Positions 1 through 64,000 of a stretch of DNA of 64,000 nt are shown here, one piece after another (positions within the stretch are counted from its first letter, which is position 1; each line of letters starts with the position of its first letter). Origin of the DNA: Leucobacter sp. wl10 (lineage in GTDB: Bacteria; Actinomycetota; Actinomycetes; Actinomycetales; Microbacteriaceae); NCBI RefSeq assembly GCF_003569785.1, contig NZ_KZ983988.1:62001-126000 (forward strand). Direction: 5' to 3'. The notes below the pieces were generated by a model that saw only the letters and a program-made list of their open reading frames with translations, had not been told where the DNA came from and ran no database searches. A program made the translations under genes and the position numbers.

Positions 1-65
1 CCGTGATGCGGGAAGCGGCCGGGCGCTCGTCCCCTCGCACCCCCGCCCCTCAGGCCCCAGACCTC

Positions 66-126
66 ATCGAGGTGCGCCTTTTGGGGGCTGCGGTTCGGCG
101 GGAACCACAAGAAGGCGCACCTCGAT
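66..126. repeat. 15-bp inverted repeat, possible terminator of the phosphate-transport operon
   Basis: Arms 66-80 and 112-126 are perfect reverse complements of 15 bp (ATCGAGGTGCGCCTT and its complement). The 31-base loop contains a smaller GGTTC/GAACC pair. It lies just downstream of the minus-strand gene ending at 155, so a transcription terminator is the simplest reading, although no clear T-run follows. Nothing else is visible in bases 1-154. Confidence 0.4.
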
Positions 127-154
127 TCGAACGGGGCGATCGGCCGCCCTCGCG

Positions 155-454
155 TCACCAGAAGCGGAGGGTCGGGATGATGAGGACGATCCCCACCAGC
201 ACGACCAGCGCCGACAGACCGAAGCAGGCGTTGGCGGCGACGGTCGCCCAGCGGGGCCGGCCGGCGTCGTCGACGTCGTCGTCCTCGTCGTCGCGCGAGG
301 GTCCGTCGGGTTCGAAGGTGCCGTCTGCTCGGCGAACCCGCGGGGCGGGCGTCGCGAGGAAGCGGATCCCGAGCGAGTAGAGCATCACCACGAACACGGC
401 GGAGCAGAGAGCGGCGACGAAGACGATGAGAAACGCCACCCAATCGATGTTCAT
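155..454 (-). CDS. small two-helix membrane protein, partner of the phosphate transporter
   Basis: This 99-residue protein has a hydrophobic segment at about residues 5-28, an acidic, hydrophilic middle (a run of Asp/Glu around residues 53-63), and a second hydrophobic segment at about 73-95. It is therefore likely a two-pass membrane protein with the acidic loop on one side. Its ATG overlaps the stop of the upstream PiT transporter as ATGA, so the two are almost certainly co-transcribed and translationally coupled. I do not recognise a named family. Small membrane proteins often sit beside PiT permeases in actinobacteria, but a role in phosphate uptake is inferred from position only. Confidence 0.75.
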   Translation of the reverse strand: MNIDWVAFLIVFVAALCSAVFVVMLYSLGIRFLATPAPRVRRADGTFEPDGPSRDDEDDDVDDAGRPRWATVAANACFGLSALVVLVGIVLIIPTLRFW

Positions 455-1767
455 CGCCCCTCCCCCTTCCCGGTCTCGGTCGTCTCACCGGCAGCCGCCG
501 CGCGGGCGGCCCGCTCGACCTCGCGCGCGGCGAGGTCGTCGCGCACGGCCGACTGCGCCACCGGGGTGAGGCGCGGAACGGTGCCGGTCTTGGTCTTGAC
601 GGGCTTCACCTTGCCCTTGCGGATGCGCACGGCGTAGCCGGACTCCGCCACGTCGGGCACGGGGATCGCGTTGGAGTGATCGACCCGGTTGTGCCGGGAG
701 CGCCAGAAGATGAAGAGGATGAACCCGAAGCCGAGCACCGTATCGATGGCGATGCCGACGGGCCCGAGCTGCGCGATGAGCGCGGCCAGCGCACCCACGA
801 CGCCCGAGGCGGGCAGCGTGAAGAGCCAGCCGAGGCCGATGCGCCCGACGGTGCGCCAGCGCACGCTCGAGCCGCGGCGCCCGAGACCCGAGCCGATCAC
901 GGAGCCGGAGGCCACCTGCGTCGTGGAGAGCGCGAAGCCGAGGTTGCTGGAGGCGAGGATCGTGGCCGCCGTGCTGGTCTCGGCGGCGAAGCCCTGAGCT
1001 GGCTTGACCTGGGTGAGACCCGCGCCGAGCGTGCGGATGATGCGCCAGCCGCCCGAGTAGGTGCCGAGCGCGATGGCGAAGGCGCACGTGGCGATCACCC
1101 AGAAACGCGGCCCGGTTCCCGGTTCCTGCAGGTTCGCGGCGACGAGGGCGAGCGTGATCACTCCCATCGTCTTCTGCGCGTCGTTGGTGCCGTGGGCCAG
1201 TGCGATCAGCGAGGAGGAGGCGATCTGGGCGTGGCGGAAGCGCCCGCGGCCGTCCTTCCTGCCGTCGTGACGGCGCGTGATCGCATAGGCGACGCGCGTG
1301 GCGGTGAAAGCGACGATGCCCGCGGTCAGCGGAGCGGCGAGCATCGGGATGAGGATCTTGGAGAGGAGCACGCCCCCGTTGATCGCGGCGAAGCCGGCGC
1401 CGACGGTGGCCGCGCCGATGAGGCCCCCGAAGAGCGCGTGCGACGAGCTGGAGGGCAGGCCGTAGAGCCAGGTCAGCAGGTTCCAGACGATGGCACCGAT
1501 GAGCCCCGCGAAGATCATCTCCGGGGTGATGAGCACCCCGCCGTCGCCCTCGTTGATGAGCCCGCCCGAGATCGTCTTGGCCACCTCGGTCGAGAGGAAC
1601 GCGCCGACGAGGTTGAGGATCGCGGCGAGCAGCACCGCGATCCTCGGCTTCATGGCACCGGTGGCGATGGGGGTGGCCATCGCGTTGGCGGTGTCGTGGA
1701 AGCCGTTGGTGAAGTCGAAGAACAGTGCCAGTGCGATGACCAGCAGCACGATGAGAGTGAGTTCCAC
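451..1767 (-). CDS. pit: inorganic phosphate transporter, PiT family
   Basis: This 438-residue polytopic membrane protein belongs to the PiT family, low-affinity symporters that import metal-phosphate complexes with protons or sodium. The family signature GFHDTANAMA lies at residues 22-31 and the second inverted-repeat signature, HGTNDAQKTMG, near residue 190. About ten hydrophobic helices flank a central hydrophilic loop, and the C-terminal tail (about 365-438) is charged and Ala/Glu-rich. The start is GTG (1767). The upstream region carries 11-bp-spaced GTTCA repeats resembling a PhoP/PhoB box, so expression may respond to phosphate starvation. The next gene overlaps its stop by ATGA. Confidence 0.95.
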   Translation of the reverse strand: MELTLIVLLVIALALFFDFTNGFHDTANAMATPIATGAMKPRIAVLLAAILNLVGAFLSTEVAKTISGGLINEGDGGVLITPEMIFAGLIGAIVWNLLTWLYGLPSSSSHALFGGLIGAATVGAGFAAINGGVLLSKILIPMLAAPLTAGIVAFTATRVAYAITRRHDGRKDGRGRFRHAQIASSSLIALAHGTNDAQKTMGVITLALVAANLQEPGTGPRFWVIATCAFAIALGTYSGGWRIIRTLGAGLTQVKPAQGFAAETSTAATILASSNLGFALSTTQVASGSVIGSGLGRRGSSVRWRTVGRIGLGWLFTLPASGVVGALAALIAQLGPVGIAIDTVLGFGFILFIFWRSRHNRVDHSNAIPVPDVAESGYAVRIRKGKVKPVKTKTGTVPRLTPVAQSAVRDDLAAREVERAARAAAAGETTETGKGEGR

Positions 1768-1911
1768 CGGCGTCTTTCGTTCGGGATCGGGGGTGCTGGG
1801 AACACCCGCGAAGTCACTTCCCGTTCACCGAGTACCGGCGGCCTGGAACGGCCTCGCGCGCGCCGTACATCATGGTTTCACCTCGATTACGGCAGGTCAA
1901 GCCGGATGCCG

Positions 1912-1940
1912 GTTCACCGTTCGTTCACTCATCGTTCGAA
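1912..1940. promoter_or_regulatory. PHO-box-like direct repeats upstream of the PiT transporter
   Basis: Three GTTC-starting units lie at exactly 11-bp spacing: GTTCACC at 1912, GTTCACT at 1923 and GTTCGAA at 1934. A further GTTCATC lies at 1951. Direct 11-bp repeats of a GTTCACC-like unit are the known layout of PhoP boxes in Streptomyces and related actinobacteria. The only gene start nearby is the phosphate transporter (1767, minus strand), about 145 bp away, which makes PhoR/PhoP control a sensible inference. Confidence 0.6.
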
Positions 1941-2044
1941 ATTACCGCCAGTTCATCATGAATCGCGTCGCGTCACCCGCTCAGGTTGCGAAGGAAACTC
2001 CTCCCAGGGAGCGGGTTGAATGCGGGATCGTACCTAGCGGATCG

Positions 2045-3679
2045 TTACACCGTTCGAGGACCGGCCATGCCAGCCGATTCCAGCAGCTGCCAGGTGTAAG
2101 GGTCTTGAGGGCGCTGGAAGATGGCGGGCGTATCGGCCCACTCGACGATCCTTCCCCCGCGCATCACATAGACGATGTCGGCGAACTCTCGCACCACTGC
2201 GAGGTCGTGCGTGATGAAGAGGTAGCTCAAACCTTTCTGCTGCTGAAGCTCGCGCAGCAGATCGAGCACCTGTCTTTGGACGACCACGTCGAGCGCCGAT
2301 ACAGGTTCATCGCACACCAGCAGTTCAGGCTCCATTGACATCGCTCTGGCGATGGCGACCCGCTGCCGCTGACCGCCGGAGAGCTCGGACGGGTGCCGCG
2401 ATGCCAGCTCGGGTTTCAGCCCGACCTGTTCGAGCAGCCGGTCGACTCGGCCGTCACGTTCCGTGCGGGTCCCGATCCGGTGATGATCCAGCCCTTCTCG
2501 CACGATGGAGCGCACGGTCATCATCGGATTGAGAGACGCATACGGATCCTGGAACACAGGCTGCACGCGCTTGCGGAAGTCGGCGATCTGCGTCCGGTCC
2601 ATCTCCATGATGTCGACGCCGTCGAAGTGCAGGCTGCCGCTGCTCGGCTCCTCAAGCTTCAACATGAGTCGTGAGACGGTCGTCTTGCCCGAGCCGGACT
2701 CACCGACGAGAGCGACGGTGCTCCCCCTCGGCACGCTGAGGCTGACGTCCGTGTTGGCGAGCACGGGCTCGTCGCGCCGCCGCCGCCGGTAAATCTTGCT
2801 CACCGCGTCGATCTCGACGATGCGATCTTCGGGATCGAACCGAGGGGCTTTGAACGTCGAGCTGCCGATCCGCGCCCGCACGCCCGGGTCGGCGGCCACG
2901 AGTTGCCGTGAATAGGGGTGCTCGGGCGACGAGAGGATCCGGGCCGCCTCACCGGTCTCAACGACTCGTCCATGCTGCATGACGATGACACGGTCAGCTC
3001 GCTCGGCGGCAAGGCCCAGGTCGTGGGTGATGAGCAGCACAGCCATGCCCGCGGCGCGCGAGATCTCGGCGATCTGGTCGAGGATCCGGGCTGAGACGGT
3101 CACGTCGAGCGCGCTCGTCGGCTCGTCGGCGATGAGCAGCTGCGGATCGCACGCGGTGCCAATCGCGATGAGCACCCGCTGGCGGAGACCGCCCGAGAGC
3201 TGGTGCGGGTACTGGTACAACCGCGTGCGGGGGTCTGAGACGCCCGCACGCTCGAGCAGCCGACAGCACTCTTTCTCGAGGTTCCGCCTGGTCGCTCTGC
3301 GGTGGCGCAGCAGCACCTCTCCGACTTGATCTCCGATCCGCCTCATCGGGTTGAGATTGGACATCGGATCCTGGGGTACGAGCCCGATACGGCTGCCCCG
3401 CACCTCGGTCCAGCGCTTGGCGCTTGCCCCGAGCATCTCCTCGCCGTCGAACTCTATCGACCCGCTCGTGACCGTGCCGTTCCCCGCCAGCAGCCCGAGC
3501 ACGGTCATGGCGAGGGTCGTCTTCCCCGAGCCGGACTCCCCGACAATCGCGACGACCTCTCCCCTGCGCACCTCGAAGGCGGCATCCAGCACGGCCGGAG
3601 CCGACCGGCCCTTGCGGGAGAAGCTGACGCCGAGGTTCCGCACGCTGAGCAGCGGAGCGGATGGGGCGTTGGAGATCAT
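2045..3679 (-). CDS. peptide-type ABC importer, fused double ATP-binding protein (DppD-DppF type)
   Basis: This 544-residue protein has two complete ABC ATPase halves in tandem and powers the importer formed with the two permeases upstream. Half 1 has a Walker A GESGSGKTT at 47-55, an LSGG signature and a Walker B ending IADEPTSALD. Half 2 has a second Walker A near 320, LSGGQRQR, and CDEPVSALD. Both halves end in oligopeptide-type C-terminal regions. In most Dpp/Opp systems these are two genes (D and F); the fused form is common in actinobacteria. I chose the ATG at 3679 because it overlaps the permease stop as ATGA and the ABC homology begins about ten residues in. The frame stays open upstream but reads low-complexity antisense-like sequence. 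Confidence 0.93.
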   Translation of the reverse strand: MISNAPSAPLLSVRNLGVSFSRKGRSAPAVLDAAFEVRRGEVVAIVGESGSGKTTLAMTVLGLLAGNGTVTSGSIEFDGEEMLGASAKRWTEVRGSRIGLVPQDPMSNLNPMRRIGDQVGEVLLRHRRATRRNLEKECCRLLERAGVSDPRTRLYQYPHQLSGGLRQRVLIAIGTACDPQLLIADEPTSALDVTVSARILDQIAEISRAAGMAVLLITHDLGLAAERADRVIVMQHGRVVETGEAARILSSPEHPYSRQLVAADPGVRARIGSSTFKAPRFDPEDRIVEIDAVSKIYRRRRRDEPVLANTDVSLSVPRGSTVALVGESGSGKTTVSRLMLKLEEPSSGSLHFDGVDIMEMDRTQIADFRKRVQPVFQDPYASLNPMMTVRSIVREGLDHHRIGTRTERDGRVDRLLEQVGLKPELASRHPSELSGGQRQRVAIARAMSMEPELLVCDEPVSALDVVVQRQVLDLLRELQQQKGLSYLFITHDLAVVREFADIVYVMRGGRIVEWADTPAIFQRPQDPYTWQLLESAGMAGPRTV

Positions 3680-4629
3680 GCGTCCACCTTGACTTTCGGA
3701 TTGAGCACCGCGTACAGCACATCGACGAAGAAGTTGATGAACACGAAGATGACAGCGATGAAGAGGATCCCGCCTTGCAGCAGAGCCATGTCGCGGTTCG
3801 TTATCGCCGAGGCCATCGCGAACCCGATACCCGGCCAGGAGAACACGGTCTCTGTGAGCACTGCGCCGCTGAGCTGGAATCCCGCTTGCAGGCCGATGAC
3901 CGTGATAACGGCGGGTAGCGCGTTCGGCAGCGCGTGCCCGTACACGACCTGCCGCGGTGCGAGTCCGCGGGCCACCGCCGAGCGCACGTAGTCGCTGGAC
4001 ATCACTCCGAGCATCGAAGTGCGGGTCATGCGAGTGATCACGGCGAGCGACCACGCGGCGAGCGTGAGGATCGGCAGGATCGCGTGCTGCAGCACGTCCG
4101 CAAATCCGCCCCCGCCGATGAGGGACTGCATGCCGCTAACAGGAAACCAGCCAAGAGTGAGGCTGAAGAGCATGATGAGCAGCATGCCCAGCCAGAACGA
4201 CGGCATACTCGTCAGCAAGAGCACGCTCACCGTGACCGAGCGATCGCGGAAGCTGTTGGGCTTTCGCGAGGCCCAGACGCCCGCGACGACACCGACGACC
4301 GAGGCGAGAACAACCGCCGGCACCGCGATGATAGCCGTGTTCCCGAGTCGCTCGACGAGCACTCCTAGCACGGGGGCGTTGTAGGTCGACGAGCGACCGA
4401 GATCGCCCCGCAGCAAACCCCAGAGATAGGTGAGATATTGCACGAAGATGTTCTGGTTCAGCCCGAGTTCGTCACGCAGGGCCGCACGATCATCCTCACT
4501 CGCCATGCCGCCGAGCAGCACGTCCACCGCGTCTCCCGGGATGATCTGCCGGAGCAGGAAGACCGCGAGCGTGACACCGAGCAACACCGGGACCAGCTGT
4601 GCCAGCCGTTTGAGAATGAAGCGTGTCAT
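3676..4629 (-). CDS. peptide-type ABC importer permease, DppB type
   Basis: This 317-residue permease of the DppB/OppB family has an N-terminal helix, a long periplasm-facing loop and five further helices. The cytoplasmic EAA-like loop (RSAVARGLAPRQVVYGHALPN) lies near residues 215-236 and contacts the ATPase. Its length is normal for the family. It overlaps both neighbours by ATGA, placing it firmly in the importer operon. The substrate is not deducible from the permease; the operon suggests a dipeptide or another small peptide-like compound processed by the co-encoded enzymes. Confidence 0.93.
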   Translation of the reverse strand: MTRFILKRLAQLVPVLLGVTLAVFLLRQIIPGDAVDVLLGGMASEDDRAALRDELGLNQNIFVQYLTYLWGLLRGDLGRSSTYNAPVLGVLVERLGNTAIIAVPAVVLASVVGVVAGVWASRKPNSFRDRSVTVSVLLLTSMPSFWLGMLLIMLFSLTLGWFPVSGMQSLIGGGGFADVLQHAILPILTLAAWSLAVITRMTRTSMLGVMSSDYVRSAVARGLAPRQVVYGHALPNALPAVITVIGLQAGFQLSGAVLTETVFSWPGIGFAMASAITNRDMALLQGGILFIAVIFVFINFFVDVLYAVLNPKVKVDA

Positions 4630-5555
4630 TTGAGACCTCCGAGCGTGCGCACCGCGCTGATGCGGGTTCGAGGATCGAACTTGTCTCGCAGGGCATCGCC
4701 CGCGAGATTGAAGCCTACTGCGAGGATCACTATGGCGATGCCCGACAGCGTTGCGACATGAGGCGAGGTCACCATAACGGCCTTTCCGCCGCTCAGCATT
4801 CCGCCCCAGTCGGCCGTGGGCGGTTTGGCTCCGAGTCCCAGGAAGCTGAGGCTCGCGGCGAGGATCACGTTGTTCCCCGTCTGGAGCGACGCCATGACGA
4901 TCATGGGGTTCAGCACGTTCGGGGCGATATGACGCAGCACGATACTGCCTCGTCCGAGCCCAAGCGTGACGGCAGATTCGATATAGGGTTCCTCGCGCAC
5001 GGCAAGCACCGCTCCCCGTACCACGCGACCGGTCTCCGGAATGGTGACGACCACCATAGCCACGATCATCGAGCCGGTTCCCGCGCCGAGAGCGGCACCG
5101 ATGCCAAGAGCGAGGAGGATGCCGGGAAACGAGAACATGATGTCGAAGATGCGCATCACGAGCGCGTCGAGCCAGCCCCCGATGTAGCCGGACAGCAGAC
5201 CAATGACACCGCCGATGACCGCCGAGAGCACCGTCGGCACCACCGCCACGAAAAGCGCGAATCGGCCTCCGTAGATGAGACGGCTCAGCATGTCGCGCCC
5301 GAGTTCATCGGTGCCGAGCAGGTGCCCCTCTGTCAACGGTGGCAGCAACTTCTGCAGCGGATCGGCCGCGGCTGGATCGTAAGGGGCGATCCACTGAGCC
5401 CCGACCGCAAGAAGGGAGACCGCGGCGAGGATGGCAAACCCGACCCAGTTGCCCCACCCCACTCCCCTGCCGCGCGGGCGGCCACCCCCGTCACGGCGTC
5501 GCGCCAACGCCCGGAAAGGCCCGGTCGGCGGCGCCGAGGTGCCTTGTGCGCTCAT
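4626..5555 (-). CDS. peptide-type ABC importer permease, DppC type
   Basis: This 309-residue permease of the DppC/OppC family is the second membrane subunit of the importer. A basic, Gly/Pro-rich N-terminus (about 1-30) precedes the first helix. The conserved segment around GTDELGRDMLSRLIYGGR lies near residue 98, and the EAA-like loop (ESAVTLGLGRGSIVLRHIAPN) near residue 195. The ATG at 5555 is preceded by a GGGAG ribosome-binding site. The stop overlaps the next permease start as ATGA. Confidence 0.93.
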   Translation of the reverse strand: MSAQGTSAPPTGPFRALARRRDGGGRPRGRGVGWGNWVGFAILAAVSLLAVGAQWIAPYDPAAADPLQKLLPPLTEGHLLGTDELGRDMLSRLIYGGRFALFVAVVPTVLSAVIGGVIGLLSGYIGGWLDALVMRIFDIMFSFPGILLALGIGAALGAGTGSMIVAMVVVTIPETGRVVRGAVLAVREEPYIESAVTLGLGRGSIVLRHIAPNVLNPMIVMASLQTGNNVILAASLSFLGLGAKPPTADWGGMLSGGKAVMVTSPHVATLSGIAIVILAVGFNLAGDALRDKFDPRTRISAVRTLGGLK

Positions 5556-5589
5556 GACGCGTCTCCCTTCTCCGGCCGTATCGGCGGGC

Positions 5590-6318
5590 TCAGGCTGCTG
5601 ACCAGAGGGCCCCGAGATCGGGGATCTGATCTGGAAGGCCGAGCGTACGGAACGCGTTCCAGAGCGTCGCCTGGTTGCTCGTGATCACCGGTGCTCCCGT
5701 ATCCATCTCGAGATACCGGAGCATGCCGAATGTGCGGTATGTGCCGCAGGAAATCAAAGTCGCATCGGCACCCCCGGACTTACGATATGCGGCACGACCG
5801 AGACGGTACGCGCTGTCGATGTCATGCAGACTCGCCTGGTACGGATCGGTCATCTCAAGGCCCTCGATAGACGTCACCCGAATTCCGTGATATTCCAGGT
5901 TCTCGGCGAGCACCTGGTTCACATCCTCCGTGTAGATCGTTGCGAGGGCCACGGTCTTCGCGCCGACCACCTGCAGGCCCTTGACTGTCGAGGCGTGCAT
6001 GGTGATCGCCGGGATCCCGACGGCTTCAAGGATCTGCCGGGTCACTCTGTCGTCGGCATCGGGACCCTCCAGGAAGGTCCCCGGTGCTCCGCATTGGACA
6101 ATGAGATCGACTTTCGAGGTCTCGAGCTGGCGCGATGCCTCCAGCACCTGCGACATCATGACCTGCAGTCCGTCCTTGTCGACGCGAGGCACGATCGTGC
6201 GTGCGTCGGCGTACGCCACGCCGGGCACCTGTACCGAGCGCCACTCCTCCGCCCCCTCGATCGCGGTAGCGGGACGGATCTGGCCTATCTTGGCTCGCCA
6301 TCCAAGCATCATTGTCAT
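5590..6318 (-). CDS. Asp/Glu racemase superfamily enzyme, maleate isomerase or arylmalonate decarboxylase like
   Basis: This 242-residue enzyme of the Asp/Glu/hydantoin racemase fold carries the two expected catalytic-type cysteines, in VQCGAPG (Cys76) and ISCGTYRT (Cys191). The N-terminal GWRAKIGQIRPA resembles the IG-x-x-x-P start of maleate cis-trans isomerases and arylmalonate decarboxylases. With both cysteines present, isomerase or racemase chemistry is more likely than the one-cysteine decarboxylase chemistry. It lies between the transporter permeases and the binding protein in a catabolic operon, so it probably acts on the imported compound or a breakdown product. The ATG at 6318 has AAAGGAG four bases upstream; ATG 6312 is an alternative with more usual spacing. 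Confidence 0.8.
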   Translation of the reverse strand: MTMMLGWRAKIGQIRPATAIEGAEEWRSVQVPGVAYADARTIVPRVDKDGLQVMMSQVLEASRQLETSKVDLIVQCGAPGTFLEGPDADDRVTRQILEAVGIPAITMHASTVKGLQVVGAKTVALATIYTEDVNQVLAENLEYHGIRVTSIEGLEMTDPYQASLHDIDSAYRLGRAAYRKSGGADATLISCGTYRTFGMLRYLEMDTGAPVITSNQATLWNAFRTLGLPDQIPDLGALWSAA

Positions 6319-6369
6319 CTTCTCCTTTGAATCTTCGTTTTCACTCGCTATAAGCCGGTCAGCGCACCA

Positions 6370-7989
6370 CTACTCGGACTTCTGCAATACCGAATAGTCG
6401 AAGTACACGCTTGGCGCTTCTACGGGCCCCAATACGTTGGCCGCGAATGCGCGCGGCAGGCGATCCTGGTAGAGGAACACCCAGGGGGCATCCTCATCGA
6501 TGATCTCCGCCGCCTGGCGATAGATCGCGTTGCGCGCGTCGTCGTTGAGCTCCGCTCGACCTTGCGCAAACACGTTTCCGAGTTCGACATTCTGGTACCA
6601 GCCCCGGTTCGTACCGGTCGGCGGGATGAGATCGGGGCTGAACATGTTCTCAAGCCAGTACGCGAGCTCCGAACCCGTCGTCCACCCGTTGAACGAACCA
6701 GCGATATCGTCGGCGTATCCGGCGGATTCTTCCGCCACCATCGCGGTGAATTCCATGAACTGCACATCGAGCTCGACACCGACCTTTGCGAAATCCTCCT
6801 GCACCAGTGACATCACATCGCGCGCCTGAGAGAATCCGGGGCCTTCGCTTGGCGCCATGATGCTGATCTGAAGCGGCATGTCCACACCCGCTTGCCGTAG
6901 GAGCGTCTTCGCCCGTTCGGGGTCGTAGGTGTACGTGTCGTTCACCGTGGGATCCCAAGCACGATTACCCGCAGGTATCGCTCCCGGGAGCGGCGAGGCC
7001 TGTCCATTCATGACCGCGGCGATACCTTCACGGTCGACCGCATAGTTCAGCGCTTGACGCACAAGCTTATTGTCCGTCCCCGCGGCGCGGGTGTTGAGAC
7101 GGATGAAGTAGGAGTTCGCCGGATCCGGATACTGGACGGTGACCGACTCGTCTCCCTTGAGCTGTGCGACCTGCGCCGATCCCGCGCTGAGAATGACATC
7201 GATCTGACGCGTCTGCAGCGCCGAGACCATGGTGTTCGCATCCGAGATCGAGGTGAAGAGGAGGCGCCGGGTCTTAGGCTCGCCTCGCCAGTAATCGGCG
7301 TTCCGTTCGAGCTGGATGTCTTCGCCCTGAACGATACCGTCGGTGGAATAGGGGCCCGTGCCGATCGGCGTCGCGGCGATCTGATCTTCATCTGCGGTCT
7401 GCAGCAGCTTGGGGCTGATGATGCCCATTCGGCGGTCGCTGAGCAAGCCCAGGAACTCGGGGAATGAGTTCGAGAGCGTGACAGTGAACTCACCGGTGCC
7501 CTTCACCGACGTGCTCGCGATCCACCTCGTGAGAAACTTCATGTTGGCCGCTGCCGTCTCCGAGTACACCGGCGAATCCGGGTCCAGAATGCGATCGAAG
7601 TTGAGCTTGACCGCCTCCGCCGTGAGCTCGGTTCCGTCGTGGAACGTCACGCCCCCGCGAATAGTGAAGTCATAGGTGAGCCCGTCCTCAGATACTTCCC
7701 AGCTCTCGGCGAGCGCGGGTGCGATCTTGGAGGCGCCCTTGGTAGCCTCGCTCAGATTCTCCCGCACCAGAGTGTCGTAGATGGCGTCGGAAACGCGCAG
7801 GCCGATAGTACCGGTGAGCCGTTGCGGGTCCAGGGGCGGCACCTCACCCTGTGCCGCCAGCACGATCGTCTCGGCTGCAGCGGCTCCGCTGCCGGCCGAG
7901 CCACCGCCGGCCGTGCATCCGCTCATCGCGAGTGGGACCGCGATCAGGCCTGCGAGCATCCATCTCGTCAGGCTTCTCCTCATAGTCAT
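6370..7989 (-). CDS. peptide/solute-binding lipoprotein of the ABC importer (SBP family 5)
   Basis: This 539-residue substrate-binding lipoprotein of extracellular solute-binding family 5 captures the ligand for the DppBC-type permease. The signal peptide has a basic N-terminus, a hydrophobic core and the lipobox LAMSGC with the lipidated cysteine at residue 25, followed by a Gly/Ser/Ala linker. Family features follow: PPLDPQRLTG near the start of the mature part, ESWEVSEDGLTYDFTIR near 90-110, and NYAVDREGIA near 315. The ATG at 7989 overlaps the LacI-gene stop (ATGA) and has AAGGAG upstream. The 51-base gap before the racemase-like gene contains that gene's ribosome-binding site. Confidence 0.93.
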   Translation of the reverse strand: MTMRRSLTRWMLAGLIAVPLAMSGCTAGGGSAGSGAAAAETIVLAAQGEVPPLDPQRLTGTIGLRVSDAIYDTLVRENLSEATKGASKIAPALAESWEVSEDGLTYDFTIRGGVTFHDGTELTAEAVKLNFDRILDPDSPVYSETAAANMKFLTRWIASTSVKGTGEFTVTLSNSFPEFLGLLSDRRMGIISPKLLQTADEDQIAATPIGTGPYSTDGIVQGEDIQLERNADYWRGEPKTRRLLFTSISDANTMVSALQTRQIDVILSAGSAQVAQLKGDESVTVQYPDPANSYFIRLNTRAAGTDNKLVRQALNYAVDREGIAAVMNGQASPLPGAIPAGNRAWDPTVNDTYTYDPERAKTLLRQAGVDMPLQISIMAPSEGPGFSQARDVMSLVQEDFAKVGVELDVQFMEFTAMVAEESAGYADDIAGSFNGWTTGSELAYWLENMFSPDLIPPTGTNRGWYQNVELGNVFAQGRAELNDDARNAIYRQAAEIIDEDAPWVFLYQDRLPRAFAANVLGPVEAPSVYFDYSVLQKSE

Positions 7990-9083
7990 GTTCGCTCCTT
8001 TGCGTGTGGGTATGGAGTGGTGCGGGAAGATTCAGGGTGCCGGGTGGATTCGCGGTGCACGATCCTGCGCTCCAGCACCGTGAGCGGGTCGTAGGCCTCG
8101 CCGTCGAGCTGCGCCCAGAGCGCCTCGATAGCGACGCGGGCCGCGTCAGCCGCCGAGCCGTCGACCGAGGAGAGCGTCGGCGTCACATAGTCGAGGAACT
8201 CGGTGTTACCGAAGCCCATCACCGCGACGTCCTCCGGGATGCGGTAGCCTGCCGTGAGCAGCGCCCGGGAGGCGCCGAGGGCGAGCTCGTCGTTGATGGC
8301 GAAGATCGCCTCCGGCAGTTCGCCGGCCTCGATCCGAGCAAGCACCTCGACGAGACCGGTCTGATAGCCCCGGTCGCCGATGCGCCAGACGAGTCCCTCG
8401 TCGGAGACGCCCACCTCTTGCATCGCGCGGCGGTAGCCGGCCAGGCGCTCCGAGGCGAGGTATGAGCCGCCGAGCCTGCCGAGGAACGCCACCGTTTCCG
8501 ATGACTCGAGCATCTCCTTCGTAGCCCGGTACGCCCATTCCTCGTCGGTGAACCGCACTGTCGGCCAGGTGGCGTCCTCGATGTGCTGGCCGATCACGAC
8601 CAGCGGGTGGGTCTCGTGCACGGAGCGGATCGCGTCGAACGTGGCCCGGTCCGTGAGCAGGTCGCCGGTCGCGAGCACGAGGCCCGTGGAAAGCTGGCGG
8701 CCATTCGTCTGCAGCATGCGCTGCAGCACGGCCGGGTCGTGCTGCAGATCCACCTGCATCATCGTGAAACCCCTTGCATCGATCTCAAGCTCCAGAGCTC
8801 GCATGAGCTTCGTGTACCAGGGCTGGCTGAGGCTCGCGGCGAGCACCGTGATCATGTTGCCGTGGCCGCGGCGCAACGCCGAGGCTGCCGGGTTCACGCT
8901 GAACTGCAGATGTTCCATCGCCGCGAGCACTCGCTCCCGGGTCGCCGCGCTCACGACCTCCGGCCGGTTGATCACCCGCGACACCGTTGCGATCGACACC
9001 CCGGCGGCCTTGGCGACCTCGGTCACACTGGATTCGTGCCCTCGACGCGCCCTCGGATTCAACGGAATTGCACCCTGCGACAT
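7986..9083 (-). CDS. LacI-family transcriptional regulator of the catabolic operon
   Basis: This 365-residue regulator has an N-terminal LacI helix-turn-helix (residues about 18-40, TEVAKAAGVSIATVSRVINRP), a hinge helix, and a periplasmic-binding-protein-like ligand domain. It sits inside the operon it probably controls. Operator-like repeats with the LacI-type CG-centred sequence lie upstream of the first gene, at 13596-13631. I chose ATG 9083 because AGAGGAA then sits at normal spacing; ATG 9089 is two codons upstream but too close to that site. The inducer is probably the transported compound or a metabolite of it; this is inference. Confidence 0.92.
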   Translation of the reverse strand: MSQGAIPLNPRARRGHESSVTEVAKAAGVSIATVSRVINRPEVVSAATRERVLAAMEHLQFSVNPAASALRRGHGNMITVLAASLSQPWYTKLMRALELEIDARGFTMMQVDLQHDPAVLQRMLQTNGRQLSTGLVLATGDLLTDRATFDAIRSVHETHPLVVIGQHIEDATWPTVRFTDEEWAYRATKEMLESSETVAFLGRLGGSYLASERLAGYRRAMQEVGVSDEGLVWRIGDRGYQTGLVEVLARIEAGELPEAIFAINDELALGASRALLTAGYRIPEDVAVMGFGNTEFLDYVTPTLSSVDGSAADAARVAIEALWAQLDGEAYDPLTVLERRIVHRESTRHPESSRTTPYPHAKERT

Positions 9084-9123
9084 GATCATTTCCTCTCAGG
9101 AATTTCAGTAAAGAGCCATAACT

Positions 9124-9408
9124 TTACCGGTGGACGGGATCTATCGGATGGTCCGCGAGCGGGATCACTTGGACCTGCATGTAGGACCAGGCCGGCAGGG
9201 AGGAGATGACGTCGTGCATCTCCGTCGGGTCGCCCGCACGCCACAGGCCCCAGTTCTCGCGGCGCCCCGGCACACGCCACATGCGCACGAGAGCCCCCTG
9301 CTCCGCGAACTCCGCGGCCCGCTGCCGTTCGGCGACTGAGATCTCCCGAATCTCCTCGTCGCTCATGGCCTCCGGCCATGCGATGTTGATGTTGATGAGA
9401 AACTCCAT
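9124..9408 (-). CDS. muconolactone delta-isomerase family protein
   Basis: This 94-residue protein resembles muconolactone isomerase (CatC), a small alpha+beta barrel enzyme of the beta-ketoadipate pathway. It has an N-terminal strand (MEFLININI), an EIREISVAERQRAAEFAEQG helix region, and the RMWRVPGRRENWGLW stretch that fits the family's conserved second half. Length matches the family (about 90-97). No other beta-ketoadipate gene is nearby, so it may act on a different lactone or enol-type substrate. The GAAGGAAG ribosome-binding site before the ATG is strong. Confidence 0.78.
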   Translation of the reverse strand: MEFLININIAWPEAMSDEEIREISVAERQRAAEFAEQGALVRMWRVPGRRENWGLWRAGDPTEMHDVISSLPAWSYMQVQVIPLADHPIDPVHR

Positions 9409-9420
9409 GTTCTTCCTTCT

Positions 9421-11007
9421 TTATCTAGTGGCGAAGCCGAGATCTTGCAGCACAGCCCGAGCGGCATTCCGCCCGGGTACACCGGTCACATATCCGCCGG
9501 GCCAACTTCCTGATCCACCGAGGTACAGGCCGTCAAGAGCGGCGCGCCCATCGGCGGCCGCAGGGTGCGGTCGCCGATCAAAGAAGTGCTCGAGCGTCAT
9601 CTCGCCGTGGGTGATGTTGCTTCCGGTGAGTGCGAACTCTTCCTCGATGTCGAACGGGGTAAGCCCCCTCACCGCGGCCACCCGAGCCGCCAGGCCGGGC
9701 AGCTGGTCGTCGAGCAGCGCGACGCAGCGAGCGGCGAAGGTCTCGCCGTGCCTGCGCCAGTACTCCGCGCCGAGCGAATGAGGCGCGTACCAAACGTTGA
9801 CGCTCATGAGGTGGCGCCCCTCCGGGGCGAGTTGCGGTGAGACGACCGAGGGGACCATTCCCCACATGATCGGCTCGTCAGCGACGCGCCCCTCGAGACC
9901 GGCGAGGATGGCGTGCTCGATGTGCTCGGGCGACGAACCGATTCGGATCTGAGACCCGAGCACCTGTTCAGGATCGACGTCGTCCGGGAGGCCGGGGACG
10001 TCGGGAAGCCCGTCGAGCGCGAGCGCGAGCTTGTAGGCGCTGCCCGTCGGCGTCGGTACGCGATAACCGAGTACGAGGTCGTCGGGATCATCCAGCAGCG
10101 CGCTCTGCAGCAGGCTGGGTTCGACTGTAGACACCACGGCCTCCGCTTCGATGATGCCGCCGTCCTCGAGCGCGACTCCGCGAACCCCGTCGCCGTCCTT
10201 TACGATCTCCCGGACCGCACAGCCGGTCGTGATCTGGACGCCCGAAGCCCGAGCGGATCGTTCGAGTGCATCGATGATCGCGGACATCGAACCGATCGGC
10301 GTTCCTACGGATCCCCGCAGCGGAGACCTCGCCGCGGTGTCGTCCTCGCCGGGAAGGAGCGAGGCCATCGACCACGGGCGCAGCATCAACCCGAGCGCGG
10401 ATCCCCGCTCCCGGGGAGACTGCAGCGTGCCGGGCAGCGCGAGCATCATGAGTAGCGACTTCGCATGCGGAGAGCGCAACCGCTCATCAAGCAGGTCCAT
10501 CAGCGAGCCGTCGAAGACCTGCTCGAAGAGCGCGCGCTGCGGGGCGCCCCGCAGGCGCGCCCGCAGTTCCTCGAGGGAGTCCGGCCGTTGCCACACCGAG
10601 AGTCCCATCACGGACCCGAGGTCGTTGAGGTCGTCGATGAGGCCGCGGTACCGCGCGTACTCGCCCGCTTGGAAGACCTCGATCTGCTCGGCGACCCGGT
10701 TACGGTCGCGGAACCCCACGAAGGTCCGCTCCTCGAAGCGCTGGGCGACGGTGACCTCGGGCCGGTGGAATCGCAATCCGTGCCGCTCGAGTTCGAGTTC
10801 CGTCATCACGCGACCCTCGAACGAGCCCGGTGAGTTGGTCAGTGCTGCCCGATAACCAGGGAGGTACTCGAATGAGCCTACGGCTCCACCGAGCGAGGAA
10901 CGGCGCTCGACCAGCGTGGTCTGCACTCCCGAGCGCGCGAGGTAAGCGGCGCACACGAGTCCGTTGTGACCGCCTCCGATCACGACTGCGCGCTTGAGAT
11001 GGGACAT
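9421..11007 (-). CDS. FAD-dependent oxidoreductase, phytoene-desaturase-like
   Basis: This 528-residue flavoprotein of the phytoene desaturase/amine oxidase superfamily has an N-terminal dinucleotide-binding motif GGGHNGLVCAAYLARSG (from residue 11) and the ERR acidic-basic end of the second strand. C-terminally it has YLGGSGSWPGGYVTGVPGRNAARA, the FAD-contact region typical of CrtI-like proteins outside carotenoid clusters. No carotenoid genes are present. Its place beside an aldehyde dehydrogenase and a dipeptidase points to oxidation of the imported substrate. The frame is open further upstream, but ATG 11007 lies two bases after the dipeptidase stop and starts directly at the FAD domain. 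Confidence 0.87.
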   Translation of the reverse strand: MSHLKRAVVIGGGHNGLVCAAYLARSGVQTTLVERRSSLGGAVGSFEYLPGYRAALTNSPGSFEGRVMTELELERHGLRFHRPEVTVAQRFEERTFVGFRDRNRVAEQIEVFQAGEYARYRGLIDDLNDLGSVMGLSVWQRPDSLEELRARLRGAPQRALFEQVFDGSLMDLLDERLRSPHAKSLLMMLALPGTLQSPRERGSALGLMLRPWSMASLLPGEDDTAARSPLRGSVGTPIGSMSAIIDALERSARASGVQITTGCAVREIVKDGDGVRGVALEDGGIIEAEAVVSTVEPSLLQSALLDDPDDLVLGYRVPTPTGSAYKLALALDGLPDVPGLPDDVDPEQVLGSQIRIGSSPEHIEHAILAGLEGRVADEPIMWGMVPSVVSPQLAPEGRHLMSVNVWYAPHSLGAEYWRRHGETFAARCVALLDDQLPGLAARVAAVRGLTPFDIEEEFALTGSNITHGEMTLEHFFDRRPHPAAADGRAALDGLYLGGSGSWPGGYVTGVPGRNAARAVLQDLGFATR

Positions 11008-11009
11008 GT

Positions 11010-12014
11010 TCAAGATCCGTTCGTAGGCGAGAACGTCTGCCCGAAGAGGCGCAGCCAGTTGCCGCCCAGGATCTGCCCGAGCCGGGCGTCGTCGAGGCCG
11101 GAGTCGGACAGCGCGGAGATCACCTGCGGAAAAGCCTCGGGAGAATCGAACCAGTCGGGCCACTCGACCACCGGCGCATCGTAGTCGATCGGGACGGGGC
11201 TCCGGCGTCCCCAGCGACCAGCGCGCCACCATTCGACCATCGAGACGTCGTAACCAGTGTAGAAGTCTGTGCCGAAGGCCACGTGATCGACGCCAATCGT
11301 ATCGATGGTCCAGAGCGTCATGTCGACGAAGCTCTGCAGAGTGGCCGATTTGCCACCCTTGAGCATGCGCACGTAGGGGCTGAGGCCGACGACTCCGCCG
11401 GATTCGGCAAGGCGCTTCAGCACTTCAGTGGACTTGGGCCGGCGATTGAGCTCTACGTCGGAGCCCACGAACTCGATGGGGTTCGCGTGTGTGATCGCCA
11501 CGGGGCGCTCGCTGTACTCGATCGTTTCGAGGCAGGTCCGCTCTGAGCAGTGGGAGAGGTCGATGAGCACGCCGACGTCGTTCATCTCGCGCACGAAGCC
11601 CCGTCCGACGTGCGTGCTCAGGCCGGAGTCGTCGTCCTCCCAGCATCCGGCCGCGATGCTGTTCTGCGTGTTGTAGGTGAGCTGGATGATTCGCACCCCG
11701 AGGTCGTGGAAGACTTGCACCAGCCGGATGTCGTCTTCCAGCGCAGTCGTGTTCTGGAACCCAAAGACGACCGCGGTGCGCCCCTCCGAGCTGATGCGCC
11801 TGATGTCGTCCACCGTGCGGGCAAGGTCGATCAGGTCGGCGTTCTCGGCGAAGAGGTCGTTCCACTTGCCGAGCACCGAGAGCGTCTCGCGAGCCGTCTC
11901 CCAGACTGAGATCGTGACGTGCACGCAGCCGACGCGGCCGCGCTGCCACTCGAGGAATCGTTCACGGGTCGGGGCACTGTACTCCAGGCAATCTACGACG
12001 AGGTGTTCTGACAT
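11010..12014 (-). CDS. membrane dipeptidase (M19) family protein with altered metal ligands
   Basis: This 334-residue protein has the peptidase M19 (renal dipeptidase) TIM-barrel fold, with IDLSHCS (His155), ITHAN (His176) and a C-terminal GGNWLRLF ending. Classical M19 enzymes start with an HxD metal pair and have a bridging Glu. Here the N-terminus reads VVDCLEYS with no HxD, and the FGFQNTTAL stretch has Gln87 where Glu is expected. It therefore belongs to a divergent branch that may bind one metal or cleave something other than a dipeptide. ATG 12014 has AAGGAG at good spacing; an upstream in-frame start lacks one. Confidence 0.85.
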   Translation of the reverse strand: MSEHLVVDCLEYSAPTRERFLEWQRGRVGCVHVTISVWETARETLSVLGKWNDLFAENADLIDLARTVDDIRRISSEGRTAVVFGFQNTTALEDDIRLVQVFHDLGVRIIQLTYNTQNSIAAGCWEDDDSGLSTHVGRGFVREMNDVGVLIDLSHCSERTCLETIEYSERPVAITHANPIEFVGSDVELNRRPKSTEVLKRLAESGGVVGLSPYVRMLKGGKSATLQSFVDMTLWTIDTIGVDHVAFGTDFYTGYDVSMVEWWRAGRWGRRSPVPIDYDAPVVEWPDWFDSPEAFPQVISALSDSGLDDARLGQILGGNWLRLFGQTFSPTNGS

Positions 12015-12071
12015 CTGTTCGGAGCTCCTTGCTCTGGTCTTGGGTCTGGATCTCATGGTGGGGCGGGCCGC

Positions 12072-13568
12072 TCAGGCGATGCCAAACGGATCGACGGCGG
12101 GGGCGACATCCTGCACGACAGTCTTGAACTGGCGGAACTCGTGCAGCGCCTCGATGCCGTTCTCTCGCCCGAGGCCGGACTGCTTGTACCCGCCGAACGG
12201 TGTGCGCCAGTCCATGCCGCGATAGGTGTTGATCCACACGGTGCCGGCGGCGAGCCGGGAGGCGGCCTCGTGCGCCCGCGCCTGGGATCCGGTCCATATG
12301 CCGGCCGCGAGGCCGAAATCGCTGTCGTTGGCCAGGACGATCGCCTCGTCGAACGAGTCGACGCGCTGTACGACGACCACCGGCCCGAAGACCTCCGTGC
12401 GGCAGATCACGGCGTCCTCCCCCACGTCGCCGAGGATGGTCGGGCCGACCCAGAAGCCGTTCGCATCGCCGGAGGCGATATCGGGATCGCGTCCGTCGAG
12501 GAGCACCGAGGCACCCTCCGCAACGGCTCCGTCGATGAGGTCGCGCACTCTGCGGTACTGCGCCGCGGTGGCGATGGGGCCGAGATGCACACCTTCGCTC
12601 ATGGGATCGCCGACCATGAGCTTCGAGGCTTGAGCGACGAAGCGCGAGACGAACTCGTCGTAGACATCGCGGTGCACGAGCAGCCGGGAGCCCGCTACGC
12701 AGGTCTGCCCGCTGCCACTGAAGACGCCCTGGGCCGCGGCGATGACCGCGCTGGCGAGATCGGCATCATCCATCACGATGTGAGCGGACTTACCGCCGGC
12801 TTCGCAGACGAAGCGCCCCATGCGCCCGGCCACCCGGGCGCCGATAGCACGGCCCACGCCGGTGCTGCCGGTGAAGGTCACCGCACCGACACGGGGATCG
12901 TCGACGAGTCGGGTACCGACAGCGGCGTCGCCCAGCACCACATTGAACAGGCCGGGGGGCAGGCCCGCCTGCGTCATGAGCTCGGCGAGCAAGAGCGTGC
13001 TGATACTCGAGGCCACGGGAGGCTTGACCACGACGGCGTTACCGGCGGCGAGCGCGGGCGCGAACTTCCAGGCTCCGAGCGAGAACGCCCCATTGAACGG
13101 GGTGATCGCCCCGATCACCCCGATGGGCTCCTGGCGGATCTGCGCGCTCTTCGTCGCGGAGAGCGACAGCGACTGCTCCCGCTCGGTCTCGATCACCGAC
13201 GCGTAGTAGCGATACCAGACGGCCGCATGCACGACCTCGGCCCTCGTGGCGGCGATGGGCTTGCCCGTCGCGAGCGTCTCAAACTCTGCGAGTGCCTCGG
13301 CCTCCGCCTCCACCAGGGCCGCGACCGCCCGAAGCGTCTCCGATCGCTTTGCGGCGGAGTCGGCCCATCCGGCCGACTGAGCCGCTGCGGCCGCATCGAC
13401 AGCCACCGTCACCTGGTCCAGATCCACGAGCAACTCCGCCCAGACTCGGTCTCGGCTCGGATCGACGACCGCCTGAGGCTCGCCCGAGTCTTCGATGAAT
13501 CGACCGTCGATGTAGGAACTGAACCGGTTGCGGAACCTCTCCGCGAAGCCTGCTGCCGTCGAACTCAT
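12072..13568 (-). CDS. aldehyde dehydrogenase family protein, first gene of the catabolic operon
   Basis: This 498-residue NAD(P)-dependent aldehyde dehydrogenase keeps the glycine motif FTGSTGVGRAIG (near 232-243), the general-base region CEAGGKS with Glu256, and the nucleophile in GQTCVAGSR with Cys290. The Ala after Glu256 replaces the usual Leu of ELGGKS. The C-terminal PFGGYKQSGLGRENG motif is intact. It is the promoter-proximal gene of the minus-strand operon, with operator-like repeats immediately upstream. The start at 13568 has GAGGTGG upstream; an in-frame ATG seven codons earlier would overlap that site. Confidence 0.93.
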   Translation of the reverse strand: MSSTAAGFAERFRNRFSSYIDGRFIEDSGEPQAVVDPSRDRVWAELLVDLDQVTVAVDAAAAAQSAGWADSAAKRSETLRAVAALVEAEAEALAEFETLATGKPIAATRAEVVHAAVWYRYYASVIETEREQSLSLSATKSAQIRQEPIGVIGAITPFNGAFSLGAWKFAPALAAGNAVVVKPPVASSISTLLLAELMTQAGLPPGLFNVVLGDAAVGTRLVDDPRVGAVTFTGSTGVGRAIGARVAGRMGRFVCEAGGKSAHIVMDDADLASAVIAAAQGVFSGSGQTCVAGSRLLVHRDVYDEFVSRFVAQASKLMVGDPMSEGVHLGPIATAAQYRRVRDLIDGAVAEGASVLLDGRDPDIASGDANGFWVGPTILGDVGEDAVICRTEVFGPVVVVQRVDSFDEAIVLANDSDFGLAAGIWTGSQARAHEAASRLAAGTVWINTYRGMDWRTPFGGYKQSGLGRENGIEALHEFRQFKTVVQDVAPAVDPFGIA

Positions 13569-13595
13569 TCCGATGCCACCTCGCATCACACTTGA

Positions 13596-13633
13596 ATACG
13601 TTTACAGAATACGTTTACTGTATACGTTTACAA
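13596..13633 (-). promoter_or_regulatory. triple direct-repeat operator overlapping the catabolic operon promoter
   Basis: ATACGTTTAC occurs three times at an exact 13-bp period, starting at 13596, 13609 and 13622. The third copy extends to TGTATACGTTTACA (13619-13632), a near-palindrome with the CG centre typical of LacI-family operators. On the minus strand a plausible core promoter lies within the array: TTGTAA (13633-13628), a 16-base spacer, then TATTCT (13611-13606). Repressor binding would block the promoter. The likely repressor is the LacI protein encoded within the operon (7986-9083). Confidence 0.65.
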
Positions 13634-13761
13634 GATTGAACGCAAGAGTTCTCGGGAGCCGCTCGCAACCCGCGGTCGGTACAGCGCATGCGAACCGCCG
13701 TCAGCTGTCCGAGCGCCATCCCTCCAACGGGCCCGGCAAGCGTCGGCGAATCGTACGACGC

Positions 13762-14799
13762 CTACCCGAAGTTGAGGCGCGCCTCCTCGTAGCGGGCCTC
13801 GGGCACGGTCTTCAGCCGCCCCACGGCCTCCTCGAGCGACACCATCTCGATGCGGTCGCCGCGCAGTCCGGCCATGGTGCCCCACTGCCCGGCCCGCGCG
13901 GCATCGGCGGCGGCGATGCCGGTGCGCGTCGCCAGCACCCGGTCGAACGCCGTGGGGGATCCGCCGCGCTGCACGTGCCCGAGCACCGTGGCTCGAGTCT
14001 CGATGCCGGTGCGGCGCTCGATGAGCGGGGCGAGCATTTCGGCGACGCCGCCGAGCCGCGGCCGCCCGAACCCGTCGAGGCCCTCGCGGGTCACCTCCGC
14101 TTCGGAGCCCTCGAGCTTGAACCCCTCGGCGACGACCACGAGCGAGGAGCGGCCGCGATCCCGCACGCTCAGCACCCAGTCGCAGATCTGCTCGATCGAC
14201 TCCGAACGCTCGGGGATCAGGGTGACCTGCGCGCCTCCGGCCATGCCGGCGTGCAGCGCGATCCAGCCGGCGCCGCGGCCCATCACCTCGAGCACCATGC
14301 AGCGGCGGTGCGACTCGCCCGTGGTGCGCAGCCGGTCGATGGCCTCGGAGGCGATCGAGACCGCGGTGTCGAAGCCGAAGGTGTAGTCGGTGCCGCCGAG
14401 GTCGTTGTCGATGGTCTTGGGAAGGCCGATCGCCCGGATGCCGGCGTCGCTCAGCATCTTCGCGACCGTCTGCGTGCCGTTGCCGCCGACGAGCAGAAAG
14501 CCGTCGAGCCCGTACCCGTGCATGCGATCCCGGATCACCCGCATGTCTGCGGCGTCGCCCTGGCCGCCGACGAACGGCTGCACCCGGCTGGTGCCGAGGA
14601 TCACGCCGCCGAGGGGGGAGATGCCGCGCACGGCCGGGCGGTCCAGCTGCACCAGGTCGGCCTCGTGGAATCCGCGCCAGCCGTCCATGAAGCCGACCAT
14701 CTCGAAGCCGTGCACCTCGACGCCGCGCAGCACGGCGCCGCGGATCGCGGCGTTCATGCCGGGGCTGTCACCGCCGGAGCAGAGCACACCGATGCGCAT
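13762..14799 (-). CDS. pfkA: 6-phosphofructokinase, mixed-substrate (ATP or PPi) type
   Basis: This 345-residue phosphofructokinase catalyses the phosphorylation of fructose 6-phosphate in glycolysis. It has the start SGGDSPGMNAAIRG, a GGNGTQT stretch with Gly108, PKTIDND (127-133) with Lys128, and MGRGAGW. Gly at the first site favours ATP, while Lys in PKTIDND is the residue found in PPi-using enzymes. The Gly/Lys combination defines the actinobacterial group III mixed-substrate branch, so the phosphate donor cannot be fixed from sequence. ATG 14799 fits the family start; a GTG at 14811 in the same frame is possible. Confidence 0.93.
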   Translation of the reverse strand: MRIGVLCSGGDSPGMNAAIRGAVLRGVEVHGFEMVGFMDGWRGFHEADLVQLDRPAVRGISPLGGVILGTSRVQPFVGGQGDAADMRVIRDRMHGYGLDGFLLVGGNGTQTVAKMLSDAGIRAIGLPKTIDNDLGGTDYTFGFDTAVSIASEAIDRLRTTGESHRRCMVLEVMGRGAGWIALHAGMAGGAQVTLIPERSESIEQICDWVLSVRDRGRSSLVVVAEGFKLEGSEAEVTREGLDGFGRPRLGGVAEMLAPLIERRTGIETRATVLGHVQRGGSPTAFDRVLATRTGIAAADAARAGQWGTMAGLRGDRIEMVSLEEAVGRLKTVPEARYEEARLNFG

Positions 14800-14957
14800 G
14801 GGCCTCCTCACTCATCCCCTCGCCAATGCTCGAGAAGCCGGCATCAGATGGGCGTCGACACCCATCGTAGCGGTGGCAGGATCCGGGCGGACATGGGCAT
14901 GAGCGCCAGATTCGGTACGGAAGCGGCCACCGTCGGACCGTCGTCGGGCGGGCGCCG

Positions 14958-17162
14958 CTACGCCTCGGCGACCGCGCGACGAAGCACGCCCATGAGCGCG
15001 AGCAGCTGCACCGAGTCGGCGTCCTCGGCCGGTGCTGCTGCGCCGTCGAGCGCGCGTGCCGCGAGCCCGGCCTTGCCGTCGATCAGCTCGGCGATCTTCG
15101 CATCGATCGTCTGCGCGGCGACGATGCGCCACGCCGTGACCGGCTCGTCCTGGCCGATGCGGTGCACGCGGTCGATCGCCTGGGTCTGCTCCGCATCCGT
15201 CCACGAGAGCTCGGCCAGCACCACGTTCGACGAGGCCTGCAGGTTCACCCCGACGCCCGCCGCGGTCAGCGAGCACACGACCACCGACACCTCGGGATCC
15301 TTGTTGAACGCGTCGATCTGCTCCTGGCGGAAGGACGCCGTCTGGTCGCCGCGGATCGACACGGTCTTGAGGCCGGCCTCGGCGAGCTGCGCCTCCACGC
15401 GATCCATCACGTCGATGTGCTTGGCGAAGAACACCACCTTGCCCACCGAGCGCGCGAGCTGCGCCGTGTAGTCGGCCGCGAGTGAGGCCTTGGCCTGGCC
15501 GATCTGCCGCACCATCGTGAACACGTTCATGCCGTCGGCCGACGCGTTCGACTCCTCGAGCTCCTGCGCGCACACCATGCGGATGATGGCGTCGTCGCTG
15601 AGCTTCTCCCCGAGCTTGCCGCGCTTGACGGCGAGGAAGCGATCCAGCAGCTTGCGGGCCAGCTGCGCCTCGGCCTCGCGGATCCCCCGGCCCGCCTCGT
15701 CGTCGAGCTCGACGGGCAGATCCACCACGCGCTTCGCGGGGAGATCGGCCGCGACGTCCACCTTGCGGCGGCGCACGATGCCCATGTCGATGACGCTCTG
15801 GCGCGCCTCGGGGTAGAACGCGGGGTCGGCGGGCGTCCAGCCGTTGTTCTCGAGCCGCGCCATGAGCTCCGGGCCGGGCTTCTCGGCCTCGGTCCAGCCG
15901 AGGAAGCGCCAGATCGCGCGGAAGTCGTCGATGTCGTTGATGAGCGGGGTTCCCGTGAGCGCGATGAGCAGCGGCGAGACGCCGGGGGTGCGCTCGCGGA
16001 TGCGCTCGGCGATGGCGAGCACGTTGCGCGACCGCTGCGACTGCACGTTCTTGATCATGTGGGCCTCGTCGACCACCATGCCCTTGAAGCCGAAGCGCGA
16101 GATCCAGCTGAGGTGACGGTCGAGAATCTCGTAGTTGACCACGAACACGTCGGCGAAGGCGTCGATGTCCTGGCCGTCGCCGTGGATGACGGTGACGCGG
16201 CGCTGCGGCGTCCACCGCTCGACCTCGCGCGCCCAGTTCATCTTGACGACGTTGGGCACCACCACGAGCAGCGGATACGCGCCCGAGACGCTCGCGGCGA
16301 GCACCGACTGCGCCGTCTTGCCGAGACCCGGCTCGTCGGCCAGCAGGAAGCTGCGGTGGCCCTCGGCCACGCTCGCGAGGAAGCGCGCCTGATGCGACAT
16401 CAGCTCGCGCCCGGCGGGGGCGAGGCGATCCGGCACCGGGGGCTCGGGAAGCTCCATGCACGCGGATCCCCCGCCGCCCTGCTCGAACGACTTGAGCAGC
16501 GGCCCCAACAGCTCCCAGTTGGCCAGGCGCACCACCGGGGTCGGCTGCCTGGGAGGCGCGAGGTCGGGGGTGAGGAACGGGTTCGCGAGCAGCCGCGCGT
16601 CGATGCCCGCGGGCTCGACCTGGCGCTCGGCGAGCTCCGGCGGGACGAGTGCCCGGGCGGGCTCCGCCTTGCTCGGCTCGTCCTCCGGCAGCTCGATGCC
16701 GGCCTGGGTGAGCATCTTGCGCTTGAGCAGGCGGGTCGCCTCCGTGACCGGGGCGGCGGGTTCGAGCAGCGTGATGAGGCTCGTGTCGCGGGCGGCGGTC
16801 TTGGCGAGGATCGCCGCGACGCCGTCGAGGCGCTTCAGCGTCTCGGAGCGCTCGGCCTCGCTCACGTTCTCGTCGGTCCTGACGCGGGCGCGCTCCTCGC
16901 GCATGAGCAGCGCGATCACGTGGAACTTCGTGCGGCCGGCCGGGCTCGCCTTACCGCGCTGGGCCGAGGCCTCGACCTCGCGCACGGCGCGCGCGAGCAG
17001 GGGGATGATGCCCTCGTTGTGGGTGTGCTTGCGACGGCCGTTCGAGCGCGGCGGTGCGGCCTTGTCCCGCTGCGGCTCGGCCTTGCTCTTCACTACGACG
17101 GCGTTCTTCGCGACGGCGCCGTCCACGACGGTGGACTGACGCCTGGCAGTGGTGGTTGCCAA
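14958..17162 (-). CDS. SNF2-family DNA-dependent ATPase/helicase
   Basis: This 734-residue SNF2-superfamily ATPase probably remodels or anneals DNA structures during repair. A basic, low-complexity N-terminus (about 1-50) and a helical region precede the ATPase core. Motif I is ADEPGLGKT (275-283), motif II DEAH (365-368), motif III ALTGTP, and motif VI QAIDRVHRIGQ near 666-676, so both RecA-like lobes are complete. No zinc finger or SWIM domain is obvious. The start is TTG at 17162 with AGGAG six bases upstream. It appears to be a single-gene unit. Confidence 0.9.
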   Translation of the reverse strand: MATTTARRQSTVVDGAVAKNAVVVKSKAEPQRDKAAPPRSNGRRKHTHNEGIIPLLARAVREVEASAQRGKASPAGRTKFHVIALLMREERARVRTDENVSEAERSETLKRLDGVAAILAKTAARDTSLITLLEPAAPVTEATRLLKRKMLTQAGIELPEDEPSKAEPARALVPPELAERQVEPAGIDARLLANPFLTPDLAPPRQPTPVVRLANWELLGPLLKSFEQGGGGSACMELPEPPVPDRLAPAGRELMSHQARFLASVAEGHRSFLLADEPGLGKTAQSVLAASVSGAYPLLVVVPNVVKMNWAREVERWTPQRRVTVIHGDGQDIDAFADVFVVNYEILDRHLSWISRFGFKGMVVDEAHMIKNVQSQRSRNVLAIAERIRERTPGVSPLLIALTGTPLINDIDDFRAIWRFLGWTEAEKPGPELMARLENNGWTPADPAFYPEARQSVIDMGIVRRRKVDVAADLPAKRVVDLPVELDDEAGRGIREAEAQLARKLLDRFLAVKRGKLGEKLSDDAIIRMVCAQELEESNASADGMNVFTMVRQIGQAKASLAADYTAQLARSVGKVVFFAKHIDVMDRVEAQLAEAGLKTVSIRGDQTASFRQEQIDAFNKDPEVSVVVCSLTAAGVGVNLQASSNVVLAELSWTDAEQTQAIDRVHRIGQDEPVTAWRIVAAQTIDAKIAELIDGKAGLAARALDGAAAPAEDADSVQLLALMGVLRRAVAEA

Positions 17163-17345
17163 TGGATCTCCTGATCAGCGTGGTGCGATCTCGGCGCGGG
17201 TGCCGAGGCGCAGGTCGCTCACGGGTTCGGAGCCTGACCTCATGCGCGGCATGGGGCTCGCGAAGCGCTCGCGCGACCGTACTCCGATCCTACCACTGCC
17301 CGCCCGACGCTATCGCCGTGCCGGGCCTCTTCGTTCGGGCGGCCC

Positions 17346-18284
17346 TCAGGGGGCGAGGAGCTCGCGCGTGCGGCCGACGTCGGCGCGCATCTGCGCGATC
17401 AGCGCCTCGAGCGACTCGAAGCGCTCCATGCTGCGCAGCCGTCGCGCGAACTGCACCTCCACGCGCTCGCCGTAGATGTCGCGGTCGAAGTCGAGCACGA
17501 ACGCCTCCACCCGCGACTCCCCGGCGGGGTCGAAGGTCACATTGGCGCCGACGGAGATCGCGGCGACCAGGCGCTCGCCGCGCACCACCACCCAGCCGGC
17601 GTAAACGCCGTCGGCGGGCACGAGCCCCTCGAGCTCCCCGCCGAGGTTCGCGGTGGGGAAGCCGATCTCGCGGCCGCGCGCGTCACCGTGCACCACCTCG
17701 CCGCGCACCGCCGGCGGGCGCCCGAGCATGCGGGCCGCCGACTCGACGTCGCCGCCCAGCACCGCCTCCCGCACGCGCGACGACGACACCTGCCCCGCCT
17801 CGCCGTCTTCGACGAGCTCGAGCACATCGGCGGAGAAGCCGTAGCGCTCGCCCTGGATGCGCAGCAGCGCACCGTCGCCCGCGCCGCGGTGCCCGAAGCG
17901 GAAGTCGGCCCCCATCACGATGTGCCGGGCGCGCAGCCGCTCCACCAGTACCTCGGCGACGAAGCGCTCGGCCGGGATCGAGGCGATATCGCCGTCGAAC
18001 CGCAGCATCACGCACACCTCGATACCCGCCGCCTCGAACGCCTCGAGCCGCTGCTCGCGGCTCATGAGGGGCTGCGGGCAGAGCTCGGGCCGCAGATAGC
18101 TCAGGGGGTTGTTGGCGAAGGTCAGCGCCACGGCCCTCCGCCCCTCGGCGCGAGCCGACTCGACGACGCTGCGCAGGATCGCCTGGTGGCCCCGATGCAG
18201 CCCGTCGAACTTGCCGATGGCCACGCAGCTGCCGCCCGCGAACTCCTCGGGGCTGATCGCCTCGAGTGCCTCGATCACGCGCAT
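17346..18284 (-). CDS. ribF: bifunctional riboflavin kinase / FAD synthetase
   Basis: This 312-residue RibF makes FMN from riboflavin and then FAD. The N-terminal adenylyltransferase domain has GKFDGLHRGHQ (about 24-34) and the SSSRVREAV segment. The C-terminal riboflavin kinase domain has GFPTANL and the DGVYAGWV strand. Length is normal for the family (about 305-330). ATG 18284 overlaps the stop of the membrane-protein gene upstream (TGATG), indicating coupling. The open frame extends further upstream, but the FAD synthetase domain begins right after this ATG. Confidence 0.95.
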   Translation of the reverse strand: MRVIEALEAISPEEFAGGSCVAIGKFDGLHRGHQAILRSVVESARAEGRRAVALTFANNPLSYLRPELCPQPLMSREQRLEAFEAAGIEVCVMLRFDGDIASIPAERFVAEVLVERLRARHIVMGADFRFGHRGAGDGALLRIQGERYGFSADVLELVEDGEAGQVSSSRVREAVLGGDVESAARMLGRPPAVRGEVVHGDARGREIGFPTANLGGELEGLVPADGVYAGWVVVRGERLVAAISVGANVTFDPAGESRVEAFVLDFDRDIYGERVEVQFARRLRSMERFESLEALIAQMRADVGRTRELLAP

Positions 18285-18829
18285 CAGGCGGATCCCTCGT
18301 TTCCCGCCGCGACGGATCGGTTCGCGGCCCGACCCCGGGTCTCGCGCCCCGCGCCGGCTGCGGTCGCCGGAGCCCGCGCGGTACGGCGCAGCCAGATCAG
18401 GCCGAGCACGGGCAGCACGAGCGGGATGAAGAGGTAGCCGCTGCCGAAGCGCGACCACACCGAGGGGTGCGCGAAGAGCTGCGGTTCGAGGATGCTGAGC
18501 GCGCCGACGACCAGCACGCCGCCGAGTTCGAACACGAGCGCGCACCAGGCGACCCCCCGCCACACGGTGCTCCCCCGTCGCGCGGCGCGGATCCCCTTGA
18601 TCAGCGCGACCGTCGCCACGACGTAGACGACCCCGGACACCGCCGAGAGCGAGTACGCCAGGGGGGCCTCGTCGAACTTCGCGAGGATCTGATAGATCGA
18701 GCGGAACGTCGCCGCGATGGCCAGCACGATGTAGACGGCGATGAGCACCCGTCCCAGTCCGCCGAGCCGATCGTCGCGCTCGGCGCCGGCTGCGCGGTCT
18801 CGAGGGTCACGGATATCGGCGTTCGACAC
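18284..18829 (-). CDS. four-helix integral membrane protein, function unknown
   Basis: This is a 181-residue hydrophobic protein. A charged N-terminus (about 1-22) is followed by four hydrophobic segments near 25-45, 57-78, 92-112 and 123-143, and then by an Arg/Ala-rich tail. I do not recognise a named family. The start is GTG at 18829, with GTG 18835 as an alternative in frame; neither has a strong ribosome-binding site. It is translationally coupled to ribF downstream, but nothing in it suggests flavin transport specifically. Confidence 0.75.
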   Translation of the reverse strand: MSNADIRDPRDRAAGAERDDRLGGLGRVLIAVYIVLAIAATFRSIYQILAKFDEAPLAYSLSAVSGVVYVVATVALIKGIRAARRGSTVWRGVAWCALVFELGGVLVVGALSILEPQLFAHPSVWSRFGSGYLFIPLVLPVLGLIWLRRTARAPATAAGAGRETRGRAANRSVAAGNEGSA

Positions 18830-18876
18830 GCGCACCAGTGTACTCGTACGCGGCCCCGAGGCCGGCCACCGCGGAA

Positions 18877-20130
18877 TCAGCCGCCGACCGTCGCGAGGAA
18901 CACCTCGCCGTGGCCCGTGAGGCGGATCGGCGCGCCCGCCGACACGTAGAGCGACTGCCCGCGGCGGGCCGCGGCGACCTCGGCGAGCTCGGCGCCCTCG
19001 CGGGCCGGGCGCTCGATGCGCACGCGCCCGGCGGTCACCACGAGCACCAGAGGATGCTCGGCGGTCACCTCGACGAGCGGGGCAGCGTCCTCGATGCGGG
19101 ATCCGGAGCGCTCGTCCGGGTCGCAGAGCCGAGCCCGCATCAACCGAAAATCGGGCACCTCGGGTCGCCAGGCCACCAGCCCCCGCGCCGCTCTCCGGCA
19201 GGGGAAGCGCGGCTCGGCAAGCTCGGACGTGTCGACCACGCGGCACAGTTCGGCCGCGTCGACATGCTTCTGCGTGAGCCCCGCGCGCAGCACGTTGTCC
19301 GAGGAGGCCATGACCTCGACCGCGATGCCGCTCAGGTAGGCGTGCATCTGCCGGGCGCGCAGGAAGACCGCCTCGCCCGGCGACAAGCTCACGAGGTGCA
19401 GCAGCAACGACACCAGCACTCCGGGGTCTCCGGGATGCGCCGCGACCAGATCCCGCAGCGTTCGCCCGCGCGCGGGGTCGAGCTCGGCCGAAGCCGCCGC
19501 ACGCTCGACGGCCGCCAGCGCGGAGGTCGCGGCGGCGTCGCCGCGGAACACCCAGTCGAGAAACTCGCGCCGGAGCGCCTCGGGGTCGGCGCCCGCGAGA
19601 CGCTCCGAGACCCCGTCCAGGGCGGCCGCCCCCTCGTCTCCGTCGCCCCGCAGGGCCGCAGCGAGGACCGCGAGATCCCGCCGCGCATCCGAGAGCGGCC
19701 GGAAGCCGCTGAGCGCCGTCACCTCGCTCAGGGCGACGAGCAGCTCGGGTTTGTGATATGGATCGCCGTAGTTGCGATGGGGGGCGTCGCGCGGCACGCC
19801 GGCGGCCTCCTCGGCCGCGTACCCGGCCGCGGCCTGCTCGGGATCCGGGTGCACCTGCAGCGACAGCGGCGCGCCGATGGCGAGCACCTTGAGCAGGAAC
19901 GGCAGCGGGCCGCCGTCTACGCCGTAGAGCTCGGGATCGCTCTCGACCAGGTCGATGAGCGTGTGCGCCTCGGGCGTCGCCTTGGCCACGTGCGCCGGGT
20001 TTCCCGGATGCGTGCCGAGCCACAACTCCGCTTGCGGCTCACCGTTCGGCTCGGTGCCGAGCAGATCGGGCAGGGCGTCCTTCGAGCCCCACGCGTATGC
20101 GCGCGGGATGTTCTCGATGAAGATCAGCAC
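18877..20130 (-). CDS. manA: mannose-6-phosphate isomerase, type I
   Basis: This 417-residue zinc enzyme interconverts mannose 6-phosphate and fructose 6-phosphate, feeding GDP-mannose synthesis for the glycan genes next door. Family features are the N-terminal YAWGSKDALPDLLG, AELWLGTHP, SLQVHPD (zinc ligand region) and YHKPELLVAL. The start is GTG 20130 (GAGGGCGAC upstream), which puts the protein start directly at the conserved strand; the open frame upstream is antisense to the next gene. It is divergent from the O-antigen-ligase-like gene, with a 78-bp gap. Confidence 0.93.
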   Translation of the reverse strand: MLIFIENIPRAYAWGSKDALPDLLGTEPNGEPQAELWLGTHPGNPAHVAKATPEAHTLIDLVESDPELYGVDGGPLPFLLKVLAIGAPLSLQVHPDPEQAAAGYAAEEAAGVPRDAPHRNYGDPYHKPELLVALSEVTALSGFRPLSDARRDLAVLAAALRGDGDEGAAALDGVSERLAGADPEALRREFLDWVFRGDAAATSALAAVERAAASAELDPARGRTLRDLVAAHPGDPGVLVSLLLHLVSLSPGEAVFLRARQMHAYLSGIAVEVMASSDNVLRAGLTQKHVDAAELCRVVDTSELAEPRFPCRRAARGLVAWRPEVPDFRLMRARLCDPDERSGSRIEDAAPLVEVTAEHPLVLVVTAGRVRIERPAREGAELAEVAAARRGQSLYVSAGAPIRLTGHGEVFLATVGG

Positions 20131-20195
20131 GTCGCCCTCAGCCCCTTCCGCTCCCGGCTGCGGCGCCCGCTCATCCGGCCGCAGGCACCATGCTC

Positions 20196-20208
20196 TACCA
20201 TACCGACT
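20196..20208 (+). promoter_or_regulatory. -10 element for a leaderless transcript
   Basis: TACCAT at 20196-20201 lies seven bases before the ATG at 20209, with no ribosome-binding site between. That spacing would place the transcription start at the initiation codon, the actinobacterial leaderless arrangement also seen at many other starts in this locus. Confidence 0.5.
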
Positions 20209-21663
20209 ATGGCGGAGAGCAAGACCAGACTCGGCGTGAGCGCGTACGCGATCTGCGTCTTCATCCTCACGATCGGCAGCAACGGGGTGCGCAATCTGGT
20301 GGGCTGGTGGGGGTTTCTCGCGATCGCCCTGGCGCTCACGGTGTGGGGCGCGGCGCTCTTCGTTCGGTTGAAGCCGGAGCGCTTCCGCTGGTACCGACTG
20401 CCGTCTCCCCTCTACTGGTTCCTGGCGCTCGCGGTGCTCTCGATCGCCTGGTCGCAGTACCGTCTCGAGAGCGTGCTGGGCGTCGCCGCGCAGCTGGCCA
20501 CCACGCTGCTCGCGGTGGTGCTCGCGTTCGTGCTCACCTGGCACGAGGTGCTGCGCACGCTCGGCGCCGCGCTGCGCTGGCTGATCGGCGTCTCGCTGCT
20601 CTTCGAACTGGGGGTCTCGCTGCTCGTGCGGCAGCCTGTGCGGCAGAGCTTCCTCTCCGGGGACCTCGCCGACAACGACTCGAAGCTGCTGCTGTGGAGC
20701 AGGGATCTGCTGTTCTCGGGGGGGCCGATCCAGGGCGTCGTGGCGAGTTCGGTGCTGTTCGGCTTCATCGCCCTGCTGGGTCTGATCGTGTTCGTGATCC
20801 AGCTGCGCGCGGGCCTCGTGAGATCCTTCGCGGGCTGGTTCTGGGTGTGCGCGGCGCTCGCCGCGATCCTGCTCACCCGCGGCGCGACCGTGTGGGTGGC
20901 GCTCGCCGCGGTGCTCGCCGCCCTGGCACTGGCGCTGTGGGCGCGCAGGCTGGGCCCGGAGCGCAGAGCCCCGCTCTACATCACGGGGACGGCGCTCGTG
21001 GTGGCCGCCGTCTCGCTCGTGCTCTTCGCCCGCGACTTCGTCTTCGGCCTGCTCGGCAAGAGCGGCGACATGACGGGTCGCCTCGATACCTGGCGGAGCG
21101 TGATCGAGCTCGCCGAGCAGCGGCCCTGGTTCGGCTGGGGGTGGGTGAGCTACTGGGCTCCCTGGGCCGAGCCGTTCAAGTCGCTCGACGTGAAGGCCGG
21201 CGTGACGGTCATGAGCGCCCACAATGCGTGGCTCGACGTCTGGTTGCAGCTCGGCATCGTCGGGGTGCTCGCGTTCGCGCCGATCGTGGTGCTCACCATG
21301 TGGCGAGCCTGGTTCCGCGCGGTGGATCCGCCGCGCCGCGGCTTCGGCGTTCCCCGGCCCTACGCCACGAGCGCGCTGTGGCCGTTCCTCGTGATGGTGG
21401 CGCTGCTCGTGCAGTCGCTCACCGAGAGCCGGCTGCTCATCGAGGGCAACTGGCTGCTGCTGATCCTCATCGCCGTGAAGTCGCGCTTCGACTTCCAGCT
21501 GCCGTCGCTCGACACCGAGCCGACCAAGCTGCCGTGGCGTCGCGTGCCCATCCCCCGCGCGCGAGGCGCTCGAGGCGAACCGCATCGGTCATTCGTGCGC
21601 TCGGAGGCGGAGCACACCGAACCGGGCGCGCTCGAGCTGCCGCAATCCCGGATCGGCCGGTGA
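20209..21663 (+). CDS. O-antigen ligase/polymerase-type membrane protein
   Basis: This 484-residue polytopic membrane protein has about eleven hydrophobic helices. The Wzy_C/O-antigen-ligase region comprises GRLDTWRSVIELAEQRPWFGWGW (positions about 287-309) and SAHNAWLDVWLQLGIVG (about 332-348), the external-loop and helix pattern of enzymes that polymerise or transfer lipid-linked glycans outside the membrane. The C-terminal tail of about 60 residues is hydrophilic. The ATG at 20209 looks leaderless (TACCAT seven bases upstream). It opens the glycan locus; attachment of the finished polymer to the wall or a lipid is the likely role. Confidence 0.88.
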   Translation: MAESKTRLGVSAYAICVFILTIGSNGVRNLVGWWGFLAIALALTVWGAALFVRLKPERFRWYRLPSPLYWFLALAVLSIAWSQYRLESVLGVAAQLATTLLAVVLAFVLTWHEVLRTLGAALRWLIGVSLLFELGVSLLVRQPVRQSFLSGDLADNDSKLLLWSRDLLFSGGPIQGVVASSVLFGFIALLGLIVFVIQLRAGLVRSFAGWFWVCAALAAILLTRGATVWVALAAVLAALALALWARRLGPERRAPLYITGTALVVAAVSLVLFARDFVFGLLGKSGDMTGRLDTWRSVIELAEQRPWFGWGWVSYWAPWAEPFKSLDVKAGVTVMSAHNAWLDVWLQLGIVGVLAFAPIVVLTMWRAWFRAVDPPRRGFGVPRPYATSALWPFLVMVALLVQSLTESRLLIEGNWLLLILIAVKSRFDFQLPSLDTEPTKLPWRRVPIPRARGARGEPHRSFVRSEAEHTEPGALELPQSRIGR

Positions 21664-21667
21664 CACC

Positions 21668-22021
21668 GTGCTGATGACGACTGAGCGGCTGCGGCGGCTG
21701 CGGGCCGACGCGCGGCTCGAGCGGGAGACGCTCATGGAGCACCGCGTGCGCGACGGCGACGACCCCGCCGACGCGTTCGCCGAGGTGCCCGAGGTCGACG
21801 ACCTCGTGGTGATCGCGCTGCGCGACGAGATGCTCGAGGATCGCGGTCAGCTCGCCGAGTTCGGCCTGGCCCGCCTCGCGGCACTCTCCGGCGGTCCCGA
21901 CGCGCTCGAGCACCGGCGCAACGCGGACCGCGTGGAGTTCGATCTGCTGCGCGAGATCGCCGCCGACGTGCCGCAGCTCACGGTCGCCGTCTGGCGGGTG
22001 AGCCACCGTCTCGACGTGTAG
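21668..22021 (+). CDS. small acidic hypothetical protein
   Basis: This is a 117-residue soluble protein, rich in Arg, Glu, Asp and Leu, with no signal peptide or membrane segment. It appears mostly helical (for example LRRLRADARLERETLMEHRV and ALRDEMLEDRGQLAEFGLARL). It starts four bases after the stop of the ligase-like gene; GTG 21668 or ATG 21674 are both possible. I do not recognise it. Its position suggests co-transcription with the membrane protein upstream. Its 3' end is convergent with the pyruvyltransferase-glycosyltransferase gene, 12 bases apart. Confidence 0.6.
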   Translation: MLMTTERLRRLRADARLERETLMEHRVRDGDDPADAFAEVPEVDDLVVIALRDEMLEDRGQLAEFGLARLAALSGGPDALEHRRNADRVEFDLLREIAADVPQLTVAVWRVSHRLDV

Positions 22022-22033
22022 CCCCTCGGCGCC

Positions 22034-24823
22034 TCATCGCCCGACCACGCGCGAGAGGCGATCTCGCGCGATCAGGAGTCCCCGCTTCACCGCTCGCGGC
22101 CCCCAGTGTCGCCGGCGGCGAACGATGAGCGATCCGCCGGCGGGCTCGTAGAGCACCCCGTCCCTGCGGCGGTACTCCGGCACGGGCGCCTCGCCGCTCA
22201 CCGACACGACGACGCCGCCCATCCGCTCGCGGAGAGCAGGCACCATCGCCTGGTGCAGCGGCAAGCCCGTGATGGGAAAACTCGCGCGCCACTCCCAGCC
22301 GCCACCGTCGGGATGCCGATGCCAGACCGTCTCGCCCGCGCGCACCGCCACGAGGTCCGCCCGGTCGCCGCAGTAGAGCACGGGCTCGACGGCGTCTTCT
22401 CCCAGCGTGCTGCGCCCTCTCACCACGAGGTCAGCTCTTCGCTGCTCCATCTCGAGCAGCGAACCCGCTGCGCGGCTTCGGAACAGCAATGGCCAGTCGT
22501 CGATGCCGCCCCTGCGCCCGGCCTCCGGAACCAGAGCGAGCGCGGAGTTGCCGAGGTAGTGGTCGACGCGTCCGACCAGCTGCCACCAGCTCACAATCTC
22601 GTCGGCGGCAACCGGCGAGGCGAGCACGGGCAGCAGCAGTCCTCGCAGCCGCTGTCGCATCGCCTCGTCGAGCAGGCCGCGGGCCTGCAGCCTGTCGAGC
22701 ACGTTCTTCCACGCGTGGAACCGCGCGGCGTCCTCTCGCGGAGTACCTTCATCCAGTGCCTGGAATAGCGCCTTAGCGGCCGCGAAATCGCCCTTGCCGA
22801 CCAGTCTCGCCACCGCGCATCGGGCAGGATCGACCCACGTCGGCGGGTCTGACACCTCGTCCAGCAGGCGCTGCAGCGCCTCGCGAACCGTTCGGTCCAA
22901 GCCACTCGGTGCTTCCCAGCGCGTCAGGTACTTCCCGACCTGCACGTAGGTATCCCGCGCATAGACCAGATCCGCCTGCACCTCGGAGAGTTCTGGACGC
23001 TGCGCACCCGCGACGAGTTGCGCGCACTCCAGCTCTTGCGAGAGGTAGCTCAGCATCGACGTCGCCGAGTCGGAGCGGGCGGTCATCGAGCTTCCGCCCG
23101 GGCGTTCCCGGTAGAGATAGACGACGTCCGGCACGATGTCGACGGAGCGGGCCATCAGATAGGCCCTGACCATCGGCACGATATCGTTCGACCGCGCGAC
23201 GTCGGGGAAGCGGATCCGCCGGGAGTCCCACCACTCGCGGGAGAAGGCCTTGTTCCAGCAGGGCCTGCTGTACATGAGCGTCGGCTCTTCGGCCAGGGTC
23301 GTTCGCCGCCTGGCGCGAGAGAACGCCTGCATGTTCTGGGTCGGCCGCCACGTGTCGACCGGCCTGAACTTGAGATAGTCGCCGAACGCGATGTCGGATC
23401 CGCTCTCCTCGAGGCTCGCGATCAAGGCGGCGTAAGCTCCGTCGGGCACGATGTCGTCCCCGTCGCAGAAGACCAGGTACTTGCCGCGCGCGTGGTCTGC
23501 TCCAATGTTCCTCGCCGTGCCGCCCCCGCGGCTGATGGCCTCGACCAACGTCACCCGCTCGTCGCGCTCGGCGCGGTCGGCCACAATCTCACGCGTTCCA
23601 TCGGTCGAGTGGTCATCCACGACGATGACCTCCATGCGCTCGATTCCCTGCCCGAGCACCGTCTCAAGAGCCTCCCCGACCCACGGAGCGACGTTGTGTG
23701 TGGGCATGACCACGGAGAGCAACGGCGAGCCATCCGCAGCTCTCCCCTCCCCAGCCACCTTCCGCTGCAGATGGGGGAGCCGGATGCCGAGCAGTTCGGC
23801 CTCCTCGCGCGCGATCCCGCGGTCGGGCGGATTGACCGACATGAACTGGTCGAGGCGCAGCAGGGCTCGCGCGGCGTCGGGATCGGGATCGGATCCGAGA
23901 AGCCGGATGATCTCGCCGTGCTGGGCACGACCGCGAGCTCTCAGGCCCGCGTAAGCGAGCGGTAGCGCGCGGGAGCCTAGCTCCGCGCGGTGCGCCGTCG
24001 ACTCCGCGTCTGCCGCAGCCGTCTGCGGCTCGGGTGGCGCCGCATTCCACAAGTCCCAGGGGAACGCCCGTTCGAGGGCATCCAGATCGACCTCTGGTGC
24101 GACCACAGGACCGAGTTCGAGCGCCTCTGCAACCGACGAGGCGAAGACAACGTCCGCTCGGTGCGTGCCGGCGTAGTAGTCGAGGTACTTGAAGGGGTTC
24201 TCGGCCGCCGCCCGCAGTGGCCGGGAGGGAACGCCAAAGGCATCGGCCAGCACCAGCGCGTGCAGCGAGGTCGCTATCACGAAGCCCGCTCGTGCGATGC
24301 GCCCAACGATCTCCTCGGGGTCGCCGACCGGGCTCAACACCGCGCATTCCTCGTCGCCGTCGAACTCCGTGAAGCGCTCCAGATCGTTCAGGTTGGGCAC
24401 GACGAGGGTGTCGTCGCCGCGTTCGGAGGCGATGAGCTCAGGGCGATAGCGAGGCAGCAGCAACGCCGGATCACCATACACCTCCGGGGCCGCAAGGCCG
24501 CGGTCGAGCAGCACCGTGCGGCTGAACGGACCGCGAACCGCGCGCACGTCGAGCGTGCTCGGCAACGCGGAGAGCCCGACCTTACCGTTCACCCCGCTCC
24601 CCCACACGACGTCTCCGTGCTCCGCGAAGTGCATAACGCTGCCGACCGAGAGCAGTCGACGAGACGGGTCGGCTGCTCTATCTTGGCGCACGCCGGCTCG
24701 GGCGAGCATCGCGCGCACGAGCATAGGTCCCAGTTCATCGCCGACGTTCAGGAGCTGCTCACCGTCCGCCGCCGGGCGCCAACGGAAGCAGGCCACACCC
24801 GATAGAACAGAGACGGTACTCAC
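22034..24823 (-). CDS. polysaccharide pyruvyl transferase - GT2 glycosyltransferase fusion
   Basis: This 929-residue two-enzyme protein carries, at residues 1-260, a polysaccharide pyruvyltransferase-type domain (NVGDELGPMLVRAML, WGSGVNGK, VYGDPALLLPRY, IATSLHALVLADAFGVP), which would place pyruvate ketals on sugars. From about 368 a GT2 glycosyltransferase begins (LSVVMPTHNVAPWVGEALETVL, VVDDHSTDGTREI, DGDD near 453), followed by a long C-terminal region of about 370 residues shared in style with other transferases here. Start GTG 24823 overlaps the stop of the upstream gene (GTGA), showing translational coupling. A pyruvylated glycan is the inferred product. Confidence 0.85.
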   Translation of the reverse strand: MSTVSVLSGVACFRWRPAADGEQLLNVGDELGPMLVRAMLARAGVRQDRAADPSRRLLSVGSVMHFAEHGDVVWGSGVNGKVGLSALPSTLDVRAVRGPFSRTVLLDRGLAAPEVYGDPALLLPRYRPELIASERGDDTLVVPNLNDLERFTEFDGDEECAVLSPVGDPEEIVGRIARAGFVIATSLHALVLADAFGVPSRPLRAAAENPFKYLDYYAGTHRADVVFASSVAEALELGPVVAPEVDLDALERAFPWDLWNAAPPEPQTAAADAESTAHRAELGSRALPLAYAGLRARGRAQHGEIIRLLGSDPDPDAARALLRLDQFMSVNPPDRGIAREEAELLGIRLPHLQRKVAGEGRAADGSPLLSVVMPTHNVAPWVGEALETVLGQGIERMEVIVVDDHSTDGTREIVADRAERDERVTLVEAISRGGGTARNIGADHARGKYLVFCDGDDIVPDGAYAALIASLEESGSDIAFGDYLKFRPVDTWRPTQNMQAFSRARRRTTLAEEPTLMYSRPCWNKAFSREWWDSRRIRFPDVARSNDIVPMVRAYLMARSVDIVPDVVYLYRERPGGSSMTARSDSATSMLSYLSQELECAQLVAGAQRPELSEVQADLVYARDTYVQVGKYLTRWEAPSGLDRTVREALQRLLDEVSDPPTWVDPARCAVARLVGKGDFAAAKALFQALDEGTPREDAARFHAWKNVLDRLQARGLLDEAMRQRLRGLLLPVLASPVAADEIVSWWQLVGRVDHYLGNSALALVPEAGRRGGIDDWPLLFRSRAAGSLLEMEQRRADLVVRGRSTLGEDAVEPVLYCGDRADLVAVRAGETVWHRHPDGGGWEWRASFPITGLPLHQAMVPALRERMGGVVVSVSGEAPVPEYRRRDGVLYEPAGGSLIVRRRRHWGPRAVKRGLLIARDRLSRVVGR

Positions 24824-27714
24824 GCCGCGCCTCTGATAGTTCCCGCACTCCCAGACTGCGCGGTGCGTACGAGCATGTCTTTGACCTTCGACGAGATGGC
24901 GTAGGGCAGGCGCTCCCGGGCGAACGCTCGCGCCCGTTCCCGCTCCTCGGAGGAGGGCTCCCATTCGCCGAGAAACCGCGCCATGTCGGACTCGGCCCGC
25001 CGCCTGTCGTAGAAGTGCACCCACTCCTCGTCTTCGAACTGCCGCACGAGGTGCGGCTCATCGGGGAGCAGCACCGAGACGCCGAAGGTCGCCGCGAGAT
25101 GTAGGCTGCCCGAGTTCAGCACTCGCCGGTACGGCAGCACCAGCAGGTCAACCGCCGACAGCCACAGAGGCACCTCCGCGTCGGGCACGAATTCGAAGTT
25201 CGATGTGATGGGGATGGCGTCGGGCAGCATCGACTCGATCTGAGGCGCGTGCTCCGGGTTCATCTTTCCCGCGAGGAACAGGCCGATGTCCTCTCGCCTG
25301 TCGCACTCCGGCAGCGCCAGCGCGCCCAGCAACTGGTCTACGCCCTTGTAGGGGTGGATACGGCCGAAGAAGAGCACATTCAGCGCCCGATCCGGTGCCC
25401 CCAGACGCTCGAGCGCCTCGGCGCGCTCGAGGGGCCTCCCGTACACCCCGACATAGCTGGGATGGTCGATGTGCACGACCCGATCCGCCGGAATGGAGTA
25501 GTACTCAGAAGCGGCATCCACGGTTTCGGGCGCCATCACGTGCACGACGTCCGCCATGTCCGCGATCACTCTGTTGAGCTCGACCTCGACCTCGGGATAC
25601 CTGGCGTCGTGCGCCACCACGTTGTTCACAGTCCAGACGAGCTTCGCGCCCCGGTCCCGCGCTCGCTGAACGGCCGTTGTGAAGCGGTCGAGGTTCTTCC
25701 TCGCCTCGTCCTCGGTCTCCGCATCCTGACAGATGGTACGGGTCCAGTGCACGTGGGCGATGTCGCCGCTTCGCAGGCGGCGCAGCCCCCGCAGGATGTC
25801 TGGAAGGAGCACGACCTTATGCACCTCGAAACCGCTCTCCGCGCGGATCGCTAGATACAAGATGTTGAGAAACGGATTCGAGTTCCAATACGGGAAAGCG
25901 AGCACCTGCGTCGCGGGCTCCTGGTCGACGGTCGGCTCGGCCTCAGAGTCGCTCGCGCTCCACGGGCGCACCGCCACAGCGCGAGCGGACATGCCGTCCG
26001 AGCCGAAGACGACATCGGAAACGTGCTCCGAAACCGCTCCGCCCACGGCTCGGAGCGATTCGGGAATCACCACGAGTTCGTCGGCTCGCCCGAGCACCGG
26101 GTGCGAGAGGCGCAGGAACACCGGCGCCGATTCGAGGCGTTCACCATCTTTCATCTCCAGCCTGGCCGACCAGCGGTACCCTGCGCGATCCCCACCCTCG
26201 CCAAGGCTCGTGCGCAGGAGGGTCGCAGGCAGGAACCGAGGCGCGGCCCCCTGTGGTCGGAGTACGACCTCTCCCCGTACGCGAGGGTCTTCGAGCTGGG
26301 GCAACACAACCTCGGCCTCACCCGTCAGCAGGAACTCCGTCGCGGCGCCCCCGGCGGACGCTCGGGCCTCCTTGAGGGTTGCTGAGAACACCGGCGCGTC
26401 GAAGACATGCTGGGGGTCGATCACCTCAGAGGATCCACCACTCAGAACCCGGGTGACAAAGGCGTACAGCCCAAACCTTCCCTCGACCGCCTTCGCGAGC
26501 TGTTCGGCAACACCCCTCGGCAGCGCCGCAGAGGCCTCGGCCAGTCGCGAGACGAGCCGGGGATCTCGCCAGGCCCCCGCCGCCTGACCGTCCACAATCG
26601 TGCGCTCGAATATCAACCGCCCCAATCGCTGTTCGGGCGGGCGCCGGAAGTGGAGCGCGCCGATCGCAGCGAGATCCGTCTCGACGCGCTTCCCCCAGTC
26701 CTCCATCTCCAGAACCAGGGGGGTCGACCCGCCGTCGAGCGACCAGCGGCTTTGCAGCGTGCCATCGGCGAAGAGCCTGACGAACAGCATGTTCATGGTG
26801 TCCGGGTACACGACCCCGAGGTCGGCCGCCTGTTCAAGCAGAGAGATCAGCAGCCCCCTCAGCTCATCCTGAAGCGCCCGGTCCCCAAGAGATCCGGCGA
26901 CCTTGACCCGCAACGGCGCCTCGCTCGGGATGAGCCGCCGAAGGTACGCTCCGAGCACCTCGCCGTCACCGAACGAGACGAGACGGCCGCGCACCTCGCG
27001 CACCTGCGTCACCCAGTCGACCACGACCTCGCTACCGTGATGGTTCGCCGAGATCGCGCCCGCGCGACGACGATGGAAGTAGGTGACGACATTTAACACG
27101 TCGACGCTCGACGCTGCGAGCGCCGCGGCGACCTGGTGCTGCACGTCCTCGTACAGGGTGCGCTCAGGGTGCTGAAGACCGTGTTGCAATAGGAACGCGC
27201 GGCGGAACACCTTGGCCCAGCTGGTGTGGTCGAGCACAAGGTCCGGGCGCGAGCGCACACTCACACGCTCCCGGCTCTCTGCAAACAGCGGGCCTCGGTG
27301 CGCCCAGTAGGTCTGCGGCTGCTGGTCGGGGAACACATCTGAACCGATCGAGGTCGCGTAGTCGGACCCCGTGCGCTCCAGGGAGTCGATCAGCACGGCG
27401 GCGCCATCCACGGTAATGTAATCGTCTGCGTCCACGAACATGACATACTCGCCCGTCGCAAGAGCGAGCCCGCGATTGCGTCCCGCTCCTGGCCCGTCGT
27501 TCCCGAAGACGTGCACCGAGAATCGAGGGTCCCTGTCGGCGAAGTTTCGTGCGATGGCCTCGGAACCGTCCGTGCTGCCGTCTATGACGACGATCGCCTC
27601 CCAGTCATCGATCGTCTGGTTCTGAATGGAGAGCAGGCACTCCTCGAGCCATTCCTCCACATTGTAGACTGGCGCGATCAGGGACAATCTCGGGGGCAAG
27701 GCACGTCCTTCCAT
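24820..27714 (-). CDS. GT2 - GT4 bifunctional glycosyltransferase
   Basis: This 964-residue protein has an N-terminal GT2 domain (LSLIAPVYNVEEWLEECLLSI, VIDGSTDGSE, DADD near 90) used with a nucleotide-sugar donor. A long middle region of about 390 residues is unrecognised. The C-terminal GT4-like domain (about 610-960) has ILYLAIR near its start, NVLFFGRIHPYKGVDQLL and the acceptor-side VPLWLSAVDLLVLPYRRVLNSGSLHLAATFG. Two catalytic modules in one chain suggest it adds two different sugars in succession. ATG 27714 was chosen over an in-frame TTG at 27732 because homology begins about eight residues in. It forms a coupled pair with the pyruvyltransferase fusion. Confidence 0.85.
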   Translation of the reverse strand: MEGRALPPRLSLIAPVYNVEEWLEECLLSIQNQTIDDWEAIVVIDGSTDGSEAIARNFADRDPRFSVHVFGNDGPGAGRNRGLALATGEYVMFVDADDYITVDGAAVLIDSLERTGSDYATSIGSDVFPDQQPQTYWAHRGPLFAESRERVSVRSRPDLVLDHTSWAKVFRRAFLLQHGLQHPERTLYEDVQHQVAAALAASSVDVLNVVTYFHRRRAGAISANHHGSEVVVDWVTQVREVRGRLVSFGDGEVLGAYLRRLIPSEAPLRVKVAGSLGDRALQDELRGLLISLLEQAADLGVVYPDTMNMLFVRLFADGTLQSRWSLDGGSTPLVLEMEDWGKRVETDLAAIGALHFRRPPEQRLGRLIFERTIVDGQAAGAWRDPRLVSRLAEASAALPRGVAEQLAKAVEGRFGLYAFVTRVLSGGSSEVIDPQHVFDAPVFSATLKEARASAGGAATEFLLTGEAEVVLPQLEDPRVRGEVVLRPQGAAPRFLPATLLRTSLGEGGDRAGYRWSARLEMKDGERLESAPVFLRLSHPVLGRADELVVIPESLRAVGGAVSEHVSDVVFGSDGMSARAVAVRPWSASDSEAEPTVDQEPATQVLAFPYWNSNPFLNILYLAIRAESGFEVHKVVLLPDILRGLRRLRSGDIAHVHWTRTICQDAETEDEARKNLDRFTTAVQRARDRGAKLVWTVNNVVAHDARYPEVEVELNRVIADMADVVHVMAPETVDAASEYYSIPADRVVHIDHPSYVGVYGRPLERAEALERLGAPDRALNVLFFGRIHPYKGVDQLLGALALPECDRREDIGLFLAGKMNPEHAPQIESMLPDAIPITSNFEFVPDAEVPLWLSAVDLLVLPYRRVLNSGSLHLAATFGVSVLLPDEPHLVRQFEDEEWVHFYDRRRAESDMARFLGEWEPSSEERERARAFARERLPYAISSKVKDMLVRTAQSGSAGTIRGAA

Positions 27715-27780
27715 AAGCTCGCCATAATACAATGCTCTCGACCGTCCATCCTAGATGACCACCTCTTGGAGTTCCCAGTA

Positions 27781-29604
27781 GTGCCTTCAGTCAGCCCGCA
27801 GCCCACCGGCCCGAGCCCCGACCGTCCCCCCCTCCTGACTCTCGTGGTCCCGGCGTTCAACGTCGCCGAGTGGATCGAGGAGTTCCTGTTCAGCTTGCAG
27901 CGGCAGACGATGACCGACTTCGAGGCCATCATCGTGGACGACGGGTCGGCGGACGGTACCCGTGAGATCATCGAGCGGCACGCAGAGACCGACAGACGGC
28001 TACGGTTGTTCGACAACCCGGGCAAGGGTGGAGGATCCGCCCGCAACTTCGGCCTATCGCAGGCCGAAGGCGCATACCTCGTCTTCGCCGACGGCGACGA
28101 TGTCGTGCCAGAACACGCGTTCGAGATCATGACGCGCACGCTCGACGCCACGGGCAGCGACATGGCGGTGCTCGACCACCTGGTGTTCTCCACTGTGGCG
28201 ACGGCGCAGCGCAGCCAGAGCATTCCGGTCTACGATTCGTTGCGGACCGGCATCACGCTGAACGACGAACCGATGCTACTGCGTGATCGGGTCTGCTGGA
28301 AGAAAGTGTTCCGTCGCGACTGGTGGGTGGAGAACGGGATCGAGTTCTCGGACTCGGCCCGCTCGAACGACATCTTCGCGATGAGCGTGGCGTACGCTGC
28401 CGCCGACCGCATCGATATCGTGCCCGAAATAGGATACGCCTATCGCAGGCGTCCCGGCACCAGTTCGATGTCGTCGCAGGCGCACGAACTGGGGTCTCTG
28501 CGGGACCACTTCAGAGAGGAACTGAAGTGCTACCAGTACCTGAACGGCGTGCTGAGCCCAGCCGCGCGGGAGATCTACTTCACGAATCTCCTCAGCTGGG
28601 ACATCTACGCCCACCTGCGCGGCCTCGCCGGCCAGGCCATCAATTCCGAGAACGAGGCGACCTGGTTGGAGGCTGCCGAGGCGGCGAGATATCTCCATGA
28701 CCAAGCCCCGCCGCAGGTGCTGCACGAGCTGCAGAGCAATCGGAAAGACTTGTACGCGCTGCTCACGAGCGACAATCGGCATGATCTGCTGCAGCTGTGG
28801 CCCGGCACCCACACGACGACGGCGGAGCAGGTGCTTGCCGAGCTTCGCGACCCCGCCACGCTGCGGGTGCTGCGACAGCACTGCGCGGACGGCGATCAGG
28901 AGTCCGTCAACCGGGTCAAAGTCATGGTGCGCGAGCACTTCCTTCGCACGCTCATCGACAACTGGCACAGACACGACCCCTCGGTCCTGCGGGCGGCCCT
29001 CGAAAAACTGGGATCGTACGTCGAGGAGCTGGTGCCCGCCGACCAGATCGAGGATCGCGAACAGCTGCTCTTCGAGTTTCTGCGCACCAGCTCCGACGAT
29101 ATCCCGGAGTGGCTCCACGAAGTGGTCGCCGCCGGCAAGATCAAGATCTCCGCGTTCCGAGTCAAGGGACGGTCGGTGCGCCTCGAAGTCAAGCTCGGCA
29201 CGCCGACTGCGCCCCAGCCCGACCTCGTTCTGTGGGACCGCACCGGAAGGCGGCTGGTGCTGCCCGCTCCGACCGGCCCGGATTCGGACGGTGCTCATCT
29301 CATCTCCACGAAGACGCTCGGTGCCTTCGGCGTATGGAACATCGCGGTCGAGTGGCGCTTCGACGGCCACACGGTGACCGAGACCGTCTACGCGAAGCAC
29401 GCCGACCCCGTCGCCCGGGTCGACGTGCTGAAGGCCGTACTCGTTGGCGGGGAGACCCCGCTCGCAATCCGTTTCGATACGCCGAGGCGGATTGCGAGAC
29501 TCGCCGCGGGCGGCGTCGCGCGTCACACGAAACGGATCGCGCGCGGCACGCGGCGGCGAGCTGCTGTGATGCTTCATCGCGTCCGTCGGGTAGAAGATGA
29601 TTGA
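27781..29604 (+). CDS. GT2 glycosyltransferase with long C-terminal extension
   Basis: This 607-residue protein has a GT2 domain at about 18-240 (LTLVVPAFNVAEWIEEFLFSL, VDDGSADGTREII, GGGSARNFG, DGDD near 103) and a helical C-terminal region of about 370 residues ending in a basic tail. The catalytic half closely resembles the GT2 module of the pyruvyltransferase fusion at 22034-24823, so the two are probably paralogues. It is divergent from the GT2-GT4 gene with only 66 bases between starts. GTG 27781 has TTGGAG upstream; the open frame before it overlaps the neighbouring gene antisense. Confidence 0.85.
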   Translation: MPSVSPQPTGPSPDRPPLLTLVVPAFNVAEWIEEFLFSLQRQTMTDFEAIIVDDGSADGTREIIERHAETDRRLRLFDNPGKGGGSARNFGLSQAEGAYLVFADGDDVVPEHAFEIMTRTLDATGSDMAVLDHLVFSTVATAQRSQSIPVYDSLRTGITLNDEPMLLRDRVCWKKVFRRDWWVENGIEFSDSARSNDIFAMSVAYAAADRIDIVPEIGYAYRRRPGTSSMSSQAHELGSLRDHFREELKCYQYLNGVLSPAAREIYFTNLLSWDIYAHLRGLAGQAINSENEATWLEAAEAARYLHDQAPPQVLHELQSNRKDLYALLTSDNRHDLLQLWPGTHTTTAEQVLAELRDPATLRVLRQHCADGDQESVNRVKVMVREHFLRTLIDNWHRHDPSVLRAALEKLGSYVEELVPADQIEDREQLLFEFLRTSSDDIPEWLHEVVAAGKIKISAFRVKGRSVRLEVKLGTPTAPQPDLVLWDRTGRRLVLPAPTGPDSDGAHLISTKTLGAFGVWNIAVEWRFDGHTVTETVYAKHADPVARVDVLKAVLVGGETPLAIRFDTPRRIARLAAGGVARHTKRIARGTRRRAAVMLHRVRRVEDD

Positions 29605-29740
29605 CTCTGAGGAGTTTCGCTGCCCGCAGTGGCACGCGAGCGTGCCCAGCGCACGGTCACACCTCAGAACCACCGAGAGCTACGCCGACAGCTCATTACG
29701 GAACATTGAGAGGGTGACACCCCTGTAGTGCTTTGAAGAG

Positions 29741-29786
29741 GACGAGCCCGAGCCGACCCCAGAGTATGGGGCAGCTCGGACTCGTC
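29741..29786. terminator. strong hairpin at the edge of the lysis island
   Basis: An imperfect 46-base inverted repeat, GACGAG-CCGAGC-CCCCA paired with TGGGG-GCTCGG-CTCGTC around a short GAGTA loop. It lies between the GT2 gene (+, ends 29604) and the holin-like gene (-, ends 29809), where a bidirectional terminator is expected. No long T-run is seen. The remaining bases from 29605 to 29808 show no gene. Confidence 0.5.
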
Positions 29787-29808
29787 ACTCATCACCGTAT
29801 CTATGAGC

Positions 29809-30111
29809 TCACTTACCGTGACGGGAGACGTAGCGCGGGCGAGAACCTGACCCGAGTAGCAATCTCTCGACGGATGGCCAGCGGTTTCCAAGCCACTGAG
29901 CAATCGACTGGTAGGCCAGGATAACACCGCCGACGACCGCCGATTCCACGACCGTCAGAACCGAGAAGCCCGGATACCCAGCCTCAGCGAATACGCCGTC
30001 GACCCATCTGACCACGTTCTGGATCATTTCGACCTCAGAGACGAGGCGGGTGATCAGAACTCCAACGAACGCGGCAACAAAGGTGCGCGTGCTCTGCGGG
30101 TGGGACACCAA
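29809..30111 (-). CDS. holin-like small membrane protein
   Basis: This 100-residue protein has a hydrophobic segment near 10-25, a middle amphipathic stretch and a second hydrophobic segment near 50-72, ending in a hydrophilic, basic tail. This layout, together with its place directly after an endolysin gene (one base between), matches phage holins, which form membrane holes so that the endolysin can reach the peptidoglycan. I cannot assign a specific holin family. The start is TTG 30111 or GTG 30108. Base composition is less GC-rich than the flanking glycan genes. Confidence 0.6.
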   Translation of the reverse strand: MVSHPQSTRTFVAAFVGVLITRLVSEVEMIQNVVRWVDGVFAEAGYPGFSVLTVVESAVVGGVILAYQSIAQWLGNRWPSVERLLLGSGSRPRYVSRHGK

Positions 30112-30112
30112 C

Positions 30113-30814
30113 TCAGAGCTTCTGGTCGATTCCCTTCAGGTACTCGTGGATAGTCTTGGAATCCGTCACCCCACCCACACGGCCCTTGAGCCATTCGAGT
30201 TCGTTCGCCAAGTTCTTAGAGTTCTCAGTGCCACCGATGCGTTCCCTGAGCCAGTCGGTGTTCTTAGCTCCATCAGTGAGCGAGGTGGCACTTGTCGTCC
30301 CGCCTACTCGCGTCTTCAGCCAGGCAATATCAGCGATGGCGCTGTCGAGCTTTGCTTCCTGTGCCGGGGTCATTTCATCGTCTCCAATCGTTACATTTTT
30401 TGGCCGCAGGTAGCCGAGTGCTCCTGCGAGGGTGAGATATTCCCGGTGAGTAGGGCCGGGATTTTGGGTCATGCAGTACACCGACCCACCGGACGGGCTG
30501 TCAAGGGCAACTGCTACGTGGGAAGATGGGTAGCTGGCGCTCCCATAAGCCCAAAACACAACATCTCCTTTTCGGAGGCCCTCCGTACCGCTATACCTGG
30601 TCACAACCGCGTCGACCCCGTTCACGGGGAAGTTGATCCACACACTGTCCGCAAAACCAGTGGGCGCATATCCCATGGTCTGCGATCCTCCGACAACGCG
30701 TACCAGATAGTCGAGCCACACATCGTGACATTGCGTGACCGGATCGCCATAACCGTCTTTGTCGATGTACTGACCATCGACAGAGACCGCCCAGGCGTCA
30801 AATGAAATTGTCAT
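30113..30814 (-). CDS. phage-type CHAP endolysin with three C-terminal wall-binding-like repeats
   Basis: This 233-residue protein has, at residues 1-140, a CHAP-like cysteine amidohydrolase/peptidase domain with Cys29 (VTQCHDVWLDYLV), GDVVFWAYG and His99 (SSHVAVAL), the expected catalytic pair for cutting peptidoglycan. The C-terminus holds three repeats of a WL[KR]xR[VI]GG unit at 165-172, 188-195 and 208-215, spaced 20-23 residues, probably a cell-wall binding module. It has no signal peptide, as usual for phage endolysins that need a holin. AAAGGAAT precedes the ATG at 30814. A holin-like gene follows immediately. Confidence 0.85.
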   Translation of the reverse strand: MTISFDAWAVSVDGQYIDKDGYGDPVTQCHDVWLDYLVRVVGGSQTMGYAPTGFADSVWINFPVNGVDAVVTRYSGTEGLRKGDVVFWAYGSASYPSSHVAVALDSPSGGSVYCMTQNPGPTHREYLTLAGALGYLRPKNVTIGDDEMTPAQEAKLDSAIADIAWLKTRVGGTTSATSLTDGAKNTDWLRERIGGTENSKNLANELEWLKGRVGGVTDSKTIHEYLKGIDQKL

Positions 30815-30859
30815 GATTCCTTTCCGTATGTCTCAGTGTTCATTCATTTTGATGGCAAG

Positions 30860-31165
30860 TTAATAAGCCTGTTCACCTCCTTTCTCCTTTCGAGCAGAGA
30901 GGTCCCTACCGCTACGGTGCATCGACGCGAACAGCCTCAGTGAGACCGTGAGCTGCGCCGGAGCATCGATGCTGAACACGTTTGCGATTTGCACGAGTTC
31001 TTCGATCTCGAAGCAAGCCGCACCGGTCATCCGCCGCGTGAATGATGAGGGGGATATAGGCAGCCGCTTCGCGAGCCAGACCTGATTCTTCCCCTCAACG
31101 GCAAGAGCAACCCGAATCGCTTGCCGAGTGAAATTCCGTAACGAGTTCATGCCTCGTATGCTCAC
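30860..31165 (-). CDS. small helix-turn-helix protein
   Basis: This 101-residue protein has an XRE/Cro-type helix-turn-helix around residues 13-62 (VALAVEGKNQVWLAKRLPISPSSFTRRMTG then FEIEELVQIANVF) and a basic tail. It probably binds DNA as a small phage-type repressor or Cro-like regulator. It sits between the endolysin and a divergently transcribed second HTH gene 47 bases away, the classic layout of a phage switch. The start is uncertain: GTG 31165 without a visible ribosome-binding site, or ATG 31150. Confidence 0.65.
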   Translation of the reverse strand: MSIRGMNSLRNFTRQAIRVALAVEGKNQVWLAKRLPISPSSFTRRMTGAACFEIEELVQIANVFSIDAPAQLTVSLRLFASMHRSGRDLSARKEKGGEQAY

Positions 31166-31212
31166 AGAATGCGATTGCTCGCAACGAACGCATCTGTCTA
31201 ATTGAGTTTGAT

Positions 31213-31527
31213 TTGTTAGCTGTGCAAAAATCAGGTGTGAGCAGGTATCCCGAAGTCGGCATCTTCTCGCTTGCTTTCGCTGAAGAGTATCGCTCGTTCA
31301 TGGAGGAGAACGATGTCTCGGGCACCCGATTGGCCGAGCAGATGGGCCGAGGCGTCGGTTATGTCTCTGAACGCGTCAACGGAAAACGGCCGCTCAACGA
31401 AGACGACGTCGAAGCACTTGCCGCTCTGGTCGATGGATGGAACGGGGTGAGTCTTCTTCTCGAACTCCTGCGTCGCGTCGCTGAACGAGCAGAACCGGGC
31501 CCGAACCGCCGAGCCCGTTCAGCGTGA
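31213..31527 (+). CDS. small XRE-type helix-turn-helix protein
   Basis: This 104-residue protein has a helix-turn-helix at about residues 22-75 (FAEEYRSFMEENDVSGTRLAEQMG, GYVSERVNGKRPLNEDDVEALAALV), the pattern of XRE-family regulators. It is divergent from the other HTH gene of the lysis island. The start is uncertain: TTG 31213, GTG 31222 or GTG 31237 all lie upstream of the domain. It may be the repressor that keeps the lysis genes off, or a host-derived regulator; the sequence does not decide. Confidence 0.65.
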   Translation: MLAVQKSGVSRYPEVGIFSLAFAEEYRSFMEENDVSGTRLAEQMGRGVGYVSERVNGKRPLNEDDVEALAALVDGWNGVSLLLELLRRVAERAEPGPNRRARSA

Positions 31528-31564
31528 ATGGATCGGTCAGGTCTGCACTCGTCGCGAGAACCGA

Positions 31565-31576
31565 TAAAATGACTGG
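31565..31576 (+). promoter_or_regulatory. -10 element for a leaderless transcript
   Basis: TAAAAT at 31565-31570 lies six bases before the ATG at 31577, too close for any 5' leader or ribosome-binding site, which indicates a leaderless mRNA for the GT34 gene. Confidence 0.6.
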
Positions 31577-32302
31577 ATGTCACGCACACCCCGTATCGGC
31601 ATCGTGAGCTATTGCGATCATCTGCGCACCTACGCGCATGTGAATCACGAGGCCTACGCCCGGAGGCACGGCTACACCTACATCTTCGACATCGCGCCCG
31701 TGCAGACGTTCAAGCACAACACCAAGCTCGAGAAGATCCAGAAGCTGCTGCCGCTTTTCGACTGGCTCTTCTGGATCGACGACGACGCCTTCTTCACCCG
31801 CCCCGAGATGCCTCTGACCGAGTTCCTCGACGTCTCCAGGAAGACCGATTTCGTCTTCTGCGAGAGCCCGGTCAACGATGGGAAGAAGACCTGGCTCTCG
31901 TCTGGCAACTTCTTCGTGCGCAATACGCAGCTCGCGCGGCAGCTCCTCGACGATGTCGCGAAGGACTACCGTGACGAGCGGATCCGGGATTGGTGGGACG
32001 AGAACGATTACGGCTACTACACCCACGGCGACCAGGACGCGTTCGTCTTCCACTTCAATACGCAGCCCCGGTACCAGCGCAGAGACTTCGTGCGGCGGCT
32101 GTCCTACGAGGCGTTCAATACCCGCCCGTTCCACTTCGAGGACTCTCTCGACGAGCACTTCCTCGTGCACTTCACCGGCGACCACAAGGGCCGGCAGGCC
32201 GCGGAGTTCGCCCAGCGGTTCGACGTATCGGAGGCTCTGATCCCGCACCAGGAGTTCAAGCGATTCCGCGGAGTCTACGCACCTCGCGAGGGGGAAGAGT
32301 AG
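31577..32302 (+). CDS. GT34-type (GMA12/MNN10-like) glycosyltransferase
   Basis: This 241-residue protein resembles the galactosyl/mannosyltransferase GMA12/MNN10 family (GT34). The metal-binding DDD lies at 68-70 within FDWLFWIDDDAFF. The GYTYIFDIA segment, LSSGNFFVRN and HGDQDAFVFHF match the conserved donor and catalytic regions, and the C-terminal FLVHFTGDHKG is typical. No signal peptide or helix is present, so it probably acts at the cytoplasmic face of the membrane. GT34 enzymes are best known from fungi and plants; bacterial copies occur in glycan loci. The start appears leaderless. Confidence 0.85.
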   Translation: MSRTPRIGIVSYCDHLRTYAHVNHEAYARRHGYTYIFDIAPVQTFKHNTKLEKIQKLLPLFDWLFWIDDDAFFTRPEMPLTEFLDVSRKTDFVFCESPVNDGKKTWLSSGNFFVRNTQLARQLLDDVAKDYRDERIRDWWDENDYGYYTHGDQDAFVFHFNTQPRYQRRDFVRRLSYEAFNTRPFHFEDSLDEHFLVHFTGDHKGRQAAEFAQRFDVSEALIPHQEFKRFRGVYAPREGEE

Positions 32303-32404
32303 AGGCCGCGCTCAGGTCGGCGCGGGGCCGCGCTGACTAGACTGTCAGGCCCAGGGCCGCGACAACTCCGGCCACGCGCCAGTTCGCAGAGAGGTGCTCA
32401 GAAG

Positions 32405-34309
32405 ATGCCTACCACGCTCCAGAACGTCGTGTTCCCCATCGCCAAGGACCCCGACGTGCTGCCGCTCTACGCCGACGCCGAGACGTGGACCTCCGTGCGC
32501 GGCCGGCCGGTGCGCCTGAGCGAGAACGCGCACATCGACAACGTGCTCTCGCGCAGCAGCGTGCGCGTGCGCTCGGGGCAGCGCGTCTCGTACGCCAGCT
32601 ACTTCAACGCCTTCCCCGCCTCGTACTGGCAGCGCTGGACCGTAGTCGACCGGGTCGCGCTCACGTTGCGCACACAGGGACCGGGCACCATCATCGTCTA
32701 CCGCTCCAACGCCTCCGGGGTGCAGCAGCGCGTCGATTCCCGCGCGGTCAGGGGATCCGACGAAAGCGTGTTCGATCTGCCGCTGCGGTCGTTCAGCGAC
32801 GGCGGCTGGTACTGGTTCGATCTCATCGCCAGCACCGACGAGCTGATCCTCGAGAGCGGGGCCTGGACCACCGACGCAGAGCCGGTCTCCACCGGCCGGC
32901 TGAGCCTCGGCATGACCACCTACAACAAGCCCGACTACTGCGTGGCCACGCTCGCGGGCATCGCGGACGACCCGGCGCTGCTCGAAGCCATCGACCGCGT
33001 CTTCCTGGTCGATCAGGGCACGCGCAAGGTGCGCGAAGAGGCGGGCTTCGACGCGGCCGCCGAGCGGCTCGGCGAGAAGCTGCGCGTGATCGAGCAGGGC
33101 AACATCGGCGGATCGGGCGGCTTCGCCCGCTCGATGGCCGAGACCCTCGAGCGCGAGGACACCGACTTTCTGCTGCTGCTCGACGACGACGTCGAGTTCG
33201 AGACGGAGAGCGCGCTGCGCGCCCTGCAGTTCGGCCGTTTCAGCCGCACCCCGGTGATCGTGGGCGGCCACATGTTCGATCTGCTCGACAAGCCCGTGCT
33301 GCACGCCTGGGCCGAGGTCGTGCGGCCCGGCCCCTTCATGTGGGGCCCGTCGTTCGATGAGCAGCACCGACACGACTTCCGCAGGCGCAACCTGCGCCAG
33401 ACGCCGTGGATGCACGCCCGCCTCGACGCCGACTACAACGGCTGGTGGATGTGCATGATCCCGAAGCGCATCATCGCCGAGATCGGGCTCGCCCTTCCCG
33501 CCTTCATCAAGTGGGACGACGCCGAGTACGGGCTGCGGGCGAAGGAGGCGGGCTACCGCACCGTTTCGCTGCCCGGCGTGGCGCTCTGGCACGTATCGTG
33601 GATCGACAAGGACGACTCGCAGGACTGGCAGGCGTTCTTCCACACCCGCAACCGGATCGTCGCCGGCCTGCTGCACTCCGATCGGCCCGGCGGCGGCGGA
33701 CTGCTGCAGAACAGCGGGCGGCAGGACATCAAGAAGCTGCTCAACATGCAGTACTACGCCGTGCAGCTCGCGGTCGACGGCATGCGCGCCGTGCTGCGCG
33801 GCCCCGGTCGGCTGCACGACGACATCGCGAAGGACATGCCGCAGGCCCGCGCCCGCGCCGCCGACTTTCCCGAGACTCGCGTCTACCGCTCGGGCGACGA
33901 GAACGCGCCGGTCTCTCGCGGGGGGCGCGCGCTGCCGCTGCTCGAGAAGCCCCGCGACTACCCGACCGGGCTGCGCCTCGCCCTGTTCACCCTGCGAATG
34001 GTGCCGCAGCACTGGCTGCGGCAGAGCAACGAGAACGACGAGCATGCGCCCGAACTCGAGTACCCGAAGCAGGACGCGCTGTGGTGGCGCATCCCGCACC
34101 ACAGCAGCGTCATCGTGGGTTCGGCCGACGGGGCGGGCAAGATGTGGTACCGGCACGACCGCGCGAAGTTTCGCCGCCTGCTGCGCGAGTCGCGCGCGCT
34201 CACCCGCAAGATCGAGAAGGACTGGGACCGGCTGGCGCGGGAGTACCGGGAGGCGCTGCCCAGGATCGCCTCGGTCGAGGAATGGAAGAAGACCTTCGAG
34301 GGGCGGTAG
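32405..34309 (+). CDS. GlfT2-like galactofuranosyltransferase
   Basis: This 634-residue protein matches GlfT2, the processive galactofuranosyltransferase of mycobacteria, in domain order and key residues. It has an N-terminal beta domain (1-160), a GT2 core with the metal-binding DDD at 260-262 (mycobacterial GlfT2 has DDD at 256-258), NGWWMC at 345-350, and the catalytic-base region FIKWDDAEYG at 367-376, followed by WHVSW. The helical C-terminal domain is complete. The donor would be UDP-galactofuranose from the mutase at 39294-40433. GAGAGG precedes the ATG at 32405, and TAGACT at 32338 may be the -10 element. A galactofuranan rather than arabinogalactan is likely in this lineage. Confidence 0.92.
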   Translation: MPTTLQNVVFPIAKDPDVLPLYADAETWTSVRGRPVRLSENAHIDNVLSRSSVRVRSGQRVSYASYFNAFPASYWQRWTVVDRVALTLRTQGPGTIIVYRSNASGVQQRVDSRAVRGSDESVFDLPLRSFSDGGWYWFDLIASTDELILESGAWTTDAEPVSTGRLSLGMTTYNKPDYCVATLAGIADDPALLEAIDRVFLVDQGTRKVREEAGFDAAAERLGEKLRVIEQGNIGGSGGFARSMAETLEREDTDFLLLLDDDVEFETESALRALQFGRFSRTPVIVGGHMFDLLDKPVLHAWAEVVRPGPFMWGPSFDEQHRHDFRRRNLRQTPWMHARLDADYNGWWMCMIPKRIIAEIGLALPAFIKWDDAEYGLRAKEAGYRTVSLPGVALWHVSWIDKDDSQDWQAFFHTRNRIVAGLLHSDRPGGGGLLQNSGRQDIKKLLNMQYYAVQLAVDGMRAVLRGPGRLHDDIAKDMPQARARAADFPETRVYRSGDENAPVSRGGRALPLLEKPRDYPTGLRLALFTLRMVPQHWLRQSNENDEHAPELEYPKQDALWWRIPHHSSVIVGSADGAGKMWYRHDRAKFRRLLRESRALTRKIEKDWDRLAREYREALPRIASVEEWKKTFEGR

Positions 34310-34315
34310 AGACCC

Positions 34316-35869
34316 TCAGGCTCGCGGGCCCGCGCCTCGGGGCGCACGCGCCGGGGCCCGCAGGTCGAGGCTCGCGTTGCCGTGCTCGGTGGCGTACAGG
34401 CGCATGCCGGCCGCCTTGCTCGGTTGCCCGTCTGCGGCAGCGACCCGCGCCCGGCGGCCGCTCAGACTGCCCCGCACCTCGAGGATCGTCCAGAGGTCGA
34501 CGCGATCGCGGGCGAACCGGCGCATCAGCTCCAGCGGCAGCACGAAACGGTAGGCGAGCGCGTCGGGCCTCCCGGCGACGCGGAAGCGGCGGCCGGGCAC
34601 CGAGATACCCCTGCCCACCCGTCTCCCCGAGAGATGGAGATACACCCGGATCCCGCCCCCGGCGAGAAAGCTCTCCGCGCGGCGCGTGACTCCGCGGCCG
34701 ACGCGCCAGCGCAGCGTCGGCCGCAGCAGGCGGTGCAGCCGTTCGGCGGCGGCCACCCGCGCCGGGCCGGGCTTCGACGCCCCGCTCAACAGGCGCTCCT
34801 CGGCGCTCGGGATCACCTCGACCATCACCTCGACCCCGCCCGGCACCGCTTCGAGGCCCAGGCAGACCGACTCGTGCGCCAGATCGGCCTGCGCATCGAC
34901 GAGGGTGTCGATCCCCTCGAGATCGCCGGCCCGGATCAGTCGGCACAGCTGCGCATTGGTCGGGTTGCCCATCGCTGCGTCGCGCTCCGGCGCCACCAGC
35001 TCGTCGAGGAACGCCCGGTGCTGCGCGACCCACTCGGCCTTGCGGTCATCCGTCATGCGCTGCCAGCGCTGGGGAGCGTAGAAGCGGAGGCCCTTTCGCG
35101 CGAACAGCTGCTGCACGAGGCGACGCGCGCGTTCGGGATCGGGCACCTCTGCAAGCAGGGTGGCCGCGATGCGTCGGCACGACCCCACGTAGTTCTCGGG
35201 CTGGATCGGGCTCGACGAGATGTTCTTCTCGTCGTCGCGCTTGGCGATGAAGTAGAGGGGGTCGGCGCCGCAGAACAGGATCAGCCGCGCCCGTACGTAA
35301 GCCGCGGTCACGAAGATGCCGTCCTCGAGACGCACCCGCCCCTCCGGAAACCTGAGCGCGTGCTGCTCGATCAGTGAGCGGCGGAACAGCTTCTGCGGCG
35401 ACAGCGTCTCCATCGCCCGCTCCAGCGAGATCTCGCCCTCGGGGTGGAGCTTGAAGAGCGACTGCACGCCCCTGCCGCCCACTCCCTGGAACCTCGGGAT
35501 CACGACGTCGGCGTCCCGCTCCTCCGCCATGGCGACCAGGGCGCTGAGCGCGTGCGGAGCCATCGTGTCGTCCGAGTCCATGAAGAACACGAACTCGCCA
35601 CTCGCACGCTCGAGCCCGCGGTTGCGGGGCATTCCCGGCCAGCCGCTGTTCGCCTGATGCACCACGGTGAGGCGGGGATCCTGCTCGGCGAAGCGGTCGA
35701 GCTCCTCGCCCGAACCGTCGGTCGAGCCGTCGTCGACGGCGATGACCTCGATCGAGCGGAGATCCTGCCCCAGCACCGACTCGAGCGTCGCGGTCACGTA
35801 CGGCATGGAGTCGTAGACCGGAAGGATCACGCTCACCGTCGGGTGCGGGGCTTCACGTCCAAGATCCAT
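34316..35869 (-). CDS. GT2 glycosyltransferase with long C-terminal region
   Basis: This 517-residue protein has a GT2 catalytic domain at about 10-230 (VSVILPVYDSMPYVTATLESVL, VDDGSTDGSGEEL, PRNRGLERASGEFVFFMDSDD). An unassigned C-terminal half of about 280 residues is rich in Arg. It resembles wall teichoic acid-type and capsular GT2 enzymes in layout but carries no domain I can name. A GGGGGAGG ribosome-binding site precedes the ATG at 35869. It is convergent with the GlfT2-like gene (6 bases between stops) and divergent from the acyltransferase. Confidence 0.85.
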   Translation of the reverse strand: MDLGREAPHPTVSVILPVYDSMPYVTATLESVLGQDLRSIEVIAVDDGSTDGSGEELDRFAEQDPRLTVVHQANSGWPGMPRNRGLERASGEFVFFMDSDDTMAPHALSALVAMAEERDADVVIPRFQGVGGRGVQSLFKLHPEGEISLERAMETLSPQKLFRRSLIEQHALRFPEGRVRLEDGIFVTAAYVRARLILFCGADPLYFIAKRDDEKNISSSPIQPENYVGSCRRIAATLLAEVPDPERARRLVQQLFARKGLRFYAPQRWQRMTDDRKAEWVAQHRAFLDELVAPERDAAMGNPTNAQLCRLIRAGDLEGIDTLVDAQADLAHESVCLGLEAVPGGVEVMVEVIPSAEERLLSGASKPGPARVAAAERLHRLLRPTLRWRVGRGVTRRAESFLAGGGIRVYLHLSGRRVGRGISVPGRRFRVAGRPDALAYRFVLPLELMRRFARDRVDLWTILEVRGSLSGRRARVAAADGQPSKAAGMRLYATEHGNASLDLRAPARAPRGAGPRA

Positions 35870-36015
35870 CCGTCGGCCTCCCCCGGCTCATCGTACCCCA
35901 TACACCGTAGTACGACTCGCGCTCCGCGAACCGGTGAGCGGGCTGTGTGGTCGCTGCCCATTCTCGGCGACCCGGCTGGGAGGCCGAGCGGGCCCCGTTT
36001 GTTATCATCCCGATG

Positions 36016-37083
36016 ATGGTGGCTTCGCATACGCGGATCGGGAGCGCGACCCAGCGCCTCTGGTACTTCGACGCGCTCCGGGCGATCGCGATCCTGGCGG
36101 TCGTCACGATCCACGCCGCGATCACCGAGTGGCACCAGGCACCCGTCGAGAGCTGGCGCTGGGACGTACTCAACTGGATCAACAGCCTTCCGCGCTTCTG
36201 CGTGCCCGTGTTCCTCATGATCAGCGGGGCGCTGTTCCTCGACCCCTCGCGGGAGGTGACCTGGCGGGCGCTGTGGCGCAAGTATCTGCCGCGCGTGGCC
36301 GCGGCCTTCGCGGCGTGGTCGCTGTTCTTCGCCCTCGTCAACGTCTACGGGCCTGGCGGGAGCGGTTCCTTCCCGGAGCTGGTGACCCGGTTCTTCACCG
36401 GCCACTTCCACCTGTGGTTCCTGCTCGCGCTCATGGGTCTCTACCTGTTGGTCCCGATCCTGCGCCCCATCGTGCGCGACCGCCGCGTGGCGTGGTACTT
36501 CGTCGGCCTCGCCCTCCCCTTCGCCTACGTGTTCCCCATGCTCGAGCGGGTGCCCGCCATCGGCGACGTGCTCGGATCGATGCTCGGCGCCGCGAAGCTC
36601 GAGCTGGTGCTCGGTTACAGCTCGTACTTCGTGCTCGGCTACCTGCTGAGCCGGGTGCGGCTGCAGCCCTGGCAGCTGTGGGCGCTCGCGGGGGCGGGCG
36701 CGGCGGGCCTCGCCGCGACCGCGGTCGGCACCGCGGCGGTATCACGGCGGGCGGGCGAGTGGGACGAGCTGTTCTACGGATTCCTGACGCCGAACGTGCT
36801 GGCGGTGTCCGTGGCGGTCTTCTGCCTGGTGAAGGCCGCGGGAGACCGCGGCGATCCGGCGCGCGAGCCCTCGCGCATCGTCGGCTTCCTCTCGAACTAC
36901 TCGTTCGGCATCTACCTCGTGCACCCGTTCTTCCAGTGGGTGTACCGGCAGTTCGGGCTCACCACCGAGTTCGCGCACCCGCTCATCTCGGTACCGGCGC
37001 TGACGCTGCTCGTGCTGATCCCGAGCGCGGTCACCGCTGTGCTCATCAGCAGGATCCCGCGCGTCGGGCGCTTTCTGGGGTGA
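36016..37083 (+). CDS. acyltransferase-3 family membrane protein
   Basis: This 355-residue integral membrane O-acyltransferase (acyltransferase 3 family) transfers acetyl or other short acyl groups onto sugars. The signature WYFDALRAIAILAVVTIHA with the conserved His lies near residues 17-35. About ten hydrophobic helices follow, including NYSFGIYLVHPFFQWVY near 293. The start is uncertain: ATG 36013 or 36016; TATCAT at 36003-36008 is seven bases before 36016, fitting a leaderless start there, and there is no ribosome-binding site. It probably acetylates the locus's glycan. Confidence 0.88.
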   Translation: MVASHTRIGSATQRLWYFDALRAIAILAVVTIHAAITEWHQAPVESWRWDVLNWINSLPRFCVPVFLMISGALFLDPSREVTWRALWRKYLPRVAAAFAAWSLFFALVNVYGPGGSGSFPELVTRFFTGHFHLWFLLALMGLYLLVPILRPIVRDRRVAWYFVGLALPFAYVFPMLERVPAIGDVLGSMLGAAKLELVLGYSSYFVLGYLLSRVRLQPWQLWALAGAGAAGLAATAVGTAAVSRRAGEWDELFYGFLTPNVLAVSVAVFCLVKAAGDRGDPAREPSRIVGFLSNYSFGIYLVHPFFQWVYRQFGLTTEFAHPLISVPALTLLVLIPSAVTAVLISRIPRVGRFLG

Positions 37084-37155
37084 GGTCTCGGGGCGGGGCG
37101 GAATCCCGGGCCCGACATCCGAAACCCGCACCGCTCTCGCCCCGGCGCATGAGCA

Positions 37156-39162
37156 TCAGGAAGCGGGGCTCGCCGCCTCGCCCAGCGCATCGGGCGACAA
37201 CTCCACGTAGTCGTGATGCTTCGGGCCTCGCCCGTCGCCCGCCGTCCGCCTGCGCATCCGCCGCCACAGCCAGGGCAGAGCGTACGCCCTGAGCCACTCG
37301 GCCCGCGATATCCCCTGCCTGCCCCGCTCCGTGTCGGCCTCGTCGTGGAAGGCCCGCTCGAGCGACCCCAGAACCTTGGCGTCGGAGACGCCGAGCACGG
37401 CCGCCGCGTGGTAGGCGAGGATCCGATGGCCCGCCGGGGTCAGGTGCACGCGGTCATCGGCCCACACGTCGGGGTCGGCGATCCCCGGGATGGTCGCGGT
37501 GTCGAGCAGATAGCAGCCGTGGGAGCGCGCGATCTCGCGCACGCGGTCGGCGAACTCGGAGAAGCGGTTCGCGAGCACGGGCAAGACGCGACTCCCGGGC
37601 AGGAACGGGGTGCCGATCAGCACGTCGGCGCCGGCCGCCCGAAGCCGGGCGACCTGTTCGTTCAGGCGTCGCGCGGCCCCGTCGACATCGATCCGGGCGC
37701 GCACCAGGTCGTTGGCGCCGATCAGCACGGACACCAGGTCCGGGCGCATCGAGAGCGCCTGATCGACCTGCGCCTCGAGGTGGCGCACCTGCCTGCTCCG
37801 CACCGCAAGGTTCGCGAACCGGATCCCCGCCTCTTCGGCTTTCCGGTCGGAGAGGAGCATGGCGAGCCGAGCCGCCCAGCCCAGGTACTCGCCCTCGGGC
37901 ATGCGCGAAGAATCGCACAGTCCCTCCGTGACCGAATCGCCCAGCGCGACGTACCGCCTCCAGTTCGGCGCGGCGCCTGCCGGTGCGGAGCGAGCCTGCG
38001 GGTACGACGGGCGGGACGGCATCCCCGCGAGAACCCGGGGCCGACACACCTCTTGGGCCTCCCGGTAGTGGTCGACGAGCTGCTCGCACAGGGACGACCA
38101 GGTTCGATGCCGCACCGATCCGCGAGCTGCCCGAGAGAACGCGGCGCGCTTTCCGTGATCCCCCACGAGATCCTCGACCCGGGAGCGCATCTCCGCGAGA
38201 TCGCCCGGCCGGTAGGTCCAGCCGTCGATGCTGTTGCGCACGAGGTCGAGCGGTCCGCCCTTCCCCGTCGCGACGACCGGGACGCCGCTCGCCTGCGCCT
38301 CCTGCACCGTCTGGCAGAAGGTCTCCGTCTCCCCCGGGTGCACGAACACGTCGATGCTCGCCATGGCCCGGGCGAGTTCCATGCCCCCGAGATGCCCGGT
38401 GAAATGAGCTCGAGGGAGCAGACGCTCCAGCTCGGCACGGCTCGGGCCGTCTCCGACGATCAGCAGCCGCGCAGCGGGAAGATCGTGAACGGCCAGAAGA
38501 TCCTCGACCTGCTTCTCGGGCGCGAGCCGCCCGACGTACCCCACGATGGACCGGCCGGGAGCGACCTCGTTCCGCCAGGCTTCGCTGCGACGCTCCGGCG
38601 CGAACCGCTCGGCGTCGACGCCGCGTCCCCAGTGGCGAAGACGCTCGATACCGAGCGCCGTGAGCTGGGCGTGCGTCGATGTGGACGGGACGAGCGTCAG
38701 GGTGGCGCGACGGTGCAGGCGGGTGACGTGCGAGGCGACGATCGGCGCGCCCCCGAGCACTCGGTACTTGTCGGCGTAGGCGATGACATCGGTCTGGTAG
38801 ACCGCGACCGACGGTATGCCGAGGGTCTCGGCCGCCCGCACGCCCGCCCAGCCGAGGGCGAACGGCGACGCGAGGTGCACGACCTCGGCGCCGAACCGCC
38901 TGAGAATCGTCGAGATCCTCGCCGGGCGGGTGAGCACCACGCGGACGTCGGGATACGAGGGCAACGGGTACGAGCGCAGCAACTCCATGCGCGCGCCGCG
39001 GAGATCGGGATCGATCCCGCAATCGACCGTCCGGCCCGCGTCGGGCGCGATCACCAGCAACTCGTGCCCCCGGCGGGACAGCTGCTCGAGAACTTGCAGG
39101 ACGGAACCCGTGACACCGTTCATGTGAGGGAGGAAAGATTCAGCGATGAGCGCGACCTTCAC
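37156..39162 (-). CDS. GT4 mannosyltransferase - SGNH hydrolase fusion
   Basis: This is a 668-residue protein. Residues 1-375 form a complete GT4 enzyme of the MgtA/PimB type (SFLPHMNGVTGS, VYQTDVIAYADKY, GRGVDAERF, GYVGRLAPEKQVEDLL, and the E-x7-E region in HPGETETFCQTVQEAQASG). A 25-residue Pro/Arg/Ala linker follows. Residues about 400-600 form an SGNH/GDSL esterase with GDSVTEG (Ser410), an Asn-bearing block near 451, IGAND (481-485) and the Asp570/His573 pair in DDRVHLTPAGH. A basic tail ends the protein. The hydrolase half has no export signal, so it should act in the cytosol, perhaps removing or moving an acyl group on the same acceptor. The start is GTG 39162 after GATGGAGGC. Confidence 0.88.
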   Translation of the reverse strand: MKVALIAESFLPHMNGVTGSVLQVLEQLSRRGHELLVIAPDAGRTVDCGIDPDLRGARMELLRSYPLPSYPDVRVVLTRPARISTILRRFGAEVVHLASPFALGWAGVRAAETLGIPSVAVYQTDVIAYADKYRVLGGAPIVASHVTRLHRRATLTLVPSTSTHAQLTALGIERLRHWGRGVDAERFAPERRSEAWRNEVAPGRSIVGYVGRLAPEKQVEDLLAVHDLPAARLLIVGDGPSRAELERLLPRAHFTGHLGGMELARAMASIDVFVHPGETETFCQTVQEAQASGVPVVATGKGGPLDLVRNSIDGWTYRPGDLAEMRSRVEDLVGDHGKRAAFSRAARGSVRHRTWSSLCEQLVDHYREAQEVCRPRVLAGMPSRPSYPQARSAPAGAAPNWRRYVALGDSVTEGLCDSSRMPEGEYLGWAARLAMLLSDRKAEEAGIRFANLAVRSRQVRHLEAQVDQALSMRPDLVSVLIGANDLVRARIDVDGAARRLNEQVARLRAAGADVLIGTPFLPGSRVLPVLANRFSEFADRVREIARSHGCYLLDTATIPGIADPDVWADDRVHLTPAGHRILAYHAAAVLGVSDAKVLGSLERAFHDEADTERGRQGISRAEWLRAYALPWLWRRMRRRTAGDGRGPKHHDYVELSPDALGEAASPAS

Positions 39163-39293
39163 GCCTCCATCGTGGGACCTGCCGGCCGCGCGAGGCGACG
39201 ACCCGACGCTCCATCACCCAATGTTCGCCCGCTGCACACGAGGAGCTGCGCACCGTTCACGCCGCGGACACCGGCGCCGGGCCGGTGGCCGGG

Positions 39294-40733
<1,440 letters not shown>

Positions 40734-40761
40734 TCACCGCTCGGTCGCAGGGAGGCCGCCG

Positions 40762-41700
40762 ATGTCCGCTTTCACCCACACGCTCGGGGTCGTCGGCGCG
40801 GGCGTGCTCGCGTTCGGCGCCGTGCTCGCCGCCTCCCAGCTCACAACGCCCCTCGCCGAGACCGGGGAGCAGCGCCCTCCCGCGGTCGGTGCCCCGGAAG
40901 GCGGCGCCGAGTCGCCGGCCGGGGGCTCACAGAATCCGTCGACGGCGCGCGTCGATCCATCCTCCCTCCCGCTCGAGGAGGCGGTCCTCGGCCGTTGGCG
41001 CGCACCCGAGCCCGCCAATCAGGATGCCTTCATCGAGCTGACGGAGTACGGACTCTGGATCGCCTCCGACGGCTGTAACAGCTCCGAGGGCACCTGGCAG
41101 GTCGACGCCGACGGCGCGCTCACCGTCGGCGGGGCCGGAGCCATGACCCAGGTCGGCTGCGACAACGAGCCGCTCCCCGAGGCGATGCGGTCGGCGCGGT
41201 CGGTCGAGCTCGACAACGAGGGGCGGCTGATCCTGACCGACGAGACCGGTGTCGAGACCGTTCTGGAGCGCAGACGGGAGACGGGCATCTCGTTGGCGGG
41301 TCGCTGGATCGGCCCCGCCTCCGCCACCGCATCGAGCATCGTGGACTTCTCAGATGACGGGGCGTGGCGCGCAACGGTCGGCTGCCACGAGTTCTTCGGC
41401 ACCTGGACGCTCGAGCGCAACGGCGACAACTGGGTCGAGCCGCCGCCGGGCGGCGAGGGCGTCACGAGGTTCAGCACCGCGCCCGGACTGCTCAGCATCG
41501 GCCCGGCCCCGTCTGAACCGACTCCCGAGTGCTTGAGCGAGTCGGCCGGCACGCTGGCCCTCGACTACGACACCCGGTACTGGTTCGGCTTCTCCTCGCC
41601 GACTTCCTTCGCGATCGCCCCGGTCGACACCGCTGCGCTGCCCGAGCGGTATATCACCTTCTTCCGCACGGAGCCGGGTCGGCAGCCGTACTCTCCCTGA
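40762..41700 (+). CDS. secreted META-domain-like protein, two repeats
   Basis: This 312-residue protein has an N-terminal hydrophobic segment (about 8-27) that looks like a Sec signal or anchor; no lipobox cysteine follows. After a Pro/Gly/Ala-rich linker (28-70) come two similar halves, each resembling a META/HslJ-type module: a GRWRAPEP or GRWIGPAS start, then an ASDGCNSSEGTW or ATVGCHEFFGTW block with a conserved cysteine. It is probably cell-surface bound or secreted. GGGAGG lies seven bases before the ATG at 40762. No enzymatic function is apparent. Confidence 0.75.
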   Translation: MSAFTHTLGVVGAGVLAFGAVLAASQLTTPLAETGEQRPPAVGAPEGGAESPAGGSQNPSTARVDPSSLPLEEAVLGRWRAPEPANQDAFIELTEYGLWIASDGCNSSEGTWQVDADGALTVGGAGAMTQVGCDNEPLPEAMRSARSVELDNEGRLILTDETGVETVLERRRETGISLAGRWIGPASATASSIVDFSDDGAWRATVGCHEFFGTWTLERNGDNWVEPPPGGEGVTRFSTAPGLLSIGPAPSEPTPECLSESAGTLALDYDTRYWFGFSSPTSFAIAPVDTAALPERYITFFRTEPGRQPYSP

Positions 41701-41724
41701 GCGGCCCCGCGATCGGCCGGGCGC

Positions 41725-42678
41725 TCAGCCCTGTGCGAGTGCGGCCGCGATGATGCGGTGCGCGGGGAGGATGCTGCGGCGCTCCTCGTCGGCGTCGACG
41801 CGCCCCCCGACGAGGTCGACGAAGTGCTCGAACTGAGCCGCGAGCGGCTCGAGGCCCGAGACCTCCGGCACCTCCATCTCCGTCATCTGCCGGAAGCCGA
41901 CCTTGTCGCCCGTGCTCTCGATGTTCGTGTGGCGGTACTTCGTCACGCCGCGCAGCAGCAGGTCGACTTCCACCATGGAGTCGAGCGACTGCACCGTCAC
42001 GCGGCGCACCTTGCGCTGACCGATGCGGCTCGCGGAGGCCGAGGCGATCCCGCCTCCGGGGAAGCGCAGCGTCATGTCGATGACGTCTTCGGCGCCCGCC
42101 ACCGATTCCGGGTGGAAGAAGCCGAGCTCGGAGCTCACCGAATCGGGCGTGACCGATCCGTACATGCGCGAGACGAGGTCGGCGTCGTGCACCAGCATGT
42201 CCCACGCGACGCCCGTCTTGATGCGCGACCAGTACGGCGAGTGCCGTTCGGCGCGCACGTAGACCGGTTCTTCGATGAGCGACTGCGCCGCGAGCACGCC
42301 GGCGTTGAAGCGCTCCAGGAACCCGCACTGCACCGGCACTCCCGCGCGCTCCGCCGCCTGGAGGATCTCCTCGGTCTGCTCGAGCGATGGACACACCGGC
42401 TTCTCGATGAGCACCGGGAGGCCCGCGTCGAGCACCTGCTTCGCGATGCCATAGTGGTACTCGGTCGAGGCCGCGACCACCACCGCGTCGGCGCGCTTCA
42501 GTGCCTCCTCGGCCTCCGGGTACCACTCGCCGCCGTACTGCTCGGTCGCCGCACGGCCGCTGGCCTCGAACGGGTCGACGATGCCGGCCAGCTCGGCGCG
42601 GGCCGAGGAAGAGATGATGCGCGCGTGGTTGCGCCCCATCGCGCCGGCTCCGAAGAGGACGATGTTCGGGTTTGCCAT
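41725..42678 (-). CDS. Gfo/Idh/MocA-family sugar dehydrogenase (possible UDP-sugar 3-dehydrogenase)
   Basis: This 317-residue NAD(P)-dependent oxidoreductase has a Rossmann motif GAGAMG at 10-15, and the EKPVCPS block at 92-98 contains the catalytic-type Lys93 of the family. Then come GFLERFNAGV and a C-terminal beta-sheet domain. In surface glycan loci such proteins (GnnA, WlbA) oxidise the C3 hydroxyl of UDP-GlcNAc-type sugars, so that a DegT aminotransferase can place an amino group there. A DegT enzyme lies at 57799-58911 and LpxA/LpxD-like acyltransferases lie in the same locus, so this role is plausible but inferred. GAGGAG precedes the ATG at 42678. Confidence 0.88.
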   Translation of the reverse strand: MANPNIVLFGAGAMGRNHARIISSSARAELAGIVDPFEASGRAATEQYGGEWYPEAEEALKRADAVVVAASTEYHYGIAKQVLDAGLPVLIEKPVCPSLEQTEEILQAAERAGVPVQCGFLERFNAGVLAAQSLIEEPVYVRAERHSPYWSRIKTGVAWDMLVHDADLVSRMYGSVTPDSVSSELGFFHPESVAGAEDVIDMTLRFPGGGIASASASRIGQRKVRRVTVQSLDSMVEVDLLLRGVTKYRHTNIESTGDKVGFRQMTEMEVPEVSGLEPLAAQFEHFVDLVGGRVDADEERRSILPAHRIIAAALAQG

Positions 42679-42718
42679 GCTTGCTCCTCACCACACTGAC
42701 GACGCGCCCAACCGGGCG

Positions 42719-42809
42719 GGATCGACGCGGACCCCACTAGTCTATGAGTTTCCACCGGGGAAGCCGCCGAGCACGCGCTACAGTCGTGGCATGACTGCAG
42801 CTCTCACCG
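42719..42809 (+). repeat. diverged copy of the LpxD-like gene's promoter and start region
   Basis: This stretch matches 44784-44872 closely, including an unbroken shared block from AGTCTATGAGTTTCCACC through the GCTACAGTCGTGGCATGACTGC start region, with a two-base and a few single-base differences. Both copies include the TACAGT -10 element and the ATG six bases after it. This is evidence of a duplication that once covered the LpxD-like gene. Confidence 0.8.
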
Positions 42810-42892
42810 GCCAGTCCCTCGCGCGAGCGCTGCCCAGCAACCGACGTCGTTCCGAAGAATCCTCTTCCCCGCAACAAAGGAGCAGGGTCTGA
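42791..42892 (+). pseudogene. truncated 5' remnant of a second LpxD-like gene
   Basis: The frame begins MTAALTGQSLARALPS, against MTALTAQTIASDFSAR in the intact LpxD-like gene at 44854. Similarity fades after about 16 codons and the frame stops at 42892 after 33 codons. Its -10 element (TACAGT, 42779-42784) is intact, so it may still be transcribed. It is best read as the left end of a duplicated copy whose remainder was lost. The rest of the interval up to 42994 holds no recognisable gene. Confidence 0.6.
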
Positions 42893-42994
42893 CGTATTCA
42901 ACGACTCGGAACGGCAAGAACCGTCGTCCCCGCCTCTGCGACCGGAGTACCGCATTCAGCGAACTCGGCAGCCGCCCTGATGCGCGGTTCCCGC

Positions 42995-43267
42995 TTACTC
43001 ATCGATATAGACGCACTCCTGATTTGCACACGGGTCTTTCAACGATGGAGACACTTCGTCCCAACCCGGTGGGAAATCCCAAGGACCAATCGTTCGCTGG
43101 CCAGTACCTCCGCCGGGCGCCGGCGTCTCAACTGGAGCAATGCTGGGGACGGGGAGGTCAACATCCTCGCGGCCTGTTTGAAACCGCCCAGCCGACGCTA
43201 CTGCCGCACCGCCGACGCCGACGACAACCACCGCAACCGCCACCCCGCAAAGAACCCATTTGCGCAT
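42995..43267 (-). CDS. small secreted protein with C-terminal C-x4-C tail
   Basis: This 90-residue protein has an N-terminal signal peptide (KW then a Val/Ala/Gly-rich core to about residue 25, with an AxA-type cleavage site near VASA). A Pro/Gly-rich middle follows, and then the C-terminal tail SLKDPCANQECVYIDE. The two cysteines, four residues apart, could form a disulphide outside the cell. The upstream 60-residue gene ends in a closely similar tail. A strong GGAGG lies before the ATG at 43267. It is the third gene of the AT-rich island's minus-strand unit, after the protease. The family is unknown to me. Confidence 0.65.
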   Translation of the reverse strand: MRKWVLCGVAVAVVVVGVGGAAVASAGRFQTGREDVDLPVPSIAPVETPAPGGGTGQRTIGPWDFPPGWDEVSPSLKDPCANQECVYIDE

Positions 43268-43319
43268 CGTCTACCTCCGCCCACACGGCCCCCATGTCAC
43301 CATACTCGCAGGCACTGGC

Positions 43320-43502
43320 TTACTCCTCAACGAAAACGCAGTCCTTCTTCGAACAGATGTCTTCAAGCCCGTCAGGGAATTCGGCGCCCGCCCCCTTCGA
43401 GGGTCCGACCGACATGAGACCGGGGCCCGGCCGGTCGGCAGGAACATCCAGGGTCAACCCCGGTTCGGCGCCTCGGCCATACGGAGAAGAGAAGACATTC
43501 AT
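43320..43502 (-). CDS. small protein with C-x4-C tail, coupled to the protease
   Basis: This 60-residue protein has an ATG overlapping the protease stop (ATGA), which argues for real translation; an in-frame GTG at 43514 is an alternative. It has no signal peptide. Its C-terminus GLEDICSKKDCVFVEE parallels that of the next gene (SLKDPCANQECVYIDE): the same Cys spacing, the same Val after the second Cys and an acidic end. The rest is Gly/Pro-rich. It could be an inhibitor, chaperone or substrate of the protease, or a decayed paralogue of the neighbour that lost its signal peptide. The function is unknown. Confidence 0.55.
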   Translation of the reverse strand: MNVFSSPYGRGAEPGLTLDVPADRPGPGLMSVGPSKGAGAEFPDGLEDICSKKDCVFVEE

Positions 43503-44277
43503 CCACGCCCCCACTGGCTGAGCAGCGTGTCTATCGGAATGTAAACCGCACCGATACGTATACCACTTATAGAGATCGATCCCACGTGCATACCAACGGC
43601 CTTCACCCCTGCACTTGTCGCTTGCCAGACCGGCCCTCCGGAGTCACCGCCCGAAGACCAGTAGTTCGTAACAAAAGCTCGAACACCCTTCCAGCTGGTG
43701 GTTCCCGTGATGCGACCCTCAGTCCAGCCGGTAGTCTTGCCCATCTTTCCCACAAGTACGCCCGAGTACTGAGAGGAAGTAGGCATGGTGCCGGTGACAC
43801 GCCCCGTTCCTCCTGGTCCAGGACGAGCACCGGTTCTCGGGTCGACAACGATCTGGTATGGGATGACATTGCTGTAGTACGAGAAAAACATTGAGTCACC
43901 GTTTGGGCTGGACTTCTTAGCGGCTATGGTGCCGAACGCTGAACCAGTGCCGTACACAGTACTTCCAACACCACCCCCACAATGCGCCGCGGAGAGAATG
44001 AACCAGCCTGAGTAGCCGCTAACGATCCAGGAGGCGGTGCAAGAACCCGGATTGTAGCCAGGCGAGTTGAAGTAGATAGGATCCCCGACAAGGTAGCCGT
44101 ATGTGGCACGAGCGCCCTTCGCGGAACCCGCGTCCTCAGAGGGTTCCTGCGCGAAGACATCCCCTGCTTGAGAGTGATACTCCTGGCCAGTCCCATTGGC
44201 CACCGCAGGAGCGCCTGATGTTGCCATCAACACCAGTCCTGCCACTACGCCTATCAATCTAAGTCTTTTTTAAGCAT
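43499..44277 (-). CDS. secreted trypsin-like serine protease (S1), start interrupted by a one-base frameshift in an A-run
   Basis: The main frame (252 codons from 44257) is an S1 chymotrypsin-fold protease: His in SAAHCGGG, Asp in PNGDSMFF, Ser in SSGGDSGGPVW, and Cys before and after the His loop. Its own start is only a TTG with no ribosome-binding site. The proper start is ATG 44277, with AAAGGA eight bases upstream, but it runs out of frame. One more A in the six-base A-run (44266-44271) would join them as MLKKRLR then LIGVVAGLVLMATS, a complete signal peptide (259 residues in total). So this is a frameshift, a slippage-controlled gene, or a sequencing error. Base composition is unlike the neighbouring genes. 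Confidence 0.8.
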
Positions 44278-44550
44278 TTGTTCTTTCCTTTGAGAATTTT
44301 GCACATGTATTAAACATATGTAATGGTATGCATACACCTCTCAATTTACATACTTAAAAAATTATTAACAAGTTATGTCTCGTCAAGATTCATATTCTTT
44401 ACTTTAGGGTCTTAATAGTTTTCATGTGCAATCCATCTGCTAATCGTGACTACCAGTTCTGGCACTATTGGAAGATTCCGATCACGCCTGCACAGAACAG
44501 AGAAGACCGCTCGGAAACGAACCGGTAGAGCTGGTAATCCAGCTCTGTGT
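44278..44550. other. AT-rich non-coding stretch upstream of the protease
   Basis: The stretch contains runs such as TTAAAAAATTATTAACAAG and is far more AT-rich than the rest of the window. It includes the protease ribosome-binding site and probably its promoter; TTGACG occurs on the minus strand near 44393, but no well-spaced -10 could be fixed. A small perfect hairpin (AGAGCTGG/CCAGCTCT, 44527-44546) lies at its right end. I see no gene here. It marks the island as horizontally acquired. Confidence 0.6.
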
Positions 44551-44764
44551 GGGTGAACGCCGCGATCGACCGGATCGCCGACGCGCCGATGAGCCTCATC
44601 GGCAAGATCGCGGCGAGGCGCCCCGGGGAGCCCGCGCCGAGGAGCTCCATCCCGGCCAGGGCCTTCTGACGACAAGCCGGTGCGAATGTTCATCGCCCTG
44701 TCAATCACTCGGGGCACGGCATCGCCTGGGGCCGCGCGCTCGAGAGACTCGACCCAGGCACCAC
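44551..44764 (+). pseudogene. decayed 5' copy of the GT4-like transferase gene at 48684
   Basis: Translation gives NAAIDRIADAPMSLIGKIAARR, against NALIDRIADAPMSPIGRIAARR in the intact gene, and then SSIPARAF. A one-base insertion creates a stop (CTTCTGACGAC versus CTTCGACGAC). Further on a base is missing, after which PVNHSGHGIAWGRALERLDPG matches PVNYSGQGIVWARALEALDPG. Similarity ends near 44764, where the LpxD promoter copy begins. It is a clear pseudogene with two compensating frameshifts and no 3' part. Confidence 0.85.
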
Positions 44765-44841
44765 TTTGATAACGCGACCGCACGGATCGACGCGAACTCC
44801 CCCAGTCTATGAGTTTCCACCGGGGAAGCCGCCGAGCGCGC

Positions 44842-44853
44842 TACAGTCGTGGC
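44842..44853 (+). promoter_or_regulatory. -10 element of the LpxD-like gene (leaderless)
   Basis: TACAGT at 44842-44847 is followed by six bases and the ATG at 44854, with no ribosome-binding site. The same element and spacing are preserved in the duplicated copy (42779-42784, ATG 42791), which supports its being functional. Confidence 0.6.
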
Positions 44854-45756
44854 ATGACTGCCCTCACCGCTCAGACCATCGCCTCCGATTTCTCCGCACG
44901 GCTGATCGGCGAGGACCTGCCGGTCTCCGGGCCCGCGCCGCTCGCCGACGCCGGCTCCGGCGCCGTCACCTTCGTCGGCGACACCGGCAAGTACGCGGCC
45001 GACTTCGCGCGGGCGATGGCGAGCGGCGCGGTCGTGCTCGCCCCGCTCGGCACCGAGCTTCCCGGGGGCGCCGCCGGCGCCCTGATCCTCGTCGAGAATC
45101 CGCGAGCGGCCTTCGGACAGACCGTCGCCCGCCATTTCGCCCCCCGCTCCGAACCGGGCATCGCCGAGACGGCGCGGATCCACCCCACGGCGCGCGTGCA
45201 CGAGACCGCGCACGTCGGCGAGTACACGGTGGTGCGCGCGGGCGCCGTCCTCGAGGCGCACGCCGAGGTGCGGGACCACGTGGTCATCGGGCACAACGTG
45301 GTCGTCGGCGAGCACGCGCTCGTGAAGAGCCAGGCCGTCATCGGCGAGGAGGGATTCGGAATCGAGAAGGACGCCGACGGCAACAACTTCCACGTGCCGC
45401 ACATCGGATCCGTGCGCCTCGGCGCGCACACCGAGGTCGGCAACTTCACCACGGTCTGCTCGGGGACGATCGCCCCCACCACGATCGGCGACTACACCAA
45501 GATCGACGATCACGTGCACATCGCGCACAACTGCCGCATCGGCAGGAACGTCATCGTGACGGCGTGCGCCGAGATCTCGGGCAGCGTCGTGATCGAGGAC
45601 GACGTCTGGATCGGGCCCAACGCATCGGTGATCCAGGGGCTCACGCTCGGCAGGGACTCTCTGCTGGGGATCGGGGCGGTCGCGGTGAAGTCGATCCCGG
45701 AGAACGAGGTGCGGGTGGGCAATCCGGCGAAGCGCCTCGGCGACAATAAGAGATGA
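44854..45756 (+). CDS. LpxD-like N-acyltransferase (left-handed beta helix)
   Basis: This 300-residue homologue of LpxD (UDP-3-O-acyl-glucosamine N-acyltransferase) has an N-terminal uridine-binding-type domain (1-100), then hexapeptide repeats with the LpxD landmarks AVIGEEGFGI (about 161-170), VPHIGSVRLG (181-190) and HIAHNCRIG (222-230), with His225 at the position of the catalytic His. LpxD transfers a 3-hydroxyacyl chain from ACP to an amino sugar in Gram-negative lipid A synthesis. Finding it in an actinobacterial glycan locus suggests acylation of an amino-sugar nucleotide here. It is convergent with the deacetylase-like gene of the ACP operon (20 bases apart). Confidence 0.88.
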   Translation: MTALTAQTIASDFSARLIGEDLPVSGPAPLADAGSGAVTFVGDTGKYAADFARAMASGAVVLAPLGTELPGGAAGALILVENPRAAFGQTVARHFAPRSEPGIAETARIHPTARVHETAHVGEYTVVRAGAVLEAHAEVRDHVVIGHNVVVGEHALVKSQAVIGEEGFGIEKDADGNNFHVPHIGSVRLGAHTEVGNFTTVCSGTIAPTTIGDYTKIDDHVHIAHNCRIGRNVIVTACAEISGSVVIEDDVWIGPNASVIQGLTLGRDSLLGIGAVAVKSIPENEVRVGNPAKRLGDNKR

Positions 45757-45776
45757 CGGCCGGGCCCGCCGAGGCT

Positions 45777-46451
45777 TCAGTAGTTCTCGGCGGGAACCTT
45801 CTCGAACCACCAGAACGGGTGGGTGAGCACCTGCATCAGCGGCTCCCTGCCCACCCACAGCCCGAAGTGCCCCTCGCGCCACCGGCCGCTCGAATCGCTG
45901 AGGTACTTCATATCGGGCATCATGAAGCGCGTCTCGTAGGCGTGATAGGCGACCGAGTCGCTCCACCGCTCCAGCAGCCCGTTCGCGAACTCCATTCCTC
46001 CCATGCGCGCGGGCTCGTGGGAGCTGAATCCGCCGAGCGGGCGCCCTACGGCGGCCTCGAACACCGCGCGCTGACGATCGGCCCACTCGAGGTCGTCGCC
46101 GCCGAGCCATCCGCACACACCCCCCTCCAGGTGAAGCTGGACCTCATGGCCCAGCTGCTCCATCTCCTGCACGATGCGCAGCGACGGCAGGCTGAGCAGG
46201 TTGTACCCCTGAGCGTGCACGCGCAGGAAGAAGGTCGCAGTGCAGCCGGCCTCGGCGTCGATGCGCGCCACCCGCGCGGCCTGCTCGATGGTGTTGTCGA
46301 TGTCGTGCCGCAGGATCATGTGCCGCTCCCGCGGCTCGGCGAGATACCGCTCGAAGCTCGTCACCGCGTAGCCCGCCTCCCGGTAGGCGCGCAGCGTATC
46401 GGCGTAGGAACGAAGCGAGTAGTCGTGGGTCTCGAAGCTCTGCACCTTCAT
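45777..46451 (-). CDS. polysaccharide deacetylase-like (CE4-type) protein
   Basis: This 224-residue protein has a CE4/NodB-like fold: the metal-type motif LRHDIDN (His49, Asp50, Asp52), GHEVQLHLE, a SSHEP block and a late THPFWW, as in deacetylase-like proteins of O-antigen loci. It has no signal peptide, so it should act on a cytosolic sugar nucleotide or lipid-linked sugar. Last gene of the ACP-ketoreductase-KAS III operon, it could free an amino group before the LpxD-like enzyme acylates it, playing the part of LpxC. That role is inferred. Confidence 0.75.
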   Translation of the reverse strand: MKVQSFETHDYSLRSYADTLRAYREAGYAVTSFERYLAEPRERHMILRHDIDNTIEQAARVARIDAEAGCTATFFLRVHAQGYNLLSLPSLRIVQEMEQLGHEVQLHLEGGVCGWLGGDDLEWADRQRAVFEAAVGRPLGGFSSHEPARMGGMEFANGLLERWSDSVAYHAYETRFMMPDMKYLSDSSGRWREGHFGLWVGREPLMQVLTHPFWWFEKVPAENY

Positions 46452-46533
46452 CGGCCCTGCACTTTCGGGGTAGGGGACATCATGTCGTTCATCGATCGGA
46501 TCCTCCCGCGCCGGAGCCTCCCCGGCGCGGGCC

Positions 46534-47550
46534 TCACCACTCGAGGACGAGGCCGCCCCAGGAGAGGCCGACGCCGAAGCCGAGCAGCATCACCCGCATT
46601 CCCCGCCGGAGCACCCCCTCGCGCTGGGCCTCGGTGAGCGCGATCGGAATCGTCGATGAGACCGTGTTGCCCGTCTCGGCGAGCGACACGAAGAACCTCT
46701 CCCGGGGCACCTTCAGCTTCTTGCGCAGGTGCTCGAGCATGAAGGCGTTGGCCTGGTGAAAGACGAACAGGTCGACGTCGTCGAGTTGCAGGCCCTCCCG
46801 CTCGAGAATCCGAGCGACCGAGTGGGGCACCACCCGCAGCGTGAAGTTGAAGATCTCGGGCCCGTCCATGAACAGGTCGTAGCCGTTGCTCGAGATGCCG
46901 CGCTCGGAGGCCGCGGACTTCGGCTCGAGGTCGGTACCGGGCCGCAGCCCGCCGTTCGGCACCACGAGGTGCCTGGCCCCCGAACCGTCGGTGCCGTACA
47001 ACGGGGCGCCGATCCCGCGGCCCGCGGCACCCTCATCCTGCTCGGCGACGAGCGTCGCCGCCGCACCGTCGCCGAAGATGGTGCGCACGCTCTTGTCGGC
47101 CGGGTTCACGAACTTGGTGTAGGTGTCCGAGGTGATCACCAGCACGCGCAACGCCTGACCGGACTCGATGAGACCCTTCGCCTGGCCGAGCGCGTAGATG
47201 TATCCCGAGCAGCCCAGGTTGAGATCGACGGCCCCCGCGTCGATGCGCAGGCCGAGCCCCTCGTGCACGATGCACGCCGTCGTCGGCAGAAAGTAGTCGG
47301 GGCTCTGCGTGCACACGATGAGGTAGTCGATCGAGTGCGCCTCGATGCCGTGCTCCTCGAGCAGGCGGTTTCCGGCGGCGATCGCGAGGTCCGACGTGAA
47401 TTCGTCCTCGGCCGCGACGCGGCGGCGGTGCACCCCCGTCTTGGCGGCGATCTTCTCGACCGACCACTCGGGGAACTCGGCGGAGAGCTCCTCGTTCGAA
47501 AGCACTCGCTCGGGCAGGTGATAGCCGACAGCGACGACACGTACGGTCAT
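46534..47550 (-). CDS. 3-oxoacyl-ACP synthase III-like enzyme
   Basis: This 338-residue FabH-family enzyme has its catalytic triad complete: Cys114 in NLGCSGYIYA, His265 in FHQANAF, Asn295 in ETGNTVSS. The family condenses a short acyl-CoA with malonyl-ACP to 3-oxoacyl-ACP. It lies in the same minus-strand run as a ketoreductase and an ACP (17 bases after this gene's start), so it probably makes a dedicated short acyl-ACP rather than serving bulk fatty acid synthesis. The minus-strand TAGAGT lies seven bases before its ATG, suggesting its own leaderless start as well. Confidence 0.9.
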   Translation of the reverse strand: MTVRVVAVGYHLPERVLSNEELSAEFPEWSVEKIAAKTGVHRRRVAAEDEFTSDLAIAAGNRLLEEHGIEAHSIDYLIVCTQSPDYFLPTTACIVHEGLGLRIDAGAVDLNLGCSGYIYALGQAKGLIESGQALRVLVITSDTYTKFVNPADKSVRTIFGDGAAATLVAEQDEGAAGRGIGAPLYGTDGSGARHLVVPNGGLRPGTDLEPKSAASERGISSNGYDLFMDGPEIFNFTLRVVPHSVARILEREGLQLDDVDLFVFHQANAFMLEHLRKKLKVPRERFFVSLAETGNTVSSTIPIALTEAQREGVLRRGMRVMLLGFGVGLSWGGLVLEW

Positions 47551-47566
47551 GCCTCAGACTCTACAC

Positions 47567-48352
47567 TTAGTTTGCGGTGTATCCGCCATCCACTACCAGC
47601 GTGGTACCGGTGACCCACCTCGCAGCGGGCGACAGCAGGTAGAGCGCGGCGTTCGCCACGTCCTCGGGCGAGCCGACGCCCAGCGGGTGAGCGGCTTCGA
47701 TGGCCTCCCATCCGGCCTGCCCCACGGTGCGCCGCAGTCGTGCTGTGAGCGGCGTCTCGACGATGCCGGCCGCGATACTGTTCACGCGCACGCCCTCGGG
47801 CGCCAGCTCGAGCGCGAGCGAGCGCGCGAGCGACGACACCGCGGCCTTCGACGCCGCGTACACGCTCACCCCGGGCTCGCCGACCAGGCCCGCGGCCGAC
47901 GACATGAGCACCACGCTCGCACGCTCGGCCCGCACCTTCGGGCTGCGGAACGCCTTGACGAGCAGCACGCTGCTCGTCACGTTCGCGCTGAGCAGTGTGT
48001 TCACGTGCTTCGCGGTGATGGCGCGCAGCGGGGCGGCCGCGTGCTCTCCCGCGGCGTGCAGCATGCCGTCGAGCGGACCCATCTCGCCGACGATGCCGGC
48101 GAAAAGCTCACCGTGGCCCGCGTGCTCGGCCAGGTCGGCGGCGAAGGCGCGGTGCCCCTCCCCGTCGAGCATCGAGGCCGTCTCACCAAGCGCATCCGCG
48201 CGGCGCGCGACCAGCGCCACGCGCGCGCCCTCGCGGCTCGCGGCGACCGCGGCAGCCCGGCCGATCCCCGACGAGGCGCCGGTGATCAGCAGCGCACGTC
48301 CGGCGAGGCCCAGGAAGTCCCGGTCCTCCGCGTCAGCCGCCGAGGGGATCAC
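47567..48352 (-). CDS. SDR ketoreductase, FabG-like
   Basis: This 261-residue short-chain dehydrogenase/reductase has a cofactor motif TGASSGIG at 24-31, the catalytic Ser in MSSAAGLVG and Tyr/Lys in YAASKAAV, and a C-terminal VVDGGYTAN. It probably reduces the 3-oxoacyl-ACP made by the KAS III next to it to 3-hydroxyacyl-ACP. Its ATG overlaps the ACP stop (ATGA), so the two are coupled. No dehydratase or enoyl reductase is encoded in the operon. Confidence 0.9.
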   Translation of the reverse strand: MIPSAADAEDRDFLGLAGRALLITGASSGIGRAAAVAASREGARVALVARRADALGETASMLDGEGHRAFAADLAEHAGHGELFAGIVGEMGPLDGMLHAAGEHAAAPLRAITAKHVNTLLSANVTSSVLLVKAFRSPKVRAERASVVLMSSAAGLVGEPGVSVYAASKAAVSSLARSLALELAPEGVRVNSIAAGIVETPLTARLRRTVGQAGWEAIEAAHPLGVGSPEDVANAALYLLSPAARWVTGTTLVVDGGYTAN

Positions 48353-48567
48353 CGCGCGGCGGTCACGAGCGCGAGCAGATCGTCGACCGTCTCCGCCTTG
48401 GCGAGCTCGTCAGCGTCGATCTCGGCGCCGAGGCGCTCGTCGATCTCGGCGATGAAGGAGAGGTTGGCGAGAGAGTCCCACCCCTGCTCCTCGAGGCTCT
48501 TCGTTTCCGAGGCTTCATCGACTTCGAGAATCTCGGCGACCAGCTGCAACAGCGACTGCTTATCCAT
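48349..48567 (-). CDS. acyl carrier protein
   Basis: This 72-residue acidic helical protein has the phosphopantetheine site GWDSLANL, with Ser32. It carries the acyl chain for the ketoreductase, KAS III and, by inference, the LpxD/LpxA-like transferases. It is a private ACP rather than the housekeeping one: the site reads GWDSL instead of the usual DSLD. The minus-strand TAGGAT six bases before the ATG points to a leaderless promoter heading the operon. Confidence 0.9.
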   Translation of the reverse strand: MDKQSLLQLVAEILEVDEASETKSLEEQGWDSLANLSFIAEIDERLGAEIDADELAKAETVDDLLALVTAAR

Positions 48568-48636
48568 GCCCGCATCCTATCCCAGCGCCGTCGGGGCCAC
48601 CGGACGGCAGCCGGGGTCCGGGCGTTCCCCGCAGAG

Positions 48637-48648
48637 TAAGATGACCGC
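48637..48648 (+). promoter_or_regulatory. -10 element for a leaderless leader ORF and GT gene
   Basis: TAAGAT at 48637-48642 lies six bases before the ATG at 48649, placing the transcription start at the short leader reading frame that precedes the GT4-like gene. Confidence 0.5.
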
Positions 48649-48687
48649 ATGGAAACGACCGGACGAACGGGTGCTCGCCCGCTGTGA
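48649..48687 (+). CDS. 12-codon leader ORF overlapping the glycosyltransferase start
   Basis: The ATG at 48649 opens METTGRTGARPL and stops at TGA 48685-48687, which overlaps the GTG start of the transferase (GTGA). The -10 element six bases upstream makes it a probable leaderless leader peptide. Since the transferase itself has no ribosome-binding site, translation of the leader may deliver ribosomes to it by termination-reinitiation. Confidence 0.4.
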   Translation: METTGRTGARPL

Positions 48688-49913
48688 ATCGCAACGCCTA
48701 CCCGTCCTGGATGAACGCCCTGATCGACCGGATCGCGGACGCGCCGATGAGCCCGATCGGCCGGATCGCGGCCAGGCGCCTCGGCAGGTCGGCCCCGCGG
48801 GGCTCGATCCCGACCACCGCCTTCGACGACAGGCCGATCCGGGTGCTCATCGCGCCCGTCAACTACTCGGGCCAGGGCATCGTCTGGGCGCGCGCGCTCG
48901 AGGCGCTCGATCCCGGTATCTCGGCCCGCAACATGGCGATGGAGGTGCCGGGCGGCTTCTCCTTCGACGCCGACCTCCTCGTACCCGTCGGCACCTATCA
49001 CAACGACCCCGACTGGCAGCGGCGGCAGTTCGCGGCTGCGGCGAGCGCGACGCACGTGCTCATCGAGGCCGAGGAGCCGCCGTTCGGCCGCCTCATGGGC
49101 CGCTCGGTCGCCGCGCAGGCCCGCGCGCTGCAGGAGCGGGGGGTGAACGTCGCGTTCCTCGCCCACGGCACCGACATCCGGCTGCCCTCGCGTCACATCG
49201 CCGGGAACCCTCTCTCCTACTACGACGACCCCGCGGTGTACCTGCCGCGGGCCGAGCAGCTCGCGGCGCGCAACATCGCGCTCGTCACCGGCAGCGGAAG
49301 GCCCGCGTTCGTCTCGACCCCCGACCTGCTCGTCGATCTGCCCGGCGCTCGGTGGTGTCCCGTCGCCGTGGATCCGGAGCGCTGGGCGGCGCAGGATCGC
49401 ATCGAGCGCGCGCCCGGCGCACCGCTGCGGGTGGTGCACGCGCCCTCCGTCGCGGCGTACAAGGGCACGGACATGATCCTGCCGACGCTCGAACGGCTGC
49501 GCGACGAGGGTCTCATCGAGTTCCGGCTCGTGCGCGGCGTGCCCTCGCGCGACATGCCCGCGGTGTTCGCCGAGGCCGACGTGATGCTCGACCAGTTCCG
49601 CGCCGGCTCGTACGGCGTCGCCGCGTGCGAGGCGCTCGCCGCTGGCTGCCTCGCCGTGGGGCAGGTCTCGCCCCAGGTGCGATCCGCGGTGCGCGAGGAG
49701 ACGGGTCGCGAGCTCCCCGTCCTCGAGGCCGACCCCGACTCGCTCGAGACGCTGCTGCGCGGCCTCGCAACCGCGCAGGACCTCACCCCCGCACGCGCGA
49801 GGGGCGTCGAGTTCGTGCGCGCGGTGCACGACGGGCGGCTCGCGGCCCGAGCGCTCCGCGATCACTGGATCGCCCCCGATCGAAAGGACCCCGCCGGTGC
49901 ACCCCGCAGCTGA
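48684..49913 (+). CDS. GT4-like glycosyltransferase, paralogue A
   Basis: This 409-residue protein has an N-terminal Rossmann half with IRVLIAPVNYSGQGIVWARALE (about 50-71) and a C-terminal GT4-type donor half with AYKGTDMILPTLERL and DQFRAGSYGVAACEALAAG, whose Glu is in the usual nucleotide-sugar position. Two further intact paralogues (49897, 52246) and a broken copy (44551) share these blocks. I cannot name the family. Start GTG 48684 overlaps the leader ORF; ATG 48711 is an alternative. The stop lies inside the start of the next paralogue, so they form one operon. Confidence 0.82.
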   Translation: MNRNAYPSWMNALIDRIADAPMSPIGRIAARRLGRSAPRGSIPTTAFDDRPIRVLIAPVNYSGQGIVWARALEALDPGISARNMAMEVPGGFSFDADLLVPVGTYHNDPDWQRRQFAAAASATHVLIEAEEPPFGRLMGRSVAAQARALQERGVNVAFLAHGTDIRLPSRHIAGNPLSYYDDPAVYLPRAEQLAARNIALVTGSGRPAFVSTPDLLVDLPGARWCPVAVDPERWAAQDRIERAPGAPLRVVHAPSVAAYKGTDMILPTLERLRDEGLIEFRLVRGVPSRDMPAVFAEADVMLDQFRAGSYGVAACEALAAGCLAVGQVSPQVRSAVREETGRELPVLEADPDSLETLLRGLATAQDLTPARARGVEFVRAVHDGRLAARALRDHWIAPDRKDPAGAPRS

Positions 49914-51069
49914 ACGCGTCTGGAAGCTCGTCCCGAAGTTCGCGCAGGACGCGATCGCCTCGGGTGTGGACCGAGCGCGCGGGGTCACCCCGCCCGCACC
50001 GCCCGCGCCCGACATGACGAAGCCCATCCGCCTCATGATCGGCCCTGTGAACTACGCGGGCCAGGGATACCGCTGGGCCCGCGCGGTCGAGCAGACGGGG
50101 CGGGTGTCTGCGAAGAACTACGTGCACGAGGCCAACAACCCGCTGCAGTACGCAGCCGACTACACGGTCACCTGGCGCACGGCGGAGCACTCCCGCTCGT
50201 GGCAGCGCGCGATGTACGAGACCCTCGCCCGCGACTACACGCACGCGCTCATCGAAGCGTGCTACCCGATCCTCGGAGGCAGGTTCGAGGGAGACATGTA
50301 CCGGCAGATCGAGCTGCTGCAGGCGGCGGGGCTCGAGGTCGGCTTCATCGGGCACGGCACCGACGTGCGGTTGCCCTCGACGCACGCGGCGAGCGAGGAG
50401 TGGTCGTTCTTCCGCGACGACGAGTGGGTGGATCCGGGTCTCGTCGAGCCGGTGGTGGCGAAGAACCTCAAACTGATCGCCGACACGGGCCTGCCGACGT
50501 TCGTGTCGACGCCCGGCCTGCTGCTCGACCTGCCGCAGGCGCACCTGCTCGGCGTGATGATCGACGTCGAGAAGTGGGCGAACGACCGGCCGCTCCTCGC
50601 GCGCGACCGCATCAAGGTGGTGCACGCACCCACCAACCCCATCACCAAGGGCACCGGCTATGTGACCCCGGTGGTGCAGCGCCTCGAGCGGGAGGGGCTC
50701 ATCGAGTACGTCGAGCTGAAGGGGATCCCGAACGACCAGATGCCGGCCGTGTTCGCCGACGCCGACGTGGTGCTCGACCAGTTCAGGGTGGGCGACTACG
50801 GCGTGGCGGCGTGCGAGACCATGGCCTCCGGCCGCGTGGTGCTGGCGCACGTGAGCGACCAGGTGCGGGGCGAGGTCGAGCGGCGCGCAGGGCTGCCGCT
50901 GCCGATCCCCGAGACCAACGCCGAGAACCTGGAGGACGTGCTGCGCGACATCGCCCTGCGCCGCGACCACTACCGGGCGATCGCCGCGCAGGGGCCCGAG
51001 TTCGTGCGGCGCCTGCACAGCGGCGACTTCTCGCGCGAGGTGCTCATGCGCGAGTTCCTGGAGGCGTAG
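49897..51069 (+). CDS. GT4-like glycosyltransferase, paralogue B
   Basis: This 390-residue paralogue of the preceding protein has IRLMIGPVNYAGQGYRWARAVE (about 44-65), GHGTDVRLPS, TKGTGYVTPVVQRL and DQFRVGDYGVAACETMASG. The N-terminal 40 residues differ between the copies, possibly setting the acceptor or membrane contact. Start GTG 49897 lies inside the 3' end of the upstream gene (17-base overlap). It is probably one of three successive transferases acting on the same growing glycan. Confidence 0.82.
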   Translation: MHPAAERVWKLVPKFAQDAIASGVDRARGVTPPAPPAPDMTKPIRLMIGPVNYAGQGYRWARAVEQTGRVSAKNYVHEANNPLQYAADYTVTWRTAEHSRSWQRAMYETLARDYTHALIEACYPILGGRFEGDMYRQIELLQAAGLEVGFIGHGTDVRLPSTHAASEEWSFFRDDEWVDPGLVEPVVAKNLKLIADTGLPTFVSTPGLLLDLPQAHLLGVMIDVEKWANDRPLLARDRIKVVHAPTNPITKGTGYVTPVVQRLEREGLIEYVELKGIPNDQMPAVFADADVVLDQFRVGDYGVAACETMASGRVVLAHVSDQVRGEVERRAGLPLPIPETNAENLEDVLRDIALRRDHYRAIAAQGPEFVRRLHSGDFSREVLMREFLEA

Positions 51070-51073
51070 CCCC

Positions 51074-52249
51074 TTGCGCATCACGATCGTCTCACGCATC
51101 TACCGCCCCGAGCCCGCGGCCGCCTCCTTCTTCCTCGGCGGGGTGGCCGACGCGCTGCTCGAGGCGGGGCACGAGGTCGACGTGCTCACGGCACGGCCCC
51201 TCCCCGGCCAGGGCGAGGGATCGCGGGGCGAGCGGATCAGCACGTTCCCGGTGCTGCGCGACCGCAGCGGGTACGTGCGCGGCTACCTGCAGTACCTCAG
51301 CTTCGACCTGCCGCTCGCGTTCAGGCTGCTGTTCGCACGACGGCCGGCCGCCGTGCTCGTCGAGCCCCCGCCCACGACGGGCGCGGTGGTGCGCGTCGTC
51401 TGCGCGATCCGGCGCATCCCCTACGTCTACGACGCCGCCGACGTCTGGTCGGACGCGGCGGGGCAGGCGACCAGCTCGGGGCTCGTGGTCCGGGTGCTGC
51501 GCGCCCTCGAGCGGTTCGCGATGCGGGGGGCCGCCTCGATGGTGACGATCTCGCAGGGGGTGGTGGACCGCGCGCGCTCCCTCGGCGTGCGCACGCCGAT
51601 GGTGGTGACCGGTTTCGGCGCCGACACGTCGGTGTTCCACTACTCCGAGGCAGAGATCGAGCCGGTCTTCATCTACGCCGGCACCTTCACGGGGCTGCAC
51701 GGCGCCGACATTCTCGTCGACGCCTTCGCCCGATTCTCCGAGACGCACCCCGGGTACCGCCTGCGCTTCGTCGGCAACAGCACCGAGCAGGAGCCGATGC
51801 GGATGAGGGCGGAGGCGCTCGGGATCGGGGACTCTGTCGAGTTCGCCGATCCGGTGCCCGCGGAGCAGCTGCGCCCCCAGCTCGCCTCGGCTATCGCGAG
51901 CCTCGCGACGCTGCGGCCGGGCGGAGGCTACGAGTACGCCTTCACCTCGAAGGCGTACTCGTCGCTCGCGACGGGATGCCCCGTGATCTTCGCGGGCCCC
52001 GGACCCACCGGCCCGTTCATGGAGCGGTCGGCGCTCGAGGCACCCGTCGGCACGGCCGTCGACTACGACGCCGAGGCCATAGCGGCCGCGATGGGCGATG
52101 CGGCGGACCGGCCCCTCGGCGCCGAGCTGCGGCGCGACCTCGCCGAGTGGGCGGCCCGGCGCCACTCGATGCGCGCCGTCACTCGGCGGGTCGCCGAGAC
52201 CGTCGTCGCGGCCGCCGCGGAGCGACAGCGGCGGAGGCCGGCGTCATGA
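51074..52249 (+). CDS. GT4 glycosyltransferase
   Basis: This 391-residue GT4 enzyme has an N-terminal acceptor domain (ITIVSRIYRPEPAAASFFLGG, with the glycine loop), VVEPPPTT, YDAADVWSDAAG, then the donor domain with FIYAGTFTGLHGADILVDAF (about 196-215) and GYEYAFTSKAYSSLATGCPVIFAG, with the conserved late Ser/Ala/Glu region reduced to FTSKAYSS. It is not a close paralogue of its neighbours. The start is TTG 51074, four bases after the previous stop. Its own stop overlaps the next ATG (ATGA). Confidence 0.87.
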   Translation: MRITIVSRIYRPEPAAASFFLGGVADALLEAGHEVDVLTARPLPGQGEGSRGERISTFPVLRDRSGYVRGYLQYLSFDLPLAFRLLFARRPAAVLVEPPPTTGAVVRVVCAIRRIPYVYDAADVWSDAAGQATSSGLVVRVLRALERFAMRGAASMVTISQGVVDRARSLGVRTPMVVTGFGADTSVFHYSEAEIEPVFIYAGTFTGLHGADILVDAFARFSETHPGYRLRFVGNSTEQEPMRMRAEALGIGDSVEFADPVPAEQLRPQLASAIASLATLRPGGGYEYAFTSKAYSSLATGCPVIFAGPGPTGPFMERSALEAPVGTAVDYDAEAIAAAMGDAADRPLGAELRRDLAEWAARRHSMRAVTRRVAETVVAAAAERQRRRPAS

Positions 52250-53463
52250 GCGGCCTCCTCTCCCGACTCGCCGGCTGGGCGGTCAAGCACCGCTCGCGCA
52301 TGCCGCGCTGGACGCAGCGCCTCATGGAGTCGGCGGCCCGAGACCCGGACGGCCTCGTCGGCCGTCTCGCCGGCCGACTGCTCGGCGGAGGGAGGGCGCC
52401 CGTCACCGAGGTACCCGAGACCGCGATCCGGGTGTACATCGCCCCCACCAACTATGCGGGCCAGGGACGGCTCTGGGCCGGCGCACTTGAGCGGGCCGAT
52501 TCCCGGATCGGCGCCCGCAACATGGCGGTGGAGCTGCCGGGCGGCTTCGCGTTTCCCGCCGATACCCTCGTGCCCATCGCCGCGGTGAACGCGTCGGAGG
52601 AGTGGGCGAACGCCGAGTGGGAGGCCGCGCGGCGCTTCACTCACGTGCTCGTCGAAGCCGAGCGCCCGATGTTCGGCAAGCGCTTCGGGCGCGACCTCGA
52701 GACGGAGGTGCTGGCGCTCGAGCGGGCCGGGGTCTCCGTGGCCTTCCTGTGCCACGGCACCGACGTGCGCGATCCCGACCGTCACATCGGGCTCACGCCC
52801 TGGTCGCCGTACACCGAGGATCCGCGCACCGACGTGCTGCGCGGGGACGCGCGCGAGAACCTCGCCCTGCTCGAGCGGCTGCGGCGCCCCACGTTCATCT
52901 CGACCCCCGATCTCGCAGCCGACGTGCCGTGGGCGCACTGGTGCCCCGTGGTGGTCGACGCAGAGCGGTTCGCGACCGCCGCGCCGGTGCTTCCGCGCGA
53001 GCGGGCGCGGGTCATCCACGCGTCGAGCAACGCCCTGCAGAAGGGCAGCGACCGCATCGAGCCGGCGCTCGCGCCCCTCATCGACTCGGGCGCCATCGAC
53101 TACGCGCTCATCACCGGCACCCCATCGGCCGAGATGCCCGGCGTCTTCGCGGGCGCCGACATCGTGCTCGACCAGTTCCGGCTCGGCTCGTACGGCGTCG
53201 CGGCCTGCGAGGCCATGGCGGCCGGCCGCATCGTCGTGGGGCACGTGCTCCCGTTCGTCCGCGAGCGGGTGGAGCGGGAGTTCGGCCTGCCGCTCCCCAT
53301 CGTCGAGGCCACGCCCGAAACGCTTCGCGACGTGCTCGAGGGTCTCGTCGCGTACCCCGAGCAGGCGCGCGCGCGCGCAGCGGCCGGCCCCGGGTTCGTG
53401 CGCACCGTGCACTCCGGCGAGGCGAGCGCGCGGGCGCTGCTCGGCCGCTGGATCGACGTCTGA
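52246..53463 (+). CDS. GT4-like glycosyltransferase, paralogue C
   Basis: This 405-residue third intact member of the paralogue group has IRVYIAPTNYAGQGRLWAGALE (about 64-85), CHGTDVRDPDRHIG, LQKGSDRIEPAL and DQFRLGSYGVAACEAMAAG. It is closer to paralogue A than to B: both share ARNMAVELPGGF-type and ERPMFGKRFGR-type blocks. ATG 52246 overlaps the preceding stop (ATGA). It is the last gene of the 48.6-53.5 kb operon. Confidence 0.83.
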   Translation: MSGLLSRLAGWAVKHRSRMPRWTQRLMESAARDPDGLVGRLAGRLLGGGRAPVTEVPETAIRVYIAPTNYAGQGRLWAGALERADSRIGARNMAVELPGGFAFPADTLVPIAAVNASEEWANAEWEAARRFTHVLVEAERPMFGKRFGRDLETEVLALERAGVSVAFLCHGTDVRDPDRHIGLTPWSPYTEDPRTDVLRGDARENLALLERLRRPTFISTPDLAADVPWAHWCPVVVDAERFATAAPVLPRERARVIHASSNALQKGSDRIEPALAPLIDSGAIDYALITGTPSAEMPGVFAGADIVLDQFRLGSYGVAACEAMAAGRIVVGHVLPFVRERVEREFGLPLPIVEATPETLRDVLEGLVAYPEQARARAAAGPGFVRTVHSGEASARALLGRWIDV

Positions 53464-53535
53464 GCCGGAGCGCTCGGGCGGGCTCGGGCGACCACGGAGG
53501 CGAATGCGTACGGCGGACCCCGCCCCGCCCACCGG

Positions 53536-53547
53536 TACCATCGAGGC
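53536..53547 (+). promoter_or_regulatory. -10 element for a leaderless GT2 gene
   Basis: TACCAT at 53536-53541 lies six bases before the ATG at 53548. The paralogous gene downstream has TAGCAT at 54662-54667, six bases before its ATG at 54674, so the arrangement was kept after duplication. Confidence 0.55.
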
Positions 53548-54627
53548 ATGAGCGAGTACGCCGTCGACGTGATCATCCCGGTGCACGCCGCGACGCGGCC
53601 CGTGGAGCGGGCCGTCGCATCGGTGCTCGACGGCACGTCGGCGCGCGTGCGCGTGCTCGTCGTCGCGCACAACACCGAGGTCGCCGGCATCCGATCGGCG
53701 CTCGGCCGCTTCGCCGAGCATCCCGCGGTCGAGGTGCTTGAACTGCAGGACGGAATCCCCTCTCCCGCCGGGCCGCGCAACCTCGGGATCGAGCGGGCGA
53801 CCGCCCCCTACTTCGCCTTCCTCGACTCCGACGACACCCTCCGGTCAGGGGCCCTCGACTCGTGGCTGACGCTCGCCGCAGACGCGGAGGCCGACGCGGT
53901 GCTCGCCCGCATCGAGCACGGTGCGGAGGGGGTTGCGGATCCGCTCCCGCCGACGCGCCCCGGCCGCACGCGCGACCTCGACGCCGTGAAGGACCGCCTC
54001 GTCTATCGCAGTGCGCCGCTCGGACTGCTCTCCCGCACACGCCTCGGCGCGCTCCGTTTCACCCCCGGCCTGCGCTCGGGCGAGGATCTCGAGCTCACCG
54101 CCCGCATCTGCTTCAGCGGCGCCTCGATCGCCTACGATCGCGGCGGTCCCGCCTACCTCGTCGGCGACGACGCCGCCGACCGGGTGACCGCCGAGCGCCG
54201 CAGCCTCGAAGACGACTTCGCCTTCCTCGACGCCATCGCCGGCAGCGACTGGTTCGAGCGGCTGACCCGCCGCGAGCGACGCGTGCTCGGCGTCAAGGTG
54301 CTGCGCCTGCACTTCTTCGACGCGGTGCTGGCGCGGCTGCACGACGACGGCTCGCCGAACGGCGGCGGCCTCGCGCACCACGTCACGGACCTTCGGGACC
54401 TCGTGGACCGCGTCGAGCGCATGGCGCCCGGCTCGCTCGCGCTGCTGTCGCGCAGGGATCGATCCGCGATCGACGCGGCCACCGCTCCCGACGCCGACGC
54501 GGATCGGGTGATGGCGCTGCTCGAGGCCCGCTGGCTGGGCGGGCTCGACGCGATCCTGACCCGCAACCCGCTGCTCTCGCTGCACCGCCAGGGGCCGCGC
54601 CGCACCATGCGCGACATGGTCGCGTGA
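53548..54627 (+). CDS. GT2 glycosyltransferase, tandem copy 1
   Basis: This 359-residue GT2-like protein has VDVIIPVHAATRPVERAVASVL at the start, a DGIPSPAGPRNLGIERA block, and the DxD equivalent in FLDSDDT near 91-97. The C-terminal half (about 200-359) is helical and unassigned, ending NPLLSLHRQGPRRT. The following gene is a full-length paralogue with the same order of blocks. It is transcribed separately with a leaderless start. Confidence 0.82.
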   Translation: MSEYAVDVIIPVHAATRPVERAVASVLDGTSARVRVLVVAHNTEVAGIRSALGRFAEHPAVEVLELQDGIPSPAGPRNLGIERATAPYFAFLDSDDTLRSGALDSWLTLAADAEADAVLARIEHGAEGVADPLPPTRPGRTRDLDAVKDRLVYRSAPLGLLSRTRLGALRFTPGLRSGEDLELTARICFSGASIAYDRGGPAYLVGDDAADRVTAERRSLEDDFAFLDAIAGSDWFERLTRRERRVLGVKVLRLHFFDAVLARLHDDGSPNGGGLAHHVTDLRDLVDRVERMAPGSLALLSRRDRSAIDAATAPDADADRVMALLEARWLGGLDAILTRNPLLSLHRQGPRRTMRDMVA

Positions 54628-54673
54628 CTCGCGCCGGCCGATCCGCTCCCTCGCGCCGCGATAGCATCGAACC

Positions 54674-55759
54674 ATGACCGAGCCGCTCGTCGACCTCACC
54701 ATCGCGGTCCACTCCGAGACGCGGCCCATCGCGAGAGCCGCGGCCTCAGTGCTCGACCACACCGAGGCGCCCGTGCGCGTCAACGTGGTGGCCCACAACA
54801 TCGATCCCGAGATCATCCGCCGCAACCTGGGCGCGCACGCCGACGATCCCCGGCTGCGACTGCTCGAACTGCAGGACGGCATCCGCTCCCCCGCCGGGCC
54901 CATGAACCACGGCTTCGCGAACTCGACCGCGCCCTTCATCTCGGTGATGGGTTCCGACGACGAGCTCGCGCCGGGGGCGATCGACTCCTGGCTCGCGCTG
55001 CAGGCCGCCACCGGGGCCGAGGCCGTTCTAGCACGCATCCAGCTGGCCGACGGCAAGACCGATCCCTACCCCCCTGTGCGGTGGGGACGGCGCACGCGCC
55101 GGCTCGATCCGCGCCGCGACCGCCTCGCCTACCGCAGTGCGCCGCTCGGGCTCATCGACCGCCGCCGCTTCGGCGAGCTCCGCCTGACCGCGGGGCTGCC
55201 CTCGGGCGAAGATCTGGCCTACTCGCTCACGGTCTGGTTCACGGGGCGCGACCTCGCCTACGACCTCCGCGGACCGGCGTACGTGATCAACGCCGACGCC
55301 GGCGACCGGGTCACCTTCGCTCCCCGCCCCGTGGCCCAGGACTTCGCGTTTCTCGACGAGATCGAGGCCGCACCGTGGTTCGCGACGGCCGGCCTCGCCG
55401 AGCGCACGGCGATCGTGCTCAAGCTGATCCGCATCCACGTGTTCGACGCGATCCTCGCCCGCACCCGCAACGCCGAGGACCTGGCCGCCAACCGCGACGA
55501 ACTGCTCGCCCTGCTGCAGCGCTTCGAGCGGCTCGCGCCGGGCGCGGACCGGCTGCTCTCGCGCGCCGACCACGCCGTGTTCGACGCGCTGCGCAACCTC
55601 GCGAGCACCCCCGCCTCGATCGCGAGCGCGCTCGACGCCCGCCACGCCTACCTGTCGCCGGCGTCGCTGCTCACGCGCAACCCGCTCCAGGCGCTGCGCG
55701 CGCAGGCTCCGTTCCGCACGCTCTTCGCGGGGTACCGCATCATGCGGCGCACGTACTGA
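54674..55759 (+). CDS. GT2 glycosyltransferase, tandem copy 2
   Basis: This 361-residue paralogue of the preceding gene has VDLTIAVHSETRPIARAAASVL, ELQDGIRSPAGPMNHG and VMGSDDELAPGAIDSWLAL. At the sugar-donor metal site it has GSDDE where copy 1 has DSDDT, which may change metal or donor preference. The C-terminus ends NPLQALRAQAPFRT, like copy 1. The leaderless -10 (TAGCAT) is six bases upstream of the ATG. Confidence 0.82.
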   Translation: MTEPLVDLTIAVHSETRPIARAAASVLDHTEAPVRVNVVAHNIDPEIIRRNLGAHADDPRLRLLELQDGIRSPAGPMNHGFANSTAPFISVMGSDDELAPGAIDSWLALQAATGAEAVLARIQLADGKTDPYPPVRWGRRTRRLDPRRDRLAYRSAPLGLIDRRRFGELRLTAGLPSGEDLAYSLTVWFTGRDLAYDLRGPAYVINADAGDRVTFAPRPVAQDFAFLDEIEAAPWFATAGLAERTAIVLKLIRIHVFDAILARTRNAEDLAANRDELLALLQRFERLAPGADRLLSRADHAVFDALRNLASTPASIASALDARHAYLSPASLLTRNPLQALRAQAPFRTLFAGYRIMRRTY

Positions 55760-55783
55760 GCGGCGCGGGATGCGCGGCGCCCG

Positions 55784-55803
55784 GCCTCGCCTCGCCTCGC
55801 CTC
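55784..55803. repeat. GCCTC pentamer microsatellite
   Basis: Four perfect copies of GCCTC followed by degenerate C-rich repeats, in the gap between the convergent genes ending at 55759 and 55996. It is probably slippage-generated. Confidence 0.7.
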
Positions 55804-55834
55804 GCCCCGCCCAGCCTCGCCGCCCCCAGCCCCG

Positions 55835-55911
55835 CCCAGCGGCACAGATTCATCTTCAAGCACGTGTTTTCCCGGATCCGATGTGCTTGAAGGTGAATCT
55901 GTGCCGCTGGG
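55835..55911. terminator. 29-bp inverted repeat between convergent genes
   Basis: Arms 55835-55863 and 55883-55911 pair over 29 bases with a single T/C difference (a G-U pair in one RNA strand) around a 19-base loop. It lies between a plus-strand gene (ends 55759) and a minus-strand gene (ends 55996), so a bidirectional terminator is likely. Its length and near-perfection are unusual, and it is less GC-rich than its surroundings, so a mobile-element end is the alternative. Confidence 0.65.
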
Positions 55912-55995
55912 TAAAACGGTGCTCGAGGGGAAGCGTCGCCCCGAGGCCGGGTGCGGGGATGCCCGGGGAGCGGCGGCGCGGCACACCGCCGCCCC

Positions 55996-57789
55996 CTACC
56001 GCACGTAGTCGGCGAGGCCCGCGAGGGCGACCTGCTCGCCGAAGGCGGGGTGCCGCCGCGCCACCTCGGCGAAGGTGCCGTGCGCCACGATCACGCCGTC
56101 GTCGAGGTAGCACAGCCGGTCGTAGTCCTTGATGGTCGAGAGGCGGTGCGCCACCGAGATGAGGGTCACCTCGCCCTGCAGCGCCTTGATGGACCTCGTC
56201 ACCTCGTCCTCGGTCTTCGTGTCGAGCGAGCTGGTCGCCTCGTCGAGCACGAGCACGAGCGGATCGGTGTAGAGCGCGCGGGCGATCCCGAGCCGCTGCT
56301 GCTGCCCGCCCGAGAGGGAGACGCCCCGCTCCCCGATGCGCTCGTCGATGCCGCCGGCCCGCGACGCGATGAGCGAGCCCAGCTGCGCCCGCTCGAGCGC
56401 GTGCATCACGCGGTCGCGGTCGATCTCGTCGGCCCAGGTGAGCGCGACGTTCTGGGCGATGGTGCCGTCGAAAAGGGCCACCCGCTGCGGCACGTAGCCC
56501 ACGCGCCCGCGCCACTGCCGCAGCACGGACCGCAGGGGCTCCCCGTCGAGCGAGATCTCGCCCGAGGAGGGCTGGCTGAGGCCGAGCAGCAGGTCGATGA
56601 GCGTCGACTTGCCCGCGCCGGACGGCCCGACGATGCCGACCGAGCTGCCGAGCGGGATGTCGAGCGACATGCCCCGGATCACGTCCTCGTCGGCGCCCGG
56701 GTAGCGGAATCGCACGTCGTCGAGACGCAGGCGGCGGGGGTTCTCGGCGAGCTCGGCCGTGTCGGCAGGGGTCTGCGAGGTCTGGATGTCGCGCTCCGAG
56801 GTGATGAGGTCGCCGACCACGTCGCGCGCGCCGGGGATGCTCGCGGTCGCCTGCACGATGCCGCCCTGCATGCCGGTCAGGGCCGGGATCAGCCGGAACC
56901 CCGTGGCGGCGAACAGCGCGACCGACGCGAGCGCCGACTGCATGCTCCCCTGCCAGGCCGAGAAGCCGCCGATGAGCACGATGCCGCCGAGCAGCGCGGC
57001 CTCGTAGGCGAAGCCGGGCAGCACCCCCAGAAACGACCCGTTCGCCCGGGCCCGCGTGCTGTGACGTCGATTGGCGGTGACGAGGTCGGCGACCTCGCCG
57101 AGACGGTTGCGCAGGCTGAGCTCCTTGAGCGCCTCGATCATCTCGGTCATGAGGTTGGCCACGCGGTAGCTGTAGTCGAGGTTGACCTGGCCGGCCTCGA
57201 GCGCTCGCTTCGTGACGACGAAGTGCACGAGCAGCATGACGAGCGAGAGGTACACGAACGCGATGACCGAGGTCTGGGGATCGGCTGCCACGAGCACGCC
57301 CAGCACCAGCACGAAGGTGAAGAACGCCGAGGGCACCCGCGTGAGCGGCAGCACGAAGCCGGCCATGGTGTTGGCGATGCCGGCGTCGGCGATCCTCGTG
57401 ATCTCCGCCACCGAGCGCTTCGACCGCTCCTCCCAGCTGGAGTTGATGTAGGCGCGGAAGAGCCGGTCGCCGATCTCGAGCTCGTACTTGGCGAAGCGCC
57501 GCGTGGCGAACCACTGCAGCACCACGTTGAGCACCGACTTCAGCATCATGAGCGCGAGCGCGATGAGCACGAGCACCGGCGCGGCCTCGGCCGGCACCTC
57601 GCCCACCAGAGGCACCGAGATCGGCTGGCTCTCGATCGCGCGCGGGAGGGTGAGCGCGAGCAGCGACATGCCGAGCGCGTCGAGCCCCGCGATCAGGCTC
57701 GTCACCACGACGTAGCCGACGAAGTAGCGCTGCGCGCCTTTCGGGAGGAGCGGCAGCAGCTGCAGGAGGACCCGCCAGATCTCTTTCAT
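55996..57789 (-). CDS. ABC exporter half-transporter (glycolipid flippase type)
   Basis: This 597-residue type IV ABC exporter has six transmembrane helices in residues about 20-310, then a nucleotide-binding domain with Walker A GPSGAGKST (about 384-392), signature LSGGQQQR and Walker B VLVLDEATSSLD, followed by the switch His in SVAHRLST. The layout resembles PglK/MsbA-like flippases that move lipid-linked sugars across the membrane. It probably works as a homodimer. It lies ten bases before the DegT aminotransferase gene in the direction of transcription, so they share an operon. Confidence 0.9.
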   Translation of the reverse strand: MKEIWRVLLQLLPLLPKGAQRYFVGYVVVTSLIAGLDALGMSLLALTLPRAIESQPISVPLVGEVPAEAAPVLVLIALALMMLKSVLNVVLQWFATRRFAKYELEIGDRLFRAYINSSWEERSKRSVAEITRIADAGIANTMAGFVLPLTRVPSAFFTFVLVLGVLVAADPQTSVIAFVYLSLVMLLVHFVVTKRALEAGQVNLDYSYRVANLMTEMIEALKELSLRNRLGEVADLVTANRRHSTRARANGSFLGVLPGFAYEAALLGGIVLIGGFSAWQGSMQSALASVALFAATGFRLIPALTGMQGGIVQATASIPGARDVVGDLITSERDIQTSQTPADTAELAENPRRLRLDDVRFRYPGADEDVIRGMSLDIPLGSSVGIVGPSGAGKSTLIDLLLGLSQPSSGEISLDGEPLRSVLRQWRGRVGYVPQRVALFDGTIAQNVALTWADEIDRDRVMHALERAQLGSLIASRAGGIDERIGERGVSLSGGQQQRLGIARALYTDPLVLVLDEATSSLDTKTEDEVTRSIKALQGEVTLISVAHRLSTIKDYDRLCYLDDGVIVAHGTFAEVARRHPAFGEQVALAGLADYVR

Positions 57790-57798
57790 GCGCGGGGT

Positions 57799-58911
57799 CT
57801 ATGCACCCGCGCTCAGCACGGCGGTGACGCCGGCGACGATCCGGTCGAGATCACCCTCGCTCAGCGAGGGGTGCACCGGCAGCGACAGCACCTCGGCCGC
57901 GGCCCGCTCGGTCTCGGGCAGCTCCAGACCCGGCGCGAACGGGGCCAGCGAGGGCAGGCGGTGATTCGGGATCGGGTAGTACACGCCCGAGCCGACGTTG
58001 TGCTCCTCCTTCAGCGCGTCGCGCAGGCGATCGCGCTCGGCCGCGTCGACGCGGATCGTGTACTGGTGGTAGACGTGCACCGCGTCCTCGGCCACGTGGG
58101 GCGTCGTCACCCCGGCCACCCCGGCGAGCCCGGCGTTCAGCACGGCCGCGTTGCTGCGGCGGCGCTCGGTCCACGCGTCCACCTTCCTCAGCTGCGCCCG
58201 CCCGATCGCCGCGTGCACGTCCGTCATCCGCGCATTGAACCCCACCACCTCGTTGGCGTACTGCGTCTCCATGCCCTGATTGCGCAGCAGACGCACCCCC
58301 CGCGCGATCTCCTCGCTCGCGCACGAGACCATGCCGCCCTCGCCCGAGGTCATGTTCTTCGTGGGGTACAGGCTGAACATCGCGAAGTCGCCCAGGGTGC
58401 CCACCGGCCGACCCCGCCACGACGCTCCGTGCGCCTGCGCCGCATCCTCGTAGATCGCCAGGCTGTGCTCCTTCGCGATCGCCTCGAGCTCGTCCACCAG
58501 GAACGGGTGCCCGTAGAGGTGCACCGGCATGATCCCCTTGGTGCGCGGCGTGATCGACGCCCGCACCGACTCGGGGTCGAGCGTGAACGTGCGCGGCTCG
58601 ATGTCCGCGAACACCGGCGTCGCCCCTGTCAGCGCCACCGAGTTGCCCGTCGCCGCGAAGGTGAACGACGGCACGATCACCTCGTCCCCCGGCCCCACGC
58701 CCGCCGCGAGCAGGCCCAGGTGCTGGCCGCTCGTACCCGAGTTCACCGCCACCGTCGCGCGCCCGCGCACGAAGTGCTCGGCGAACTCCCGCTCGAACGC
58801 CGCCACCTCCGGACCCTGCGCGATCATCCCCGACCGCAGCACCCGGTCCACCGCCTCCCGCTCCTCGTCGCCGACGATCGGCCTCGCCGCGGGAATGAAC
58901 TCAGCTGACAT
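57799..58911 (-). CDS. DegT/DnrJ/EryC1 sugar aminotransferase
   Basis: This 370-residue PLP-dependent aminotransferase makes amino sugars on nucleotide carriers. It has TSGQHLGLLA (phosphate-binding region), EDAAQAHGA with Asp156, and the PLP lysine Lys185 in FSLYPTKNMTSGEGG. In GnnB and WlbE pathways this class follows a Gfo/Idh dehydrogenase to give a 3-amino sugar; such a dehydrogenase is encoded at 41725-42678. The product could be the amine acylated by the LpxA/LpxD-like enzymes. ATG 58911 has AAAGGTGG upstream; the in-frame extension to 58944 lacks support. Confidence 0.92.
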   Translation of the reverse strand: MSAEFIPAARPIVGDEEREAVDRVLRSGMIAQGPEVAAFEREFAEHFVRGRATVAVNSGTSGQHLGLLAAGVGPGDEVIVPSFTFAATGNSVALTGATPVFADIEPRTFTLDPESVRASITPRTKGIMPVHLYGHPFLVDELEAIAKEHSLAIYEDAAQAHGASWRGRPVGTLGDFAMFSLYPTKNMTSGEGGMVSCASEEIARGVRLLRNQGMETQYANEVVGFNARMTDVHAAIGRAQLRKVDAWTERRRSNAAVLNAGLAGVAGVTTPHVAEDAVHVYHQYTIRVDAAERDRLRDALKEEHNVGSGVYYPIPNHRLPSLAPFAPGLELPETERAAAEVLSLPVHPSLSEGDLDRIVAGVTAVLSAGA

Positions 58912-58967
58912 GGATCCACCTTTCGCGCGCACGGGATCGCGCACTCATCATCTGCCAGAATACCCGC

Positions 58968-59096
58968 ATGTGCGGGAGCGCCCCCGCAGCCGGGGTGCTC
59001 CCGTCGGAAACGGGCGCCGATCGTCCGCCGATCCCCGCCCGCGCGGTGCGGGAGTTCGCTCCCCCGCAGCCGCGGTCTGTCAGAATACCTGTATGA
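58968..59096 (+). CDS. possible 42-codon leader ORF overlapping the GT2 start
   Basis: ATG 58968 has CAGAAT six bases upstream (58956-58961) and opens a 42-codon frame whose TGA (59094-59096) overlaps the ATG of the GT2 gene (ATGA). The same CAGAATACC-NG-N-ATG block recurs just before the GT2 start (59081-59095), so there may be two alternative leaderless starts created by a local duplication. The peptide is Pro/Arg-rich and unrecognised. Confidence 0.35.
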   Translation: MCGSAPAAGVLPSETGADRPPIPARAVREFAPPQPRSVRIPV

Positions 59097-59791
59097 CCCG
59101 AGACCCGGCGGCACCCAGTGCGATCGCCAACACCGACACCTGGGTCGTCATCCCGCTCTACAACGAGGCCTCCGTCATCGCCGACGTGGTGCGCGGTCTC
59201 GTACCGGCGTTTCCGAACGTCGTCTGCGTCGACGACGGATCGCGCGACGGCTCCGGGGGCATCGCGTCGGCGGCGGGCGCCCGCCTGGTCACCCACCCGA
59301 TCAACCTGGGGCAGGGGGCGGCGCTGCAGACCGGGTTCGAGTACGCGCTCGAGCGGGGCGCCCGCTACGTGGTGACGTTCGACGCCGACGGTCAGCATCG
59401 GGCCGAGGACGCCGCCGCGATGCTCGAGCGCGCCCGCGACGAGGACTTGGCGATCGTGTTCGGATCCCGGTTCCTCGACGACCGCACCGACCCCGGCGTG
59501 CTCAAGAGGATCGTGCTCAAGACGGCGGTGGCGGTGACCAACGTCACCACACGCACCCGCCTGACCGACGCGCACAACGGCCTGCGCGTGATCCGGGAGG
59601 ACGCGCTGCGCCGGGTCAAGCTGCGGCAGGACCGCATGGCCCACGGAACCGAGATCGTCGTGCAGCTGGGGCGCGCGGGCCTCCCGTACGCTGAGCACCC
59701 CGTCGAGGTGATCTACTCCGACTACTCCAGGGCCAAGGGGCAGTCGCTGCTCAACTCCGTGAACATCCTCGTCGACCTGATCATCCGTTAG
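59093..59791 (+). CDS. polyprenyl-phosphate-type GT2 glycosyltransferase
   Basis: This 232-residue GT2 of the DPM1/polyprenyl-phosphate sugar synthase type has WVVIPLYNEASVIADVV (17-33), VCVDDGSRDGSG, LGQGAALQTGF and TFDADGQH with its DxD. It lacks C-terminal membrane helices; the next gene, DUF2304, may supply them. It would charge a lipid carrier with a sugar for the large membrane protein downstream. Six bases separate a CAGAAT box from the ATG. It is the start of a plus-strand run to the window end. Confidence 0.9.
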   Translation: MTRDPAAPSAIANTDTWVVIPLYNEASVIADVVRGLVPAFPNVVCVDDGSRDGSGGIASAAGARLVTHPINLGQGAALQTGFEYALERGARYVVTFDADGQHRAEDAAAMLERARDEDLAIVFGSRFLDDRTDPGVLKRIVLKTAVAVTNVTTRTRLTDAHNGLRVIREDALRRVKLRQDRMAHGTEIVVQLGRAGLPYAEHPVEVIYSDYSRAKGQSLLNSVNILVDLIIR

Positions 59792-59798
59792 GCGCGCC

Positions 59799-60191
59799 AT
59801 GACCCTCTTCCAAGTGCTCCTCATCGCGATCGTGGTGATCGCGGCATCGCTCGCCGTGCGCTTCCTGCCGGGCGAGCGGTCGCTCGCGCTCAAGCGCATC
59901 TTCGCGATCCTCTTCGTCACCGCGGCCGTCGTGGCGATCCTGTTCCCCGGGATGCTGACGACCGTCGCGAACTTCTTCGGCATCGGGCGCGGCACCGACC
60001 TGCTGCTCTACCTCTTCATCGTGGCCATGCTCATCTTCGCGGTCTCGGTGGTGCGCGCGAAGGCCCGCAGCGACGCGCGGGTGACCGAGCTGGCTCGGGC
60101 GGTGGCCCTGATGGAGGCGCGGATCCGGGAGCGGGGCGACGCCGAGCACCCGCCGCGGCCGCGTTCCGGCACCGGGGAGACCGACGAGTGA
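59799..60191 (+). CDS. DUF2304 membrane protein
   Basis: This 130-residue protein has three hydrophobic helices (about 3-22, 34-54 and 66-86) followed by a charged coiled-coil-like stretch and a hydrophilic tail. It matches the DUF2304 family, which is typically found next to DPM1-type GT2 genes, as here (7 bases). A role as membrane anchor or partner of that transferase is likely. Its stop overlaps the next start (GTGA). Confidence 0.85.
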   Translation: MTLFQVLLIAIVVIAASLAVRFLPGERSLALKRIFAILFVTAAVVAILFPGMLTTVANFFGIGRGTDLLLYLFIVAMLIFAVSVVRAKARSDARVTELARAVALMEARIRERGDAEHPPRPRSGTGETDE

Positions 60192-62167
60192 GCTCCTGGA
60201 TCGCACTCGCGGCGGCTTCATCCCTGGCCGTCGCCATCATCGCGGTGCTCGGCATCCCGGCCGCCCTCGCCCTCCGGCTGCGCGGCTTCGCCGTGGTGGT
60301 CGTCGCGATCCCGGCGGGTCTCGCCGTCATAGCGCTCGCAAGCCTGCTCGCTCCGATCGCCGGGCTCGGCTGGTCCCTGCTGCCGGCACTCATCTGCGCG
60401 GCCGCCCTGGCTCTCCTCCTGCTCCTCCTGCGCAGATGGCTCGGCGTCGCGGCGCGGCCCCGGAACCCGGGCTCATCGATGCGGGCGCTCTGGATTCCCG
60501 TGGGAGCGGCTGCCGTGGGCGGCGGCGCGATCGCGCTGTCGCTGCTCGCCGGGCTCGGCGCCCCGGGCGCGGTGTCGCAGACCTTCGACGCGATGTTCCA
60601 TCTGAACGCGGTGCGCCACATCATGGACTCGGGGTCGGCGTCGCCGTTCGCGATGGACCTGACCTCTCCCGGTGCCCCGGCCTTCTATCCCACGCTCTGG
60701 CACGCCTATGTCTCGCTCATCGTGCAGCTGAGCGGCGTCTCCATCCCCGTCGCCACCAACGCGGCGCTCATCACCGTTTCGGCGGTGGTCTGGCCCCTCG
60801 GCGCCGTCGCCCTCGGACGCGCGGTCGCCGGACCGAGCACCAGGGTGACGCTCGTCTCCGGCGCGCTCTCGGCGGCGTTCGCCACCTTCCCGCTGTTCCT
60901 GGCGGGCTACGGGGTGCTCTACCCCAACCTGTTCTCGCTCGCGCTGCTGCCCTTCCTGCTCATGGCGATGCTGCAGCTGCTCAACGTCGGTCCCGCCCGC
61001 CGGGCGATGCCGCTGTCGGCGGGTACGCGCTGGATCCTCGCGCTCGGCGCGCTCGGCGCCGCCGTGCTCGCCCACCCCGGCGTGCTCTACGTGCTCCTCA
61101 TCTGGGCCGCCGCCCCCGTGCTCTTCGCGGCGGTGCGAGCTTGGCTCGGAGCCGCGGTCCCGGGGGCCGGGGGTCACAGGGTCCCCGGCGGCGCTCGCAG
61201 ATGGCTGCGCCGCCTCGCCGCGGTGGTCGGCGTGCTCGCGTTCGCGCTGTTCGCCATCGGGGCGTGGATCGTGGGACGCACCTCCGACAACTCGTGGTCG
61301 GGCTTCTACGGCCCTCGCCGGGCGGTACTCGAGATCATCGGCGGCACGCCCTTCCTCGAGGGGCACGCCTGGGCCGTCTCGGCGCTCGTGCTGTTCGGCG
61401 CGGTGCTGGCGTGGCGCTTCCGCCCCCTGCGCTGGCTGATCGGCAGCGCGGCTGCCCTCGCGGCGTTCTACTTCATCTCCGACGCGTTCCCCTCCTCCGA
61501 CTGGCGCACGCTCTTCTTGAGCCCGTGGTACAACGATCCGCGCAGGCTCGCCGCGCTGGTGCCGTTCGGCGCATTCCCGCTCGCGGTGCTCGGCGCATCC
61601 GCCGGGTGGACGATGCTCAGGCCCGGCCTGCGCCGCCTGGCGGCCATGTCGGCGCGTCCCCGCCGCTCGCTGCGCGTGCTGACGGCGGCGGCCCTCGTGT
61701 TTCTCGTCGCCGTCGGTCAGGCCGGCAGCGACTCTGCGCTGCGGGAGGTGCAGACGCGCTACGATCCGAAAGAGGGCACGCTGCTCAGCGAGGACGAGCT
61801 GCGCCTGCTGGAGCGCCTTCCCGACGAGGTGCCCGAGGACGAGGTCATCGCGAACAATCCGCTCAACGGCAGCGCCCTGGCCTACGCTCTGGCCGACCGG
61901 GAGGTCTTCTTCCCCCACGCGAACGGCAACTACGATCAGCGCTTCTACCAGCTCGTCGACGCGCTCGTGCCGAACCCGGCGACGGCGTGCGAGCTCTCCC
62001 GCGAGCTCGACGTCGAGTATGTGCTCGACTTCGGCACGCGATACATCTTCAAGAACGACACGGCCCGCGAGCAGCCGTTCAAGCGCATGAAGGATCTCGA
62101 CCGCTCCCCGGTCCTCACCGAGGTCGACCGGGAGGGCGATGCCGCGCTCTTCCGCATCTCCTGCTGA
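60188..62167 (+). CDS. large polytopic membrane protein (DUF6541-like; probable GT-C type)
   Basis: This 659-residue membrane protein has about twelve to fourteen hydrophobic helices. An early external loop carries TFDAMFHLNAVRHIMDSG (about 124-141) and a TSPGAPAFYPTLWHAY segment, the acidic-loop pattern of GT-C glycosyltransferases and DUF6541 proteins of actinobacterial glycan loci. A soluble C-terminal part of about 110 residues follows. It would use the lipid-linked sugar made by the GT2 two genes upstream. Start GTG 60188 overlaps the DUF2304 stop. Confidence 0.8.
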   Translation: MSSWIALAAASSLAVAIIAVLGIPAALALRLRGFAVVVVAIPAGLAVIALASLLAPIAGLGWSLLPALICAAALALLLLLLRRWLGVAARPRNPGSSMRALWIPVGAAAVGGGAIALSLLAGLGAPGAVSQTFDAMFHLNAVRHIMDSGSASPFAMDLTSPGAPAFYPTLWHAYVSLIVQLSGVSIPVATNAALITVSAVVWPLGAVALGRAVAGPSTRVTLVSGALSAAFATFPLFLAGYGVLYPNLFSLALLPFLLMAMLQLLNVGPARRAMPLSAGTRWILALGALGAAVLAHPGVLYVLLIWAAAPVLFAAVRAWLGAAVPGAGGHRVPGGARRWLRRLAAVVGVLAFALFAIGAWIVGRTSDNSWSGFYGPRRAVLEIIGGTPFLEGHAWAVSALVLFGAVLAWRFRPLRWLIGSAAALAAFYFISDAFPSSDWRTLFLSPWYNDPRRLAALVPFGAFPLAVLGASAGWTMLRPGLRRLAAMSARPRRSLRVLTAAALVFLVAVGQAGSDSALREVQTRYDPKEGTLLSEDELRLLERLPDEVPEDEVIANNPLNGSALAYALADREVFFPHANGNYDQRFYQLVDALVPNPATACELSRELDVEYVLDFGTRYIFKNDTAREQPFKRMKDLDRSPVLTEVDREGDAALFRISC

Positions 62168-62190
62168 TCATCCGGGCGTTTCCGGCGCAC

Positions 62191-62203
62191 TATGCTCGTT
62201 GCC
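62191..62203 (+). promoter_or_regulatory. -10 element for the leaderless LpxA-like gene
   Basis: TATGCT at 62191-62196 lies seven bases before the ATG at 62204 with no ribosome-binding site between. The in-frame ATG at 62192 lies inside the -10 element and is less likely to be used. Confidence 0.5.
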
Positions 62204-62935
62204 ATGAGCGACATCAGCCCGCACGCGATCATCGGTGAAGGAGTCGACGTCGGCGACGGCGTCAGGATCGGGCCGGGCGCCGTGATCCTCGGCCCGTGCG
62301 TGCTCGAGGACGGCGTCTGGATCGGGCCGGGCGCCCAGATCGGAGCTCCACCCGAGATGTCGAGCCTGCCGCAGAACGCGGCCTGGACCGGCGATCTGCA
62401 GCACGCGGGCGTGCGCATCCGGGCCGGCGCCGTGATTCGCGAGGGCGCCGTGATCCATCAGGGCACCTACCGCGAGACGGAGGTCGGCGAGCGGAGCTGG
62501 GTGCTGAATCGCGCGTACCTGGCGCACGACGTGCTCCTGGGCGCGGACGCGACGATCTCCGCCGGCGTCTCGATCGGGGGGCACTGCGTCATCGGTGATC
62601 GGGTGAACATCGGCATGAACGCGGTCGTGCACCAGCGGCGCGTCATCTCGCCCGGCGCGATGATCGGCATGGGCACGCCGGTCACCCGCGACGTCCCGCC
62701 GTTCGCGAAGGTCTACGGCACGCCCCCGCGTCTCTTCGGGGTGAACGCCGTCGGTCTCGAGCGCGCCGGGCACGAGGCGGCCCTTTCGGAGGCGCTCATG
62801 GCCCGCTATCGCGCGGGCGATCTGCTCACCGGCTCCGATCCGGAGTCCGCGAATCTCGGCACGCTCGGGGAGACCGTGGCGTGGTGGTCGGCCCGGCACG
62901 AGCTGCGACCCGTCTCCGTGGCTCCCGGTGTCTGA
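62204..62935 (+). CDS. LpxA-like acyltransferase (left-handed beta helix)
   Basis: This 243-residue homologue of LpxA (UDP-GlcNAc O-acyltransferase) has hexapeptide repeats throughout. LpxA landmarks are present in order: IREGAVIHQGT (78-88), AYLAHDVLLG with His108 at the catalytic position, MNAVVHQ, DVPPFAKVYG and the FGVNAVGLER turn before a helical C-terminus. The family moves a 3-hydroxyacyl chain from ACP to the 3-OH of UDP-GlcNAc, or to a 3-NH2 when a GnnA/GnnB-type sugar is available. It is slightly shorter than E. coli LpxA (262). The private ACP operon at 46534-48567 could supply the donor. Finding it in a Gram-positive locus is unusual. Confidence 0.87.
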   Translation: MSDISPHAIIGEGVDVGDGVRIGPGAVILGPCVLEDGVWIGPGAQIGAPPEMSSLPQNAAWTGDLQHAGVRIRAGAVIREGAVIHQGTYRETEVGERSWVLNRAYLAHDVLLGADATISAGVSIGGHCVIGDRVNIGMNAVVHQRRVISPGAMIGMGTPVTRDVPPFAKVYGTPPRLFGVNAVGLERAGHEAALSEALMARYRAGDLLTGSDPESANLGTLGETVAWWSARHELRPVSVAPGV

Positions 62936-62972
62936 GCGGGCCTTTGCCGGGAAAAGAGTAAACTACTCGTCC

Positions 62973-63839
62973 GTGACCCAATATTCCGCCCTGTCCGATC
63001 CGGAGTTCGACACTCCCGGCAAGAGCAAGGGGCTCTTCGATGTGTTCCGCCATCGGTACCTGCTCTCGTTGCTGCTGAAGAAGGGCACCGCCACCCGGTA
63101 CCACGGCTCGGTGCTCGGGTGGGTGTGGTCGTACGTGAGGCCCGCGGCCCAGTTCCTCATGTACTACGTGGTGGTCGGCATCATCATGGGCGTCAACCGC
63201 GGCTTCGAGTTCTACCCCGTGTACCTCTTCTCGGGAATCGTCGCGGTCAACCTCTTCAGCGAGGCCCTGCGCAACACGACGAGCTCCATCACCGACAACG
63301 GATCCCTGATCAGGAAGATCTATCTGCCGCGCGAGCTGTTCCCGGTGTCCGCGCTGGGCGTCGCGCTCATCCATTTCCTCCCCCAGGCGGCGCTCCTGCT
63401 CGCCGTCGCCCTGGTGGTCGGCTGGACCCTCACCTGGCTGCAGATCGTCACCTTCATCGTCGGGGTCCTGGTGATCCTCTGCTTCGCGCTCGGGCTCGGC
63501 CTGTTCTTCGGCTCGATCAACGTCGCGTACCGCGACGCGCGCAACATCGTCGATCTCATCCTCATGTTCTCCACCTGGGCCTCGCCCGTGCTCTACTCGT
63601 GGGAGATGGTGCGCGACCGCGCGCCGGATTGGCTCTACCACCTCTACATGGTCAACCCGATGACCGCCGCCGTCGAGATGTTCCACGACGCGTTCTGGCT
63701 TCCCCTGGAGCCGGATTCCGCGCGCCCCGAGCAGCTGCTGAGCTTCACGCTCATCGCGGCCGTCATCGCGCTCATCACACTGCTCATCGGTCAGCTGACC
63801 TTCCGCCGGCTGGAGGACTCCTTTGCCCAGAACCTCTGA
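62973..63839 (+). CDS. ABC-2 type polysaccharide exporter permease (TagG/Wzm type)
   Basis: This 288-residue permease has six hydrophobic helices and the family's N-terminal amphipathic region RYLLSLLLKKGTATRYHGSVLG, with WSYVRPAAQFLMYYVVVG as the first membrane helix. It forms the channel that moves undecaprenyl-linked glycan across the membrane, with the ATPase that follows. Start GTG 62973 has TAAACT eight bases upstream, compatible with a leaderless transcript. Its stop overlaps the start of the ATPase gene. Confidence 0.92.
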   Translation: MTQYSALSDPEFDTPGKSKGLFDVFRHRYLLSLLLKKGTATRYHGSVLGWVWSYVRPAAQFLMYYVVVGIIMGVNRGFEFYPVYLFSGIVAVNLFSEALRNTTSSITDNGSLIRKIYLPRELFPVSALGVALIHFLPQAALLLAVALVVGWTLTWLQIVTFIVGVLVILCFALGLGLFFGSINVAYRDARNIVDLILMFSTWASPVLYSWEMVRDRAPDWLYHLYMVNPMTAAVEMFHDAFWLPLEPDSARPEQLLSFTLIAAVIALITLLIGQLTFRRLEDSFAQNL

Positions 63840-64000
63840 CCCGGCCGACCGCGACAGGCCCGCGATCGTGCTCGACGACGTTCGGAAGACCTTCAAGATC
63901 AAGCACACGCACTCGTTCAAGGAGACCTTCATCTCCGCGATCAAGCGCAAGGAGATCTCGAGCGATTTCAACGCGCTCGACGGCGTGAGCTTCGAGGTGC
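63823..64000 (+). CDS. ABC polysaccharide exporter ATPase (TagH/Wzt type), cut by window end
   Basis: The first 59 codons are visible. TTG 63823 follows GGAGGACTCC at good spacing and overlaps the permease gene by 17 bases. The start IVLDDVRKTFKIKHTHSFKETF, then NALDGVSFEV, is the N-terminal strand pattern of TagH/Wzt ATPases ahead of Walker A, which lies beyond the window. It is the partner of the permease. Confidence 0.85.
   Translation, partial: MPRTSDPADRDRPAIVLDDVRKTFKIKHTHSFKETFISAIKRKEISSDFNALDGVSFEV

Follow-up and report, generated by a model that had tools for sequence, protein, structure and literature searches.

Positions given here are those of the window, the whole 64,000-nucleotide stretch of Leucobacter sp. 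wl10 (contig NZ_KZ983988.1) that was analyzed. The genes, strands and coordinates of the preliminary description were confirmed from open reading frames and profile matches, and the following features were assigned:

41725–42678, minus strand, Gfo/Idh/MocA dehydrogenase, candidate GnnA-like UDP-GlcNAc 3-dehydrogenase, module A (Pfam, NCBIfam, PDB match, tree)
44809–45756 (likely start 44854), plus strand, candidate LpxD-like N-acyltransferase, module B (NCBIfam, PF04613, Foldseek, tree)
45777–46451, minus strand, candidate CE4/NodB-fold deacetylase, module B (AlphaFold/Foldseek fold), tail-to-tail with the LpxD-like gene with 20 bases between
46534–47550, minus strand, FabH-type beta-ketoacyl-ACP synthase III, second copy (NCBIfam KAS III, 293.5 bits, passing the cut-off of 249)
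47567–48352, minus strand, FabG-like short-chain reductase (Pfam adh_short_C2, 182 bits; YAASK and TGASSGIG motifs)
48349–48567, minus strand, private acyl carrier protein (ACP) of 72 amino acids (PF00550, 40.8 bits, passing the cut-off of 20.8; DSL motif)
48684–49913, plus strand, glycosyltransferase-like GTx1 (no Pfam match at E ≤ 0.001; cross-matches GTx2 and GTx3)
49897–51069, plus strand, glycosyltransferase-like GTx2 (cross-match with GTx1)
51074–52249, plus strand, GT4-type glycosyltransferase (Pfam Glyco_trans_4_4, Glycos_transf_1)
52246–53463 (frame opens at 51976, likely start 52246), plus strand, glycosyltransferase-like GTx3 (cross-match with GTx1)
53548–54627, plus strand, GT2 glycosyltransferase (profile search)
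54674–55759, plus strand, GT2 glycosyltransferase (profile search)
55996–57789, minus strand, ABC exporter/flippase of the MsbA/PglK kind (NCBIfam MsbA 232.5 bits, PglK 203.4 bits)
57799–58944, minus strand, DegT sugar aminotransferase, GnnB-like candidate, module A (Pfam DegT, 410.5 bits; lysine motif SLYPTKN)
60188–62167, plus strand, DUF6541 membrane protein (506 bits)
62192–62935 (likely start 62204), plus strand, candidate LpxA-like N/O-acyltransferase, module A (NCBIfam LpxA, PF13720, alignment, tree)
62928–63839, plus strand, putative Wzm-type ABC permease for glycan export (best NCBIfam model galactan_ABC_perm, 39.3 bits, cut-off 380)

Judged from sequence, the locus splits into module A (Gfo, DegT and LpxA-like) and module B (CE4-fold and LpxD-like). 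A nucleotide-sugar 6-dehydrogenase gene lies just downstream, which makes a uronic acid conceivable.

The protein ending at 62935 had been described as carrying LpxA landmarks and His108 (counted from 62204), and both held up. The NCBIfam LpxA model matched at 141.5 bits (E 2.5e-41), missing its cut-off of 226, and PF13720, the LpxA C-terminal domain, scored 29.0 bits (cut-off 24.5) over only positions 1 to 41 of 82. H108 aligns to E. coli LpxA H125, and the E. coli residues H125, H144, H160, Q161, N198 and R204 are all retained. H125, which we take to be catalytic, and N198 and R204, presumably on the uridine side, are kept in the window protein and in 24 of 24 aligned relatives. K76 and H122 of E. 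coli have become Ala and Tyr (among the 24 relatives, Lys occurs in 1 and His in 4), and the column of G173 holds Met in the window protein and in 22 of 24 relatives. In the tree, the protein joined E. coli LpxA with support of 99/99, apart from Wlb-type and GlmU sequences.

For the protein at 44809 to 45756, LpxD was the best NCBIfam model (191.3 bits, E 2.4e-56, missing the subfamily cut-off of 207), 86 bits ahead of the next kind of family. The LpxD equivalog model gave 172.2 bits, under its cut-off of 242.5, and the N-terminal LpxD domain PF04613 gave 37.3 bits, above its cut-off of 30.8. All 25 Foldseek matches at E ≤ 0.001 were LpxD (TM-scores 0.40–0.51 by query; model pLDDT 77.7, with a weak C-terminus), and the tree placed the protein with E. 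coli LpxD, away from Wlb-type and GlmU sequences. H225 (numbered from 44854), which had been singled out along with the LpxD landmarks, is present and occupies the column of the catalytic E. coli H239; this column holds His in 9 of 10 aligned relatives and Asn in L073, four further rows having been dropped as misread. The structural and alignment check against LpxD also revealed two losses. The H276 column holds Gly in the window protein and in 10 of 10 aligned relatives (with the alignment shifted by one, the window protein has Leu, and L073 has His one place on), and the chain stops right past the beta-helix, leaving out the C-terminal helix. ACP docks at this helix in LpxD. The acyl-ruler positions M290 and M292 of E. 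coli LpxD are both Ala here; changes at these positions could reportedly even allow longer chains. A short acyl group gains no support from the two Ala, which run against it. NeuD-type models scored about 105 bits for both acyltransferases (NCBIfam). The preliminary description had set its reading against a GlmU/WlbB-type grouping; on the sequence half of that contrast, both proteins fall with LpxA and LpxD by profile and tree, and a GlmU- or Wlb-type identity was ruled out.

The CE4-fold gene, absent from the preliminary description, is the fourth gene of the minus-strand run formed with the ACP, FabG-like and FabH genes. Its product gave no match to Pfam or NCBIfam at E ≤ 0.001 (two chance-level, unrelated matches only at E ≤ 1) and none to PDB sequences at E ≤ 1. 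Its AlphaFold model (pLDDT 90.4) was matched by Foldseek at E ≤ 0.001 to 15 structures, 14 of them polysaccharide or peptidoglycan deacetylases or acetylxylan esterase; note that these include repeat structures of one protein and that TM-scores by query are only 0.39–0.54. Residues R48, H49, D50, D52, H102, H107, S143 and H145 are invariant among 27 sequences. In the motifs RHDxD and GHxxxLH, every His, Asp, Gly and Leu is likewise unchanged, but the spacing is unlike that of the known CE4 His motif. CE4 enzymes are mostly known to act on polymers or lipid-linked sugars. The CE4-fold and LpxD-like genes lie at most 600 bases apart in 10 of 12 testable loci and at most 2.2 kb apart in 11, and a distant actinomycete has the order Gfo-CE4-LpxD. 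By predicted fold and neighborhood, the CE4-fold protein is likely the partner of the LpxD-like protein. Among 17 farther or fragmentary CE4 loci (L064–L080), an LpxD-like match starting by residue 91 was found only in L072, L073, L077 and L075, the last at a contig end; a Wlb-type enzyme takes its place in L065, L066, L068, L069 and L074, and Wlb-type clusters of Alphaproteobacteria also house CE4 relatives. No LpxA-like orthologue was found in 4 of 15 CE4 genomes searched; the only match in G697 is weak and is its LpxD-like gene, and G699 and G700, being metagenome bins, may lack part of their genomes.

Both the Gfo/Idh dehydrogenase and the DegT protein named in the preliminary description are present. 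Gfo matched Pfam GFO_IDH_MocA at 85.8 bits, and its best NCBIfam model was UDP-GlcNAc 3-dehydrogenase, an archaeal model (120.4 bits, below the cut-off of 450). Its closest PDB chain, 7bvj (E 1.1e-19), is labelled only “Oxidoreductase, NAD-binding”; we take it to be GnnA of Acidithiobacillus ferrooxidans. Gfo is nested in a clade of genes from Gfo-DegT-LpxA triplets (support 100/99). As expected from a GnnA/GnnB reading, linkage extends to many genomes: Gfo and DegT both occur within 10 kb in 18 of 19 regions around LpxA-like genes, often as a triplet, and likewise in L114 and L115, which were obtained with another query. Two kinds of Gfo accompany LpxA-like genes in an either/or pattern. The window, G047 and G691 have the window type only, and all five Leucobacter-type genomes with LpxA-like and without window-type Gfo (G693, G694, G695, G696 and G911) carry the alternative about 120 bases or less from the LpxA-like gene. 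G911 and G151 were counted as one genome because they have the same contig numbers and a 87306-base contig in common.

The ACP/FabG-like/FabH operon reported at 46534–48567 was found with its motifs intact: Cys, His and Asn in FabH, and the phosphopantetheine motif DSL in ACP (WDSL from residue 30). ACP and FabG-like genes overlap by 4 bases, and 16 bases separate FabG-like from FabH. The cluster FabH is 31% identical to another, housekeeping FabH on contig 11. The reductase should be considered a short-chain dehydrogenase by sequence, with FabG as a candidate identity; adh_short_C2 is its best Pfam match, and among the NCBIfam matches listed (25 models) none reaches its cut-off. A close homologue of the cluster FabH occurs in 8 of 15 CE4-holding genomes and is missing from 7, so the set is optional, and its being essential was ruled out. 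In 7 of the 8 genomes the set lies inside the same cluster at differing positions. G008 has a FabH just 29% alike and an ACP-like frame beside another LpxD-like gene.

LpxA/LpxD relatives, a different deacetylase and acyl-supply genes of its own make it probable that this cell-surface sugar cluster, from a Gram-positive near Leucobacter, yields an acylated diamino sugar, not lipid A. The locus may, in our tentative preference, follow the early logic of lipid A to build an acylated 2,3-diamino sugar that goes into an exported surface glycan. Gfo would oxidize C-3 of UDP-GlcNAc and DegT would place an amine there, as GnnA and GnnB do, and the LpxA-like protein would acylate the N-3 amine. The CE4-fold protein would then take off the 2-N-acetyl group, the job of LpxC in lipid A synthesis, and the LpxD-like protein would give the freed N-2 amine a different acyl group, for which a short (R)-3-hydroxyacyl is the likeliest candidate here. 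With a single round of condensation and reduction, the private FabH, FabG-like protein and ACP could supply 3-hydroxybutyryl-ACP or a branched analogue. The sugar may be carried as a UDP-sugar or lipid-linked, and the cluster glycosyltransferases and ABC exporters would assemble and export the glycan. Homology, predicted folds, motifs and neighborhood conservation are the basis, and from these we infer reactions, order, carrier and acyl groups. The missing FabH homologues, the LpxD-like protein's lack of H276 and C-terminal helix, and the LpxA-like changes at K76 and H122 count against it. So do the genomes with LpxA-like but no LpxD match, the CE4 genomes and farther CE4 loci in which no LpxA-like or LpxD-like partner was found, the polymers or lipid-linked sugars on which CE4 enzymes mostly act, and the chance of a uronic acid. 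A fuller Gram-positive parallel, with each core step present in altered form, is conceivable, if on the doubtful side: GnnA/GnnB-like enzymes would yield UDP-GlcNAc3N, LpxA-like would acylate N-3, CE4 would stand in for LpxC, and LpxD-like would add 3-hydroxyacyl from the private ACP at N-2, giving a UDP-2,3-bis-acylamido sugar for the surface glycan and not for an outer membrane. From the earlier acyl-sugar reading, the LpxA/LpxD grouping and the Gfo/DegT linkage stand; the acyl-supply set proved optional, and the partner of the LpxD-like protein is likely the CE4-fold protein.

LpxA-like genes also occur in G014, G158 and G208, where no LpxD match was found; modules A and B are therefore separable, which weakens the view of the whole set as a single indivisible pathway. 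These genomes favor an account we consider rather unlikely, in which acyl-ACP use is confined to module B. The LpxA-like protein would be an acetyltransferase, module A would make an ordinary UDP-2,3-diacetamido sugar, and CE4 and LpxD-like would swap one acetyl for 3-hydroxyacyl. Met in the G173 column speaks for a short acyl group, and 2,3-diacetamido sugars occur in actinobacterial wall polysaccharides, but in the tree the LpxA-like protein joins E. coli LpxA and stays clear of the Wlb-type enzymes that diacetamido sugars would lead one to expect.

It is improbable that, in the manner of Gram-negative flagellin or O-antigen islands, the ACP, FabH and FabG-like proteins provide an amino sugar with a small N-acyl group (e.g. 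3-hydroxybutyryl), while CE4 acts elsewhere, on finished glycan, and takes no part in making that sugar. A single reductase accompanies FabH, the genes annotated from 41.7 to 63.8 kb include no dehydratase, and islands with ACP, FabH and FabG that make N-3-hydroxyacyl amino sugars are known, for example for Pseudomonas flagellin. However, CE4 and LpxD-like stay close in nearly all testable loci, are paired also in G578, and are paired where the ACP set is not adjacent (L052, L054, L056, L061 and L062). Like this locus, these islands place a private ACP, KAS III and reductase next to sugar genes; they are not known to contain an LpxA/LpxD pair or CE4 gene. In a literature search with most subscription journals outside its reach, none of the papers listed dealt with such acyl islands, judged by title and abstract, and no paper combined LpxA with Leucobacter.

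Plain acetylation is quite improbable. Both acyltransferases would be acetyl-CoA enzymes for a 2,3-diacetamido sugar, resembling LpxA and LpxD only by descent, and the ACP set would serve a lipid. The absent H276 and C-terminal helix and the NeuD-type scores are consistent with this, but pairing a deacetylase with an acetyltransferase would be futile, and the ACP set stays in this cluster, its positions varied.

Real lipid A, or a lipid-A-like membrane anchor, can hardly be entertained even though the locus encodes LpxA-, LpxD- and MsbA-like proteins together, because profile searches of the 98.8% complete genome matched neither LpxC (matched in 4 of 14 control genomes) nor LpxB (6 of 14, 4 above cut-off), as the preliminary description had proposed to look for, both acyltransferases fall under curated lipid A cut-offs, and the flippase lies far below the MsbA cut-off of 602. 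Among the 25 NCBIfam matches listed for this flippase, which is 82% identical to its G047 counterpart, no model reaches its cut-off.

Our preferred reading, an acylated 2,3-diamino sugar, has partial precedents. The LpxC fold differs from the CE4/NodB fold. Compared with the LpxC-LpxD steps of the Raetz pathway, a deacetylase candidate likewise adjoins an LpxD homologue with the N-terminal LpxD domain, whereas its predicted CE4/NodB fold is unlike LpxC and the LpxD homologue is without H276 and the C-terminal helix. Nod factor synthesis (NodB, NodA, NodE, NodF, NodG) also uses a CE4 deacetylase followed by N-acylation from a dedicated ACP and synthase; here, the acyltransferase is LpxD-like, the synthase FabH-like and the context a surface glycan. 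WlbA/WlbB/WlbC (WbpB/D/E) form a diacetamido sugar pathway that likewise combines Gfo, DegT and a hexapeptide enzyme, though the hexapeptide enzymes here fall in LpxA/LpxD groups. In the GnnA-GnnB-LpxA branch of A. ferrooxidans and Campylobacter jejuni, Gfo, DegT and an LpxA homologue are linked in the genome as they are here; this locus differs in its Gram-positive host, in LpxC and LpxB not being found, and in an LpxA-like protein below cut-off with K76 and H122 changed. One paper describes GnnA and GnnB as converting UDP-GlcNAc en route to GlcN3N (PMC8036547).

Gram-positive actinobacteria here have homologues of both LpxA and LpxD, together with GnnA/GnnB-like proteins and, in the place of LpxC, a deacetylase candidate unrelated to it. 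The presence of LpxA and LpxD is commonly taken to indicate a Gram-negative outer membrane. Lipid A pathway genes were reported in 0 of 7 Gram-positive genomes examined in one study (PMC3087551). If our reading is true, the acyl-sugar chemistry of lipid A would be usable apart from lipid A and the outer membrane. Leucobacter and Microbacterium would then have a glycan, still to be discovered, that bears hydroxyacyl groups in amide linkage, and a CE4-like family without a name would gain a testable function.

The proteins encoded at 44854 and 62204 are homologues of LpxD and LpxA, respectively, both scoring under the lipid A enzyme cut-offs. This rests on NCBIfam, Pfam and tree results and, for the LpxD-like protein, on Foldseek. 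In NCBIfam, the LpxD-like protein ranked LpxD first (191.3 bits; cut-off 207), followed by NeuD (104.8), LpxA (98.3) and, far behind, GlmU (33.9); the LpxA-like protein ranked LpxA (141.5 bits; cut-off 226) ahead of NeuD (105.0) and LpxD (71.8). Pfam placed the LpxD N-terminal domain in the former (37.3 bits; cut-off 30.8) and the first half only of the LpxA C-terminal domain in the latter (29.0 bits; cut-off 24.5). Using an AlphaFold model of the LpxD-like protein (pLDDT 77.7, C-terminus weak), all 25 Foldseek matches at E ≤ 0.001 were LpxD (TM-scores 0.40–0.51). In a tree of 40 proteins with several long branches, from which one further sequence was dropped, the LpxA-like protein and 13 others joined E. 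coli LpxA (99/99), the LpxD-like protein and 11 others joined E. coli LpxD (92/93), and GlmU and 11 Wlb-type rows (77/47) were separate from both groups. Profiles and tree thus bear out the identities proposed in the preliminary description and separate both proteins from GlmU/Wlb-type enzymes.

The LpxA-like protein retains E. coli H125, H144, H160, Q161, N198 and R204; at the G173 position it carries Met. Among 24 relatives, H144 is retained in 23 and the other five residues in all; 22 have Met at the G173 position, one has Gln and one Ala. In LpxA, Met at this position shortens the accepted acyl chain. The window protein has Ala in place of K76 and Tyr in place of H122; one of the 24 relatives has Lys and four have His at these respective positions. 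The LpxD-like protein retains E. coli H239 and F41. When aligned with 10 relatives, four misread rows being left out, it showed no His at H276 and no C-terminal helix. Ala occupies both M290 and M292, so this protein provides no support for a short acyl chain.

A further gene, absent from the preliminary description, lies beside the LpxD-like gene:

45777–46451, minus strand: CE4 deacetylase candidate, behind FabH, recognized by predicted fold

No match was found in Pfam or NCBIfam at E ≤ 0.001, or in a PDB sequence search at E ≤ 1. The predicted structure (pLDDT 90.4, pTM 0.88) gave 15 Foldseek matches at E ≤ 0.001 (TM-scores 0.39–0.54). Fourteen, several being repeat structures of one protein, are deacetylase-type (polysaccharide, chitin and peptidoglycan deacetylases, acetylxylan esterase, ArnD, IcaB); the remaining match is to a sugar epimerase. 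R48, H49, D50, D52, H102, H107, S143 and H145 are invariant across 27 homologues, and the protein is read as a candidate deacetylase on the basis of its model. The closest named homologues come from Leucobacter (L. chironomi, 88%; L. luti, 84%), so the host is taken as a relative of that genus within Microbacteriaceae.

An alignment of three CE4 sequences, run against named genomes, yielded 30 loci (fetched contig regions are given L numbers, genomes G numbers). Thirteen are close (L051–L063, from Leucobacter, Microbacterium and three bins), of which L053 ends too soon and was left out. Of the 12 judged, 10 have an LpxD-like match no more than 600 bases from CE4; in L063 it is 2.1 kb away with ACP-FabG-FabH between, and L058 has no such match at its CE4 locus. 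The other 17 loci (L064–L080) are farther or fragmentary, and L078, a CE4 fragment only, was left out of the count. The LpxD-like gene is 45 bases ahead of CE4 in L077 (Armatimonadota), ∼1.3 kb from it in L072 and L073, and at the contig end in L075. In place of the LpxD-like gene, a Wlb-type enzyme occurs together with Gfo and DegT in five Alphaproteobacteria-type loci (L065, L066, L068, L069, L074), and in the rest the LpxD-like match is absent or partial. CE4 is therefore associated more broadly with 2,3-diamino sugar genes than with LpxD-like genes. In a distant actinomycete (G578), Gfo, CE4 and LpxD-like genes are consecutive. Note also that a CE4 homologue (9983–10642; 33%) with Gfo and DegT nearby is present on L079, a contig assigned by binning to a Woesearchaeota archaeon.

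The LpxA-like protein was found in 17/239 Microbacteriaceae-family genomes and 5/228 order genomes (host counted in both). In 18 of 19 regions compared, Gfo and DegT matches both lie within 10 kb of it; L138 has neither within that distance. The window and G047 were outside this set; in both, DegT is near and Gfo is ∼20 kb and ∼16 kb off, respectively, making the count 18/21 with these included. In 12 of the 19 regions (L143–L154), Gfo, DegT and the LpxA-like gene sit together as a tight triplet. Through the Pfam LpxA domain, the same triplet was found in L114 and, with an insertion, in L115; L105 and L102 were too short to score. The window Gfo nests inside a clade of triplet Gfo genes (100/99). 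G693, G694, G695, G696 and G911 lack the window-type Gfo, and another Gfo directly adjoins their LpxA-like gene; G689, G690 and G692, which have the window-type Gfo, were left out of this comparison. Two subfamilies are represented, by 41725–42678 and by the LpxA-adjacent genes of L137, L139–L142 and L155. For all six Gfo proteins scanned, drawn from both kinds, the best NCBIfam model was UDP-GlcNAc 3-dehydrogenase, under cut-off. The two subfamilies seem to stand in for each other in LpxA-like and DegT clusters, likely as a non-orthologous replacement for one step.

The window (G000:C2:62001-126000; G+C 68.5%) comes from a 3.81 Mb host genome that is 98.8% complete. The locus is surrounded by a large surface-glycan region, which also holds numerous glycosyltransferases together with an ABC protein of the MsbA/PglK type and a Wzm-type permease:

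18838: O-antigen-ligase-type protein
32405: GlfT2-like galactofuranosyltransferase
39294: UDP-galactopyranose mutase, scoring above its own cut-off
48684–49913, 49897–51069 and 52246–53463: GTx1, GTx2 and GTx3, related glycosyltransferase-like proteins

GTx1–GTx3 cross-match at 39–47% (window versus G047 copies) and had no Pfam match at E ≤ 0.001; their order is kept in several Leucobacter and Microbacterium clusters. A candidate trypsin-like secreted protease (43499–44257, minus strand) lies between the Gfo and LpxD-like genes, with a GDSGGP motif seen by eye and a Pfam Trypsin_2 match under cut-off; it had no match in the 40 kb of G047 compared. DUF2304 and DUF6541 membrane proteins (59799–62167) are partners of LpxA-like regions, matching in 5/19 and 7/19, respectively. 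Directly past the window end is a nucleotide sugar 6-dehydrogenase (L038 1496–2818, minus strand; 406 bits, cut-off 189.8), because of which uronic acid may also be part of the glycan.

Window-type FabH (54–78% identical) occurs in 8 of 15 CE4-holding genomes, host included, and is absent from seven; the other FabH copy in these genomes is ∼30–34% identical to it. In seven of the eight it is within this cluster, and in G699 it is on another contig. The ACP-FabG-FabH set (the ACP set; 46534–48567 in the window) lies between CE4 and GTx1 in the window, between glycosyltransferases in L051, after the LpxD-like gene in L055 (which has two consecutive FabH copies), L057, L059 and L060, and between CE4 and LpxD-like in L063. 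G047 has the same cluster without the set. In G008, a Gfo-DegT cluster holds another LpxD-like gene, with an ACP-like ORF and a FabH (only 29% alike) next to it. FabH with a single reductase, and no dehydratase among the annotated genes of the locus, suggests a short 3-hydroxyacyl group made in one elongation round only. The reductase (47567–48352) is termed a putative FabG, since its best Pfam model bears the name of an enoyl-ACP reductase. Even in genomes without the ACP set, the LpxD-like protein would be expected to add a non-acetyl group, because deacetylation followed by acetylation would be futile.

These genes are rare in the phylum: CE4 was found in 8/396 genomes, the LpxD domain in 7/396 (two above cut-off) and the LpxA domain in 5/396 (host counted). 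Among 299 family genomes, 34 had LpxD matches; only three besides the window's own had matches of at least 36% over most of the length. PMC3087551 gives lipid A genes in 0/7 Gram-positive genomes. LpxC and LpxB, which the preliminary description proposed seeking elsewhere in the genome, were not found in the host. A single pathway is made less secure by LpxA-like genes without an LpxD match in three genomes (G014, G158, G208) and by the absence of an LpxA-like orthologue from 4 of 15 CE4 genomes, two of the four being metagenome bins. Gfo, DegT and LpxA-like are the same gene set as GnnA-GnnB-LpxA; PMC8036547 has GnnA and GnnB acting en route to GlcN3N, and PMC8549069 cites a GnnA structure paper. 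Gfo, DegT and the LpxA-like protein would produce a UDP-3-acylamido sugar, on which CE4 and the LpxD-like protein would then swap the 2-N-acetyl group. Early lipid A synthesis uses LpxC for deacetylation, whereas this locus has the CE4 candidate; overall, it would follow the early lipid A steps, the CE4 enzyme doing the work of LpxC.
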